Shown here in pieces: positions 1 through 64,000 of a stretch of DNA of 64,000 nt. Origin of the DNA: Rhododendron vialii (Eukaryota > Streptophyta > Magnoliopsida > Ericales > Ericaceae). The translations under genes and the position numbers were made by a program. The DNA lies in contig NC_080558.1 of NCBI RefSeq assembly GCF_030253575.1, positions 1,684,001-1,748,000 of the forward strand. Reading direction: 5' to 3'. Position 1 is the first letter of the stretch, and every line of letters begins with the position of its first letter. The notes under the pieces are model-generated. The model was not told where the DNA came from. It worked only from the letters and a program-made list of their open reading frames with translations, and ran no database searches.

Positions 1-1246
1 TGTCACACCCCAAAATGAGAAGTGACCGGCCATGAACCACAAGACCAAAGCTCATAGAACATGCAGCCTAAAAAGAAATTTTATAAAAACTCCCAAGCAA
101 AGATCCACCAAACAGTCAACCATTTTTTTTTTATTCAGAACATCCCCAACCAATAAATTCCACGAAAAACATGGGGCACAAACATCCCATGAGCCATATA
201 AAATCCAGTGATCTAATAGTAATAAAAGAATCCAAATGTTTGATAAAATGTTTTAATGCGGAAGCGATAAAAATTAAAACTAAGCTAGGATGAGACATCC
301 TAAGGAGGTTAACAACTGGAATCCCTGAGAAGCCGCCAGAGTCCTTACCTAATTCCCAAACTTGCCTGAAAAAGAAGTTGGAATAAATCCGTCAGCTGAC
401 GAGCTCAGTGAGTAGTAAAGCATGCATAATAATACAATTCTAAAACATGGCTAAAAATAGATTATCACGATAATGTATTTTGGCATACGAAGGTGTGCAT
501 TAAACTAACAAATTTTGGCCATAAATCATTTACCAATAAATCTCAATGGTGATCACAAACCATTCTCCAACAAAAATGGGAAACCACAACCAATATCGAT
601 AGAACCAAATGCCAGTGTATAAATGTCTCATAATTGGATCAAATATCGTATCTTTGAGTCACCACGAGTAGGCAGCCCGTGAAACTTTTCCCGAAGAACG
701 ACCGGGCAAAAGAAAGCCGTTGAGCATTAGAGTCACCGGCCTAACCCAGTCTCTTCTCTAATGGCCAGAGTCACCCGCACACAGAGGATTAATTTCCCTG
801 GACTTTCCAAAATATGTTCCCAACAATATCCACAAAGTTCTCACCAAAAAGATTTATTCAAACAATAAACGATTTCACAAAACTGCATGCCAATTAAATA
901 TAAGCAAACATAAACAATTGTGTGTTTCCGATTTCAATCATAAATTTTCTAAACAATAATTTAAGGGACGCGGGGAAGTTCGAAAGTACGTAGCATGCTT
1001 AACCACTCACTTGGGTCCAAAAGTAATGCAATCGAAACGCAAAACGATCATAACCTGGACAAAGAATCATTTAGCAATATTATCACTAACTGTATATCAA
1101 GTCTTACCGGTGTAGAACTAACTACCTAAAAGAGTGTTTAATTAACCTAGACTAATTACCCAAGTCACCAAACTAGCAAACCCAAAACTCTAATTCCCAA
1201 GTCCAAGTTCCACGTACACACGAACCCACACTACAACAAAAAACAC

Positions 1247-1512
1247 CAATGGTGACACCTTTTGACACCATTTGGTGACAAAAAAATGGTATTGACACAG
1301 AATATACTCAATGGTGACAAACAATTTTACTGCTTGTCACTGAAAACCTTCGGGTAATCAGCTCTCGGGGCGCCAAATAATAAAGGGATTTGGTGACAAA
1401 AAAATTGTCACTGAAGACAAGTTTCGGTGACAAATGTAAAGTTGTCACTGAAAGGTCTAAAAATTTGTCACCCCAGACAAGTTTCGGTGACAAGCGTAGG
1501 CTTGTCCCTGAA
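1247..1512. repeat. Left subterminal repeat array of the CACTA element
   Basis: Many copies of GGTGACA/TGTCACTG-type motifs lie in both orientations just inside the left inverted repeat. In En/Spm-like elements such subterminal repeats are the binding sites of the TnpA protein, which this element itself encodes. Confidence 0.75.
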
Positions 1513-3358
1513 AGATCCGAATTTCCGCGGGCTGGTAATAAACTTGGCGCCCTAATAAAAAGTTAAATAAATTTTTTCTCGTTCAAAGCATGTCAGTTTT
1601 TCGTGTCACCAAAAACAAGCAACCATAGCATGTACAGATGTTTTTCACATATTATGCGCATATATTTTTGTGGGGCTCATATCGAGATTCCACAAAATGA
1701 TCTGAACCGTTAATTTTTTCGAAAATGTTTTTAGGAGGGTACGTATAAGAAATTAGCTCCAACAGATATTGGTGAGGACTTTCTTAGAAATCATAAGAAG
1801 AATCATTCTGTTTTGCCTTACGATTTCTGAAAAAGCTCTTACCAATATCTGTTAGAATTGATTTTTTACAAAAGTCTTTCAAAAAATATTTAAAAAAAAA
1901 TAAACGATTCGGATTATTTTGTGGAGTGCCAATACGGGCTCCACAAAAATATATGTGCATGATATGTGCACATACACTTGTGTGGAATCATTACTGAAAA
2001 ACCAGCCCTAATTTTACTCAACTTTACCCTGCCTCTCTCCACTCCGTCTCTCCACTCCCGCAGCCACACAGCCCCATTCCAAAACGAAGACTTTCAGCAA
2101 CAACGGCGACGGTGACTCCGACCACAAATCGGCAGCCGTAACTCCGATCAGCCCAGGTATTTTGTTGTTCCTCTCAATATCTCGCCTCGTCATTTTCTCT
2201 CTCGATTACAAAATGTCTCTGTCTCTCTCGATCTCTCTCTTACTTCGTGTAACATTTTTCTTTTTTTTTTTTGATTCTATCTTCAATGAGAAGGCAGCAC
2301 ACCTCATCTCCACCCCGTTCCTCACCAGCCCGAACTCGCCAGCACCACCACCACACTCTGTGAGGTCTGGTATTCCTCCACTCTCCAATCTTTCGATTTC
2401 TTGGATTTTTGTTTTGCATGTGAGTTTTTAATTCAAATTTGTTGATTAAAGTTCGAATCGGAAGCTTCCAAGTCTCGTGGGTTTCTGCAGAGGGATCGAA
2501 ATCTGGTCTTTGGTTGCTTTTTTAGTGTGGGCGATTTTCTAATAGGCTTTGGTCCTAGGGTTGTTTTTTTTAATCTGCAAACAGAAACGTGATTGGTTGT
2601 TGTTTAACCCTGTTGTCGATGGTGATAGCAAGATGATATAAAAAAATCTATACCTACACCAATCTTTTGTACTTTCCTCACTTTCGAAATCTTTTTCCCT
2701 ATATTTTACTATTAAGTGCTGAAAGCTGAAATTTAGAGGGAGTTTAATATTATGATTCCCCTTTTTTAAATAATGTTAGAATAGTTTTTTAGTTTCCTGC
2801 TGTCTAATCGAAATGCGTGAATCCACATCGGTATCTATTTATATCACTAGCATTTAGAATTGTGAAATATTGCTATGGAATCTATATAACTAATCATTCA
2901 CACTACTCGAAAATATAATTGAGAGAGGAATCAAAAGCTGAGTACATAAGGTCGCTAGTGCACTTGTGCAATATCTATTTTGCCCATTTCTGGTTATCTT
3001 GCTTCACATCAATTTGGCATAGTTCTTATCATTCTTGTCTTAAAACATAGAAGACATTGAAAATTATGGTGGCAGGATGGTATGTTGAAATGCGCATAAA
3101 GACTCAAATTCAACCACCATTTGAGAAGAAATGGTGCCAAGTTGGTTCCGTTTGAGTTCCTTACGAAAAATAAAAAAATCTTGTTCCTATGCTTTGCAGC
3201 ACTCAAAAACTTATTTTTTCTTGTATTACTTCATATAAAGCAGACTGGTCTGCTTTATTTTAGAGTAGTGCTGCTACATTGTTGTATGTGCCAAGTAGTG
3301 CTGCTACATTATTTTACTGTGTGTTAATGGAATCCAAATGTTTTTTCTTATAGGAAAG

Positions 3359-6053
3359 ATGACAAATAACAAGGTAAAGTATATCAAGCCCGGGGACATG
3401 GCCCAACAAGTGCCTGAATATGAGAGGAAAAGGCGTGAAAAAATGGAATTGAACCGCATGAGAATGACTGAATTAGGGTATCAGAAGATGGCAAATGCTT
3501 TGTTTGGTTCAAATAAGAAGAGAAAGACCAAACATACTATGGAGGCCAAAAATATGAGGGCCCGGGGTAATTTGTCTGACGAGGATTATCAGCAACCTGA
3601 GGATGCACCTGAGGATGAGGACGATGATGAGGACACTTGCAGTTATACCGATGATGAAGAATTGGTAAGTCATTAGTTTTATCAGAATTGTATTATGAAT
3701 TGAAGGATTACAACTATGTCGTTAGTTATATTAGTTTTGTATAACATGGTGTCAGATTGATTCTATGAACGCACGAAAAAAGAACGCTGTTGCATCCACT
3801 CTCCAAACTGATCAGCTGCCTCCTATTGAGTCTACTATGGCTCTTTCCCTTGCCCAAGGTTCAAGGCCTGCCCCAGTTACAGTCGCTCCCACTCCTACTC
3901 CTACTCCTACCCAGGCGTTACCGGTTGAACAAGATGGTTTGTCTGCTACACCAAGTTCTTTACCACAACAGATGGTTAGAGGTATATTTTACAACAAAAA
4001 AAGAAGAAAGAAACTGAAATTCTCCCATATTATAATTGTAATATTCATACACAGTACTTTTTTTAAACTTGTCAGCTTCTACCTCGAGGCGTGTCCGGGG
4101 TGCTAACCGTGGAATTAACACAGAACGCATAATTGCTAGTGGTAGTGGCAAGAAACTTGTTGTAGAGATTCCTTTGGAGGTAGGAGCACCCATAGGTGAA
4201 AATGCCACAAGGTTCGCCACTTGGCTTGGTATACAAATTAGGATGGCAGCACCATTGAAGAATGTGGAGAAGTGGGATGATATTCCCTTTCATGTTAAAG
4301 CGCCCATCATACAGGCTACACGAGTAAAGTTTTCTTTCTGTTATTATTTTATTGCAAGTTCAGTGTTTTCCAATATTCCCCCTGTAATTCCTGCACTTTT
4401 AGACATAGTTTATCAATCAAGAATATTAAAAGAAACAATTGAGAGTAAAAGATATACATGGCTTATCAATCTAACTCCTTTTTGCTTATACTAAAGTTCT
4501 ATAATATATGAATGAGTGCAGGATAAATTTGACATAGTGGGATATGATGAGAAAGAGCATGTGAGGCGTGGCGTCGACCGCAAGTGCAAAAAATTGTATA
4601 GAACCTGGCGTCACAATATGAAGGACCACTATGAAGCATTAGTGGAAGCTGGTAAGGATCCGTATGTCAATCCATATAAAGGAGTTAGTGGTGAAGATTG
4701 GGCATGGGTGATTGGTAACATCTGGGCTAATAAAGATAAAGAGGTAAAATTCAACTTCAAGTTAAGAAAATGAAATTCATTTGAATGAAATCCTTACAAG
4801 TGCTACTGTTATTGTATTTCTGCTACTGTGTCGGGGGTTCCAGATTTGCATCACTTATCTGCTACTGCATCACTTATCACTTATCACTTATCTTGCTGTT
4901 GCTGCTGTTATCCCATGGCTGCAGTTGGTTCATATAGTTGCTGCTGTTCTATTATTGTTCTTTGTTATGGCTATTGGTCCGGCTCACTAGGATGGTGTAT
5001 GCTAAGGCTGCAAGCTGCTGAATCCTACGACTGCTACTGCTGTTCTGTTGTGTGCCGTATAACAACTCTGTTCTGCTGTTTTGTTCTGCTATCTGACAGC
5101 TCTGTTCTGTTCTGTTCTGCTGTTTTGGTCCGGCTCTGTTCTGTTCTGTTCTGTTCTGCTGTTCTGTTGTGTGCCTTATAACAGCTCTGTTCTGTTCTGT
5201 TCTGTTGCTGCTGTTATCCCATGGCTGTAATGGCAGCAGTTAGCTGCTGATCTGTTCTGTTTTGCTGCTGAACTGAACTGTTCTGTAACTATGGCTACTG
5301 AACTGTTCAGTTGCTGTTGTTCTGTTTTGCTGCTGTCTTTGCTTTGCTCTTTAGGTATTGGTACTAAAAAGGAAGAAAGCTCGATCAAAGGTACCTTTCA
5401 ACCATACTATGGGGTCACAATCCTTCGCATCAGCTATGGCAGCTCAGACACATAAGCGTCGGGGTCAACGTCCCCACATTGCAGATTTTTACAGTTCAAC
5501 CCATTATAATCAAAAGAAGAAGAAATGGGTAGCTCCGATATGTGAGCAACTACATGTAAGCATTGTAATAGAAGTTGCATCCCACACTTTATTTTTTTTC
5601 TTTCATGAAATTTATTCAATCCATATTTCCTTTGGTACTAGCTACTACTTGAGGCACGCCAGCAAGAGGATGATGCACGTTGCCAAGAGGCTGACGCGCT
5701 TGGGTTACCAATCACTATGCCACGAGGAGATGCCGATAGAAGTTCTTGGTAAGAAGTTTTATGTGAAGGAATATGGTGTTAGTTTGAAGTCATCATCATC
5801 GAAGCGGTCTAGTGGTCAATCACATGAAGAGGTGCGAGCTCTGACGAATGAAGTTGAGACACTCAAGGATGTGTGCAAACAACAAAACGATCAGGTTGAG
5901 ACTTTGAAGGACTTGTGCCAAACGCAAAAAGAGACAATCCAAATGCAACAGGAGAAAATAAATGCATATGATGAAAAGTTTGCGCGCTTCGAGGCTGTTA
6001 TGTCCGCTTATATGCATGGAAATCCTATTGGGGCAGGCTCTAATTGTCAGTAA
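3359..6053 (+). CDS. TnpA-like CACTA transposon protein (plant Transposase_24 / Ptta-En-Spm family), spliced
   Basis: The gene is spliced. Exons with GT/AG borders that keep one frame are 3359-3664, 3756-3981, 4076-4323, 4522-4743 and 5355-5555, then a sixth from 5642. Exon 1 is charged and ends in a Glu/Asp-rich stretch. Exon 2 is Pro/Thr-rich. Exons 3-5 hold the conserved core: a GAPIG...ATWLGIQIRMAAPL stretch, RRGVDRKCKKLYRTWRHNM, and SFASAMAAQTHKRRGQRP with a YNQKKKKWV segment. These are hallmarks of Transposase_24, the accessory DNA-binding protein of plant CACTA elements, not the catalytic TNP2. Exon 6 reads LLLEARQQEDDA... to a TAA just after SSW. A coiled-coil tail with repeated VETLKD(V/L)C units up to 6053 lies in another frame, so a further intron at a GTAAGAAG donor or a frameshift is needed. 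The start is the first ATG after a TTATAG acceptor, so a 5' non-coding exon is likely. Confidence 0.8.
4790..5354. repeat. TGCTGTTCTG-type low-complexity tract in an intron
   Basis: The intron between the fourth and fifth TnpA exons is filled with irregular repeats of TTCTG, CTGCTG and CTGTTCTGTT. It has no coding potential in any convincing frame. It probably arose by slippage expansion. Confidence 0.7.
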
Positions 6054-7671
6054 GTAACTTCCGCTTCATTAGCCCTCAATCTTGGATTTATATATTTATT
6101 AGATTTCTGCAAATTCTGTTTCTTGATGACTGCAGTTTGCTTGAAATTATGTTTATTGATAGAGCACGGTGATACTAGATATAGCTAAAATATTTTGTTT
6201 AAGATCTGACATGCTATGCAATGAACATTTTATAGTAGTCTGGGTGTGGTTTTCTGGGAGCTTCTGAATTTTTGAAAATACCAATACAAATTCACGAGAA
6301 TATGTTCCAACTAAATAGGTTAATTGGAGGATAGATGGTTCTATGAAGAACATTCACTATACCATTTCGACCTTAAGGCCCTTCACATACTCAACCATCG
6401 GATTACACATCTGTTCAGCTAGTTAATACATCATATCTTCAACGCCTCTCTCTACTGAACCAAGGGCAGCGTCCATGCGATTAAACGTGGCTTTGAAAAG
6501 CTTAAGTGCAGCGAGAAAGGTGCCATTGCTTTGACTTGGTGAACTGCAGTTATACATGCAATGTTCTGATGGTCTGATGGAGGCCTGATGGTTTGCAAGG
6601 TTTATCATCTTGGCTAGAATTGACCTGACTTTCGATTTTTCTGAGAAAGTGAACTAGTTGTGTTAGCTGCAGCCTTTGTTTCTGTAAGAGTTCCTTGCTT
6701 GCCATGGTTGCCTTAGTAGTGTAGCTTTCTACCTGTCGAAAGGAGTAGATAGGTGACCATATCCACGAACTTCGAAGGAACAATTATTCTTCAATCTTCA
6801 TTGATTTGATGCAAGCACAAATAGCAAAAATATACATGGAAAATGCATCCCAAAGCTTAAATATGTTTTAACTAACAATGATGGTTTGCGGCTTAGATTT
6901 TTGGTCTATCCAACTTCATAAGGACACACAGTATCAGGCTTTAAAAGTGTGATAAAGCTTGAATTAATGTTGTTCATGTGTCGGACACGTGTCTGAAGTG
7001 TGTCCGGAGCGTGTCCATGTCTTACACGTTTCCGACACCGATACTTCGACTCTGGCAAAGTTTTGCTGCTACGTAGGTTGCATGTCATCGATATTATGTA
7101 TGTAGAATGACATCAAAATTTGGGTTGGGTAGCTTGCTTAGTCACTCATGAGTCATGCCGTAATTCGTCATATAACAACTTGGAGCAAAATCTTTTTTTT
7201 TTTAGAACCTTTCGTAGGCTTGATTGACATTGTTACATTTATAATTACTTTCTTATTTTTTTGCAATTTTGTATAGGTAAATAAGGAGATGGAGTTGCTT
7301 TTTGGAAGCTAACCAAGATGGAGTTGAAAGACTTTTTGGTAGTTATTTTTGGAAGCTAACCAAGATGGAGTTGAAGACTTTTTGGTAGTTAAATAGAACA
7401 CTTGTTCTAAGTTCTTTTTGGATATGGATGTTTAATAGTTTCGGTAATGTTGTTAAGTTTGAAGTGGTTATTGTTGGAGGATGAATGTTTTGAAAAGTTT
7501 TGAAGTTGGATGATGAATGTTGACTTAATGGATATTTGATTTGAATGATGTTTTGCTTCTTCCAAATTTAAGTTTTGCTAAGTTGAATTATAAGATACAA
7601 AAAAATTTGAAACTTTGTAAGCAGGTGAAAACAATATATGGAATAAATTGTATTTCTGCTAATGTCTTATT

Positions 7672-8100
7672 TTTGGTGACAAAAAGAGATTGTCACTGTT
7701 GTGTGTATACTACTACAATAGGTTATTGGTGACACACAATCGGTTGTCATGGTTGGTACTTTTAGTGACAATTTTTGTCACGAAATAATCTCTTTTCTGT
7801 GACAATATGATGCTGTCATTGTTATTGTCTGTGACATAATCACTTTTGTCACAGAAAGTCTCTCTTTCGTGACACCATATTGTTGTCACTGTTACTTTCA
7901 GTGACAGCTGTGTCACGGAAAATTTGTTTTCGGTGACACCAAATTCTTGTCACTGTTGACAACATTCCGTGACAATTACACAATTTTGTCACCATTGACT
8001 TTCAGTGTCATGGATACAATGACACCTCTTCTTGTGTCACCGAAGATAATAGGTGACAAAATTTGGACATTTGGTGACATTTTTGCATGTCACCGATGGT
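7672..8100. repeat. Right subterminal repeat array of the CACTA element
   Basis: A dense series of GGTGACA, TGTCACTG and TGTCACGGAA motifs in both orientations mirrors the left subterminal array. The preceding 7190-7660 stretch is AT-rich and includes a locally duplicated GGAAGCTAACCAAGATGGAG at about 7303 and 7352. Confidence 0.75.
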
Positions 8101-8892
8101 GTTTTTTCTTGTAGTGCCAACTCCAAGTGCCAAAACCCACCTGTACTCCCTTCAATATGACAACTCATCCACGCATGAATCAAATCCAGCCTACGGCATC
8201 TAACCCATTTAATTCCACTACTTGTATTAGTATATTCAAAACATATCCCAAATGTCCAGTATTTTAGCAATCCCCATCTGACTACCACCAATCACCGCCG
8301 CCACGCACATCAAGTAACCCACAACACAACACAAGCTGCCACTCACCAAACAACGTAAAATAATTTCCACCCAATTAAACCTCTCCTCTATAAAACGACA
8401 TAGATGAAGGAAATAGAATTGATAAAAAATAATATTTAATCTTACCTTAAAGAACCAAAGGGAGAAAACAAAAGCTCCAAGATCACCACGGATAACCCAC
8501 GTTGCTGCGGCTCTCTCTCTCGAATGGTGTGATCTCCAAATAAACCCTATTCCAATATACTTATAGGCTAAAACCACCAATAACCCAACCCACGTAGCCG
8601 CTTGCAACTAATAAAGGGATTGAGCATTAATTACAATACATAGCCTTAAGATTCCTAAAATTACAATAAGGCCATGAACATTTATAACATGCACTTAATA
8701 AATAATTAGTACCCAAACAAACATACTAAACGGCAACGAAACTATTTAAAATAAAGAAAATTCTAGGGTGTAACATGCTTGACTAGTTAGAGTGGCTCCA
8801 AATCGTTCTATTGGTTTTTGGTTCTTTTAGTCAAGTATGTAGCATTCATTGAGTTGGCACATTACAGAAAAATCAACCAAATATTTCTCAAG

Positions 8893-9020
8893 AAACGGGG
8901 AAGATGCGGGAGAACGGAAAAGACAAACGAGAAGACTCGAAAACATTCCTGCACATTTAAGAGACAAGGAGGAAATCATTTTCGACAGTTAACTAATGAG
9001 TAAAAGCAAAGATGGGTTAG
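8893..9020. repeat. Dispersed repeat, partner of 11034-11157
   Basis: About 125 bp (GAAAAGACAAACGAGAAGACTC ... AAAGCAAAGATGGGTTA) recurs with scattered differences at 11034-11157. The following 9030-10240 stretch is AT-rich, and I recognise no gene in it. Confidence 0.7.
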
Positions 9021-10243
9021 GCTAGATCTTTTTTATTGTCTAAACGGATTAATCAGGCTAAAATCCACAACAAGATGGATTTTGAAATAGGTAATTCTCC
9101 TCATATATATATCAACTAAGAGTTCACTTAGCAAAACTAACATATCTAGAGCCCTTAAGATATAGACATATAGACAAACTTTATAGGGTATTTGAACGTC
9201 ACGAACTGTCCCATAAGAAAACCAGCCATTGCTGCTACTTGTTTCTGGATGTCGTAGGTCGTGACAATATGCAATGAATTGAACTTCTTGTTTTTTTTTT
9301 CCGAAATCTAGTAAGGATTCCAATATCCGTCAATTTCTCTAATTTTTAGAAACTAAATAGAAAATTTCTAAAAGATTTTCAAAAATTTCGTTTATCAATC
9401 TTTGTATACTTTATTTAATTACTCATTTTTTTCGAATTAGAAAATTTCAATTAGGTGTATTCTTTCCTCGATCTTGACCAATTAATAGAAAAAATCACTT
9501 TTGTACAGCATGTTCTATTCGATACAAGTAGGAGAACAACCCGACACGGATCCACCTTAACCCATCCTAGATCAACTGTCTTAAGGTTATCGTACCAGTT
9601 TTGATAACATTCTCATGTCACAACCAAGTCAATAATAATATTTCCAGAATTTATGTGTGCAAAACACATAAGTAATAAATGGGTTTTCATTTAGTTTTTT
9701 TTTTTTTTGAATTTTTTTTCTCTTGAGAGAAGTTTTTGTGAACGGTTGCAACATCTTTTCACATGAATTGTGAATAGATAAGTATAATACCCATTTATGT
9801 GGTATGTGTTAATTTGAAAGTGATATGTGATGCAGGGAGGCGAATTGGAATAGAAGAACGCGCAACAAAGACAATCACGAATAAGCATGAACTAGAGGTA
9901 CTTTCTCTACGAATACACAATAATGAGATAAATCTTGTTTTTCATTAATCAATAAACAACTCTGTTGCCCTAATGGCTACAATCTTATTATATAGTACTA
10001 GTAGCTACCCTAGAATTAAAAAGGAATAAAAATATTAGCAAGCAACCCTAATTTTTGTAAAACAAGAAAACATAAAATAGAAAACTGACTCAACCTAAAT
10101 TAAGAAACTAAATAATTCTATTTAATAATCCTAAATTATAAGATTCCTAACAAAATACTAAAACTAAAACCGTAAAATAAAATACTAATAAATTACTATT
10201 TTTCAAAAAATCTAATCTACATTAGTATGTGGTATGTGCCTAA

Positions 10244-10686
10244 GAGCATCCGCAGTGGGAATAATCAAAACCAATAATCAAAATGTGTCATGTCAGCATT
10301 TGATTATCCATTTAGTTCATAATTAAATTTAACAACTTTTACCTTCACATTGGTTATTTTGCATCCTCAACAAAACAAACCCCCACAATACACAATGCAC
10401 ATATGTCTAATCGCAAACGAATTCCAATCAAGCACCCGACCACACTAAATTATTCGTTTCGATGAGACGATTCCAATGTGGAGTGTTTTTGAATTATTGA
10501 ATTTTGAGTTTAATTATTGAGTTTTGATTATTGGTAAATGTTGTTAAGTTTGATTATGGAATAAGTGAAATTTGGTTATTTGCTAAAAGACTTGTAACTT
10601 TGCTTATTACAATGTGGAGTATTTTTTGAGCATTATTGTTAAATTTACTTATCCACACTCATTTGCTTATTACAATGCGGATGCTC
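10244..10686. mobile_element. MITE with GAGCATCCGCA termini and TAA duplication
   Basis: The ends GAGCATCCGCAGTGGGAATA and TTACAATGCGGATGCTC are inverted repeats, flanked by TAA on each side (10241-10243 and 10687-10689). A 3-bp TAA duplication fits a PIF/Harbinger (Tourist-like) miniature element. It is non-coding and AT-rich. Confidence 0.7.
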
Positions 10687-10885
10687 TAAGTCCTGGGGAT
10701 AACTTCAAGGAGAAGTGAGCTAGTTACGGAATTTCAAAAAAAAAAGAAAAGAAATTTATATTTAGATAGGGATGTTTATTAGAAGGATGCCTTTGAATAG
10801 TCATGACCCATCCAAACAAATCGGTGTCTACAATAGCCATAACCCTACCACTCTCAAGAGAGAGAGAGAGAGCTAGAGAGAGAGA

Positions 10886-11003
10886 GATCCATGAATGACC
10901 CTTCATGAAATGGTGTCCTCAAAAGACATGATCGTGAGAGAGAGAGAGAGAGATCCATGAATGACCCTTCACGAAATGGTGTCCTCAAAAGACATGATCG
11001 TTT
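10886..11003. repeat. Two-copy tandem repeat with (GA)n
   Basis: A unit of about 66 bp beginning GATCCATGAATGACCCTTCA is repeated at 10886 and 10952, separated and preceded by GAGAGA microsatellite. The second copy differs by one base in its first half and diverges at about 11003. Confidence 0.8.
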
Positions 11004-11033
11004 ATCTATTAAAAACAATTTTCCCCGGAAAAC

Positions 11034-11157
11034 AGGGAAGACGGAAAAAGGGAAAAGACAAACGGGAAGACTCTGAAAATATTCCTGCACATTAAAGAGA
11101 CAACGAAGAAATCATTTTTGACAATTGACTAATGATCGAAAGCAAAGATGTGTTAAT
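11034..11157. repeat. Dispersed repeat, partner of 8893-9020
   Basis: Same orientation as the partner copy with scattered substitutions. It lies directly left of the FB1 F-box remnant. Confidence 0.7.
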
Positions 11158-11430
11158 CCTAGTTGAACGGTCTTGAGTTATGCCACTGCTTGTTCAAACC
11201 ACTATCATGTCACACCCATGTCAGCAAAAATATTCATAGAAATAAACTCGTATATGAAACAAAATAAAAAGAGGAGTGCTAGGGACAAAGAAAATAGGTA
11301 AAGAATTGACCCTTAAAGTGTACATGAATGGCTCCAATTCAGTGTGCAGTGCATCTGAGCCGTTCATGTATATGAATGGCTCAATTATTTGCCCATTTTC
11401 TTTGTACTTAGCATTTCTCAAATAAAAATT

Positions 11431-11565
11431 GTCTGTGATGAGATCCTGGGGAAGGGATTTCCATAAGGGAGAAACACACTTGAAGCGGTAAAGAGATTTG
11501 ACGGGTAATCGGGAGAGTATATTGTCTGTGATGAGATCCTGGGGAAGGGATCCGCCGTTCGACTT
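11431..11565 (-). pseudogene. FB1: F-box gene remnant (N-terminal F-box only, start codon lost)
   Basis: Reading down from 11565 gives [18 protein letters not shown], then [16 protein letters not shown], the F-box of the local family. The ATG of the paralogues is AAG here. After the tryptophan of the F-box, the segment coding LPQDLITDN is repeated (11431-11460 duplicates 11528-11555), and the frame then runs into unrelated sequence. The whole FBA domain is missing. The upstream side (11566-12480) still matches the F-box upstream region of the cassettes, including the retroposon tail. This is a truncated, internally duplicated relic. Confidence 0.85.
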
Positions 11566-12232
11566 GGCCACCGCCGATGGGGTTTCAAATTGATGGGAGA
11601 GGAGAGTTTTTTGGGTGGTTGTGGAGGGTGGTGGTAAGTGGCAGGGAGATGCTTTTATAAGCATAATAAGTCGTTGATGGGAGATGGTTACGATCAAAAC
11701 CCAAAATAAAAAAAGACTGGAGAGGGTCAAGTCAACTCGACCAGCTGCAGTGAGAGGAGCTATTGGAAAATTATTTAATGGAGATTAAATTATTTTACAT
11801 CGCTGGATAAGTATTTGTTTTTTTCAAATCAATTGCGTTGCGTCACGTCGCCACGTTCTATTTATTGGGACCACTGTTTTGATAACGTGGGGCAATGTAA
11901 TTGATTTGAAAAAAATTAAAATTTATACCAGAGCTGATATATATAATTTATTCTCTCATTTCTTGTTCCGCAAGCAATGTGGTGTCGACGGAAACTTAAA
12001 TATTAAACTACTAGTAATTTAATTTCAGAATGTCGTGATTAAATGCGTGGTAATCAAAACTTATGCGTACAGACCACGTAAAATGCATGGTAATGAAAAC
12101 TCTCACGTTGACGATGTCTCATGACCTTTAATTCATTTAATAATCACATTGGCCGAACAAAAAAGGAATAAAGAGAAGTCTAACACTAAAGACAAATACT
12201 AATTAATATGCTTGGTATTAGTTTTATTTTCT

Positions 12233-12413
12233 GCGAATCCGATCTCGCTAGGCGACTTTGAAATATGGCTACAATTACTGTGCTCTGATTGCCATCTCTA
12301 ATGGTTTGTCCGGTCTGTTGAGGACCATTTGCCCCCATAAGATTCCTCTCTGTTGTGTCAGCTTTCGCCTCACAGTTGAATACAATTCTCACATTTGCAA
12401 AAAAAAAAAAAAA
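12233..12413 (+). mobile_element. Poly-A retroposon 3' end (copy 1 of 5)
   Basis: About 165 bp from GCGAATC(C/T)GATCTCGCTAGG to CAATTCTCACATTTGC followed by a poly-A run. The same sequence occurs at 16882, 32091, 39824 and 58424, always at the same place upstream of an F-box copy, so it was in the ancestral cassette before duplication. The tail resembles the 3' end of a LINE or SINE. I found no 5' boundary or target duplication. Confidence 0.6.
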
Positions 12414-12485
12414 CCATTTTATTCGTTACAGATTAAAAGAAAAATACATGAAGAAACTTCTCTTTATCGAACATTTGTAGTGCTT

Positions 12486-13227
12486 GATCGGTGTTAATTT
12501 GTTTCACAATTATCTTTCCGATCATCACTCTAACAATTTATTTCATGTTATCCAACCAGGCGGCCGCAAATCTCTGCAAAATGAGTATTTTGGATCATCA
12601 TGGTGTGCTCGATGTTTATCCCAACAAGGGTCCGATTATGGGTATCGATGGAGGTTGTACCTATAGGGTGCAAAGAATTACAAGACCTACTTTAAGGACT
12701 ATATGATTGATCCAAGCTGTTCATTAATTTTAGGATAATTTATCATGTAGCCTTTTGAAAATTAGGTTCGGTGTAGATATAAGTTTGACCCAATTATTCA
12801 ACTTTTTATTGAGAATCTAGAATCATGAATTTTGAATGGAGGTTTGATAATTTGATCAGTATGTACAATTATCCGATCGAGCTAACCATTTACGGATTAC
12901 TCAAAAATTTATTCTAAAATTATTGAACAACTAGAATTGAGCCCACCAATCCCCATCGCTGAAGGTAAGATAATCACTGTAGTTAACTTAACCCTTTTCT
13001 GGGCTCTCCCTTCTCACTATAGTTAACTTAAAATGATTGCAGAAACTCGACCCATGAGACTTCCTAAAGCCACGCAACTCATTCGCATAAGCTAACCACC
13101 TTAAGTGGTAGTTTTCCTTCATTAACGAATAAATGTTATCGAAGATGGAGTATAAGGGAGCATGAATATATTGTATTTTTTTCCGCAATTCTTACTCTCA
13201 AGTAGTGTACAATTCAAAAAAACAAAC
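12486..13227. other. Intergenic region without a supported gene
   Basis: 12486-12580 is an inverted copy of 51505-51605 (both carry the CCAACCAGGCGGCC segment, in opposite orientations), a junction of the duplicated region. The remainder is AT-rich, and I recognise no gene or element in it. Confidence 0.55.
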
Positions 13228-13295
13228 AATCAGGGACATGGTGGTCTGTGGCATTTCGACTAGATTTACATTTGGGGTCGTACTCATTGAGTGTC
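13228..13295 (+). pseudogene. Plus-strand fragment of an F-box C-terminal tail
   Basis: The plus strand reads RDMVVCGISTRFTFGV, which matches the C-terminal tail of the FBA domain in the minus-strand F-box copies (for example RDVVVCGISTRFTIGV at FB8). It is the only F-box fragment on the plus strand and directly abuts the left edge of cassette A, suggesting an inversion breakpoint. Confidence 0.65.
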
Positions 13296-13948
13296 ACAAA
13301 ATGAACAATTCAATCATAATGATGATGTGCCCTCTGTAAAGTCTAACAAGCTGCACAACACTGTCGTAGTGCGGTGGCTGACTAAGGCAACCCTTGAGCC
13401 TCTTCAATTGACTTATTTTTATAAGAGATAAACACATTGAAACTTACAAATAAACGCCACGGGCAAGGTATGAAATTGAGATTAAACCGGTAGATAAAGA
13501 ACTTGTTTGTACTTGGTTCACTAAAACGAAATGTTCATTTGGCCATTCGGGTCAAAATCATTTTACAATGTTTGAACGGTATGAGCAATTTAAAAATGAC
13601 ACGCATATTCATCAATGAACAAGAAATTTGGGAGGGAGGAAGTATTTCATTTGCCAGAAACCGATGGGATATGATTTGGCTGGGTTTCTTAATCTCAGAG
13701 GATGTACCCATCGAGAAGCCACCGTACGTAATCTTCAATATCATCTCGAAATTTACATGTGGGGTCCTAAATCGAATCATATATAGTAGTTTAATGATTT
13801 TAAATCAATTCAAAATATGCCTTATTGATTTAAATTCGAAAAAAGTTAAAAACATGCATTTTTCCAATTAAATGCAATTACGTTGTCCAGCTAATTAATC
13901 CTCATTCCTGGAATTACAATTTACAACGTTACACCTCAGTACTATACC

Positions 13949-13958
13949 TATATATAAA
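13949..13958 (+). promoter_or_regulatory. TATA box of MADS copy A
   Basis: TATATATAAA lies about 80 bp upstream of the MADS start codon and is conserved in copy B (29087-29096). Copy C has lost it by deletion. Confidence 0.6.
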
Positions 13959-14038
13959 GGCCGCTGGGTTTAAGAAAGATATAAACACCATCTAATAAAC
14001 CTATCTTACAGGCCATATCCCTAAATTACCCTTCTGAA

Positions 14039-14501
14039 ATGACAGGAACCAAAGTGAACCTTGAATACATAGCAAAAGATGCTGAAAGGAAATCCACCTT
14101 CAAAAGAAGAAAGAAAGGCTCGATGAAGAAGGTGGAGGAGCTTAGCATCCTGTGCGCAGTCGATGCTTGCGCAATCATTTTCTGCCCTTATGATCCTGAG
14201 CCAGACGTTTGGCCGTCACAATTGGAAGCTCAACAGATCATCGCGAAGCTCAGGAACACGTCCCCGTTAGAGAGAAACAGAAGAATGATGGATCAAAAAG
14301 ATTTCATAAGCCAACAACTCACAAGGGTAAATGAGCAAGTGGCTAAACAACATAGGGAAGTTCGGCACAAGGAGATGACCAATATATATCATGTTTGAGT
14401 GCTTGAACGACAAAGGGTTTGAGTATTTGAACATGTCTGACCTGAACGATTTAACTTCTCTGTTGAGCCAAAACATAAGGGCTATTGAAAGGAGAATATA
14501 A
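14039..14501 (+). pseudogene. MADS copy A: Mgamma type I MADS-box gene, frameshifted near the 3' end
   Basis: An AGL80-like protein starting MTGTKVNLEYIAKD. The MADS domain (about residues 1-60) contains KSTFKRRKKGSMKKVEELSI and the Mgamma-typical PYDPEPDVWPS. The frame matches copy B until an extra ATAT (ACCAATATATATCATG versus ACCAATATCATG in copy B, about 14382), after which it stops at codon 120. The original frame continues to 14501 and would give about 152 residues. The DNA-binding domain is intact, so a 119-residue protein is possible, but it would lack the last third of the conserved C-terminal region. TATA box and ATG are both present. Whether it is expressed is unknown. Confidence 0.85.
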
Positions 14502-15125
14502 TTTCTTGAATAAAAGCATAATGGTGGTGAGTAAAATGGGAAGCGGCGGCAGTGAGGCGCGAGTGCTAGGAGTCTTAGTTTCATTTATTTCAATTTTAGT
14601 ATCACACATGTTTAATGTTGTTGGTTCCTGACTTTTGTCATTTTTCGACTATAATAATGAGTTTTATGTTTTTCTTCCTTACTGCCATTTCACATGAATG
14701 ACAATCGAATGTTTAGCACATGACACAAACCGCTTTCTAGTTTTTGATTGTTTTTTCTTTCTTATAACAAACGTAGATGCATCAATTGTGTAGCTACCTC
14801 TAGTTAGATGATTTTCATTTTTACGTGATCTTCAAATTAAATAAGCGGCTCGAGTTAATGAAACGAAGACATTGATATGCCCCATTTTGAAACATAGAAG
14901 GATAATAATTAGAGAAAAATATTGGAAGGAGAGAATCCCTAGTGCAAAAATAAATAGAACTAGAGAGTAAAACATGACAATAAAGACCACACAAGACACA
15001 ATATACAAGACATGGACATCCTATTAACTATCACTCATACAAAAGATTAACTCACCCTGGCCATCCTAATAATAAATATCAGTCATCAACATTTAAAAAA
15101 AAAAAAAAACTGAAGAAGCTTCTCG

Positions 15126-16235
15126 TCATAATTTCCTCTCAATTCCTCCTACATGAAAAGGAGAGACAAGGCTCTCGACATAGGTGCTCCCATATCTAAA
15201 TTTAGTCGGAATGCCGCAAATCACTATGTCCCTCTCTGTGAATTTTTGTGGATTGTACACAACCAAGTGCTTCTCTCCATAGGTATCAAACAACAAAAAT
15301 TCGTCTTCCGCCAACATACCCACCACATGAAATATGGACAATCCAAAACACATCGTGAATTTGGTCCAAGGCTCTCTTACCCCGTAGTCTTTCATCATGC
15401 AAACCTTATTTCCCCGCTCACTAACCGAACAAAGAGAACCTCCAAGAACCACCACGTCATAATAGTCATAATCCCCACTCTCGCATCTACCTAACGAAGT
15501 AGGCATCGGCACTTCCTTGAAAATCTCACCCGATAAATCAAACTCAGTAATAATAAAATTAGAACCATTCCCATTCCAACTAAGGTAATGGAGGCATCCA
15601 TTCAAGAAAACCCCACTAGATTTTCCCACAATATACCGATGAAAATCTTCTCTTCTCCTCCAAGCATTCGTTTTTAGTGAATAGACAGCCAAGGTCGTAA
15701 TGCTACACCGATTTTCATAAAAAGATGAGAGCATCAGAATTACCTTGTAATCATCTGTCGATGAGTCGTAACCCAGTCCATACACATTCGGCACAACATA
15801 CGAATTCGAATTTTGGACAAATGGACGTACGGGTAGTTTCTTACATTCTCTAGTGGATGGATTCAACAAAAATATGGATTTGTCACTACGGGAAACTAGA
15901 AGCAAACCATCGCAAGAACTCAAAACCTGGACCCACTTCTCGTCGTTGTGTTGTTCCACGGAAGGAACCTTAAGTTTTGTGGAGGTCGGATTTACGTCGT
16001 TGTAATCCACCGAGTTGAGATTGCCAAAGCGGGAAATGATAATGATTTTTTGTTCAGGATATTTAGAGTTTTTGGTCTTGGTTCAATTGAGGTGGGTTTT
16101 GGCGAAATGGGGGTCGGAGATGAGGGATTTCCATAAGGGAGAAACACACTTGAAGCGGTAAAGAGATTTGACGAGTAGTCGAGAGAGTATATTGTCTGTG
16201 ATGAGATCCTGGGGAAGGGTTCCGCCATTCGACAT
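15126..16235 (-). pseudogene. FB2: F-box/FBA gene broken by one nonsense codon
   Basis: The start is the conserved [15 protein letters not shown] at 16235. The F-box (about residues 6-46) contains [19 protein letters not shown]. Codon 51 (16085-16083) is TGA where paralogues have CGA or CAA. Reading through it, the same frame continues without another stop for 370 codons in total, through the F-box-associated type 1 domain (SSCDGLLLVSRSDKS, FLLNPSTRECKKLP, VYSLKTNAWRR) to the usual tail GGIERKL. A CGA to TGA change is a typical methyl-CpG transition. As it stands only a 50-residue F-box peptide could be made. Family role: substrate adaptor of SCF ubiquitin ligases. Upstream ATGs exist, but the open frame before MSNGG is shifted in this copy, which argues against an N-terminal extension. 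Confidence 0.9.
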
Positions 16236-16881
16236 GGCCACCGCCGATGGGGTTTCAAATCGATGGGTGAGAAGTTTTTTGGGTGGTTCTGTGGAGGGTG
16301 GTGGTAAGTGGCAGAGCTTGGCGGTGGAGATGCTTTTATAAGCATAGTAATAAGTCGTTGATGGGAGATGGTTACGATCAAAACCCAAAATAAAAAAAGA
16401 TTGGAGAGGGTCAAGTCAACTCGATCTGCTGCAGTGAGAGGTGCTGTTGGAAAATTATTTCATGGAGATTAAATTATTTTACATCGCCGGGTAAGCATTT
16501 GTTTTCTTCAAATCAATTACGTTGCGCCACGTCACCACGTTCTACTTATTCGAACCACTATTTTGATGACATGGAGCAATTTAATTGATTTGAAAGAAAT
16601 TAAAATTTATACCGGGACCGGTATAAATAATTTATTCTCTCATTTCATGTTCAGCAAGCAATGCGGTGGCGACGGAAACTTAAATATTAAACTACTAGTA
16701 ATTTAATTTCAGAATGTCGTGAGTGTGCAGACCACGTAAAATGCGTGGTGATAAAAACTATCACGTTGACCATGTCTCATGATTATTTAATAATCACATT
16801 AGCCAAACAAAAAAGGAATAAAGAGAAGTCTACACTAAAGACAATTACTAATTAATATGTTTGGTATTAGTTTTATTTTTT

Positions 16882-17074
16882 GCGAATCTGATCTCGCTAG
16901 GTGACTTTGAAATATGGCTATACTTACTGTGCTGCTCTGATTGCATGCCATCTTTAATGGTTTGTGTGGTCTGTTGAGGCCCATTTGCCCCTATGGGTTC
17001 CTTTCTGTTGCGTAGGCTTTCGCCTTATAATTGAATACAATTCTCACATTTGCAAAAAAAAAAAAAAAAAAAAA
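16882..17074 (+). mobile_element. Poly-A retroposon 3' end (copy 2 of 5)
   Basis: Same sequence as 12233-12413, ending in a run of more than 20 A. It lies upstream of FB2 and just before the 3' end of FB3. Confidence 0.6.
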
Positions 17075-17142
17075 CCGTTTATTTGTTACGGATTAAAGGA
17101 AAAATAGTAAAATACATGAAGAAGCTTCTCTTTCATTGCAAC

Positions 17143-18125
17143 TAGGGGTGGCAAACGGGTGGGTTTGGGTCAAATTGGGTAAGTTGTTAGTGGGTTAGGT
17201 CTTTAATGAGTCATTGACCCATTTAGACCCATTAACTATGAGTCTAATTACCCATACCCAACCCGACCCATTTATTTTAAAGCAAACCCGACCCGCCCAT
17301 TAACCCAATTACATATATACTAAAAATTATGATCGAAAAATTAGAAAAGTAAAGAAAAATTATGATCGAAACTCATAAATTTTTTCAAAAAGACGAGAAT
17401 AAGTAATTTTTTTTGTCTTATTGATTTTTTTTTGTCTTTATTCAAAAAATTATAAGTTTCGATCAAATTTTTTTATTTTTCCGATTCCTCTCATCAAAAC
17501 AAATTAATAAGTCACAAAAATATGACACAAAACAAAAAAAATGCAAAAAAAAATTGAATAAGGACAAAAAAATAAGTCAATTTTTTAATCCAAACCCTTT
17601 ACGGGACTACCAAGAGAGAAATTTATTCACGGCGGAGCACAATTTCACGGGTTCATTCGCGCAATTAATGGATGAGATGTGTTTTCAATTTTGACTGGTC
17701 AAAATAATTGTTACCGGTCACAATTGATTTTTAATTCGAACCATTCAAAATATTTTTGGACGCGTGTGATTTAGCACAAAACAATTGAATAAAAAAGAGA
17801 GAGAAGGCCATGCTCCTGGGAGAGGAGAGAGAGGGAGGGGGCGGAGAGGATAGAGAGAGAGGGGGGGGGGGGGGGGGGGGGGGTACTCCTCCACTTCCCA
17901 ATTGCAAAAGAGACCAATTAAGAGATGGAATTTGGTGGGTTACTTTCATTGCCCATTAGGTCATTTAAGTTGACCCAATTGATGCCCAATTATGACCCAA
18001 CTAATAATGGGTTAGTTGGGTTTGAACTCATTCTTACCCAACTAATAAATGGGTTGGGTTGGGTCTATTTTCTAATTGATGGGTCTGGATTTGTTAATGG
18101 GTCTGAGTTCAATTTGCCATCTCTA
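17143..18125. mobile_element. hAT-type non-autonomous element, 8-bp TSD ATTGCAAC
   Basis: The termini TAGGGGTGGCAAACGGGT and TTTGCCATCTCTA form short imperfect inverted repeats. An exact 8-bp duplication ATTGCAAC flanks it (17135-17142 and 18126-18133), the hallmark of hAT elements. The interior is rich in GGGTTGGGTC-type motifs near both ends and includes a run of 23 G at 17861-17883. No transposase was seen. It separates the last bases of FB3 from the retroposon tail. Confidence 0.9.
17861..17883. repeat. Homopolymer run of 23 G
   Basis: Uninterrupted G run following (GA)n inside the hAT element. Its length may be unreliable. Confidence 0.9.
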
Positions 18126-18133
18126 ATTGCAAC

Positions 18134-19190
18134 CAATCCCTCCTCGAAGATGAGGTGAGAGGAGGCTTTCAACGTAGGTGACCCCAAATGTAAATCTAGT
18201 TGAAATGCCACAAACCACCACGTTCCCTCATTGTTTCTTTTTTTGAATTGTACACGACCAATTTCTCTCTATGAACTCTACCTCGTATTACTCCATTGCC
18301 TTTCAACAAATATTCGTTTTTCCCCCAACAAACACAACAATTTCACTGTAGACATTCCAGGCATATCGATTGTAAGTTTGATCCAAGATTCTCTTATCCC
18401 GTATTCCTCTATCATTCAAGCTTCAACATGGCCGCGACGGTGGCTAAAAACCAAACAAAGACGATCCCCGAGAACCTCCAACGTATAGTACGTGTCATTC
18501 TCGGTATCATCCAACCAAGTAGGCAGCGGCACTTCCCTTAAAACCTCGTCGGAGAAATCAAAAGCAACAAATGTGAAGGAATGGTCAGAATCACCCCTCC
18601 AACAGCGGCAATGGAGACGCCCATTCAAGAAAAGCCCACGAGAACCTTCCACCAGGACATAACGGGAATCTTCAATTCTCCTCCAAGCTTTAGTTTTCAG
18701 AGAATAGACAAGGGGATGGAGTGATTTTGCCGCTCCTCCTTTTTGATAATGCCACTCTTCTTTGTGTCTTTTTTAAATGATTTGTTTTGTGAGAGAGTGA
18801 GAGTGGTATTAATAAAAAGAGGAGTGACAAAATCAATTATCAACGGACAACAACAATCGTATTTTCATCGCGAGAAGATTTAGGTGAAATGTAATAGGAA
18901 GAAAGCATCACAACCTTGTAATCATCTGTAAAGGGATCGTAACCGACACCGCACACAGTAGTGGCGAACCCACCACCCGGATTGAGTGCAAAAGGTATTG
19001 TGGGAAGTTTCTTACATTCTCTAGCGGCTGGATTCAACAAGAAGAGTTCCGTACCTTGACGGAAACTATGTCGATGGGAAACTAGAAGCAAACCATTGCA
19101 AGAGCTCCATACAACGACTCGATTTTCGGGGGTGCTCTGTTGTTCCCCCATAGGAAAATCAAGCTTTGTGGCGATCGGATTTATATTGGC
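18134..19190 (-). pseudogene. FB3: decayed F-box/FBA gene, 5' part missing
   Basis: Minus-strand pieces are recognisable as FBA domain. Near 19151-18840: SSCNGLLLVSHRHS, FLLNPAARECKKLP and VGYDPFTDDYKVVML. Near 18652-18416: LFLNGRLHCRCW, FDFSDEVLREVPLPTWL and LEVLGDRLCLVFS. The tail lies at 18290-18134. A 114-bp MITE (18722-18835) splits the domain. The F-box end is absent: similarity stops near 19190, where the frame closes. It is more diverged than FB2 or FB4 and closer to FB8 and FB9. The 3' end carries the hAT insertion. A dead copy. Confidence 0.8.
18722..18835. mobile_element. MITE with TGATTTTG...CAAAATCA termini, inside FB3
   Basis: The ends are inverted repeats of about 38 bp (TGATTTTGCCGCTCCTCCTT against the complement of GAGTGACAAAATCA) around a short AT-rich centre. 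It sits within the FBA coding region of FB3. No clear target duplication was seen. It shares its termini with 19379-19488. Confidence 0.65.
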
Positions 19191-19378
19191 GAAATTGATG
19201 GAGTATTAGTTTAATCAAATCAATCACAAATCTAATTTTCATTTGCTTTCTGAATTAAATTAAAAATTAATTTTAAGTACTGTAATTCAGCTTTTTACTT
19301 TTCGTGGATGATCTCGGACTTAACTGCTATTCTTTTGCATAATTGTTAATTCCCTGTTTTATAAATTATATTGAGAAA

Positions 19379-19488
19379 TGATTTTGCCACTTCTTTTTTT
19401 GTTAACGCCATTCCCCTGCAAGTATATTTTTGGTGCAAAAATACACTTACAGGGAAGTGACGTTAACAATAAAGGAGAGACAAAATCA
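19379..19488. mobile_element. Fold-back MITE of the same family
   Basis: Almost fully palindromic, 110 bp: TGATTTTGCCACTTC... pairs with ...GAGAGACAAAATCA, and the inner arms GCAAGTATATTTTTG / CAAAAATACACTTAC also pair. It can form one long hairpin. Confidence 0.7.
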
Positions 19489-19553
19489 GCAGCCATTATA
19501 TTTTTAATAAAAAACAAAAGACCATCCAACTTGAAGAAATCGTCCAAACGAAA

Positions 19554-20380
19554 ATGATACACCCACCGCCCACCAACCACCGCTCCGCCCACTGCACGCT
19601 CGCCGAGCCCACTCCGGCCACCGGACAGCCGATCCGAACCGTTCAAAAATTCTAAAAAAAAAAACCGAGTGGGTCTATGCAAGAATCAACGGCATCCGAA
19701 GTGTGTAAGTGCTCGAACCAATCTTTCATTTTTTAATGGCTCGGATCATCTAATTTTTGGAAGTTCGGATCGAGCACTTACACACGTCGGATGCCATTTA
19801 TTCTAGCGTAAGCCCACTCGGTTTTTTTTTTAGAAATTTTGGACGGTTCGGATCGGCCGTCTGGTGGCCGGAGTGGGCCCGGCAAACGTGCGGTGGGCGG
19901 AGCGGTGGGTGGTGGGTGTATCATTGTCCGTTTACAAAAATGATACACCCACCGCCCACCAACCACCGCTCCGCCCACCGCACGCTCGCCGAGCCCACTC
20001 CGGCCATAGGACGGCCGATCCGAACCGTTCAAAAATTCTAAAAAAAAAAACTGAGTGGGCCTAAGTAAGAATCAACGGCATCCGAAGTGTGTAAGTGCTC
20101 GAACCAATCTTTCATTTTTTAATGGCTCGGATCATCTAATTTTTGGAAGTTCGGATCGAGCACTTACACACGTCGGATGCCATTTATTCTCACGAAGGGG
20201 CCCACTCGGTTTTTTTTTATAGAATTTTTGGACTGTTCGGATCGGCCGTCCGGTGGCCGGAGTGGGCCCAGCAAACGTGCGGTGGGCGGAGCGGTGGGTG
20301 GTGGGCGGTGGGTGTGTAAGTGATTGATCCGAACTTCCAAAAATTAGATGATCCGAGCCATTAAAAAATGGAAGATTGCA
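19554..20380. mobile_element. Tandem long-palindrome (fold-back) elements
   Basis: 19554-19924 is a palindrome with arms of about 170 bp, from ATGATACACCCACCG to CGGTGGGTGGTGGGTGTATCAT, centred near 19739. A second copy starts at 19940 and runs to about 20315. It is followed by a partial third piece (20316-20380) that repeats the inner sequence in inverted orientation. Arms contain a conserved GCTCGGATCATCTAATTTTT. Fold-back MULE-like or MITE-type elements fit. No coding capacity was seen, and no target duplication could be fixed. Confidence 0.75.
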
Positions 20381-20399
20381 CTTCGAATACATAAGCAGT

Positions 20400-21024
20400 G
20401 ATCTCGTACCCCAAGAAGAAAAGTGAGAGAGGGGACGAAAATTTTTTACACTTGGACTTTCCAGGCTGCTGTAGCAAATAGATGTGGTTTTTTTTTTTGT
20501 ACAGAATAAATGGCCGCATGTACATCTATACAATCTTTCTGAATTTGCATTTCATATCAGTTGAAATTAAGGAAGTTTACTTGTGGATAATACTAACGCG
20601 TGTCACGATGGACACTGCTACGACACTTTTCAGACAATCCCTCATTCTAATTTTTAGTTGAAAATTTTTAGTCCAAAATTGGGGATGAATTAATTAAGCA
20701 CTCATTAATTCATATCCAATTAATTAACCACACATACTGTCAAGTACACTTGTTAACAACCGGCTCATGGTATTTGTTTTTCTGTGTTATTGCCTTCCGT
20801 TACTAGGGCTACAACAGAAAGGTGGTAGCAGCATCATTTCTCTAGTATCACTTAGCAAGAGAAATACAGAGACTAAATAATAGAGTAGCTGTAGTTCTTA
20901 AATAAACAACCATGCAACCGATGTTGTAGGTATCACTTGAAAGAAAACTTGAAAATGAAAATTACTTCTTGAAAACTAATAACACACACGGACAAACGGT
21001 ATAGTACAAGCACTGATAATAGAT
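20400..21024. other. Intergenic region 3' of the receptor gene
   Basis: AT-rich sequence downstream of the LRR receptor gene. It probably includes its 3' UTR, but no gene or element is recognised. Confidence 0.4.
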
Positions 21025-24000
21025 TTAGTTTCTTCGCCCCTTCCTTTTCGGCCTCTTTGGAGTTTTCATTGCCCTTTCAAAGATCGCAACAAACCGTTCA
21101 TGATACCTCGTGGTCAGCGTGTGCCCAATAACCAACCCAACAATCAGCCCACTCCCATATCCCATCATTATGACCATCCAGTAGATACCCCTCGAAAACT
21201 CTGAACCATCGCCTTGCGAGCTGTGTCGCGGTGGTGGTGGGGGTGACGTTTCTGAATTCCCGCACAACATCGTTAGGGGGACACCACACAATCCCATATT
21301 CCCACCATATGAACTATTATCAAATGTATCAAATTGTTTACCTCGAGGTATGGGGCCCGTGAGACGGTTATGAGAAACATCTAGGACTGAGAGGAAAGTG
21401 AGTTTGGTTAGCTGCTGAGGGATATGTCCTGAGAGCAGGTTTTGAGATAGGTCCAAAGATTCCAGGTCCATCAGATTTGCCAAGAAAGACGGGATGGTGC
21501 CAGTGAGGTTGTTATTGGAAATGTTTAGTGCTTGTAGTCCACCGAGACTTCCAAGGGATTTTGGAATTTCTCCGCTGAATTTGTTGTTTGAAAGATCAAC
21601 AGCTACAAACACACTTTGGATCTTCTCATAAAACCTTTTCGTCCTTTTAATAGAAATTGTTACTGAATAGGTAAAACGCCATCTGTAAATAACGTTTTTG
21701 ACGATTACAAATAGTGGTTTATACACATGCATGTATGCTGGATTCTCTTTCGTGACCAGTTTCATTGCATTCCAATTCTGGAAGTACTCTGATGGCAATG
21801 TACCAGAGAAACCATTGTGTGAGAGGTCAATGATCCGCAGCTTCGGAAACTTCAAATTAGTCTTAGGATTCTCAATGGCACCATGGAATCTGTTAGATCT
21901 GAGAATAAGAACTTGTAAATCAGGGAGAGTTCCCAACCAAAAGGGAAAAGTGTCATTGATCTGATTATCTCCTAGAACAAGAACTTCAAGCATTGTACAA
22001 TTAGCCAATGAACGCGGTACCACCCCATGCAATTGATTTTGACTCAAGTCAATCATCCTGATCTCCCTCATGGACATATGGGGAACAGTACCATGAAAAT
22101 TGTTGCTACTCAGATTGAGCAGCAACAGAGAATTGCTGCTAGAACTAGCCAAGCATTGAGGAATGGCCCCACTTAAGTAATTATCTGACAAGTCAAGCGC
22201 AAAAAGAGCTCTATTTTGGCAGAACGATGTTGGGACTTCTCCGGTTAATAAATTACCAGCGACTCTATGAGTAAGGACAGACGGTGGTGGAAGAGGGAGT
22301 GGTCCTTGCAGCTTGTTAAAGCTGAAATCTAGGGATTCTAGTGATATCCATGGAATGGCATATGGATGCTCCTCAAATCCTGTAAGAAAGTTTCCATGAA
22401 GGTTGATATGTGTCATTGTTTCTTTACTTGTGCTCCACATCCAAGTTGGTATTTTGCCATGAAGACCGTTATCAGCCAAATTTAGCCCTTCTAATTTGTC
22501 TTGGAACCTCAAGAAATCAGGGAACTCCTTCAAGCCGCATGACGCCAATCCCAAACGGATGAATTTTGGTAGAGTAGCATTTGTACTGTTTGTTGCTAGC
22601 ACCGTCAATATATTTCCGGACAATCGCAATACAACAAGGTTTTGGAGATTTTGAAAGATGTCTAGCTCGACTTTACCACTCAAGTTGTTTGAAGAAAGAT
22701 CAAGACTTTCGAGATGCTTGAGTTGAGAGATTGATCTAGGAAACATGCCGGATAGTTGATTTTCTGAAAAGTCTAGATAGGTTAATTGGGTGAGGTTCAG
22801 AAGCCAAGATGGGATTTCACCAAGTAACTCATTGTTGCTAAGAACCAAGACGGATAGCTGGGTCAAGTTTGCAAGAGACTGTGGTAATACATTATTTAAT
22901 GTTGTACCAATGAAGTATAACGCAGTGAGTTTTGATAGCTTTCCAAATAGGAAAGATAGGGTTCCTGCATCAAAAGCACCACCGCCGAGTCCTAATTCAG
23001 TGAGTTTTGATAAGTTTGCGATTGATGAAGGAATCTGTCCCCAAAAATTATTTCCAGAAACACACAGAGACGTGAGTTGGGCTAGATTGCCAAGCGAGGG
23101 TGGAAGAGTCCCATACAAATTGCAGAAATCTAATTCTAACACAATTAAGGAATCAGGATTCCCAATTGAAGTTGGAAGCACTCCGGAAAAACTTGTGTAC
23201 GAAATGATCAATACCTCAAGCGGACTACCGTGTGGAAATTCAGGAAGGTAACCAATGAGGTTTTCATTGAGTTTAAGGTCTAAACGCCGTAGGTTTGGTA
23301 GATGGAAAATGCCCATTGGGAATTCACCATACAGCAAACAACTCTGAAGATGAAGACTTGTTAGAGACGTCATATTTGATAAAGCACCTGGAATTGTAGA
23401 AGATACGTTCACCCCACTGAGGTCAAGTACTTTCAGGTGGGTTAGGTTTTGAACTAGGTCTCTCATACTAGGTTTTCCAAGTTTCAAAAGAAGTTCAGGA
23501 GAATATGGGTCAAAAAATCCAGACAAATCTAGGAAAGTCAATCGGGAAAGCAAGGAGATCTCAGAGGGGATCTGACCAGAAAAACAAGAATTGTAGAGTT
23601 GGAGACTCCTTAGTCTCGAAAGATTTCCAATTCGGGTCGGAATTTGAGAATAATTGAAGTGATTGTCAGCAAGGTTCAGCCTCCGAAGGTGAACAAGGCT
23701 GAAGAGTCTGCTATTGGAGTTGATAGAACCATGAAGGAAGCTACTCCTGAGGTCTAGACCAATCACACGACCGGTGTCATGGTCACACTCCACACCATCC
23801 CACGAGCCGCAATCGCTAGCATTTCCGTCAAGCTTCCATGACTCAACCTTTGGATAAGCAGAAGGGTTGCCAGAAGCAAACTTCTTGATGTCAAAGCCAT
23901 GCTTGAACTGCAGCAAGGCTGATCTCTCATCTTCATGGCATAGTGGCTGCATAGAAGAGTAAGAGTTAGTCAAAACATTATTAAGATTAAAACAACACAA

Positions 24001-24039
24001 GATCAGGAACGTGTGAAGAAACAAAGATGAATCCATCAT
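21025..24039 (-). CDS. LRR receptor-like protein (RLP, Cf-9/RLP type), intact, single exon
   Basis: 1004 residues, no intron. Residues 1-24 are a signal peptide (hydrophobic FLHTFLILCCF). Residues about 33-90 form the N-terminal LRR cap, with CHEDERSALLQFK and GSWDGVECD. Extracellular LRRs follow (many LxxLxLxxNxxxGxIP units) to about residue 745. An island of about 755-810 (NWNAMKLV...YEKIQSVFVAVDLS) separates them from the last LRRs, which end in RLTGPIPRGKQFDTFDNSSY and a cysteine cap (GLCGVPLTMLCG). A transmembrane helix at about 952-973 carries the GxxxG motif (GYGSGLIVG), and the roughly 30-residue cytoplasmic tail is basic with no kinase. Such proteins sit in the plasma membrane and signal with SOBIR1/BAK1-type kinases in defence, or control development. 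The ligand cannot be told. It is the only intact long gene between two degenerate F-box regions. Confidence 0.97.
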   Translation of the reverse strand: MMDSSLFLHTFLILCCFNLNNVLTNSYSSMQPLCHEDERSALLQFKHGFDIKKFASGNPSAYPKVESWKLDGNASDCGSWDGVECDHDTGRVIGLDLRSSFLHGSINSNSRLFSLVHLRRLNLADNHFNYSQIPTRIGNLSRLRSLQLYNSCFSGQIPSEISLLSRLTFLDLSGFFDPYSPELLLKLGKPSMRDLVQNLTHLKVLDLSGVNVSSTIPGALSNMTSLTSLHLQSCLLYGEFPMGIFHLPNLRRLDLKLNENLIGYLPEFPHGSPLEVLIISYTSFSGVLPTSIGNPDSLIVLELDFCNLYGTLPPSLGNLAQLTSLCVSGNNFWGQIPSSIANLSKLTELGLGGGAFDAGTLSFLFGKLSKLTALYFIGTTLNNVLPQSLANLTQLSVLVLSNNELLGEIPSWLLNLTQLTYLDFSENQLSGMFPRSISQLKHLESLDLSSNNLSGKVELDIFQNLQNLVVLRLSGNILTVLATNSTNATLPKFIRLGLASCGLKEFPDFLRFQDKLEGLNLADNGLHGKIPTWMWSTSKETMTHINLHGNFLTGFEEHPYAIPWISLESLDFSFNKLQGPLPLPPPSVLTHRVAGNLLTGEVPTSFCQNRALFALDLSDNYLSGAIPQCLASSSSNSLLLLNLSSNNFHGTVPHMSMREIRMIDLSQNQLHGVVPRSLANCTMLEVLVLGDNQINDTFPFWLGTLPDLQVLILRSNRFHGAIENPKTNLKFPKLRIIDLSHNGFSGTLPSEYFQNWNAMKLVTKENPAYMHVYKPLFVIVKNVIYRWRFTYSVTISIKRTKRFYEKIQSVFVAVDLSNNKFSGEIPKSLGSLGGLQALNISNNNLTGTIPSFLANLMDLESLDLSQNLLSGHIPQQLTKLTFLSVLDVSHNRLTGPIPRGKQFDTFDNSSYGGNMGLCGVPLTMLCGNSETSPPPPPRHSSQGDGSEFSRGIYWMVIMMGYGSGLIVGLVIGHTLTTRYHERFVAIFERAMKTPKRPKRKGRRN

Positions 24040-24317
24040 GTGTATAAGTAGCTATCTTAAGAGATACCAAATCTTGGATGAGAAAGCTAATGCCCTTAAT
24101 GTGCTTTTATACACTCCTAGTGCTCAAAAGGCATATCTCTAATAATGGACCCCTCCCCTGAAGTCCATTAGCTTTTGAAGTCAAGTGCACCCACTGAACT
24201 TGTTGGATGAACAAAGCACCAGGAAATTGAAGTGCTAGAGGAGATTGTGTTGGACCCCTCCCCCGGTGTCGACGTTGGAGTTGCTCCAATACCTTTTTTA
24301 GGTCAAGTCGCGTTAGC

Positions 24318-24513
24318 TGTAGAGCGTTGGTCTAATCTCATCATGACCAAATAGATTGTAATGGTTTGAACTTCATTGAACGCTCTAAATGTGCATTGAC
24401 CCGGTCTTTTTACGCTTGTAGAGCGTTGGTCTAATCTCATCATGACCAAATAGATTGTAGTGGTATAAACTTCTTTGAACGCTCTAAATATGCGTTGACC
24501 CGGTCTTTGCGCT
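24318..24513. repeat. Two-copy tandem repeat upstream of the receptor gene
   Basis: A unit of about 99 bp beginning TGTAGAGCGTTGGTCTAATC occurs at 24318 and 24417 with a few substitutions and one short deletion. It lies 280-475 bp upstream of the receptor start codon, so it may be part of its promoter. Confidence 0.85.
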
Positions 24514-24699
24514 TGTAATTAAGTATGCATTTTTTTTTCTTCGTTGTCGTTCACTGGAGAAGGGTTAAAGTCAATTCACGTAGAGTGTGGGAATTTTCTG
24601 GGCCGTGTTGTTCATTACATCTTGACTTGATTCTCACAAAAATTCATTCTGGAACCGTAGCCTAAAGAATTATAATAGAATGGGTGGGTGGTTTTTTTT

Positions 24700-24990
24700 T
24701 TTGTTTTTGTCAACCTGGTAGGAAACTTTCATTAATAAAAAAAAAGCATAACAGTGCATCGAAAAGGATGATTATCGTTCCATAAAGGATCCAATAATGG
24801 ATTAGGAGGTCTAGTTTCCAAATATGAATACCAAAACCTCGCACACATGAAGTTGCCAAAGTGTGAGCACCTACATTGGCTGATCTATGAACAAAAAGAA
24901 AATCACAAATCCTAACTGATCAACTCCTCAGCGAATATCTTTGATGACAACTTCCACTTCCATAGTGCAAGATCTTTTGCAATCCAAAAT
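24700..24990 (-). pseudogene. Remnant of a retrotransposon RNase H-like (RVT_3) domain
   Basis: The minus strand reads FLFVHRSANVGAHTLA, which matches the C-terminal motif of plant RVT_3/RNase H-like domains from non-LTR retrotransposons. Just upstream, MEVEVVIKDIR lies in a shifted frame. Its 3' side ends in an A-rich stretch at 24737-24749 (minus orientation). A Stowaway MITE interrupts its 5' side at 24993. It is short and frameshifted. Confidence 0.6.
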
Positions 24991-24992
24991 AT

Positions 24993-25278
24993 TACTCCCT
25001 CCGTCCCCTTTTAAGTGTCCCATTTCGTAATTCCAACTTATTAAGAAAACATTATTATTACATTTTTCATTTCAACTTTTACCTCTACTTTCTCTACTTA
25101 ACTCTTATGGAGACATCATTATTACACTTTTACTTACTAACTTTTCAAAATGGAATCTACTTTTAGGGGCAAAATGAAAAATGTACCAACTTTTACCCTC
25201 TAACTTTACAAAATGGACACTTACTAAGGGACAACCCAAAATGGAATACTGAACTTTAAAAAGGGGACAGAGGGAGTA
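24993..25278. mobile_element. Stowaway-type MITE (TA duplication)
   Basis: The ends TACTCCCTCCGTCCCC and GGGGACAGAGGGAGTA are near-perfect inverted repeats with TA at both borders. CTCCCTCCGT is the standard Stowaway/Tc1-mariner terminus. A related copy is at 57802-58076, and degraded relatives lie near 27806 and 35143. Confidence 0.9.
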
Positions 25279-27985
25279 ATTGATTGGAAACTAAGCCGAT
25301 CCAACCGATCTGATTTTTCATCAGACCACCATCGAACCCAAAGCGACACCTTGATGATTAAGGAGAGGCCAAGAGAAATGAAAAAAAGAAAAAATGCAAA
25401 GAAACTTTCAAATATGAGATCGAGAGAGGAAAGACTTGCATTGGACATGAGAGATTATTGAAAGCAAGAAAAGAGACTATTATTTACGGGGAAAGGAAAC
25501 ACCCATGATGGGTAAAGCCTCCCCTCCCGCTGCCGCATAAGGGTGGCGAAAACCCTAGCGTAGGGAGGGGAAGGAAGAGAAAAAAAGGCAAGGGTTTTTT
25601 TCCCTTAAAGAGAGAAGCTCTGGGCTAGAGAGTGAAAAAAAACTTTAACAAGTGGGGTAGAATGGGTTGTTGGTCCCATTGCCATTGATATTGATAGTAG
25701 TTTTCATATATAGAATTGGAACTATAGTCAATAGAATATAAATTTCACGAAACATCTTCAAAAGGGGTAACAAACTTGCTACAAATTTATTGCGATTTAC
25801 ATCAGAAAACATTGAACAAGAAATTGCAACAGTTAATAGAGGAAGGAATTAAAAGGGCAGGTTTATACATGACTACATGAGTTCCATTTCTCAGGGTCAC
25901 AACAATATATGCTCTCTCTTCACACTTAAAATGAGTTTTCAAATGGAACTCATCCAACTCTCCAAATTGAAATCTCAGAAAAGCAAGCTTGCCCAAGCAG
26001 CAACAAATGCAAAACCACCAAATGGAGCTAAGGTGGAGTACTTTCTGTCCTCGAGCAATGCCACAGCGTAACACCTGTGGAATATCAAAAAATATTGCTG
26101 TTAACTTTGTTGTCTAATCACATATTCTCAAAATTCGCATACCAGTGGATGCAAATTTTCTACTAAGCTAACAAAACGATATTCAGAGAATGGCAATGGC
26201 GTCTTCAATCGGGAAATTGTAATTGCAAGAAACATCATTTCACCCGAGTGGCAATGGAGAACATTTTCGCTCTGCCACACCCAAAGCTAAAAAAACATTT
26301 ACTCAAAATTCACAAGACCTTACGAGGGCATGCTATATATCCGTTCTCTGCCTTGCATATTACCTTTCATGGACTCCTGAAAATACACAAAGTATTTGTG
26401 TCGGAGACCAGATACTTGGGCAACTGTATAGGCTGTTTACAAGGTTATTGCATGAAGGCATAGGAATGTGGGGTTCTCATTTAGATCTGGTCTCCTCCTG
26501 GCTGAACCTCTTGAGTGATCTCCTGGCTAGTCTAGCTTCGATGTCCTAGTCCTGCACATAGTGCCCTACTGATCGGAGGTGACCGGAAAGGGACTCCAAC
26601 TAAGCATCTGGAGGAGGAAGTACAGAGCTTAGGGTTTGTGAGATGTCTAGAGTGTACCTTACATGGTTTATCCCTGTACCTTTTATAGACCTCCAAGACT
26701 TGCTCTCCAAGCTAGCAAGTGCCCAAGCACGTTCGGTAACCGCCTCGGCTGACGTATTGAGCCAGGCGGTTTGTTGCACGTGAGTGAACTGGCATTGACG
26801 ATCCATGTCCACGCAACAACCTTATCCGATGTCACAATGTCCGCGCCACAACCTTATCCGATATGGTGTAACGTCCGGTACAGCAAACCGTATCGGAACC
26901 GGAAGCTGCTAGGCTAAATCGTCAGGTTCAGCCCACATGTCGGTCCGGCCCAGTTGGTTAGGTCACTAGGCCTCCTGGTCCGCACCAAAGATCTTGTTCT
27001 ACCTAACCACCTTCCCTCGTGGTTCGATCAATTGGCTCAGCCGACTGCAAGGAAGATAGAAGAAATTACATATATAAAAACATGTGGGAAGGATTTGAGT
27101 CCCACAGTAAATAAAAATGAAAAATGGTTTGATCTTAATATACAATTGGGTGGCTCACTAGTTACAAGACTTAGCCTTTTAAATGAACTTGAGTCATTTA
27201 ATGTATATTGGGCCCAAGCAATATGGTGTGAACTATGTGGATACTCCACAACGGATTGAGTCTACACGCACACAAGGAGAACCTTTGTGGATTGGACTCC
27301 TAACGAGGTTTTGTATCATTGGAGCAACACTGCCAACTTATGGCGTTTTGCTATTGTAGCATGCCAAAATCTGACTTTGGCTTTTGTCATTTTGGCACAA
27401 ACCTTGGGAGATGCTCTGACAAAGGTTCTAGAACTTTGATGTACCTTTTGTCAAAATTTCTTAATAAAATTTGTGTTGCCTATAAAAAAAAAAGTTTATA
27501 TAACTGTGAAAGTGAAATCTCATATTAGAATAGAGAATGTCTTAATATTGGACTGCGGTTAAATTTTGAACGCGGGAAGTTGTAGAATGTTCTGACAGGT
27601 TAAATATTGTGTTTCCTAGGGGACAAACTCTAGACTTTCTTATTATCAACATATGCTTTTATGGACTACCAAACTAGCAATAGGGGACATGGTCTTGGAA
27701 GTAAGACCACTAATGTTCTTCTTTCATTTTGAGTCGGCGAATAATGTCACCAGTTTCCTGAGTCCTCGCCTTGATTATATAAGGCCTCGGTCCCCAATTG
27801 TTAGTCCTTTTTTTGGGAATTTCAACTTATTAAGGGGCATCATCGTTGCGCTTCGTATAGTTTGATTTTCCGGTTTTCCTTATTACCCTCAGAAGTAAGG
27901 AGACACCATCATTACATTTCTGGGTTGCTTTTCTAATTTGAAAAAGAAAAAGGAAAAAGGTAGGGGTATAACATTTTCATAACAA
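25279..27985. other. Transposon debris, no supported gene
   Basis: Open frames here are short and match nothing I recognise. 27300-27492 (plus) ends AATAAAATTTGTGTTGCCTATAAAAAAAA-like, resembling the 3' end of an L1-type LINE. 27806-27905 resembles a degraded Stowaway element (TTTCAACTTATTAAGGGGC). GC-richer sequence at 26500-26990 contains repeated CAACCTTATCCGAT motifs but no gene. Confidence 0.5.
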
Positions 27986-28571
27986 ATGTCGCGCAGAAAC
28001 AAATTAACACCGATCAGGCACTACAAATGTTCCATAAGCTTAATTTTCATTATAAGTACGATGTACTCATCGAGTGTCACAAAATGAACAATTCAATCAT
28101 AATGATGATGTGCCCTCTGTAAAGTCTAACAAGTTGCACACCCTCTGTAAAGTCTAACAAGCTGCACAACACCGCCGTAGTGCGGTGGTTGACCAAGGCA
28201 ACCCTTAATTAGCCTCTTCAATTGACTTATTTTTATAAGAGATAAACACATCGAAACTTACAAATAAATGCTGCCGGCAAGGTATGAAATTGAGGTTAAA
28301 CCGGTAGATAAAGAACTTGGGTTGTACTTGGTTCACTAAAACGAAATGTTCATTTGGCCATTCGGGTCAAAATCATTTTATAATGTTTGAAAGGTATGAG
28401 CAATTTAAAAATGGCATGCATACCCATCAATGAACAAGAAACTTGGGAGGGAGGAAGTAGTATTTCATTTGCCAGAAACCGATGGGATATGATTTGGCCG
28501 GGTTTCTTAATCTCAGAGGATGTACCCATCGAGAAGCCACCATACGTAATCTTCAATATCATCTTGAAATT

Positions 28572-28732
28572 CAAAAGTGATACTCATACAACAATCCAAA
28601 CACAACACCAAATACAATCTCTCACATACATATGGGCTTCACATACACTAATATGTGTGGGCTCCACATATATGTAAGAGGTTGTGTAAGTTGTTGTGTT
28701 TGGATCATTATATTATATGAGTAGCATTGTTG
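28572..28732. mobile_element. MITE with 9-bp duplication (cassette B copy)
   Basis: 161 bp bounded by CTTGAAATT (28563-28571) and CTCGAAATT (28733-28741), a 9-bp target duplication with one later change. Cassette A has the single empty site CTCGAAATT. Terminal repeats contain TACTCATA and ATCCAAACACAAC in inverted orientation. The 9-bp duplication suggests a Mutator-like element. The identical insertion is at 52164-52324 in cassette C. Confidence 0.85.
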
Positions 28733-29086
28733 CTCGAAATTTACATGTGGGGTCCTAAAACGAATCAAGCTTCTTAACTTAACTAGTCTTATGAACGTGG
28801 CTAATTTCATGTTGAAGTCGTGATAGACAAGCTGAACGATAAGTAACAATCCTTTTTCTTAACAAAAAGAAATGAGGTAAAAAGATAGTGATGGATTTGT
28901 CAAATATAGTAGTTTAATAATGATTTTAAATCAATCCAAAATATAGGTATGCCTTATTGATTTAAATTCGGAAAAAAGTAAAAAACAGGCATTTTTCCAA
29001 TTAAAATGCAATTACGTTGTCCAGCTAATTAATCCTCATTCCTGGAATTACAATTTACAACGTTACACCTCAGTACGTACTATACC

Positions 29087-29096
29087 TATATATAAA
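29087..29096 (+). promoter_or_regulatory. TATA box of MADS copy B
   Basis: TATATATAAA lies 80 bp upstream of the ATG, in the same context as copy A. Confidence 0.65.
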
Positions 29097-29175
29097 GGCC
29101 ACTGGGTTAAGAAAGATATAAACACCATCTAATAAACCTATCTTACAGGCCATATCCCTAAATTACCCTTCTGAA

Positions 29176-29634
29176 ATGACAAGAACCAAAGTGAACATTG
29201 AATACATAGCAAAAGATGCTGAAAGGAAATCCACCTTCAAAAGAAGAAAGAAAGGCTTGATGAAGAAGGCGGAGGAGCTTAGCATCCTGTGCGCAGTCAA
29301 TGCTTGCGCAATCATTTTCTGCCCTTATGATCTTGAGCCAGACGTTTGGCCGTCACAATTGGAAGTTCAACTCATCATCACGAAGCTCAGGAACATGTCC
29401 CCGTTAGGGCAAAACAGAAGAATGATAGATCAAAAAGATTTCATAAGCCAACAACTCACAAGGGTAAATGAGCAAGTGGCTAAACAACATAGGGAAGTTC
29501 GGCACAAGAAGATGACCAATATCATGTTTGAGTGCTTGAATGGCAAAGGGTTCGAGTATTTGAACATGTCTGATCTGAACGATTTAAATTCTCTGTTGAG
29601 CCAAAACATAAGGGCTATTGAAAGGAGAATCTAA
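29176..29634 (+). CDS. Type I Mgamma MADS-box protein (AGL80/PHERES-like), intact
   Basis: 152 residues, single exon. The MADS domain (about 1-60) reads MTRTKVNIEYIAKD, then KRRKKGLMKKAEELSILCAV and CAIIFCPYD. PDVWPS follows, a motif typical of the Mgamma group. The C-terminal part has the group-specific MIDQKDFISQQLTRVNEQ, MTNIMFECLNGKG and LNMSDLNDLNSLL blocks. Family members are nuclear transcription factors acting mainly in the female gametophyte and endosperm, usually as heterodimers with Malpha proteins. That role is inferred here. The protein ends right after ERRI, shorter than many relatives. A TATA box and 5' leader are present. It is the only one of three local copies without a lesion. 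Confidence 0.9.
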   Translation: MTRTKVNIEYIAKDAERKSTFKRRKKGLMKKAEELSILCAVNACAIIFCPYDLEPDVWPSQLEVQLIITKLRNMSPLGQNRRMIDQKDFISQQLTRVNEQVAKQHREVRHKKMTNIMFECLNGKGFEYLNMSDLNDLNSLLSQNIRAIERRI

Positions 29635-30326
29635 TTTCTTGAATAAAAGCATAATGGGGGTGACTAAAATGGGAAGCGGCGGCAGTGAGGCGCGAGTGCT
29701 GAGAGTCTTAGTTTCATTTATTTCAATTTTAGTATCACACATGTTTAATGTTGTTGGCTCTTGACTTTTGTCGTTTATTACTTCGTTAAGTACAATTTGT
29801 TAAGTTGTTATTGTTAGAGATGGATTGTCGTTTTTCAATCACCACATTAATGCTATAATAATGAGTTTTATGTTTTTCTTCCTTACTGCCATTTCACATG
29901 AATGACATTCGAATGTTTAGCTCACGACACAAACTGTTTTCTAGTTTTTGACAGTTTTTTTATTTCTTATGACAAACGTAGATGCATCAATTGTGTAGCT
30001 ACCTCTAGTTAGATGATTTTCATTTTTATGTGATCTACAAAAATAAGCGGCTCGAGTTAATGAAACAAGGACGTTGATATGCCCCATTTTGGAATGTAGA
30101 AGGATCATAATTAGAGAAAAGTATTGAAAGGAGAGAATCCTTGGTGCAAAAATAAATAGAACTAGAGAGAGTAAAACATGACAATAAAGACCACACAAAA
30201 CACAATATACAACACATGGACATCCTTTTAACTATCACTCATAAAAAAGATTAACTCACCCTGGACATCCTAATAATAACTATCAGTCATCTGTATTTAA
30301 AAAAAAAAACTGAAGAAGCTTCTCGT

Positions 30327-31439
30327 TCATAATTTTCTCCCAATTCCTCCTACATGAAAAGGAGAGACGAGGCTCTCGACATAGATGCTTCCATAGCTAA
30401 CTTTAGCACTCGGAATGCCGCAAATCGCAATGTCCCGCTTTTTGAATTTTTGTGGATTGTACACAACCAAGTGCTTCTCTCCATAGACGTGAAACAACAA
30501 AAATTCGTCTTCCGCCAACATACTCACCCCATTCAATACGAACAATTCAGAACACATCGTGAATTCAGTCCAAGACTCTCTTACCCCGTACTCCTTCATC
30601 ATGCAAACCTTATTTCCCTTCGCACTAACCAAACAAAGAGAACCTCCAAGAACCAACAGATCATAATAGTCATAATGCCTACTCTCGCATCTAACTAACG
30701 AAGTAGGCAGCGGCATTTCCTTGAAAATCTCACCCGATAAATCGACAGCTATTATATTCCTTTCGGAACGATTCCCATTCCAACTAAGGAAATGGAGGCA
30801 TCCATTCAAGAAAACCCCACTAGAGTTTCTCACAATAGATCGATACTGGAAATCTTCACTTCTCCTCCAAGCATTTGTTTTTAGTGAATACACAGCCACG
30901 GTCGTAGTGCCACACTGATTTTCATACGAGGATGAGAGCATCAAAACCTTGTAATCATCTGTCGATGAGTCGTAACCCACACCGTACACAATCGCCACAA
31001 CATACATATTCGATTTTTGGACAAATAGACATACGGGCAGTTTCTTGCATTCTCTAGTGGATGGATTCAACAAGAATATGGATTTGTCAGTGCGGGAAAC
31101 TAGAAGCAAACCATCGCAAGAACTCAAAACCTCGACCCACCACTCGGCGTCGTGTTGTTCCACGGTGGGAAACTCAAGTTTCGTGAAGGTCGGATTTACG
31201 TCGTTGTAATCCACCGAGTTGAGATTGCCAAAGCGGGAAATGATAACGATTTTTTTTTCAGGATAATTAGAGTTTTTGGTTTTGGTTTGATTGAGGTGGG
31301 TTTTGGCGAAACGGGGATCGGAGATGAGGGATTTCCATAAGGAAGAAACACACTTGAAGCGGTAAAGAGATTTGACGGGCAGTCGAGAGAGTATATTGTC
31401 TGTGATGAGATCCTGGGGAAGGGTTCCGCCGTTCGACAT
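30327..31439 (-). CDS. FB4: F-box/FBA type 1 protein, intact
   Basis: 370 residues from the conserved start [15 protein letters not shown] at 31439. The F-box (about 6-46) has [19 protein letters not shown], the surface that binds SKP1/ASK in an SCF ubiquitin ligase. The F-box-associated domain (about 100-360) has SSCDGLLLVSRTDKS, FLLNPSTRECKKLP, GVGYDSSTDDYKVLMLSS, VYSLKTNAWRR, FLNGCLHFLSW and GVRESWTEF. It would recognise an unknown substrate. It is closest to the CPR1/At3g06240-type family of plant F-box proteins and is intronless. The frame stays open 59 codons upstream with further ATGs at 31616 and 31547, but that stretch is out of frame in FB2, so I prefer 31439. It lies tail-to-tail with MADS copy B, 693 bp apart. 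Confidence 0.93.
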   Translation of the reverse strand: MSNGGTLPQDLITDNILSRLPVKSLYRFKCVSSLWKSLISDPRFAKTHLNQTKTKNSNYPEKKIVIISRFGNLNSVDYNDVNPTFTKLEFPTVEQHDAEWWVEVLSSCDGLLLVSRTDKSIFLLNPSTRECKKLPVCLFVQKSNMYVVAIVYGVGYDSSTDDYKVLMLSSSYENQCGTTTVAVYSLKTNAWRRSEDFQYRSIVRNSSGVFLNGCLHFLSWNGNRSERNIIAVDLSGEIFKEMPLPTSLVRCESRHYDYYDLLVLGGSLCLVSAKGNKVCMMKEYGVRESWTEFTMCSELFVLNGVSMLAEDEFLLFHVYGEKHLVVYNPQKFKKRDIAICGIPSAKVSYGSIYVESLVSPFHVGGIGRKL

Positions 31440-32090
31440 GGCGACCGCCAATTGGGTTTCAAATCGATGGGAGAGGAGTTTTTTGGGTGGTTGTGGAGGG
31501 TGGTGGTAAGTGGCAGAGCTTGGTGGTGGAGATGCTTTTATAAGCATTGTAATAAGTCGTTGATGGGAGATGGTTACGATCAAAACCCAAAATAAAAAAA
31601 GACTGGAGAGGGTCAACTCGATCAGCTACAGTGAGAGGTGCTGTTGGAAAATTATTTCATGGAGATTACATAGGTAAGCATTTGATTTCTTCAAATCAAT
31701 TACGTTGCGTCACGTCGTCACGTTTTACTTATTAGAACCAATGTTTTGATGATGTGGGGTAATATATATAATTAATTTGAAAAAAATTAAAGTTTATACC
31801 GAGGCCGGTATATATAATTTATTCTCTCATTTCATGTTTCGCAAGCAATGCGGTGGCGACCGGAAACTAAAATTTTAAACTACCAATAATTTAATTTCAG
31901 AATGTCGTGATTAAGTGTACTGACCACGTAAAATGCGTGGTAATCAAAGATTCTCTCGCGTTGACCATGTCTCATGACCATTAATTCATTTAATAATCAC
32001 ATTGGCCAAACAAAAAAGGAATAAAGAGAAGTCTACGCTAAAGACAAATACTACGAGTAATTAGTATGCTTGGTATTAATTATATTTTTT

Positions 32091-32262
32091 GCGAATCTGA
32101 TCTTGTTAGGCGACTTTGAAATTTTGCTACTCTTATTGTGCTCTAATTGTTATCTCTAATGGTTTGTTTGGTCTGTTGAGGCCCATTTGCCTTTATGGGG
32201 TTCCTCTCTGTTGTGTAGGCTTTTGCCTTACAGTTGAATACAATTCTCACATTTGCAAAAAA
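32091..32262 (+). mobile_element. Retroposon 3' end (copy 3 of 5, short A-tail)
   Basis: Same sequence as 12233-12413. The A-run has shrunk to AAAAAAGAGAGG. Confidence 0.55.
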
Positions 32263-32690
32263 GAGAGGTGAAAAAACCATTTATTCGTTATATATTAAAA
32301 GAAAAATACATGAAGAAGCTTCTCTTTCATTGCCTCCCAATCCCTCCCAAATTATATTAACTACAATCTTAGTTAATTTGGTAGAGTAAATTTTAAATAT
32401 TTAAAAGTCAAAGGAAATATAATTTGGAAAGCTAATATACAGCTCTACGAACAACAAACATGGGAATATGCCTAAATCCCTCCTTCTTCCTCTTACGTAA
32501 TCTGATTCCATACGTATCAAAGTTCTACAAGTCAAAAATAGGATAAAAAGAAAAGCTCAAACGAAATCTTCATTTAAGAGATCCCATGATTATTGTAATT
32601 AGCTAAACCAATCAACTAAACAAATTTTGGTTTATGAGAACCCATGATTTATGGGATAGTTTCTTCATAAAATTATATATATATATATAG

Positions 32691-33071
32691 AGTCCGGCTC
32701 TTATGAGGACCACCTCATTTTAATAAAATGCGGACCTCCCTTTTCCGATCGAATTTCGATGATCCGAGCCGCTCAATGCGTTCAGAACGTGATTTTAAGG
32801 GTACTCGCGAGAAATTGGCAAAAAAAAAAAATGATCGGGAAAGGCTTCATCCGAGCAATTTTTGTTTATTTTTTATCGAACGGTTCAAACAAAAACTGCT
32901 CGGATGAAGCCCTTTCCGATAATTTTTTTTGCCGATTTCTCGCGGGTATCCTTAAAATCACGTTTTGAACACATTGAACGGCTCGGATCATCGAAATTCA
33001 ATCGGAAAATGGGAGAAATGAGGAGGTCCACATTTTAACTAAAATGCGGACTCCCTCATTTGAGACTGACT
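32691..33071. mobile_element. Fold-back element, about 190-bp arms
   Basis: A near-perfect long palindrome. The left arm has AGTCCGGCTCTTATGAGG, ATGATCCGAGCCGCTCAATG and GCTTCATCCGAGCAATTTTT. The right arm carries their complements in reverse order down to GAGACTGACT. The centre is near 32870. It sits directly beside TA-repeats on both sides (32675-32689 and 33081-33148), so TA was probably the target. Confidence 0.85.
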
Positions 33072-33074
33072 ATA

Positions 33075-33080
<6 letters not shown>

Positions 33081-33148
<68 letters not shown>
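33081..33148. repeat. (TA)n microsatellite
   Basis: About 30 uninterrupted TA units following TGTGTGTG, at the edge of the fold-back element. Confidence 0.95.
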
Positions 33149-33151
<3 letters not shown>

Positions 33152-33467
33152 GAAAGAGCTAGAACAGAGCTGGTTTTAGTTAACCAAAAAGCATTGACCA
33201 TTGCAAACTTATAGGTCAGTTTTAATATTATTCAATTGCACAAGTAAGTATCTATTATCGCTATATTATATAATTATGTGGGGTAATAATTATAGTTACT
33301 GAGATATAACTCCTAATTTCCTCTTGGGACTACAATTAATCAGACCTTTTGTTTGGTATACATCTTAGAGTGTTGTATATGTTTGTTCTTTTTATTTTGG
33401 AAAATGATATTACAACTCTAAAAATTGATGGAGACACTCCTAAAAATAATGAAAAGTGGCTTTGAAA

Positions 33468-34358
33468 TTACACTGATTTTCGTTTATATTTTCCTCCGCT
33501 CATCCAAACTTCAAATTTGCCATTACGCTGACAAACCAAATAGAGACAATCCCCGAGAATCTCCAACCTATAGTATGCATGCGCGTGATTTGTGGAACCA
33601 TCCAAACAAGCCAGCCGCGGCACTTCTCTGAAAACCTCATCCGATAAATCGAAAGCAATAATCCTTTTGGAAAAATGTCGTGCATCACAACAAAGGTAAT
33701 GGAGACATCCATTTAAGAAAACCCCACCAGAGTTTCCCTCAACACACCGAGACTGGAAATCTTCAACTCTCCTCCAAGCATTAGTTTTTAGTGAATAGAC
33801 AGCCACGATCGCAAAGTCATCAATTACGCCCTCTTCACAACAGTATGAGAGCATCCAAAGTACCTTGTAATCATCAGTCGATAAGTCGTAACCCACACCA
33901 TACTTATCCAGCAATACACAATTATTTCAATAATCCCTTCGGACAAATGGGCATATGGGCAGTTTCGTGCATTCTCTAGTGGATGGGTTCAACAAGAATA
34001 TGGATTTATCACTACGGGAAACTAGAAGCAAACCTTCGCAAGAACTCAAAACCTGGACCCACTTCTTGGTGTCGTGTTGTTCCATCGTAGGAAACTCAAG
34101 TTTTGTGGAGGTCGGATTTACGTCGTTGGGATCCATCGAGTAGAGATTGCCACAGCCCGAAATGATAATAATTTTCTGTTCAGCATATTTAGAGTTTTTG
34201 ATCTTGGTTCGATTGTGGTTGGTTTTGGCGAATTGGGAGTCGGAAATTTGGGATTTCCACGAGGGAGATGTACACTTGAAGCGGTGAAGAGATTTGACAG
34301 GTAGTCGAGAGACTATGTCTTTGATGATATCTTGGGGAAGGGTTCCGCCGCTGGACAT
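33468..34358 (-). pseudogene. FB5: F-box/FBA gene with a nonsense codon and lost 3' end
   Basis: The start MSSGGTLPQDIIKDIVSR at 34358 opens an F-box (LPVKSLHRFKCTSPSW) and the first part of the FBA domain (SSCEGLLLVSRSDKS, FLLNPSTRECTKLP). Codon 144 (33929-33927) is TGA where paralogues have TGG in RRDYWN. The frame then continues (GVGYDLSTDDYKVLWML, VYSLKTNAWRRVEDFQ, FLNGCLHYLCC) to about 33490, where similarity is cut off by unrelated AT-rich sequence, removing the last 90 or so residues. It belongs to the second F-box subgroup with FB11 and FB12; FB11 is its nearest relative (shared EEGVIDDFAIVAVYS). Confidence 0.9.
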
Positions 34359-34499
34359 GGCTGCCGCCTTCGGATTTGAGGGTGGTGGTAAGTGCCAGAG
34401 CTTGGTGGTTAGAGATCCATTTTATAGGCATTGTGAGTCGTTAATTGGAGATGGTTATGAGCAAAACCCAAAATAAAAAAGATTAGAGAGAGTCAACTC

Positions 34500-35142
34500 A
34501 GCTGAGGTGGGGAAATTATTTCGTGTTCTGCAAGCAATACAGTGATGACGAAAAATTATTTCATGACCACTCAATAAACACAATGGCCTAAAAAAAAGAC
34601 AGTCGGTATCATTTAGTTTTAGTTATATTTTCTTACTTTTTTGTAAAACTTTTTGAGATTATCATTCATCACTAAAGATAACCGTTTCTTAGTTTTTTCA
34701 TCATTAGTGAGTTTTTGTTCTTCTTCTTCTTCTTCTTTTTTTCTGTAATTTTGATCATATGTTTTTCCCTTTTAGGTTCATTTCATCAAGATAATTTCTT
34801 TTCTTTTTTGTTATCCAAACAAAACAAAGCATCAAGGACTGCCATCTTGAATCATTCATCAAAAGGTTATTAGCATGCGAGGACATTGTCATTTCAAATT
34901 TCTTAAAATAGAGGTCCAACAAAAATGAAAAAAAAAAAATCTTTTTAATTTACCGTCTTAAAATCAAACAAGTCAAAGTATGTTGGTGACAAGCTAACTC
35001 AATCTAAAGAAATCTGTACACTCGAAGACTAGAAGTTGTGAAAAGAAAGGAAAACGATAGAAAATATGTCTAACACGGGAGGACAGTGTCATTTCAAATT
35101 TCTTAGGAGAGAGGTCCATAAAATATGAAAAAAGCTGCATCT
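34500..35142. other. Upstream region of FB5, duplicated at FB11 and FB12
   Basis: The sequence recurs with minor changes at about 59760-60420 and 62880-63370 (for example TTCATTTCATCAAGATAATT and ATCAAGGACTGCCATCTTGA). It is non-coding and AT-rich, and may contain the promoter of this F-box subgroup. Confidence 0.7.
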
Positions 35143-35338
35143 CTTCCTCCGTCTATTTTTAAATGTCCATTAAAATTTTGCATCCCTTTTTAAAATCATT
35201 GTGTTATAGAAGTAATTGAGATGTATCGAACAAAATCCATATTGTATATTTTTAACAATATACATTAAGGGATATAAACAAATGAAAATGACATGCAGAA
35301 CTGTAGTGAACATTTAAAAAGGAACGGAATGAGTACCA
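35143..35338. mobile_element. Degraded Stowaway-like MITE
   Basis: The ends CTTCCTCCGTCTATTTTTAA and TTAAAAAGGAACGGAATGAG are imperfect inverted repeats resembling the CTCCCTCCGT Stowaway terminus. Confidence 0.6.
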
Positions 35339-35599
35339 TTTTAAACCGAAAAAACAAGACATAGTTTTTCATTTAATTCTTACCGTAGTATCTTATTTGC
35401 CAGAAATCGATGGGATATGGTTTGGCTCACCGTAACCTTCAATCATTTCCCAATTTGCATGTGGGGTTGTAAATTGAATCAATCTTCTTAACTTAATTAC
35501 TATTATGAACCATTGAAAATTTATTATAAACGATTGAAAAATCATTCACGTTCATTTTTTATAAGTAGATGGACAAGCAGTTCAATCGGATATTAACCA

Positions 35600-36463
35600 G
35601 ATCTAGATCCGGGGGAGGGGGGCCGCCTCCTCCTCCTCCCTCCTCCCCCCGTCGTCGTTCTCCCCTCCCCCCACCTCCCAGCTTTCCCGTCTTCGTTCCT
35701 CCCTGCTTCCCCCCCTCTTTTGTTTCTCTTCCTTCCGTTTTTCTGGCCGGTGGTCTGGCTCTCGTGATGGGCTTTCTGTCCTTGCTGTCCGGCGATGCTG
35801 GTTCGGACCGGAGCTAGAAGGTGGTGAGTGGTTGTCCGGCAAGCGGCGGGCGTTTGATGTGGCAATAAGGTGAGTTCTGGGGTTAGGGTTTTGTTTTTAT
35901 TTTCTTCTGTACCAGCCATTTGGCCTGGTCTTCTACCGGCCGGTGTCCTCGGTCCGGTCTATACTGATCTAGGCTTTTAGATCCAGTGGGTGTTGGTGGT
36001 GGGATAATAATTTTAGGTTAGGGTTTGTTGTTGACCGGAGCTTTTAGAGTGTTAGCAAGGCTTGCATTGATGTGGTCTACCCGTGTCAGTGGGTTGTCAG
36101 TAGTGGTGGTTCGCCAATGTCACTGAGCTTTCAGATATGGGTGTGCCGGTGTTTTGAGCGCTTTCTGGATATCGTCCCCGACCAGATTGCATCACGAGCG
36201 TAGTTTGGGGTTGGACTGTTGTCCCTCGAGACTTCTCTCTCGAAACTTCTCTATCACTTTCGAAGACGGGCTCCTAGTCCGGTAACCGAGTTGCAGGCCT
36301 ACTTCGGCAGGGGTGCCTAGAGTAGTAGTGTTTGGTTAGCATGTACTCGTGTCTAGCTTGTGTTAGTTTTGGTTCAATCCTGTATTTTGCGATGTAATCT
36401 GTCTGCCTTCGGGCTTTTCCATTTCGTAATGGATTGACATTTTCAAAAAAAAAATAAAAAAAA
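35600..36463 (+). mobile_element. GC-rich poly-A retroposon insertion
   Basis: The flanks line up with the FB12 locus, where ATTGACCATTAAGTAACT (about 61140) continues to GAACATGGCAAGAAC without this segment. Here about 860 bp of GC-rich, pyrimidine-rich sequence starts after GATATTAACCA and ends TGGATTGACATTTTC plus a poly-A run (36446-36463). A 3' poly-A and a 5' GC-rich leader suggest a LINE/SINE-type retroposon. An open frame at 35569-35817 is proline-rich low complexity and not convincing as a gene. No target duplication was identified. Confidence 0.65.
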
Positions 36464-36928
36464 ATGATTGCTCGAACATGGCAAGAACTAAGCTATTCAC
36501 TCAAATAATCAGTGGTTCTCGAAAAGATAAACAAAGTAAAGAAGAACATATTTTTTTTGGCAGAAACAAAAAGAACTTCATTTATTATAATTTAGATAAA
36601 TCATACGTACAAAATATCAGAATTGGAGGAGTAAAATAACAACAAAGATGTATAGGCTAGGTAAAGAGCACACAAGGTAGAAGAAATGGACATCCTAATA
36701 CGCACCTATCGTTGAAACAAAAAGGCTCCTAAACCATTCTTAGAACATGAATTAGTCGACAGCAGCCCCAAAACAAGGGGATCCGGGGATTGTGATTGTG
36801 CCCTACAGGGTGCCTTTTAGGAAGTGCCATGCAGGATTTCCGATCCCCAAAACAAGTCCTAACAATTTCGATGAGCAAAAGATGAACTTAGCCAGTGCAA
36901 TTATACTCCAAAGATGTACCAGTCATCT

Positions 36929-38093
36929 TTATTTCACAAAAGTCTGGGAAGAAGCTTCTCTTTCATTGCCTCCCAATCCCTCCTCCATGATGAGGTGAGA
37001 TGAGGCTCTCGACATACACGTGACCCCAAATCTAAATTTAATTGGAATGCCAAAAACCACCATGTCCCTCATCATTTCTTTTTTCGGATCGTACACAACC
37101 AGTGTCTCTTCATAAACTCTACCTTGTATCACCCCATTGGCTTTAAGCAAATATTCGTTTTCCCCCAACAAACACAACAATTCCACTCTAGACATTCCGG
37201 GCATATCTATTGTAGGGAAAGTTTGGTCCACGACTCTCTTACCCCGTGTTCTTCCCTCATCCAAACTACAACTTTGCCATTATGCTGCCTAACCAAACAG
37301 AGACAATCCCCGAGAACCTCCAACCTATAGTACGTGCGCACGTGATTTACGGAAGCAGGCAGCGGCACTTCTCTGAAAACCTCATCTGATAAATCGAAAG
37401 CAATAATCCTTTTGGAACAATTTCGTTTTGCATCCCAACAAAGGTAATGGAGACATCCATTTAAGAAAACCCCACCAGAGTATCCCCCAAGAAACCGACA
37501 CTGGAAATCTTCAATTCTCCTCCAAGCATTAGTTTTTAGTGAATAGACATCTTCAACCGTGCACTCTTCATCAAAGTATGAGAGCATCCAAAGTACCTTG
37601 TAATCATCTGTCGATGAGTCGTAACCCACACCATACATATCCAGCATGACACAGTCATTCCAATAATTTCTTTGGACAAATGGACATTTGGGCAGTTTCT
37701 TACATTCTCTAGTGGATGGATTCAACAAGAATATGGATTTGTCAATATGGGAAACTAGAAGCAAACCATCGCAAGAACTCAAAACCTGGACCCACTTCTC
37801 GGCTTCCACTGTAGGAAATTCAAGTTTTGTGGAGGTCGGATTTACGTTGTTGGGATCCACCGAGTAGAGGTTGCCACAGCGCGAACTGATAATAATTTTC
37901 TGTTCAGGGTAGTTAGAGTTTTTGATCTTGGTTCGATTGGGGTGGGTTTTGCGAATTGGGGTTCGGAGAATAGGGATTTCCACGGGGGAGATATACAATT
38001 GAAGTGGTAAAGAGATTTGACGGATAGTAAAGAGAGTTTGCATTTACTGATATCTTGGGGAAGGATTCCGCCGTTGAACATGGCCGCTGCCAT
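36929..38093 (-). pseudogene. FB6: F-box/FBA gene with three frameshifts
   Basis: The start region MAAAMFNGGILPQDIS (38093) leads into a weakened F-box (SVKSLYHFNCISPPW). A missing G near 37955 (TTTTGCGAATT versus TTTTGGCGAATT) shifts the frame. The FBA domain then reads HPNRTKIKNSNYPEQKII, SSCDGLLLVSHIDKS, FLLNPSTRECKKLP, VYSLKTNAWRR and FLNGCLHYLCW to GVRESWTKL. An extra TCCC at about 37218 shifts it again. The next frame holds the C-terminal part (LGENEYLLK, LVVYDPKKE, VVFGIPIKFRFG). A two-base insertion near 37015 shifts the very end (MSRASSH instead of YVESLISPHH). It belongs to the second F-box subgroup. Confidence 0.9.
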
Positions 38094-39075
38094 CGGATTG
38101 GCTTTGCTTCGTTAAGTACATGTACAATTTATTGTTGTTTTTATTGTTAGTGATTGATTGTCGTTTTTCGATCACCGCATTAATGCTATAATAATGAGTT
38201 TTACGTTTTTTCGTCCTTATTGCCATTTCACATGAATGACATTCGAATGTTTAGCTAGCACATGACACAAACCGCTTTTTAGTTTTTGACTGTTTTTCTT
38301 TCTTATGATTAACGTAGCTAGATGCATCAATTGTGTAGCTACCTTGATCTAGTTCAATGATTTTCGTTTTTACGTAATCTACAAATTAAATAAGAGGCTC
38401 GAGTTAAAGAAACAAGGACGTTGATATGCCCCATTTTAGAACATAGAAGGATCATAATTAGAGAAAAGTATTGAAAGGAGAGAATCCCTAGTGCAAGAAA
38501 ATAAATACTTAAGCAGACAAAATTTTCCTTTCAACAAGAGTTGAATTTATTCCTAACCAACCTCATCTGATAACCCTGTTCGTTTTGAAATTTTGGATTT
38601 GTTGTAATAAGTGTAGAGAGAAATAGAATAATAATTGAAAATATAGATAATGATTGGAGAGAGAGAAAAAAAAAGAGAGTAATGATTGGAGAGAAATAAG
38701 ATAATGACTAGAATCTAAAATTCTAAATCCTTAAACGGGGTCAGATTTGGTGGTCTATTTCCATTGATTTTCTATACCAAAGCCAACCAAATTAACCTGA
38801 ACATCAAGCTAGCTTGTTACTAGCTTTTTGAGCTTGCTCGAAAAAATCATTGATGTGTTAAAAAAGATAACCTAAGTGAACATGAACATCTTCTTGGGCA
38901 GAAATAAAAGTATTGTCATTCAGAGAAGCCAAATTAATTTACAAAATAACAGAACTAGAGGAGTAAAACATGACAATAAAGACCACACAAGACACAATAT
39001 ACAAGACGTGGACATCCTAATAACTATCAGTTATCTGTATTTAAAAAAAAAAAAACAACTGAAGAAGCTTCTCGT

Positions 39076-39450
39076 TCATAATTTCCTCTCAATTCCTCCT
39101 ACATGAAAAGGAGAGACGAGGCTTTCGACATAAGTGCCCCCATATCTAAATTTAGTCGGAATGCCGCAAATCACTGTGTCCTGCTCTATGAATTTTTGTG
39201 TATTGTACACAACCAAGTGCTTCTCTCCATAGGTATCAAACAACAAGAATTCGTCTTCCGCTAACATACCCACCACATCAAACACGGACAATCCTGAACA
39301 CATCGTGAATTTGGTCCAAGACTCTCTTACCTTGTACTCCTTCATCATGCAAACCTTGTATCCCCGCTCACCAACCAAACAAAGTGAACCTCCAAGAACC
39401 ACCACGCTATAATAGTCACAATACTCGCATCTGATAAATCGAAAGCAAGA
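39076..39450 (-). pseudogene. FB7: C-terminal fragment of an F-box/FBA gene
   Basis: An open stretch reading VVLGGSLCLVGERGYKVCMM, GVGMLAEDEFLLF-like and YVESLVSPFHVGGIERKL corresponds to the last 110 or so residues of FB2/FB4. About 60 bp upstream of it are deleted (CGCATCT joins GATAAATCGAAAGC). The rest of the gene is replaced by the TTTCGGTAA-rich element from about 39451. Confidence 0.85.
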
Positions 39451-39745
39451 TTATATTTTCTCCCGTAGCCCACTATATTTCGGTAAATGGTTGTTGAAAA
39501 TCATAAATAACATTTCGGTAAATTGCTGTTGAAAACAAGATTATATTTCGGTAACTACATATCGAAAATATGTTCAACTTTCGGTAAACAACTGCCGAAC
39601 ATGCATTTTCGGTAAACATTTGTTGAAAAAAATATTATATTTCAGTAATTGGATGCTGAAAATATCTTAATTTCGGTAACTAACTGTCAAGTATAATTGA
39701 AAATTTTTACCGAGCTATGAGAGTAAATAGAGGGCTGCGAATAGC
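39451..39745. mobile_element. Transposon remnant with TTTCGGTAA repeats
   Basis: At least seven copies of TTTCGGTAA (or a close variant), each followed by a short spacer and GAAAA, mostly in one orientation. It ends in the hairpin GGGCTGCGAATAGCAGCGCCC-type sequence (about 39732-39752), exactly where cassette similarity resumes. Arrayed short motifs resemble subterminal repeats of CACTA or similar DNA elements. The class is not certain. Confidence 0.5.
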
Positions 39746-39823
39746 AGCGCCCAAAAAGAAATAAAGAGAAGTCTACACTAAAGACAAATACTAATTAATA
39801 TGCTTGATATTAATTTTATTTTC

Positions 39824-40011
39824 TGTGAATCTGATCTCGCTAGGCGACTTTTGAAATATGGCTACACTTATTGTGCTATGATTGCCATCTTTAATGATTT
39901 GTCCGGTCTGTTGAGGCCCATTTGCCTCCATGGGGTCCCTCTCTGTTATATAGGCTTTCGCCTCATAGTTGAATACAAATCTCACATTTGCCAAAAAAAA
40001 AAAAAAAAAAA
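39824..40011 (+). mobile_element. Poly-A retroposon 3' end (copy 4 of 5)
   Basis: Same sequence as 12233-12413, with a long A-run. Confidence 0.6.
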
Positions 40012-40776
40012 CCCGTTTATTCGTTACAGATTAAAGGAAAAATACTTGTAGAAGCTTCTCTTTCATTGCCTCCCAATCCCTCCTTGATGATGAGGTGAGA
40101 GGAGGCTCTCGACATAGGTGACCCCAATTGTAAATCTAGTCGAAATGCCACAAACCACCACGTCCCTCATTGTTTCTTTTTTTGTAAAGATCCGTATTTT
40201 AGGCCTATATTTTTTTTTATATAATTGTACGGCTTGTCGAGATAAACGGTGTGGATATATGGAATGACGTATTTGTGGAAGGATATAAGGGTAAATGTGT
40301 GAGAGGTGCACGTGAGAGAGTGTGGTATGAAAAGTAGGAGATAAATTCTCCTTGGTTTCCAATAAAATTCCCAGAGGAATGCTTTCCTCTTTCTCATTTC
40401 TATCTCTCGGCTCTCTCTCTAACTCTCACATATCCCTCTCTCGGCTCTCCTCCACTCCCACTCAAAATCAACTCAAATCAACCTCCAATCTCAAAACTCA
40501 TGAAGATTGACCTCCATTCCACCCTCCGTACGTGGTCTTGAGCGTGTATTCAGTTGGGTCTAGCTCGGAGAGGAGTATTCAACTGATTTTGAGGTTCTGA
40601 AAGCTAGGGCTTGTTCAAAACGCTTGGTTTTCGCTTCTCGACTTGAGGTAGGGAATTCTACCTCTCTTTATATGTTTTATGAGTGATTTGGTGCATGAAT
40701 CGTGCTTGTAATGTCGTGTTTAAGTTTGGATTGAAAATTCGTAGTTGCTGTCAGAATTATCTGTTTTTTCTGGATT

Positions 40777-41332
40777 CCTACCGGTAGGCCCGTCCTTTCT
40801 ACCAGTAGAACATTGTTACTTTACCAGAAAATCGATTCCCTACCGGTAGGAACTTTTACCTACCGGTAGAACGTTTGAAAAATTTCATCAACCAGCTCAA
40901 ACGTATAGCAGCAACTCAAAAGCTGCTCAACGTACCAATCTTCTACCGGTAGGAATTCCTTACCTACCGGTAGGTCAAGCACGAACTTGAATGTTGGCCT
41001 TTCTGTTTTCAAGTTCTACCGGTAAGAGTTGCTTGCCTACCGGTAGGTTGCGTTTCTATTTTCAAGTTCTACCGGTAGGAGTTGCTTGCCTACCGGTAGG
41101 AGATCATTTCTATTTTCAAGTTCTACCGGTAGGACTTGCTTGCCTACCGGTAGGAGATCAGGAGTTTCAGCTGCTTCTTTGAGCTGAAGTTCTACCAGTA
41201 GGAGTTGCTTGCCTACCGGTAGGTTGCGTTTCTATTTTCAAGTTCTACCGGTAGGAGTTGCTTGCCTACCGGTAGGAGATCATTTCTATTTTCAAGTTCT
41301 ACCGGTAGGACTTGCTTGCCTACCGGTAGGAG
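40777..41332. repeat. Array of CTACCGGTAG palindromes in the 5' LTR
   Basis: More than fifteen TACCGGTA palindromes, mostly in facing pairs joined by GAGTTGCTTGC or GACTTGCTTGC. The pairs repeat in a unit of about 57 bp with a TTTCTATTTTCAAGTT spacer. The 3' LTR has fewer units, which explains most of the length difference. Confidence 0.9.
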
Positions 41333-42004
41333 ATCAGGAGTTTCAGCTGCTTCTTTGAGCTGCTGCAGTATCTTTCAGCTGCTTCCTTATATCTTTCAAC
41401 TCGCATGTCGAAGCTTTTCATTGACTCTAATGGGTTTGTGTACGCATCCTTCTAAGTGTTTTGGTGAGTATTACTCGTTTCTCACTTAGAGTGGCATTCA
41501 ATGGACTAGAGTGAACATGTCTAGGGATTCGACGAGTAGTAGTGCAATCCGTTCTCTCTCTCGACTCGTAAAATTCTTAGATTCCTTTAGTACATGCTTT
41601 TACGGACTCCGAGTCTAGTCGTGGGTTAATTTGTGGCTTGTAAAGGTACGGGGGTGTACTTAGGGGTACGGTGAAGACGTGTGTATTTGAGTATATGCGA
41701 TATGGTAAATTGTTAGTCTTATATTACCATGTGATTGATTAAATGGTCTTTGGATTCAATTGAATGAATGGATGTTTGTGAAATGGGAAGCGGAATGAAA
41801 GTGAATAACTAATGGACAGAGTATTGTAGGATTTTATGTATGGGCCTAGTACGTCATGTAAGATGCGGGTATGTAAACAAAAGAGGAGGCATGAACATGT
41901 ACATTTGTGGAGTCGCGTAATGATTAATTAAATTTCAATGGTATAACCGTCAAAGGGATGATGAAATTGATTATGAAATGATGTCGATTGTGAAAAGTGT
42001 GAAA

Positions 42005-42232
42005 GGTGACCCAAGTGGTCGTTATTGAGGGAAAAGACTCGGGGTGACCCTACGCTCGAGGGAACTAGACCCGAGGTGACCCAACTGATTCATATTATTG
42101 GAGGAAAAGACTTGGGGTGACCCTACGCTCGAGGGAACTAGACCCGAGGTGACCCCAACTGATTATTATTGTTAAGGGAAAAGACTCGGGGTGACCATGC
42201 GCTCGAGGGAACTAGACCTGAGGTGACCCTAG
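42005..42232. repeat. Three-unit tandem repeat in the 5' LTR
   Basis: Units of about 72 bp with AAAAGACTCGGGGTGACC, ACGCTCGAGGGAACTAGACC and GAGGTGACC. The same array is in the 3' LTR at about 47872-48096. Confidence 0.9.
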
Positions 42233-42907
42233 TGATGATTGATGGAAAATACCAGATTAAAAGAAAAGAAAGGTTTTGCAATAAAGGGATTTAATGAAGG
42301 TCAATGTGGACACGAGAAAGATTGTACTACCGTACAAAGAAGAATAAGATGTTTTGATTTGATTATAGACAAATGTGGAATGACGTGAGTTTAATAACAT
42401 AACTAGTTAAAGAAGTAAACGGCTAGTGACATTGATGTGAAGTCTAGGACTCTTAGGCGATAATTTGCAGTTTGTTGGTAGCCACTTGTACTATAGGCGT
42501 ATCTGTCCATGTTCATTCATTCTCGGTGTATGATTCATTCAAACTACATATAGCTTGAGCTTAGAATTCTCTACTGGGCTAGTGTAGCTCAACCAAATCT
42601 TTCTTTTCAGGTTCTGATGCCGAGCAATAGATTGCATGCATTGTGTGCTTGACAGTAAAAGACTTTTGGAAGCTGACATCACTGGTTATTTCGTCATCTT
42701 TGTGAAGATCTCATTTTGTTAAAGGTGGTTTTGTAACTAATTATTACTGAATTTTCTTTTGACTAAAGTTGTAATTTTCTAAACTTAAGGACTTGTTTGT
42801 AAATTAAACAGGTGGGAAACTCATTTGGGTAACGTATATGATATGCGAGGTTTCTCTTTTATTGAAATGTATTACTTAATTATGTTGAAAATCGAGGGCG
42901 TGACAAC

Positions 42908-42919
42908 TTGGTATCAGAG
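42908..42919 (+). promoter_or_regulatory. Primer binding site (tRNA-Met type)
   Basis: TTGGTATCAGAGC begins two bases after the end of the 5' LTR. It matches the usual plant LTR-retrotransposon primer site complementary to the 3' end of initiator tRNA-Met. Confidence 0.85.
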
Positions 42920-43178
42920 CGTAAGTTTAGAATACCTTGAGACCGTGGGGAGACTTTTGGTCTCATGGGTTCAAAAAAAAAAAAAAAAATTGCTGCATCT
43001 TTTTACAAAATCACATGTGTGCTTGCATGAAGAGTCAGTATATCGATGTGACATTGCATATATATATCACAATAGAGTGGCGCAAAATTGTTGACTTCGG
43101 TTGGAAAGGTTGGAGACCTGTAGCACATAATTAGGTGGCTAATGTTGATGATTTCATTTCTTATGCTTTCATAGTAGG

Positions 43179-43718
43179 ATGTCTTTGAGACGTGGAGATA
43201 GGTGTGGTGAGACCAGGGATCGTGAGCACCAGGGCTGTAGTGCAAACGGGGAGAATGAAGTGGGTCAATGTACCAAGGATGAAGCGATGTTTCCTGAGAT
43301 TGTTGAGTGCGGGAAAGGTGTCGAGACACTGGAAGGTGCGCAAGGTGGTGTGAATGTGGGAGAAACTAGGCATCAAGTCATTAGCACAAGATCATCTTCA
43401 GAGAGTGTTGAGAGTTCTGGAAGGAAGAAACCTAGAGTATCAGATCACTTTATTCAGGACCAGCAGGGCTTTAAGCCACCTCTTTATATCGAGACTCCAA
43501 GAGCTCTTCTCAAGTGTCAGACTGTGTGTTATCGATGTCGTCAGTTTGGTCATATTCGTTCTCAATGTCCATGGCGTGGGGGATCTTGTTATACTTGCGG
43601 CGAACGTGGTCACATGGCAAGGAATTGTCCTCGGGGATTGGGAGTGCATGGTGAGTCAAGCTCAATGCAGCAGGAAACACATACGTCGAAACAACAACAG
43701 ATGCAGTTCCGTAGCTAA
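43179..43718 (+). CDS. Partial gag polyprotein with two zinc knuckles
   Basis: 179 residues. Two CX2CX4HX4C knuckles are present: CYRCRQFGHIRSQC (C117, C120, H125, C130) and CYTCGERGHMARNC (C137, C140, H145, C150). They form the nucleocapsid end of gag that binds the element's RNA. The region before them is charged and low in structure. It is far shorter than a full gag, and the matrix/capsid part is not seen upstream. The C-terminus is Gln-rich and ends normally. No protease motif or pol follows: 43740-46095 has only short broken frames. Confidence 0.8.
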   Translation: MSLRRGDRCGETRDREHQGCSANGENEVGQCTKDEAMFPEIVECGKGVETLEGAQGGVNVGETRHQVISTRSSSESVESSGRKKPRVSDHFIQDQQGFKPPLYIETPRALLKCQTVCYRCRQFGHIRSQCPWRGGSCYTCGERGHMARNCPRGLGVHGESSSMQQETHTSKQQQMQFRS

Positions 43719-43739
43719 ACTACCACTTCGTACTATTCT

Positions 43740-46083
43740 CTAGCTCTTAGAAGCGTCACTTGTTTGAGGTATCATTTATTCCCAGTTGTTCTACTCATTC
43801 TCTACAATACTTTTGATTTGGAAGCATTTCACTCATTGAGAATCCTATTTTTGTCCATGTTTGGAATAGAAAATAAGAAATCTTGGTCCACGCGTGTTGA
43901 GAAATATCGATAGATCATATTTGCCGAGATTAGAGGTTAATCATTCCATATTGAAGTGTTGCCTTCAACCTCATTAAATTGCTTACATCGAGATTTGATT
44001 TGATTTGGACAGGGATTGGTTGTATCCATGATGATTGGTGACATCTCAAATGTGATTTTAGAAGAGTTGTTTCTTTTATTACCATCTTTCATTGGCCAAG
44101 CTGAATATTGTTAGAATTGTATCAAAATTTATTCTTCCGTGAAATCCAGCGTGTAGATGACCTGTTATAATTCTTAGTATTTGAGTCAATTGTCATGCGA
44201 TCCCTTCCTAGCTTTTCTTGGGCATATTTAAATTCTTGTAGTGAAGTATCTTATGACACTGTTGCTATCAAATTTGACAAGTGTTTCTCGTTCCCTATTC
44301 AAGGTCTTATTTTGACATCATCCTGCTTGAGATAAATTTTCATTGGTCAGTTTAGATTTCCTTGATGCGATTATCATTTTCGTCGTTTGCTTGTAACCGT
44401 TATTCCATATGAGTATTTAATTTGCAACATCAATCTATTGAACCCAACCTTTGGCTATGTACCGTATGAAATACAAATTCGTTAGCACTATCAAAATTTA
44501 GACCCTGTTCCCATTATTGCCTGCTTGGGCCATCATCCATTGTGGTCCCATGACTAAGAAGTCATATGGTTTGAACTCATATCTGCTTTGTATCTATGTG
44601 TTTGCCCTTGCCTATTTGGTTGGTTCGAATTTCCATTGTTGGAGTCAAATCTTGTGGTGACATATCTATTGATGTCTATTCATTGACACCGTTCAATACA
44701 AATTCAATTGTGGAAATTACTTTCAGTGGTATTTTACTCTGTCGTGGTTCCTCAATTCTGGAGGCACATGATTCATCTTGTAATGCTTAGTCTCAAATTG
44801 TTGAAAGTTCTACTCATTTCTAGTATGGGAAATTTCCTATTTTGGATCAATTGGTTTGCGAGAGATCAGTCTCATTACCTGGTACTTATTCTTAATATCG
44901 AAATCTTTCGTTTGAAAAACGTTATCCGTTGACTCCTCTGACTTGTAGAGCAATAAAAGACTTATGATCTGTCACTTCAAATCTCTTGGGTTAGCATAAA
45001 TAGGTACTTCGAGTTTGTTGCCGAACCGCCGTAAAGATTCTAGGTGCTCTCTAAATTTCAAATGCCTCGTTACCATTCTTCCAATTCTTGATTAACGCTG
45101 CTTGAGTTTTGTAGCTTATTCATTTCGTTTGAGATAACAAATCGAATCCTTCTCGTAATATAGAATTACTCAACCTAGAGTGAAAATTTCGTGCAACTTT
45201 TAGAAGGATAGGCTTATGTTGTTGATTTACTGGATTTAGTACCGAGACGTACGATGGTATATATATTCGCCGACGATTTTTGGAAGTTCAAAGGAGAAGG
45301 GTGAAGATCATCAAAGATTACCAACCACGTAGGGCCGACCAAAGGATTGTGCTGACCGTCGACGTCACCCAATGTTATTTGAAGAAGGAAAATCATGAAT
45401 TTCGTAAAGTATAGTTGCGTCGGGGTTTGTCTCGTTTTGGGCAGAAAGGAAGCGTTCACCAAAAAGATAGTTTAAGTGTCGGACACTATGTGCGTGTTTT
45501 GGGATACCCAGGCGACAACCGGTGAAATCCACTTGGAAGAGGCGCTTGATCACCGCCCATTCTAGATGGAAGTCTCGGAAAGTCAATTGGATTATCTGGT
45601 TATACTTAGGAGGTAAGATCTCTATGGTGAGATAGACAATTGTGTATAGGATTTGTATAATAAAGAAAAGTTTAGAAACTGTGAATCATTTGACGTTGCC
45701 GCCTAACTTTTTCAAAATGTATGACGCATTATGTATACGGAAATTGAGGAGGTATGAAATAAATCCATTGCATGCGTTAGAGAGGTCCGAAATTGAATTA
45801 GGAGCTCAAGTGTCCTATGATGAGAAATCGATGCGTACCTTAGATTCGCATAGTCCATTGTTGAAAGGTAAGCCGATGTTGTTAGTGCATGGTTACGTGG
45901 AAATGGGGGTACGAAGTTCGAAAGATATACGCGTGATTGTTGTGGTTTGCTTGATATGAATCTAGACGTAGACTTCGATAATTATTGAATGTGTGATGGA
46001 TAGTGCTACAGTTCGAGTATGTTGATATGTTGCTTGGCATAGCTGGATTAGTTTTAGCAAATTTCGAGGACGAAATTTCTTTA
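43740..46083. other. Degenerate interior of the LTR retrotransposon
   Basis: No frame longer than about 105 codons on the plus strand, and none shows polymerase or integrase motifs. Probably decayed or filler sequence. Confidence 0.6.
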
Positions 46084-46095
46084 AGGAGGGTAGGG
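46084..46095 (+). promoter_or_regulatory. Polypurine tract before the 3' LTR
   Basis: AAGGAGGGTAGGG lies immediately 5' of the second LTR, preceded by ACGAAATTTCTTT, the usual context in plant Ty3/gypsy elements. Confidence 0.8.
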
Positions 46096-48771
46096 TGTAA
46101 AGACCCGTATTTTAGGCCTATATTTTTTTTTTATATAATTGTACGGCTTGTCGAGATAAACGGTGTGGATATATGGAATGACGTATTTGTGGAAGGATAT
46201 AAGGCTAAATGTATGAGAGGTGCACGTGAGAGAGTGTGGTATGAAAAGTAGGAGATAAATTCTCCTTGGTTTCCAATAAAATTCCCAGAGGAATGCTTTC
46301 CTCTTTCTCATTTCTATCTCTCGGCTCTCTCTCTAACTCTCACACATCCCTCTCTCGGCTCTCCTCCACTCCCACTCAAAATCAACTCAAATCAACCTCC
46401 AATCTCAAAACTCATGAAGATTGACCTCCATTCCACCCTCCGTACGTGGTCTTGAGCGTGTATTCAGTTGGGTCTAGCTCGGAGAGGAGTATTCAACTGA
46501 TTTTGAGGTTCTGGAAGCTAGGGCTTGTTCAAAACACTTGGTTTTCGCTTCTCGACTTGAGGTAGGGAATTCTACCTCTCTTTATATGTTTTATGAGTGA
46601 TTTGGTGCATGAATCGTGCTTGTAATGTCGTGTTTAAGTTTGGATTGAAAATTCGTAGTTGCTGTCAGAATTGTCTATTTTTCCTGGATTCCTACCGGTA
46701 GGCCCGTCCTTTCTACCGGTAGAACATTGTTACTTTACCAGAAAATCGATTCCCTACCGGTAGGAACTTTTCACCTACCGGTAGAACGTTTGAAAAATTT
46801 CATCAACCAGCTCAAACGTATAGCGGCAGCTCAAAAGCTGCTCAACGTACCAATCTTCTACCGGTAGGAATTCCTTACCTACCGGTAGGTCAAGCACGAA
46901 CTTGAATGTTGGCCTTTCTGTTTTCAAGTTCTACCGGTAGGAGTTGCTTGCCTACCGATAGGTTGCGTTTCTATTTTCAAGTTCTACCGGTAGGCAATTG
47001 AATGTTGGCCTTTCTGTTTTCAAGTTCTACAGGTAGGAGTTGCTTGCCTACCGGTAGGTTGCGTTTCTATTTTCAAGTTCTACCGGTAGGAGTTGCTTGC
47101 CTACCGGTAGGAGATCATTTCTATTTTCAAGTTCTACCGGTAGGACTTGCTTGCCTACCGGTAGGAGATCAGGAGTTTCAGCTGTTTTTTTGAGCTGCTG
47201 CAGTATCTTTCAGCTGCTTCCTTATATCTTTCAACTCGCATGTCGAAGCTTTTCATTGACTCTAATGGGTTTGTTTACGCATCCTTCTAAGTGTTTTGGT
47301 GAGTATTACTCGTTTCTCACTTAGAGTGGCATTCAATGGACTAGAGTGAACATGTCTAGGGATTCGACGAGTAGTAGTGCAATCCGTTCTCTCTCTCGAC
47401 TCGTAAAATTCTTAGATTCCTTTAGTACATGCTTTTACGGACTCCGAGTATAGAAACTAGATAATCGGGCATCGTAGAGTCTAGTCGTGGGTTAATTTGT
47501 GGCTTGTAATGGTACGGGGGTGTACTTAGGGGTACGGTGAAGACGTGTGTATTTGAGTATATGCGATATGGTAGATTGTTAGTCTTATATTACCATGTGA
47601 TTGATTAAATGGTCTTTGGATTCAATTGAATGAATGGATGTTTGTGAAATGGGAAGCGGAATGAAAGTGAATAACTAATGGACAGAGTATTGTAGGATTT
47701 TATGTATGGGCCTAGTATGTCATGTAAGATGCGGGTATGTAAACAAAAGAGGAGGCATGAACATGTACATTTGTGGAGTCGCGTAATGATTAATTAAATT
47801 TCAATGGTATAACCGTCAAAGGGATGATGAAATTGATTATGAAATGATGTCGATTGTGAAAAGTGTGAAAGGTGACCCAAGTGGTCGTTATTGAGGGAAA
47901 AGACTCGGGGTGACCCTACGCTCGAGGGAACTAGACCCGAGGTGACCCAACTGATTCATATTATTGGAGGAAAAGACTTGGGGTGACCCTACGCTCGAGG
48001 GAACTAGACCCGAGGTGACCCCAACTGATTATTATTGTTAAGGAAAAAGACTCGGGGTGACCATGCGCTTGAGGGAACTAGACCCGAGGTGACCCTAGTG
48101 ATGATTGATGGGAAATACCAGATTAAAAGAAAAGAAAGGTTTTGCAATAAAGGGATTTAATGAAGGTCAATGTGGACACGAGAAAGATTGTACTACCGTA
48201 CAAAGAAGAATAAGATGTTTTGATTTGATTATAGACAAATGTGGAATGATGTGAGTTTAATAACATAACTAGTTAAAGAAGTAAACGGCTAGTGACATTG
48301 ATGTGAAGTCTAGGACTCTTAGGCGATAATTTGCAGTTTGTTGGTAGCCACTTGTACTATAGGCGTATCTGTCCATGTTCATTCATTCTCGGTGTATGAT
48401 TCATTCAAACTACATATAGCTTGAGCTTAGAATTCTCTACTGGGCTAGTGTAGCTCAACCAAATCTTTCTTTTCAGGTTCTGATGCCGAGCAATAGATTG
48501 CATGCATTGTGTGCTTGACAGTAAAAGACTTTTGGAAGCTGACATCACTGGTTATTTCGTCATCTTTGTGAAGATCTCATTTTGTTAAAGGTGGTTTTGT
48601 AACTAATTATTACTGAATTTTCTTTTGACTAAAGTTGTAATTTTCTAAACTTAAGGACTTGTTTGTAAATTAAACAGGAGGGAAACTCATTTGGGTAACG
48701 TATATGATATGCAAGGTTTCTCTTTTATTGAAATGTATTACTTAATTATGTTGAAAATCGAGGGCGTGACA
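46096..48771 (+). repeat. 3' LTR
   Basis: Same sequence as 40183-42905 with scattered substitutions, one fewer block of the CTACCGGTAG array (46691-47165) and a short insert near 47455. Confidence 0.92.
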
Positions 48772-48822
48772 TTTTTTGAATTGTACACGACCAATTTCTC
48801 TCTATGAACTCTACCTCTTGTA

Positions 48823-49319
48823 GGAAAGGTCAATAGGAGCGATTGTTTACTGTTTGACTATCTAATGAGCATGTGACACATGCACTCGTCTTTGCGGGGT
48901 TGACGATTTGACCGACGAACCCTAGTTTGCCACATGGTGCCTCAGTCGCGCGACACGTGGCCTCTTGTGCGAGGGAGCCTCGCGCTACCCATCGCTTTGC
49001 AACACCCATGTAAGGGTCGCGAGCCTATATTTCTCCCTTAAGGAGAGAACTACATTTATTTAGGTGGATGCTTGGCGCGGTCCCAATCTAATAGAGACAA
49101 TAACGCGGTTCAACCAAGATACACAAATAATTTGCCCAGACTCTTATGTCTGCTACGGCCTTTAGACAGGACCTGAGGGGCCCCTTGAGGCTTGGCAGCG
49201 ATATTGGCGCGAGTGAGTATCAACAAGGGATACTGAGTATCAACAAGGGATATGAGGATTTCTAACCTCCAAAACCCCTAAAATATAGAAACTCACTTAA
49301 TACACGATACATACAATTG
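48823..49319. other. GC-rich insert of unknown origin
   Basis: It lies between the FB8 break and the 3' end of FB9. Relatively GC-rich, with a tandem duplicate of TGAGTATCAACAAGGGATA at about 49214. No gene, repeat partner or terminal repeats were seen in this window. Confidence 0.5.
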
Positions 49320-49984
49320 TTAACCAAATACAGAAGGGACATAGTCTTTTCTACGTTGGAAATATACCTGATAACTCTTCGAACTTTCACCTGAAGAAGC
49401 TTCAAAGTATCTCCTAATCCGTCCTCCACGATTAGGCGAGATGAGAGTCTCGATGTATTTGTGCCTGACTGTATAGTGTGTTGGAAGGCCTGAAACCACC
49501 ATTGTCCTGAGTGTTTCTTTTCTCAGATTGTACACAACTAGTTTCTCTCTGTTAGATTCAACAAGCATATATTCTTCGTGAACATCTAATATCAACCATA
49601 TATTTCGGATACAAATTCTTCTTCTGCTGACAAATACGAAAAATCCAATATATTCATTCGAGGACCAGCAATCGTAAATTTGGTCCACGACTCTCTTACC
49701 CTGTATTTCTTCACCATCCAAACATCAACCAGTTGACTAGGTTGCCTAACAACCAAACTGAGACAATCGCCAAGAACTACCATCCGAGGAAACTCAAACC
49801 CGTGATCATCAAGCAAAGCAGGCCACTGCACTTCCCTGAAAATCTCATCCAATAAATTGAAAGCAACAACTACACAACCATCCAAACCACCAGTCCTCTG
49901 ACACAGCCAATGGAGACGTTCATTAAAGTGAACCCCGGTAGCAGCATCCACAGGGATATAATGGGTTTCTTGAATTCTCCTCCA

Positions 49985-50057
49985 ATGTTGCTGTCTATTC
50001 ACTGAAAATTGATGCTTGGAGACCAAGCATCAATTTTCAGTGAATAGACAGCAACAT
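49985..50057. repeat. Perfect 35-bp inverted repeat with 3-bp loop
   Basis: The arms 49985-50019 and 50023-50057 are exact reverse complements separated by AGA. Both come from the FB9 coding segment for YVAVYSLKIDAW. The normal downstream codons resume right after the extra arm. This is the signature of a template-switch (fold-back) replication error rather than of a transposon. Confidence 0.95.
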
Positions 50058-50187
50058 ACGTTATACGAGCATCACCATGAAAGTCATAATGAAGGTAAGA
50101 TTCAAAACGATCGTTATAAAGCATCACAACCTTGTAATCATCCGTATACAATTCATAATCCAACCCAGGTAGCAAAATGTATGACCC

Positions 50188-50866
50188 TGTTTGTCTATTT
50201 TTCACTTGCAGTCAATGATATACTGAGAATTGTTATGCGTGCTGGAAATGTGGATGTTTGTGGTGGTGGTGCAGTTTGGTTTCTTGCCGTATTTCAGGAC
50301 TTCTATAGAAGCAAATTTAATGAAGTGAATGGAGATGAAAGAAGAACAACAAATGGACTTTATTAATTATTCTTCGAGATAGAAGTTAATCGACTGTGAG
50401 AACACAATCGAGTGGACGATTACGTTACAAGCACTCCTAGTGCAAGGAAAGTAAAGTACAGATAAAAAGTAGAAGCCTTTGGGCGATTGAGTGGGGGTTG
50501 TAATCATTTTCTGTTCTTGTATTTATAGGCTGTGACTTCGACTTGAATCAAGCAGTTACTTATTTTCTCTCTCTTCTTTCTCCACGTTCTTGAGCAGGTG
50601 ATTACTTCACATGATCACACGTTGCATTTGCTTCTTTCAACAGCCTTTGTTAACTGCTAGCTTCGTGCATAATCCACTTGTAACTTGTCATTTAGGTACG
50701 TGTCTCGAGTTGAGAAAACTTTCAACCGTCGATCGGTTCGATCAGTCCATTCAGTTCCTTGATATGTCTAACATTTATTTAAATTTAATCCATGTTTGGT
50801 TAACACGTGTCATGGTTTAACCTAGTCGATCAGTATCGACTAGTTCACGAAATTATGGTGTAAACA
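50188..50866 (-). mobile_element. Solo LTR, 5-bp TSD GACCC, inside FB9
   Basis: Read on the minus strand, it starts TGTTTACACC and ends GACAAACA. It is flanked by GACCC at 50183-50187 and 50867-50871. Removing it with one GACCC restores the F-box frame (SPLGSYILLPG). At 679 bp, with no internal genes, it fits a solo LTR left by LTR-LTR recombination. Copia or gypsy origin cannot be told. Confidence 0.85.
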
Positions 50867-51375
50867 GACCCAAGAGGCGAAAAGGAGTCATCAAAAGGCG
50901 ATTCTGAAAGTTTCTTACATTCTCTAGTCAATGGATTCAATAAGAAGTTGGAATTACCTTCAGTAGAAACTAGAACCGAGCCGTTGAAAGAGCCCGAAAC
51001 GTCGATCCACTGGTAGGAGTGCTCGACCAGAGGAAAATCAAGCTTTTTTGCTGCCGGATCAGCGGAGGCGAAATCGACGGAGTAGAGAGCGGGAGGGCTA
51101 GAAATTAAAAGGACATTTTGAGGTTTGTTGGGGGAAGAGATTAGGGAATTTTATGAGGGAGAAACACATGCACTTACATCGGCAGAGAGACTTTACCAGT
51201 AGGAGATAGAGTATGTGGGCGACGATCTCTGGTGGAAGGTGTCTGCACTCTGCTGATGGGGTTGTTGACGGTCCCAATTTCGGACATCTTGGTCGTCTAC
51301 TTCAGCGTTTTTATACTGCTATATAAAAAAATAGAAGAGGCACCTCTAAATCAGAAATAAAAAATGCCTATATGC

Positions 51376-51471
51376 ACAATCATCCGAACACAACACCGAA
51401 AACAACCCCTCACATGTATGTGGGCGTATATGTGAAGGGTTGTGTTTGGTGTTGTGTTCAGATGATTTTGC
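51376..51471. mobile_element. MITE hairpin related to the 28572/52164 family
   Basis: CAATCATCCGAACACAACACC pairs with GGTGTTGTGTTCAGATGATTTTG around CTCACATGTATGTGGG-type centre sequence. It shares the CAAACACAACACC termini with the 161-bp MITE but is a separate insertion just left of cassette C. Confidence 0.65.
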
Positions 51472-52163
51472 AAAAATAGTTGAGTACATCATCTTTGTAG
51501 AAAATTAAGTTTATCAGAGATTTGTGGCCGCCTGGTTGGATAACATGAAATGAATTGTTAGAGTGATTCAGAAAGATAATTGTGAAATAAATTAACACCG
51601 ATCAGGCACTACAAATGTTCCATAAGCTTAATTTTCATTATAAGTACGATGTACTCATCGAGAGTCACAAAATGAACAATTCAATCATAATGATGATGTG
51701 CCCTCTGTAAAGTCTAACAAGTTGCACACCCTCTGTAAAGTCTAACAAGCTGCACAACACCGCCGTAGTGCGGTGGTTGACCAAGGCAACCCTTAATTAG
51801 CCTCTTCAATTGACTTATTTTTATAAGAGATAAACACATCGAAACTTACAAATAAATGCTGCTGGCAAGGTATGAAATTGGGGTTAAACCGGTAGATAAA
51901 GAAATTGAGTTGTACTTGGTTCACTAAAACGAAATGTTCATTTGGCCATTCGGGTCAAAATCATTTTATAATGTTTGAAAGGTATGAACAATTTAAAAAT
52001 GGCATGCATACCCATCAATGAACAAGAAACTTGGGAGGGAGGAAGTAGTATTTCATTTGCCAAAAACCGATGGGATATGATTTGGCCGGGTTTCTTAATC
52101 TCAGAGGATGTACCCATGCATCGAGAAGCCACCGTACGTAATCTTCAATATCATCTTGAAATT

Positions 52164-52324
52164 CAAAAGTGATATTCACACAACAATCCAAACACAACAC
52201 CAAACACAATCTCTCACATACATGTGGGCTCCACACACACTAATATGTGTGGGCCCCACATGTATGTAAGATGTTATGTAAGTTGTTGTGTTTGGATCAT
52301 TATATTATATGAGTAGCATTGTTG
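52164..52324. mobile_element. MITE with 9-bp duplication (cassette C copy)
   Basis: Same insertion as 28572-28732, with the same length and flanks (CTTGAAATT and CTCGAAATT), inherited through the duplication that made B and C. Confidence 0.85.
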
Positions 52325-52689
52325 CTCGAAATTTACATGTGGGGTCCTAAATCGAATCAAGCTTCTTAACTTAACTAGTCTTATGAACGTGGCTAATTTC
52401 ACGTTCAAGTCGTAATAGAAAAGCTGAACAATAAGTAACATTCCTTTTCTTAACAAAAAGAAATGAGGTAAAAAGATAGTGATGGATTTGTCATATATAG
52501 TAGTTTAATAATGATTTTAAATCAATCCAAAATATAGGTATGCCTTATTGATTTAAATTCGGAAAAAAGTCAAAAACATGCATTTTTCCAATTAAAATGC
52601 AATTACGTTGTCCAGCTATTTAATCCTCATTCCTGGAATTACAATTTACAACGTTACACCTCAGTACTATACCTAAATTACCCTTCTGA

Positions 52690-53120
52690 AATAACGAGAA
52701 CCAAAGTGGACCTTGAATACATAGCAAAAGATGCTGAAAGGAAATCCACCTTCAAAAGAAGAAAGAAAGGCTTGATGAAGAAGGCAGAGGAGCTTAGCAT
52801 CCTGTGCGCAGTCGATGCTTGCGCAATCATTTTCTGCCCTTATGATCTTGAGCCAGACGTTTGGCCGTCACAATTGGAAGTTCAACTCATCATCGCAAAA
52901 CAGAAGAATGATAGATCAAAAAGATTTCGTAAGCCAACAACTCACAAGGGTAAATGAGCAAGTGGCTAAACAACATAGGGAAGTTTGGCACAAGGGGATG
53001 ACCAATGTCATGTTTGAGTTCTTGAATGGCAAAGGGTTCAAGTATTTGAACATGTCTGATCTGAACGATTTAAATTCTCTATTGAGCGAAAACATAAGGG
53101 CTATTGAAAGGAGAATCTAA
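52690..53120 (+). pseudogene. MADS copy C: Mgamma MADS-box pseudogene without TATA box or start
   Basis: The coding sequence follows copy B closely (DLEYIAKDAERKSTFK, KGLMKKAEELSILCAV), but the start codon is ATA instead of ATG (AAATAACGAGAACC). About 80 bp between CTATACCTA and AATTACCC, including the TATA box and most of the leader, is missing. A 29-bp deletion at about 52894 then shifts the frame inside the region after PDVWPS. The C-terminal part (MIDQKDFVSQQLTRVNEQ to ENIRAIERRI) survives in another frame. It cannot give a normal protein. Confidence 0.92.
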
Positions 53121-54648
53121 TTTCTTGAATAAAAGCATAATGGTGGTGAGTAAAATGGGAAGCGGCACCGGCGGTGAGGCGCGAGTGCTAGGAGTCTTAG
53201 CTTCATTTATTTCAATTTTAGTATCACACATGTTTAATGTTGTTGGTTCCTGACTTTTATCGTTTATTGCTTCGTTAAGTACAATTTTTTGTTGTTGTTT
53301 TTATTGTTAGTGATGGATTGTCGTTTTTCGATCACCACATTAACGCTATAATAATGAGTTTTATGTTTTTCTTCCTTACTGCCATTTCACAGGAATGACA
53401 TTTGAATGTTTAGCTCACGACACAAACCGCTTTCTAGTTTTTGACAGTTTTTTCTTTCTTATGACAAACGTAGATGCATCAATTGTGTAGCTACCTCTAG
53501 TTAGATGATTTTCATTTTTACGTGATCAACAAATTAAATAAGCGGCTCGAGTTAATGAAACGAGGACGTTGATATGCCCCATTTTGGAACATAGAAGGAT
53601 CATAATTAGAGAAAAGTATTGAAAGGAGTGAATCCTTAGTGCAAAAATAAATAGAACTAGAGAGAGTAAAACATGACAATAAAGACCACACAAGACACAA
53701 TATACAATACATGGATCTCCTTTTAACTATCACTCATACAAAAGATTAACTCACCCTGGACATCCTAATAATAACTATAAAAAAAAAAAAACTGAAAGAA
53801 GCTTCTCATTCATAATTTCCTCCCAATTCCTCCTGCATGAAAAGGAGAGACGAGGCTCTCGACATAGGTGCCCCCATATCTAACTGTAGCGCATGGAATG
53901 CCGCAAATCGCTATGTCCCGCTTTGTTAATTTTTGTGGATTGTACACAACCAATTGCAAATACACAACCAATTGCTTCTCTCCATAGACGCAATTCACGT
54001 GAAACAACAAAAATTCGTCTTCCGCCAACATACTCACCCCATCCAATAAGAACAATTCAGAAGAATCAGAACACATCGTGAATTCAGTCCAAGACTCTCT
54101 TACCCCGTACTCCTTCATCATGCAAACCTTATTTTCCTTCGCACTAACCAAACAAAGAGAACCTCCAAGAACCAACAGATCATAGTAGTCATCATACCTA
54201 TACTCGCATGTAACTAACGAAGTAGGCAGCGGTATTTCCTTGAAAATCTCACCTGATAAATCGAAAGCAGTAATAAACCTATTGAAAACATTCCCGTTCC
54301 AACTAAGGAAATGGAGGCATCCATTTAAGAAAACCCCACCAGAGTTTCTCACAATACCCTGGAAATCTTCACTTCTCCTCCAAGCATTTGTTTTTAGTGA
54401 ATACATAGCCACGCTCGTAGTGCCACTCTGATCGTAATATGAGGATGAGAGCATCACAACCTTGTAATCATCTGTCGATGAGTCGTAACCCACACCGTAC
54501 ACAACATGCATATTCGAATTTTGGACAAATAGACATACGGGCGGTTTCTTCAATTCTCTAGTTGATGGATTCAACAAGAATATGGATTTGTAACAGCGGT
54601 AAACTAGAAGCAAACCATCGCAAGAACTCAAAACCCGGAGCCACAACA

Positions 54649-55747
54649 CACTACAAGAAAAATGAAAATTGGTGAAGAAAAAGTGGCGACAAAATTTAAT
54701 TTCGTCACTAAATGAGTATATTTGGCGACGAAAAAATATATTTGTCACTGTTTTAACAACTTCCTTGACAAAATAATTTCGTCACCAATTATACTTGTTT
54801 AGCGACAAAAAAAATATTTTCGTCACCAATGGGTATCTATTTGGTGACGAAATACATTTTTCGTCACCAAAAGCTTAAAAAAGGTGATGAAATTATTTTT
54901 CGTCACCAAAGATAATCATTTGGTGACAAAATATCGGCAAATGAGACCAATTTAGTAACGAAATATTTTTTTCGTCGCCAAATGCTTAACTTTGGTGACA
55001 AAAAATAATTTCATCACCATTTTAACGCTTTCAGTGACGAAAAATATTTCGTCGTTAAATGGGTACCTTTCGTGACGAAATTTATGAATTGCGCTTTGTC
55101 ACTAAATATATTTTGGACATAACTTTTTACTAAAAACTCCGATTGACATAATTCAAATTGGTTTTGAACAATAACTCAATTACCTACAACTTTCATGTTT
55201 ATCAAAATTGCTAATTTTAATGTTTAAAGGTTCAAAATTACATTTGAAATATATTTTCATGTTAAACATATATGTTATATATTAGATATTTCAAATATTT
55301 GCTGAAAAGTGTGTGTGGTGTAGTTGGTCGGGGCTTATGCGGAAAACTCAAGGGACTCAGGTTCGAAACCCAGTAGGAGCAAGAAAGAAGGATTTTTTTC
55401 CCATATGAAAACGTTTTTTGCAACGAAAAATTTCGTCACCGATTTCTTATATTGGTGACGAAAATTTTCGTCACCGATGTGACCCATCGGTGATGATTTT
55501 TTTCGTCGTCAAACAGCACAATAAGCGAGGAAAAAAATTTCGTCACCAATTATTCACTTTTTGGTGACAAAATATTTCGTCATCAAAAGGCACTATAGGT
55601 GACGAAAACTAGATTTTGTCACCAGGTAGGAATCCTCGACAACTTTTAGTCGACAAATTTTTTTTCGTCACCTATATTATATGTGACGAATAATATGCAA
55701 TTTGTGACGATTTTCATTCGTCACCCAATGAAATTTTTCTTGTAGTG
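54649..55747. mobile_element. Non-autonomous CACTA element, 1.1 kb, TSD ACA, inside FB10
   Basis: The ends CACTACAAGAAAAATGAAAATTGG and CAATGAAATTTTTCTTGTAGTG are inverted repeats, with ACA duplicated on both sides (54646-54648 and 55748-55750). Both flanks are packed with TTTCGTCACC/GGTGACGAAA motifs in both orientations. The centre carries a tRNA-like segment. No coding capacity was seen. Its terminal CACTACAAG matches the 6.9-kb element at 1229, but the subterminal motif differs (GGTGACGAAA against GGTGACA), suggesting a different TnpA specificity. Confidence 0.93.
55311..55384 (+). ncRNA. tRNA-like segment with pol III A and B boxes, inside the CACTA element
   Basis: TGGTGTAGTTGG (55316-55327) fits an A box, and GGTTCGAAACC (55360-55370) fits a B box, about 33 bases apart as in tRNA genes. 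No good acceptor stem or clear anticodon arm is seen, so it is tRNA-derived rather than a functional tRNA gene. It could be a captured tRNA or SINE head. Confidence 0.5.
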
Positions 55748-57801
55748 ACATCTTGGCGTCGTGTTGTTCCTCGGTGGGAAACTCAAGTTTCGTGAAGGTC
55801 GGATTTACATCGTTGTAATCCATCGAGGTGAGATAGCCAGGAGGGAAAATGAAAATGATTTTTTGTTCAGGATAATTAGAGTTTTTGGTCTTGGTTCGAT
55901 TGGGGTGGGTTTTGGCGAAACGGGGGTCGGAGATGATGGATTTCCATAAGGGAGAAACACACTTGAAGCGGCAAAGAGATTTGACGGATAGTCGAGAGAG
56001 TATATTGTCTGTGATGAGATCCTGGGGAAGGGTTCTGCCGGCGTTCGACATGGTCACCGCAGATGGGGTTTCAAATCGATGGGAGAGGAGCTGTTTGGGT
56101 GGTTGTGGAGGGTGGTGGTAAGTGGCAGAGCTTGGTGGTGGAGATGCTTTTATAAGCATAATAATAAGTCGTTGATGGGAGATGGTTACGATCAAAACCC
56201 AAAATAAAAAAAAGACTGGAGAGGGTCAACTCGATCAGCTGCAATGAGAGGTGCTGTTGGAAAATTATTTCATGGAGATTACATAGGTAAGCATTTGATT
56301 TCTTCAAATCAATTACGTTGTGTCACGTCGTCACGTTTTGCTTATTAGAACCAATATTTTGATTATGTGGGGTAATATATATAATTAATTTGAAAGAAAT
56401 TAAAGTTTATACCGACACCGGTATATATAATTTATTCTTTCATTTCATGCTCCGCAAGCAATGCGGTGGCGACCCGAAACTTAAATATTAAACTACTAAT
56501 AATTTAATTTCAGAATGTCGTGATTAAGTGAACAGACTACGTAAAATGCGTGGTAATCAAAGATTCTCTCACGTTGACCATTAATTCATTTAATAATCAC
56601 ATTGGCCAAACAAAAAAGGAATAAAGAGATGTCTATGCTAAAGACAAATACTACGAGTAATTAGTATGCTTGGTATTAATTATATGGGGAAAAAACTAAA
56701 ATAGTCCCTGTAGTTAAGTATTTGTGTCAATTTGGTCCCTGTAGTTGTACTTGGCTCGATTTGCACTCTGTATTTTTCATTTTGTTTCAATTTGGTCCAA
56801 TTACTAACTTCCGTTAGTCTGCCGTTAGTCCTTTAAACAACAAAATCATATGGCCCCTTTTTTTGGGGTTAAAATAGACTCGTTCGGCTAAATAAGCCAA
56901 CTGGCTTATTTTTTTATTCTTATTCAAATTTTTTCGTATCTGTTAGTTTTTTATCAATTTTTTTGGGGTTATTGTATCGTTATGACGAGAGGAATCTAAA
57001 AAGTAAAAAATTATGATCGAGATCTAATTTTTTTTGAATAAAGACGAAAAAATTGGCTTATTGGTTTATTTTTGTCTTTATTAAAAAAAATTAGGTTTCG
57101 ATCGTAATTTTTTACCTTTTAGATTCCTCTTGTTATGACGATGCAATAATTCCCAAAAAAAATGATGAAAAAGTAACAAATACGAAAAAAATTTGAATAA
57201 GGACAAAAAATAAGCCAGTTGGCTTATTTAGCTGAATAGGGTTACTCATTCCCCACGTGCCTTAATATACCTCTGAACCAAAACACAACTCATTCTTCCA
57301 TTCTCCATTGATAAGGAGGCACTTGGGAAAAAATTTGGTTATAATTTTCTACAAAAAATTACCGTCGAATTCAGTGTTTTCATGATCAGCCATGATGCAT
57401 CATAACTGCTGATATTGTCTACATTTTCAACTTGTGGACAAATACTGAGATGCCTTATTTTTCTGCATAGTACTAAATGCATATAGAACCATGTCCAAAA
57501 GTCACAACATGATATAGATCCAAAAGTCAACATGATAAATAACCATGTCCAAAAGTCAGAATATTATATAAACTCAATTCCAAATTTACCATGTCATAAC
57601 CTAATATATAGACATAACAAACCACTCAATTAGGTTACAATAAACCTAACTTAACAGCCCAAGTGGTTACAAAAAATAGTGCCCTGTCATTACATTCATT
57701 TTCCTACACTTGGCCCATGCACTGATTCCTGACTAGGAATGTTGAAAAATAAACCTAAGCTAATTTTTTCGTCTTTATTTTAAAAAAAAATTGAATTTCG
57801 A

Positions 57802-58076
57802 TACTCTCTCCGTCCCTTTTTCAGTGTCCTGCTTCGTAATTCCAACTTATTAAAAAGACATCATCATTATACCTTTCACATCAATTTTTTCCTCCACGTT
57901 TCTTACTTACCCTTCATCATTACACTTTTACTCACTTACTTTTTAAAATGAAATCTACTTTTAGAGACAAAATAGACAATTCATCAACTTTTACCCACTA
58001 ACTTTACAAAATAGACACTTATTAAGGGACAGCCTAAAATGGAATACCGGACTATAAATAAGGAACGGAGGGAGTA
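57802..58076. mobile_element. Stowaway MITE nested in the MULE-type element
   Basis: TACTCTCTCCGTCCC and GGAACGGAGGGAGTA are terminal inverted repeats with TA borders. The interior matches 24993-25278. Confidence 0.88.
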
Positions 58077-58122
58077 ATAATTTTTTACTTTTTAGATTCT
58101 TCTCGTCATGACGATGCAATAA

Positions 58123-58147
58123 CCCCCCCCCCCCCCCCCCCCCCCCC
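58123..58147. repeat. Homopolymer run of 25 C
   Basis: Uninterrupted C run followed by AAATAAATAAATAAAT. Its length may be unreliable. Confidence 0.9.
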
Positions 58148-58423
58148 AAAATAAATAAATAAATAAAAATTGACGAAAAACTAACAAATACGAAAAAAAT
58201 AAGGAAGTTGGCTTATTTAGTCGAACGGGTCTGTTTTAACCCCAAAAAAGGAGGCCATATGATTTTGGTATTTAAAGGACTAATGGAAGTTAGTAATTGG
58301 ACCAAATTGAAACAAAATAGAAAGTACAGAGTGTAAATCGAGCCAATTAAAACTACAGGGACCAAATTGATACGAACACTTAACTACAAGGACTATTAGA
58401 GTTTTTTTCCCTAATTATATTTT

Positions 58424-58608
58424 CTACGAATTTGATCTTGTTAGGCGACTTTGAAATATGGCTACTGTTATTGTGCTCTGATTGCTATCTCTAATGGTTT
58501 GTCTAGTCTGTTGAGGCCCATTTGTCTCTATGGGGTTTCTCTCTGTTGTGTAGGCTTTCGCCTTACAGTTGAATACAATTCTCACATTTGCAAAAAAAAA
58601 AAAAAAAA
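58424..58608 (+). mobile_element. Poly-A retroposon 3' end (copy 5 of 5)
   Basis: Same sequence as 12233-12413, separated from its F-box gene by the MULE insertion. Confidence 0.6.
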
Positions 58609-58887
58609 CCAATTATTCGTTATAGATTAAAAGAAAAATACATGAAGAAGCTTCTCTTTCATTGCCTCCCAATCCCTCCCAAATTATATTAACTACAATC
58701 TTAGTTAATTTGGTAGAGTAAATTTTAAATATTTAAAAGTCAAAGGAAATATAATTTGGAAAGCTAATATACAGCTCTACGAACAACAAACATGGGAATA
58801 TGCCTAAATCCCTCCTTCTTTCTTTTACGTAATTTGATTCCATACGTATCAAAGTTCTGCAAGTCAAAGATAGGATAAAAAGAAAAG

Positions 58888-59636
58888 CCGGGCGCGGCAC
58901 TTCTCTGAAAACTTCATCCGATAAATCAAAAGCAATAATCCTTTTGGAAAAATGTCGTGCATCACAACAAAGGTAATGGAGACATCCATTTAAGAAAACC
59001 CCACCAGAGTTTCCCTCAACACACCGAGACTGAAAATCTTCAACTCTCCTCCAAGCATTAGTTTTTAGTGAATAGACAGCCACGATCGCAAAGTCATCAA
59101 TTACGCCCTCTTCATCAAAGTATGAGAGCATCCAAAGTACCTTGTAATCATCAGTCGTTGAGTCGTAACCCACACCATACTTATCCAGCAATACACAATT
59201 ATTCCAATAATCCCTTTGGACAAATGGGCATATGGGCAGTTTCGTGCATTCTCTAGTGGATGGATTCAACAAGAATATGGATTTATCACTACGGGAAACT
59301 AGCTAGAAGCAAACCATCACAAGAACTCAAAACCTGGACCCACTTCTTGGTGTCGTGTTGTTCCATCGTAGGAAACTCAAGTTTTGTGGAGGTCGGATTT
59401 ACGTCGTTGGGATCCATCGAGTAGAGATTGCCACAGCCCGAAATGATAATAATTTTCTGTTCAGCATATTTAGAGTTTTTGATCTTGGTTCGATTGAGGT
59501 GGGTTTTGGCGAATTGGGGGTCAGAGATTTGGGATTTCCACGAGAAAGATGTACACTTGAAGCGGTGAAGAGATTTGACGGGTAGTCGAGAGACTATATC
59601 TTTGATGTCTTGGGGAAGGTTTCCGCCGCTGGACAT
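58888..59636 (-). pseudogene. FB11: F-box/FBA gene, frameshifted and 3'-truncated
   Basis: The start MSSGGNLPQDIKDIVSR (59636) lacks one Ile codon compared with FB5 and FB12. The F-box is LPVKSLHRFKCTSFSW. At 59300-59307 CTAG is duplicated (AAACTAGCTAGAAGC versus AAACTAGAAGC), shifting the frame in SSCDGLLLVS. The FBA frame then runs FLLNPSTRECTKLP, GVGYDSTTDDYKVLWML, VYSLKTNAWRRVEDFQ and FREVPR, and is cut at about 58888, where unrelated cassette C sequence joins. It lacks the last 120 or so residues. Confidence 0.9.
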
Positions 59637-59639
59637 GGC

Positions 59640-61600
59640 TGCCGCCTTCGGATTGGAGGGTGGTGGTAAGTGCCAGAGCTTGGTGGTTGGAGATCCATTT
59701 TATAAGCATTGTGAGTCGTTGATTGGAGATGGTTATGAGCAAAACCCAAAATAAAAAAGATTAGAGAGGGTCAACTCAGCTGAGGTGGGGAAATTATTTC
59801 GTGTTCCGCGAGCAATCCAGTGATGACGAAAAATTATTTCGTCACCATGTCTCATGACCACTCAATAAACTCAATGGCTTAAAAAAAAAAGACAGTCAGT
59901 ATCATTTAGTTTTAGTTATATTTTCTTACTTTTTCGTAAAACTTTTCGAGAAGGAGCACCTTATCATAAAGAGCTAGGATACTCCGAAAAGGAAAAGACA
60001 AGCATCCAACAAAATGTTGGATGAAACACCTTAGAGAACGTTACAATTTTAATTTTCGAATACCGTCTAGAAAAACCTTAAAATCCTCCACTAAAGATAA
60101 CCTTAAAACCCTCCATTATTGGTCACTAAAGATAACCGTTTCTTAGTTTTTTCATCATTAGTGAGTTTTTGTTCTTTTTTTCTAATTTTGATCATATGTT
60201 TTTGCCTTTTAGGTTCATTTCATCAAGATAATTTCTTTTCTTTTCTGTTATCCAAACAAAACAAAGCATCAAGGACTGCCATCTTGAATCATTCATCAAA
60301 AGGTTATTAGCATGCGAGGACATTGTCATTTCAAATTTCTTAAAAGAGAGGTCCATCAAAAATGAAAAAAAAAAAAAAACGTCATTTTAATTTACCATCT
60401 TAAAATCAAACAAGTCAAATTAAGTATATTGGTGACAAACCGACTCAATTGGGAGACCAATCACACCATTTAGACTTCCACTATCGTCAGTCTGTCCCTC
60501 CTCCCTCTTACATAATCTGATTCCATACGTATCAAAGTTCTGCAAGTCGAAGATAGGATAAAAAGAAAAGCTTAAACGAATTCTTCTCATGATTATTGTA
60601 ATTAGCGAAACCAATCAACTAAACAAATTTTTGTTTAAGAGAACCCTTGATTTACGGGATATATAGTTTCTTGATAACATTATTTATATATATACATTCT
60701 ACCTTCAAGGGATGGACCTTTTCAGAGTTCATGATCGTCTTAGTTATACGTATCATAGATCGTTTGGATCTCAAATCTTCATTCTCTGCTTCCACTAGTA
60801 ATTCTTAAATGACCGAACAAAAAATCCTGGAAATCAAAATTTATACCAAAGTGGACCTTCCTTTCAAGGCATATATAAGAAAAACCAAGACACAATTTTT
60901 CATTTACATTTCTTACCTACCGCAGTATCTTATTTGCCAGATACCGATGGGATATGGTTTGGCTCATTTTTAAAACTGTAGGATGTGCCCATCGAGAATT
61001 CACCGTAACCTTCAATCATTTCGCAATTTGCATGTGGGGTTGTAAATTTAATCAAGCTTCTTTACTTAATTACTATTATGAATGATTGAAAAAACATTCA
61101 CGTTCATTTCATAAGTAGATAGACAAGCAATTTGATCGATATTGACCATTAAGTAACTAAAACTGAACATCAACCTTGTTACGAACATGGCAAGAACTTA
61201 GCTATTCACTCAAATAACCAGTGGTTCTCAAAAAGATAAACAAAGTAAAGAAGAACATATTTTTTGACAGAAACAAAAAGAGCTTCATTTCTTATAATTC
61301 AGATAAGTCATACGTACAGAGTACAGAAGAACAACGAAGATGTACAGGCTTGGAAATGGACATCCTAATACGCACCTACCACTGAAACAAAACAAAGGGG
61401 ATCCGGAGATCCTGCTGGGCACTTTCTGTAGTGCATCTTGCACGGCATATCCAAGCCGTCCAGGATGCACTACAGGAAATGCATGCCATGCAGAATTACA
61501 AGTCCTACAAATTTCTATGAGCAAACAATGAACTCAGCCAGAGCAATTACACCCTGAGGATGTACCAGTCATCTTTATTTCACAAAAATACCTGAAGAAG
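59640..61600. other. Intergenic region between FB11 and FB12
   Basis: 59640-60650 is the upstream region shared with FB5 and FB12. 60870-61180 matches both the MADS upstream region (TTTGCCAGATACCGATGGGA, compare 13653) and the region left of FB6 (35390-35560), so it is a cassette remnant with the MADS gene deleted. No gene was seen. Confidence 0.65.
61423..61479. repeat. Short imperfect hairpin (24-bp arms, 8-base loop)
   Basis: TTTCTGTAGTGCATCTTGCA... (61423-61446) pairs with 61455-61479 with two mismatches and one bulge. It lies in the 3' flank of FB12. The equivalent place at FB6 (about 36800) has a different sequence between the same flanking bases. Confidence 0.7.
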
Positions 61601-61626
61601 CTTCTCTTTCACTGCCTCCCAATTCC

Positions 61627-62745
61627 TCATCCATGATGAGGTGAGATGAGGCTCTCGACATACATGACCCCAAATGTAAATTTAGTTGGAATGCCACGAA
61701 CCACCATGTCCCTCATTGTTTCTTTTTTCGGATCGTACACAACCAGTTTCTCTCCATAAACTCTACCTTGTATTTTCAGCAAATATTCGTTTTCCCCGAA
61801 CAAACACAACAATTTCACTGTAGACATTCCGGTCATATCGATTGTAAGTTTGGTCCAAGACTTTCTTACCCCGTGTTCTTCCCTCATCCAAACTCCAACT
61901 TGGCAATTATGCTGCCTAACCAAACAAAGACAATCCCCAAGAACCTCCAACCGATAGTACGCGTGCGCGAGATTTGTGGAATCATCCAAACAAGCAGGTA
62001 GCGGTACTTCTCTGAAAACCTCATCTGATAAATCGAAAGCAATAATTCTTTTGGAACAATTTTGAATTGCATCACAATAAAGGTAATGGAGACATCCATT
62101 TAAGAAAATCCCACCAGAGTTTCCCAGAACAGACCGATGCTGGAAATCTTCAACTCTCCTCCAAGCATTAGTTTTTAGTGAATAGACAGCCACGATCACA
62201 ACGTCATCAATTACGCCCTCTTCATCAAAGTATGAGAGCATCCAAAGTACCTTGTAATCATCTGTCGATGAGTCATAACCCACACCATACTTATCCAGCA
62301 AAACACATTTATTCCAATAATCCCTTCGGACAAATGGGCATATGGGCAGTTTCTTACATTCTCTAGTGGATGGATTCAACAAGAATATGGATTTATCACT
62401 ACGGGAAACTAGAAGCAAACCATCGCAAGAACTCAAAACCTGGACCCATTTCTTGGTGTCGTGTTGTTCCACCGTAGGAAACTCAAGTTTTGTGGAGGTC
62501 GGATTTACGTGGTTGGGATCCACCGAGTAGAGATTGCCACAGCCCGAAATGATAATAATTTTCTGTACCGCATATTTAGAATTTTTGATCTTGGTTCGAT
62601 TGAGGTGGGTTTTGGCGAATTGGGGGTCGGAGATTTGGGATTTCCACGAGAAAGATGTACACTTGAAGCGGTGAAGAGATTTGACGGGTAGTCGAGAGAC
62701 TATGTCTTTGATGATATCTTGGGGAAGGTTTTCGCCGCTGGACAT
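61627..62745 (-). CDS. FB12: F-box/FBA type 1 protein, intact
   Basis: 372 residues from MSSGENLPQDIIKDIVSR at 62745. No longer in-frame start is shared by its relatives FB5 and FB11. The F-box (about 6-47) is LPVKSLHRFKCTSFSWKSQ, the SKP1-binding part of an SCF ubiquitin ligase adaptor. The FBA domain (about 100-365) shows SSCDGLLLVSRSDKS, FLLNPSTRECKKLP, GVGYDSSTDDYKVLWML, VYSLKTNAWRRVEDFQ, FLNGCLHYLYC, FDLSDEVFREVPLPACL, LEVLGDCLCLV and LVVYDPKKETMRDMVV. The protein stops after ESLISPHHG, slightly earlier than the FB4 type. It is intronless. The substrate is unknown. It is the only functional-looking member of the second F-box subgroup here and differs clearly from FB4, so the two may not share targets. 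Confidence 0.93.
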   Translation of the reverse strand: MSSGENLPQDIIKDIVSRLPVKSLHRFKCTSFSWKSQISDPQFAKTHLNRTKIKNSKYAVQKIIIISGCGNLYSVDPNHVNPTSTKLEFPTVEQHDTKKWVQVLSSCDGLLLVSRSDKSIFLLNPSTRECKKLPICPFVRRDYWNKCVLLDKYGVGYDSSTDDYKVLWMLSYFDEEGVIDDVVIVAVYSLKTNAWRRVEDFQHRSVLGNSGGIFLNGCLHYLYCDAIQNCSKRIIAFDLSDEVFREVPLPACLDDSTNLAHAYYRLEVLGDCLCLVRQHNCQVGVWMREEHGVRKSWTKLTIDMTGMSTVKLLCLFGENEYLLKIQGRVYGEKLVVYDPKKETMRDMVVRGIPTKFTFGVMYVESLISPHHG

Positions 62746-62879
62746 GGCTGCCGCCTTCAGATTGGAGGGTGGTGGTAAGTGCCAGAGCTTGGTGGTGGGA
62801 GATGCATTTTATAGGCATTGTGAGTCGTTGATTGGAGATGGTTACGAGCAAAACCCAAAATAAAAAAAGATTAGAGAGG

Positions 62880-63755
62880 GTCAACTCAGCTGAGGTGGGA
62901 AAATTATTTCGTGTTCGCAAGCAATCCAGTGATGACGAAAAATTATTCCTTGACCATGTTTCATGACCACTTAATAAACACAATGGCCTTAAAAAAAAGA
63001 CAGTCGGTATCATTTAGTTTTAGTTATATTTTCTTACTTTTTCGTAAAATTTTTTGAGATTATCATTCGTCACTAAAGATAACCGTTTCTTAGTTTTTTC
63101 ATCATTAGTGAATTTTTGATCTTTTTGTCTAATTTTGATCATATGTTTTTGCCTTTTAGGTTCATTTCATCAAGATAATTTCTTTTCTTTTTGTTATCCA
63201 AACAATACAAAGCATCAAGGACTGCCATCTTGAATCATTCATCAAAAGGTTATTAGCATGCGAGGACATTGTCATTTCAAATTTCTTTAAAAGAGAGGTC
63301 CATCAAAAATGAAAAAAAAAATTCATTTTAATTTACCATCTTAAAATCAAACAAGTCAAAGTATATTGGTGACAAACAGATTCAATTTGGAGACCAGTCA
63401 CACCGTTTAGACCTCCACTACCGTCAGTCTGTCCCTCCTTCCTCTTACATAATCTGATTCCATACGTATCAAAGTTCTGCAAGTCTAAGATAGGATAAAA
63501 GGAAATGCTCTAACGAATTCTTCATTCAAGAGATTCCATGATTATTGTAATTATATAGCTAAACCAATCAACTAAACAAATTTTGGTTTAAGAGAACCCG
63601 TGATTTATGGGATAGTCTCTTGATATTTGACAACATTATTTACGTATCATAGATTGTTTGGATCTCCAATCTTCATTCTGTATTAGTTCTGAAAACGCGA
63701 ACAAAACTACTGGAAATCAACATTTATACCGAAGCGGACCTTCCTTTCGAGGCAT
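62880..63755. other. Upstream region of FB12
   Basis: Non-coding, AT-rich and shared with the upstream regions of FB5 and FB11. No element borders were seen. Confidence 0.55.
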
Positions 63756-63767
63756 AAAAAATTGGGG

Positions 63768-63964
63768 GATGGTGCTGTGCAGTGGTGTGCACAGCACCGT
63801 GTTACGCACCTCCAAACCGTCGGATTGTGCATCAAACGGTTCAGATCTTATCTCGGCATGAACGGCTCTCGATCATTGGTTGTCGAGATGAGATCTGAAC
63901 CGTCGGATGCATGATCCGACAGCTCGAAGGTGCGCGCGTAGCACGGTATTATGCACCTCAATGT
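63768..63964. mobile_element. MITE with imperfect long inverted repeats
   Basis: GGTTCAGATCTTATCTCG pairs with CGAGATGAGATCTGAACC around a short centre near 63870. The outer parts AACCGTCGGATTGTGCATC and GATGCATGATCCGACAG, and the GCACGGT/ACCGTG ends, also pair. Non-coding fold-back element. Exact borders are uncertain. Confidence 0.7.
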
Positions 63965-64000
63965 ACAACACCAACCCGAAGTCCAGACAGGATGGTCTGC

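Follow-up and report, generated by a model that had tools for sequence, protein, structure and literature searches.

Probable origin of a repeated MADS-box and F-box gene pair in Rhododendron vialii by one insertion into a tandem F-box array

Layout of the cassettes

The window (the whole 64,000-nucleotide stretch of C2 analyzed here) contains three cassettes in which a plus-strand MADS-box gene is followed by a minus-strand F-box gene in homologous DNA: cassette A (13280..17139, +; the blocks aligning with B 28063-32333), cassette B (27996..32687, +), and cassette C (51584..58888, +). Co-duplication of the two genes, as proposed by a sequence-only reading, is thus real. In a self-comparison of the window, the three blocks align over kilobases at about 85 to 96% identity, which excludes chance resemblance. 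Both genes are broken in A and open in B, and cassette C is interrupted by two DNA-transposon-like inserts. A further pair, Z, with both genes open, lies 22.9 kb left of the window (C2:1,661,132-1,663,400; window -22,868..-20,600). We also recognized a relic cassette, D' (38104..40083, +), which has lost its MADS gene and consists of the MADS-side 3' flank, the F-box 3' end, and the upstream region. Its start corresponds to a position about 145 bp past the MADS stop, and it keeps about 0.44 kb that is absent from Z, A, B, and C.

The earlier reading had the MADS and F-box cassette duplicated at least four times. A tblastn search with MADS_B over 224 kb found four MADS places, only three of them inside the window (A, B, and C), and a genome-wide protein search agreed. 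The supposed fourth copy, D, corresponds either to unit E, which has no MADS gene, or to D', where that gene is gone. The claim that only B keeps both genes intact holds within the window, where B alone has both open, and fails beyond it because of Z; one survivor per gene class is likewise contradicted by pair Z and by the open F-box gene of unit E. As for a described “retroposon tail,” no reverse transcriptase was found in the 10 unassigned open reading frames scanned (72 frames listed in all), and the single one above the Pfam cut-off matched Ptta/En/Spm.

MADS-box and F-box genes

MADS_B (29176..29634, +) is open and encodes 152 amino acids with an N-terminal SRF-type MADS domain (PF00319, 59.2 bits, residues 10 to 50), the sole domain at an E value of ≤0.01; no K-box was detected at that threshold. 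One open frame spans residues 1 to 152 in the B, Z, and chromosome C13 MADS genes, suggesting a single exon. Matches in the PDB were confined to the MADS domains of MEF2, SRF, MCM1, and SEPALLATA3. We provisionally take MADS_B to be a candidate member of the type I M-gamma/AGL80-like kind. In alignment, MADS_A (14039..14501, +) is frameshifted by a 4-bp insertion, and it matches MADS_B in two tblastn pieces (88% and 95%); MADS_C (52691..53120, +) aligns with an ATG-to-ATA change at its start and a 29-bp frameshifting deletion.

F-box_B (30327..31547, -) is open over 406 amino acids from the first ATG, and its conserved start is probably the inner methionine of MSNGG, giving about 370 amino acids. 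F-box_A (15126..16250, -) carries a single in-frame TGA after about 50 codons, and F-box_C (53810..56159, -) is split by a 1.1-kb insert (54649..55747) with ends that read CACTACAAGAAAAA...TTTTTCTTGTAGTG and a 3-bp target duplication, ACA; we presume this insert to be of the CACTA family. F-box_E (61627..62745, -), open over 372 amino acids, has no MADS neighbor of the cassette kind, and its frame stops about 7 codons short of the end of B. The E-type F-box E4 (36473..38101, -) is disrupted and offers a further flank that lacks the MADS segment, although it has another insert at about 35,600-36,470. The F-box domain (PF00646, cut-off 20.5) scored 31.5 bits in B and 35.3 bits in E, and an FBA/beta-propeller C terminus was recognized in both (PF24750, 36.5 bits in B, cut-off 25; PF07734, 34 bits in E, cut-off 21.1), while a PDB search with the F-box protein gave no match. 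Among the 102 candidates scored out of 801, the closest F-box relatives beyond the cluster form an array at C2:14.1-14.6 Mb, with no MADS gene among the matches listed there.

A common tree of the cassettes

With the two inserts of C excluded beforehand, 92 informative sites across the MADS gene, spacer, and F-box gene supported the split ZA|BC, versus 8 and 7 for the other two, and all indels of ≥3 bp that divide the four copies two-two fit the same split. Trees built without D' gave bootstrap values of 80 (ZA) and 47 (BC) for the MADS segment and 97 (ZA) and 100 (BC) for the F-box. The MADS gene, spacer, and F-box gene have a single common history and were inherited as one DNA block. D' clusters with Z over part of the F-box, which we counted against the insertion explanation developed below. 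The region is a tandem one, rich in repeats, in an assembly judged without reads, so haplotypes or misassembled repeats might be suspected of producing the copies. Such an artifact is most improbable given the 4 to 9% pairwise divergence of Z, A, B, and C, their distinct insertions with target duplications, and the nested tree.

The probable founding insertion

A segment of ∼1.6 kb, comprising the MADS gene and its flanks, is present on both C2 and chromosome C13. The open C13 MADS gene is the closest relative beyond the cluster (82% identical), and no F-box of the cassette group was found in the 19.5 kb around it. On C2, the segment sits next to an F-box gene, within its 3' flank, whereas the corresponding flank of paralog E is uninterrupted (61021..61394, with the equivalent of the insertion point near 61,150). 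Since unit E combines this uninterrupted flank with the lack of a MADS gene, it probably never carried one.

Both borders of the insertion are readable. The left border lies at 28835..28850 in B, where E-like flank on the left gives way to C13-like DNA on the right and about 13 bp at the border are near-identical, and at 52427..52439 in C. We compared the adjoining DNA with 500 shuffles per comparison, counting those that reached the observed score. Outside the left border, C 52,326-52,424 and B 28,740-28,832 match E (0/500 each) and not C13 (313/500 and 202/500, respectively); inside it, C 52,440-52,540 and B 28,852-28,960 match C13 (0/500 each) and not E (396/500 and 410/500). The right border is kept only in D' (38785..38800), with C13-like DNA to the left and the F-box 3' flank to the right: D' 38,700-38,787 matches C13 (0/500) and neither E (431/500) nor E4 (443/500), and D' 38,789-38,942 matches E and E4 (0/500 each) and C13 weakly (35/500). 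Evidence for the right border thus comes from one decayed copy, a further point counted against the insertion explanation.

The DNA common to C13 and C2 extends to either side of the MADS gene, and the two genes could instead have been adjacent before the C2/C13 split, with E and C13 each losing one of them. We regard such ancestral linkage as unlikely: the C13 match ends where the F-box flank starts and E runs unbroken across the site, a pattern that would require two losses, each exact and complementary to the other. Synteny left by an old genome duplication was scarcely visible, with only one match over 90 bp beyond the MADS segment between 19.5 kb of C13 and the 224-kb region. We rejected retroposition as the main route of the MADS gene, since C13 and C2 share its 5' and 3' flanks. 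No transposon ends on the segment were recognized by eye.

Linkage elsewhere in the genome

All comparisons were made within one genome (13 contigs, 532.6 Mb). A cassette-group F-box lay within about 4 kb of none of the eight best MADS matches outside the cluster. This set left out weaker matches (C8:529,804 and below), L030 (C12:16.37 Mb, short MADS pieces only), and L001 to L008 (3.1-kb, MADS domain match only); F-box B or E gave no match at an E value of ≤1e-3 at L030 or L001 to L008. As a positive control, two of the same four queries, both genes of the array (at +83 kb and +87 kb), matched all four cassette loci. F-box domains are abundant (1,209 first-look candidates, 150 scored), and by a rough scaled figure at most about 3 in 100 MADS places would therefore have a chance F-box neighbor within 10 kb. 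The C13 segment without a cassette-group F-box, the two borders, and the 0/8 other loci together indicate that the pairing began as one insertion. Of the two options named in the sequence-only reading, linkage by chance and a reproductive module inherited together, joint inheritance as one block stands, and the module finds no support in the other MADS loci or in a single founding insertion.

Retention and selection

A module would mean that the MADS protein or its partners are the target of the F-box protein and that selection holds the pair together. Retention is concordant in all five cassettes: Z and B keep the two genes open, in A, C, and D' each of the two is damaged or lost, and with two survivors per class, the same two would be expected 1 time in 10 under independence. 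Both B genes appear constrained relative to C (MADS changes, 3 versus 12; F-box nonsynonymous changes, 14 versus 43, with 9 and 8 synonymous), and the MADS omega is 0.30 for C13-Z and 0.33 for C13-B. The concordant retention and the lower change in B were both counted against the single-insertion explanation. Against a module, the Z-A comparison shows equal F-box change (24 versus 25), the MADS nonsynonymous:synonymous counts do not differ between open (5:1) and broken (18:4) copies (p 1.0), and the F-boxes of E and at +83 kb and +87 kb are open with no MADS neighbor of the cassette kind. The genes are also convergent, making a common promoter unlikely. Adding the 0/8 other loci and the origin in one insertion, we give the module little credence. 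On the expected low dN/dS of the intact genes, the data point both ways: Z-B omega was statistically indistinguishable from neutral (MADS 0.71, p 0.56; F-box 0.75, p 0.20), yet each B gene had accumulated fewer changes than its broken C counterpart. Overall, the selection signal is mixed.

Proposed origin

Based on these observations, one MADS insertion into a tandem F-box array, followed by block copying through tandem duplication and decay of most copies, is very probably the origin of the cassettes. The insert would have been a segment of ∼1.6 kb in which a single-exon MADS gene of type I (AGL80-like) was flanked by about 340 bp on its 5' side and 0.8 kb on its 3' side, and it would have come to lie tail to tail with an F-box gene, inside that gene's 3' flank. 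Exchange inside the array, presumably unequal crossing-over, would then have copied MADS gene, spacer, and F-box as one block; the direction in which the segment was copied between C13 and C2 is inferred. D' would have branched first, followed by a deletion of ∼0.44 kb in the rest, the ZA/BC split, and then the splits of Z from A and B from C, with both genes surviving open in Z and B as most copies decayed. The adjacency of the two genes seems to be a positional accident rather than a sign of a common function. Each open gene likely acts independently, the MADS protein as a putative seed or gametophyte transcription factor of type I and the F-box protein as a putative SCF substrate adaptor with predicted SKP1 binding. 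There is a slight chance that the accidental pair later became a selected unit in one pathway, for example with the F-box protein turning over the MADS protein or a partner in the central cell or endosperm, surviving only as pairs (Z and B) with unpaired survivors lost. In that event, the pair would offer a young test case for linkage between a transcription factor and an SCF adaptor.

Comparison with known systems

At this locus, the steps by which a single insertion into a tandem array can turn two unrelated gene families into a repeating “cassette” can be followed within one genome: a related copy exists elsewhere, one flank is still uninterrupted, both borders can be read, and the later decay is visible. 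The case is one of ordinary birth-and-death evolution whose origin is unusually legible. A narrow search by title and abstract start found no report of a co-duplicated MADS/F-box cassette. Rapid birth-and-death evolution of type I (M-type) MADS-box genes, including M-gamma/AGL80-like genes, is described in PMC13293092, and Nam et al. 2004 is cited on the same theme there and in PMC8788222. A blueberry MADS-box survey (PMC10096547) reports that type I MADS genes include tandem duplicates; the string “f-box” occurs 0 times in its main text.

Like type I MADS genes, those described here are short and single-frame, with an SRF-type domain and no K-box match, and they occur as tandem copies with many pseudogenes and purifying selection at depth. 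Unlike the usual type I MADS genes, the C2 copies are passengers of an F-box block; their M-gamma placement is putative. Plants also carry F-box arrays of the FBA/beta-propeller class. The array on C2 resembles these in its F-box domain, FBA-type C terminus, tandem copies, and many decayed members, here mostly on one strand. It differs from them in a sub-branch with a MADS gene in the F-box 3' flank. The locus cautions that co-duplicated neighbors in plant F-box arrays may not be functional partners.

Cassette copies and gene content

We analyzed 224 kb of chromosome 2 (C2), comprising the window (C2:1,684,001-1,748,000) and 80 kb on each side (window coordinates -79,999 to +144,000), and searched the 532.6-Mb genome (13 contigs) in six frames, scoring the best candidates. 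Self-alignment recovered three homologous blocks with ~85 to 96% identity, each a plus-strand MADS-box gene followed by a minus-strand F-box gene: cassettes A (13,280 to 17,139), B (27,996 to 32,687), and C (51,584 to 58,888), which keep the letters of the sequence-only reading. We named a further cassette, to the left of the window, Z and a relic without its MADS gene, at 38.1 to 40.1 kb, D′; the F-box units that lack a MADS gene are E, E2, E3, and E4. The MADS gene of cassette B (MADS_B) is open, encodes 152 aa that include a PF00319 domain, and gives no K-box match; presumably, the cluster gene belongs to M-gamma. A tblastn search of the 224 kb with MADS_B found four places, in Z (-22,868 to -22,413), A, B, and C, in agreement with the genome-wide search, for which 91 of 91 candidates were scored. 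The earlier claim of at least four cassettes in the window therefore stands for A, B, and C, but the MADS copies there number three and the fourth unit is not a MADS cassette.

The F-box gene of cassette B (F-box_B) is open and encodes PF00646 and a beta-propeller C terminus; we take its product to be a predicted SCF adaptor, as expected from its family. Minus-strand F-box matches run from -40.8 kb to +88.5 kb, and weaker plus-strand matches extend out to +141.9 kb (tblastn, 224 kb). Because these matches reach well beyond the MADS copies, the underlying structure is the F-box array, only a portion of which contains the MADS gene. An open 1,004-aa frame for a leucine-rich-repeat receptor-like protein (21025 to 24039) lies between cassettes A and B.

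Several repeats were also found in the window. An LTR-type element (40183 to 48771; 2.7-kb LTRs, 94.4% identical; TTTTT target duplication) borders, at 40,182, on the end of an E-type F-box; its 3.2-kb interior has a CCHC zinc-knuckle ORF as the sole Pfam match among the part of the frames scanned, and it looks non-autonomous. Upstream of the F-box gene of cassette C is a 1.7-kb insert (56686 to 58411) with a 9-bp target duplication (TAATTATAT), by which we judge it to be presumably Mutator-like. A Ptta/En/Spm plant transposase fragment (PF03004, 33 bits) occupies 5355 to 6050, and a tandem palindromic repeat of two direct copies, 94.6% identical and each strongly self-complementary, occupies 19546 to 20315.

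Shared history of the two genes

MADS and F-box genes share one history. Across the cassette alignment of Z, A, B, and C, which omits both inserts of C, the split ZA|BC is favored by 92 sites and the two alternative splits by 8 and 7; all indels of ≥3 bp that divide the four copies two and two fit ZA|BC. With D′ left out, the same groups appear in the MADS-segment tree (bootstrap, 80 for ZA and a weak 47 for BC) and the F-box tree (97 and 100). A hairpin-forming, MITE-like insert at 28563 to 28733 in B, with a counterpart in C (about 52160 to 52330) and absent from Z and A, is an independent marker of B/C sisterhood. Over the C-terminal half of the F-box gene (30337 to 31047), ZA and BC diverge by 11 to 15%, versus 3 to 12% in neighboring noncoding windows, which may reflect a higher rate of F-box change or, alternatively, exchange with other members of the array.

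We place D′ as the first copy to branch off. Its MADS 3′ flank falls outside all four copies (8 to 10% from each versus 3 to 7% among them); counting against this placement, the 3′ part of its F-box is closer to Z (6.3%) and A (7.7%) than to B or C (11 to 13%), and FastTree groups it with Z (support, 0.79).

The founding insertion

Outside the cluster, the genome-wide search gave its best MADS match at C13:32,738,264-32,738,719; this copy is 82% identical and open. The MADS gene and its flanks are common to C13 and C2. No F-box of this group was found in the 19.5 kb around the C13 copy (loci L032 and L031; 14.3 kb on the F-box side and 4.8 kb on the other). As judged by eye, its 3′ flank holds a copia-like element (LTRs 97.8% identical), and a 689-aa frame on the opposite side is PPR-like.

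Both borders of the inserted segment are visible as switches in similarity, for which we ran 500 shuffles per comparison and counted those reaching the score. On the left, the C13 match starts at 28,835 in B and 52,427 in C; immediately left, both match the 3′ flank of E, an F-box unit without a MADS gene. C 52,326 to 52,424 gave 0/500 versus E and 313/500 versus C13, and C 52,440 to 52,540 gave 396/500 and 0/500; B 28,740 to 28,832 gave 0/500 versus E, 0/500 versus E4 (another such unit), and 202/500 versus C13, and B 28,852 to 28,960 gave 410/500 versus E and 0/500 versus C13. About 13 bp at this border are near-identical in C, C13, and E. The right border is known from D′ alone, within ∼0.44 kb missing from Z, A, B, and C: on the MADS side of this stretch, 38,508 to 38,787 is C13-like, and the remainder, 38,789 to 38,942, matches the E and E4 3′ flanks. 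Here, 38,508 to 38,700 gave 0/500 versus C13 and 242/500 versus E; 38,700 to 38,787 gave 0/500 versus C13, 431/500 versus E, and 443/500 versus E4; and 38,789 to 38,942 gave 0/500 versus E and E4 and 35/500 versus C13. In unit E, the left and right flank parts are contiguous, around 61,150. The inserted piece totals ∼1.6 kb, of which B has 1,324 bp and D′ alone retains a further 280 bp; no transposon ends were recognized on it.

Since flanks on both sides were copied too, the segment evidently arose by DNA-level copying and not as a retrocopy of the MADS gene. C13 may be donor, recipient, or fellow copy. The E4 3′ flank carries a GC-rich to A-rich insert (about 35600 to 36470), which starts near the equivalent of the MADS insertion site, is A-rich at its end, and may be a retroposon.

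Linkage and joint function

Most likely, the MADS gene is a passenger in a birth-and-death F-box array, which would have carried this one MADS gene along. From sequence, a joint function of the pair appears a weak alternative: the two genes are retained or lost together in 5/5 cassettes (with two survivors per class, a chance outcome 1 time in 10), and both B genes show constraint relative to C. These points speak weakly for it, but the linkage does not recur at the eight best MADS matches outside the cluster (one on C13, four on C7, two on C11, and one on C3). Within ∼4 kb of each, or across 19.5 kb for C13, four F-box queries of this group (the B and E genes plus two open genes, at +83 and +87 kb) gave no match with an E value below 0.89. 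As a control, the +83- and +87-kb queries, two of the four, matched 4/4 cassette loci at E≤1e-5. Beyond the cluster, relatives of F-box_B map chiefly to C2:14.1-14.6 Mb (best 102 of 801 candidates), where no MADS match occurs among the genome-wide matches listed.

More broadly, among 100 MADS places, none has a PF00646 F-box among the best 150 of 1,209 candidates within 10 kb and one has it within 20 kb; the cassette F-boxes are not among these 150, which makes the count a weak one. Scaled to all 1,209 candidates, some perhaps not real, chance would place at most about 3.4 F-box neighbors within 10 kb per 100 MADS genes; therefore, a single MADS/F-box juxtaposition is unremarkable. A shared promoter seems unlikely because the genes are convergent, their ends ∼0.7 kb apart in B. 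Among known systems, PMC13293092 describes rapid birth and death of M-type MADS genes and a requirement for AGL80 in both the central cell and the initiation of endosperm.
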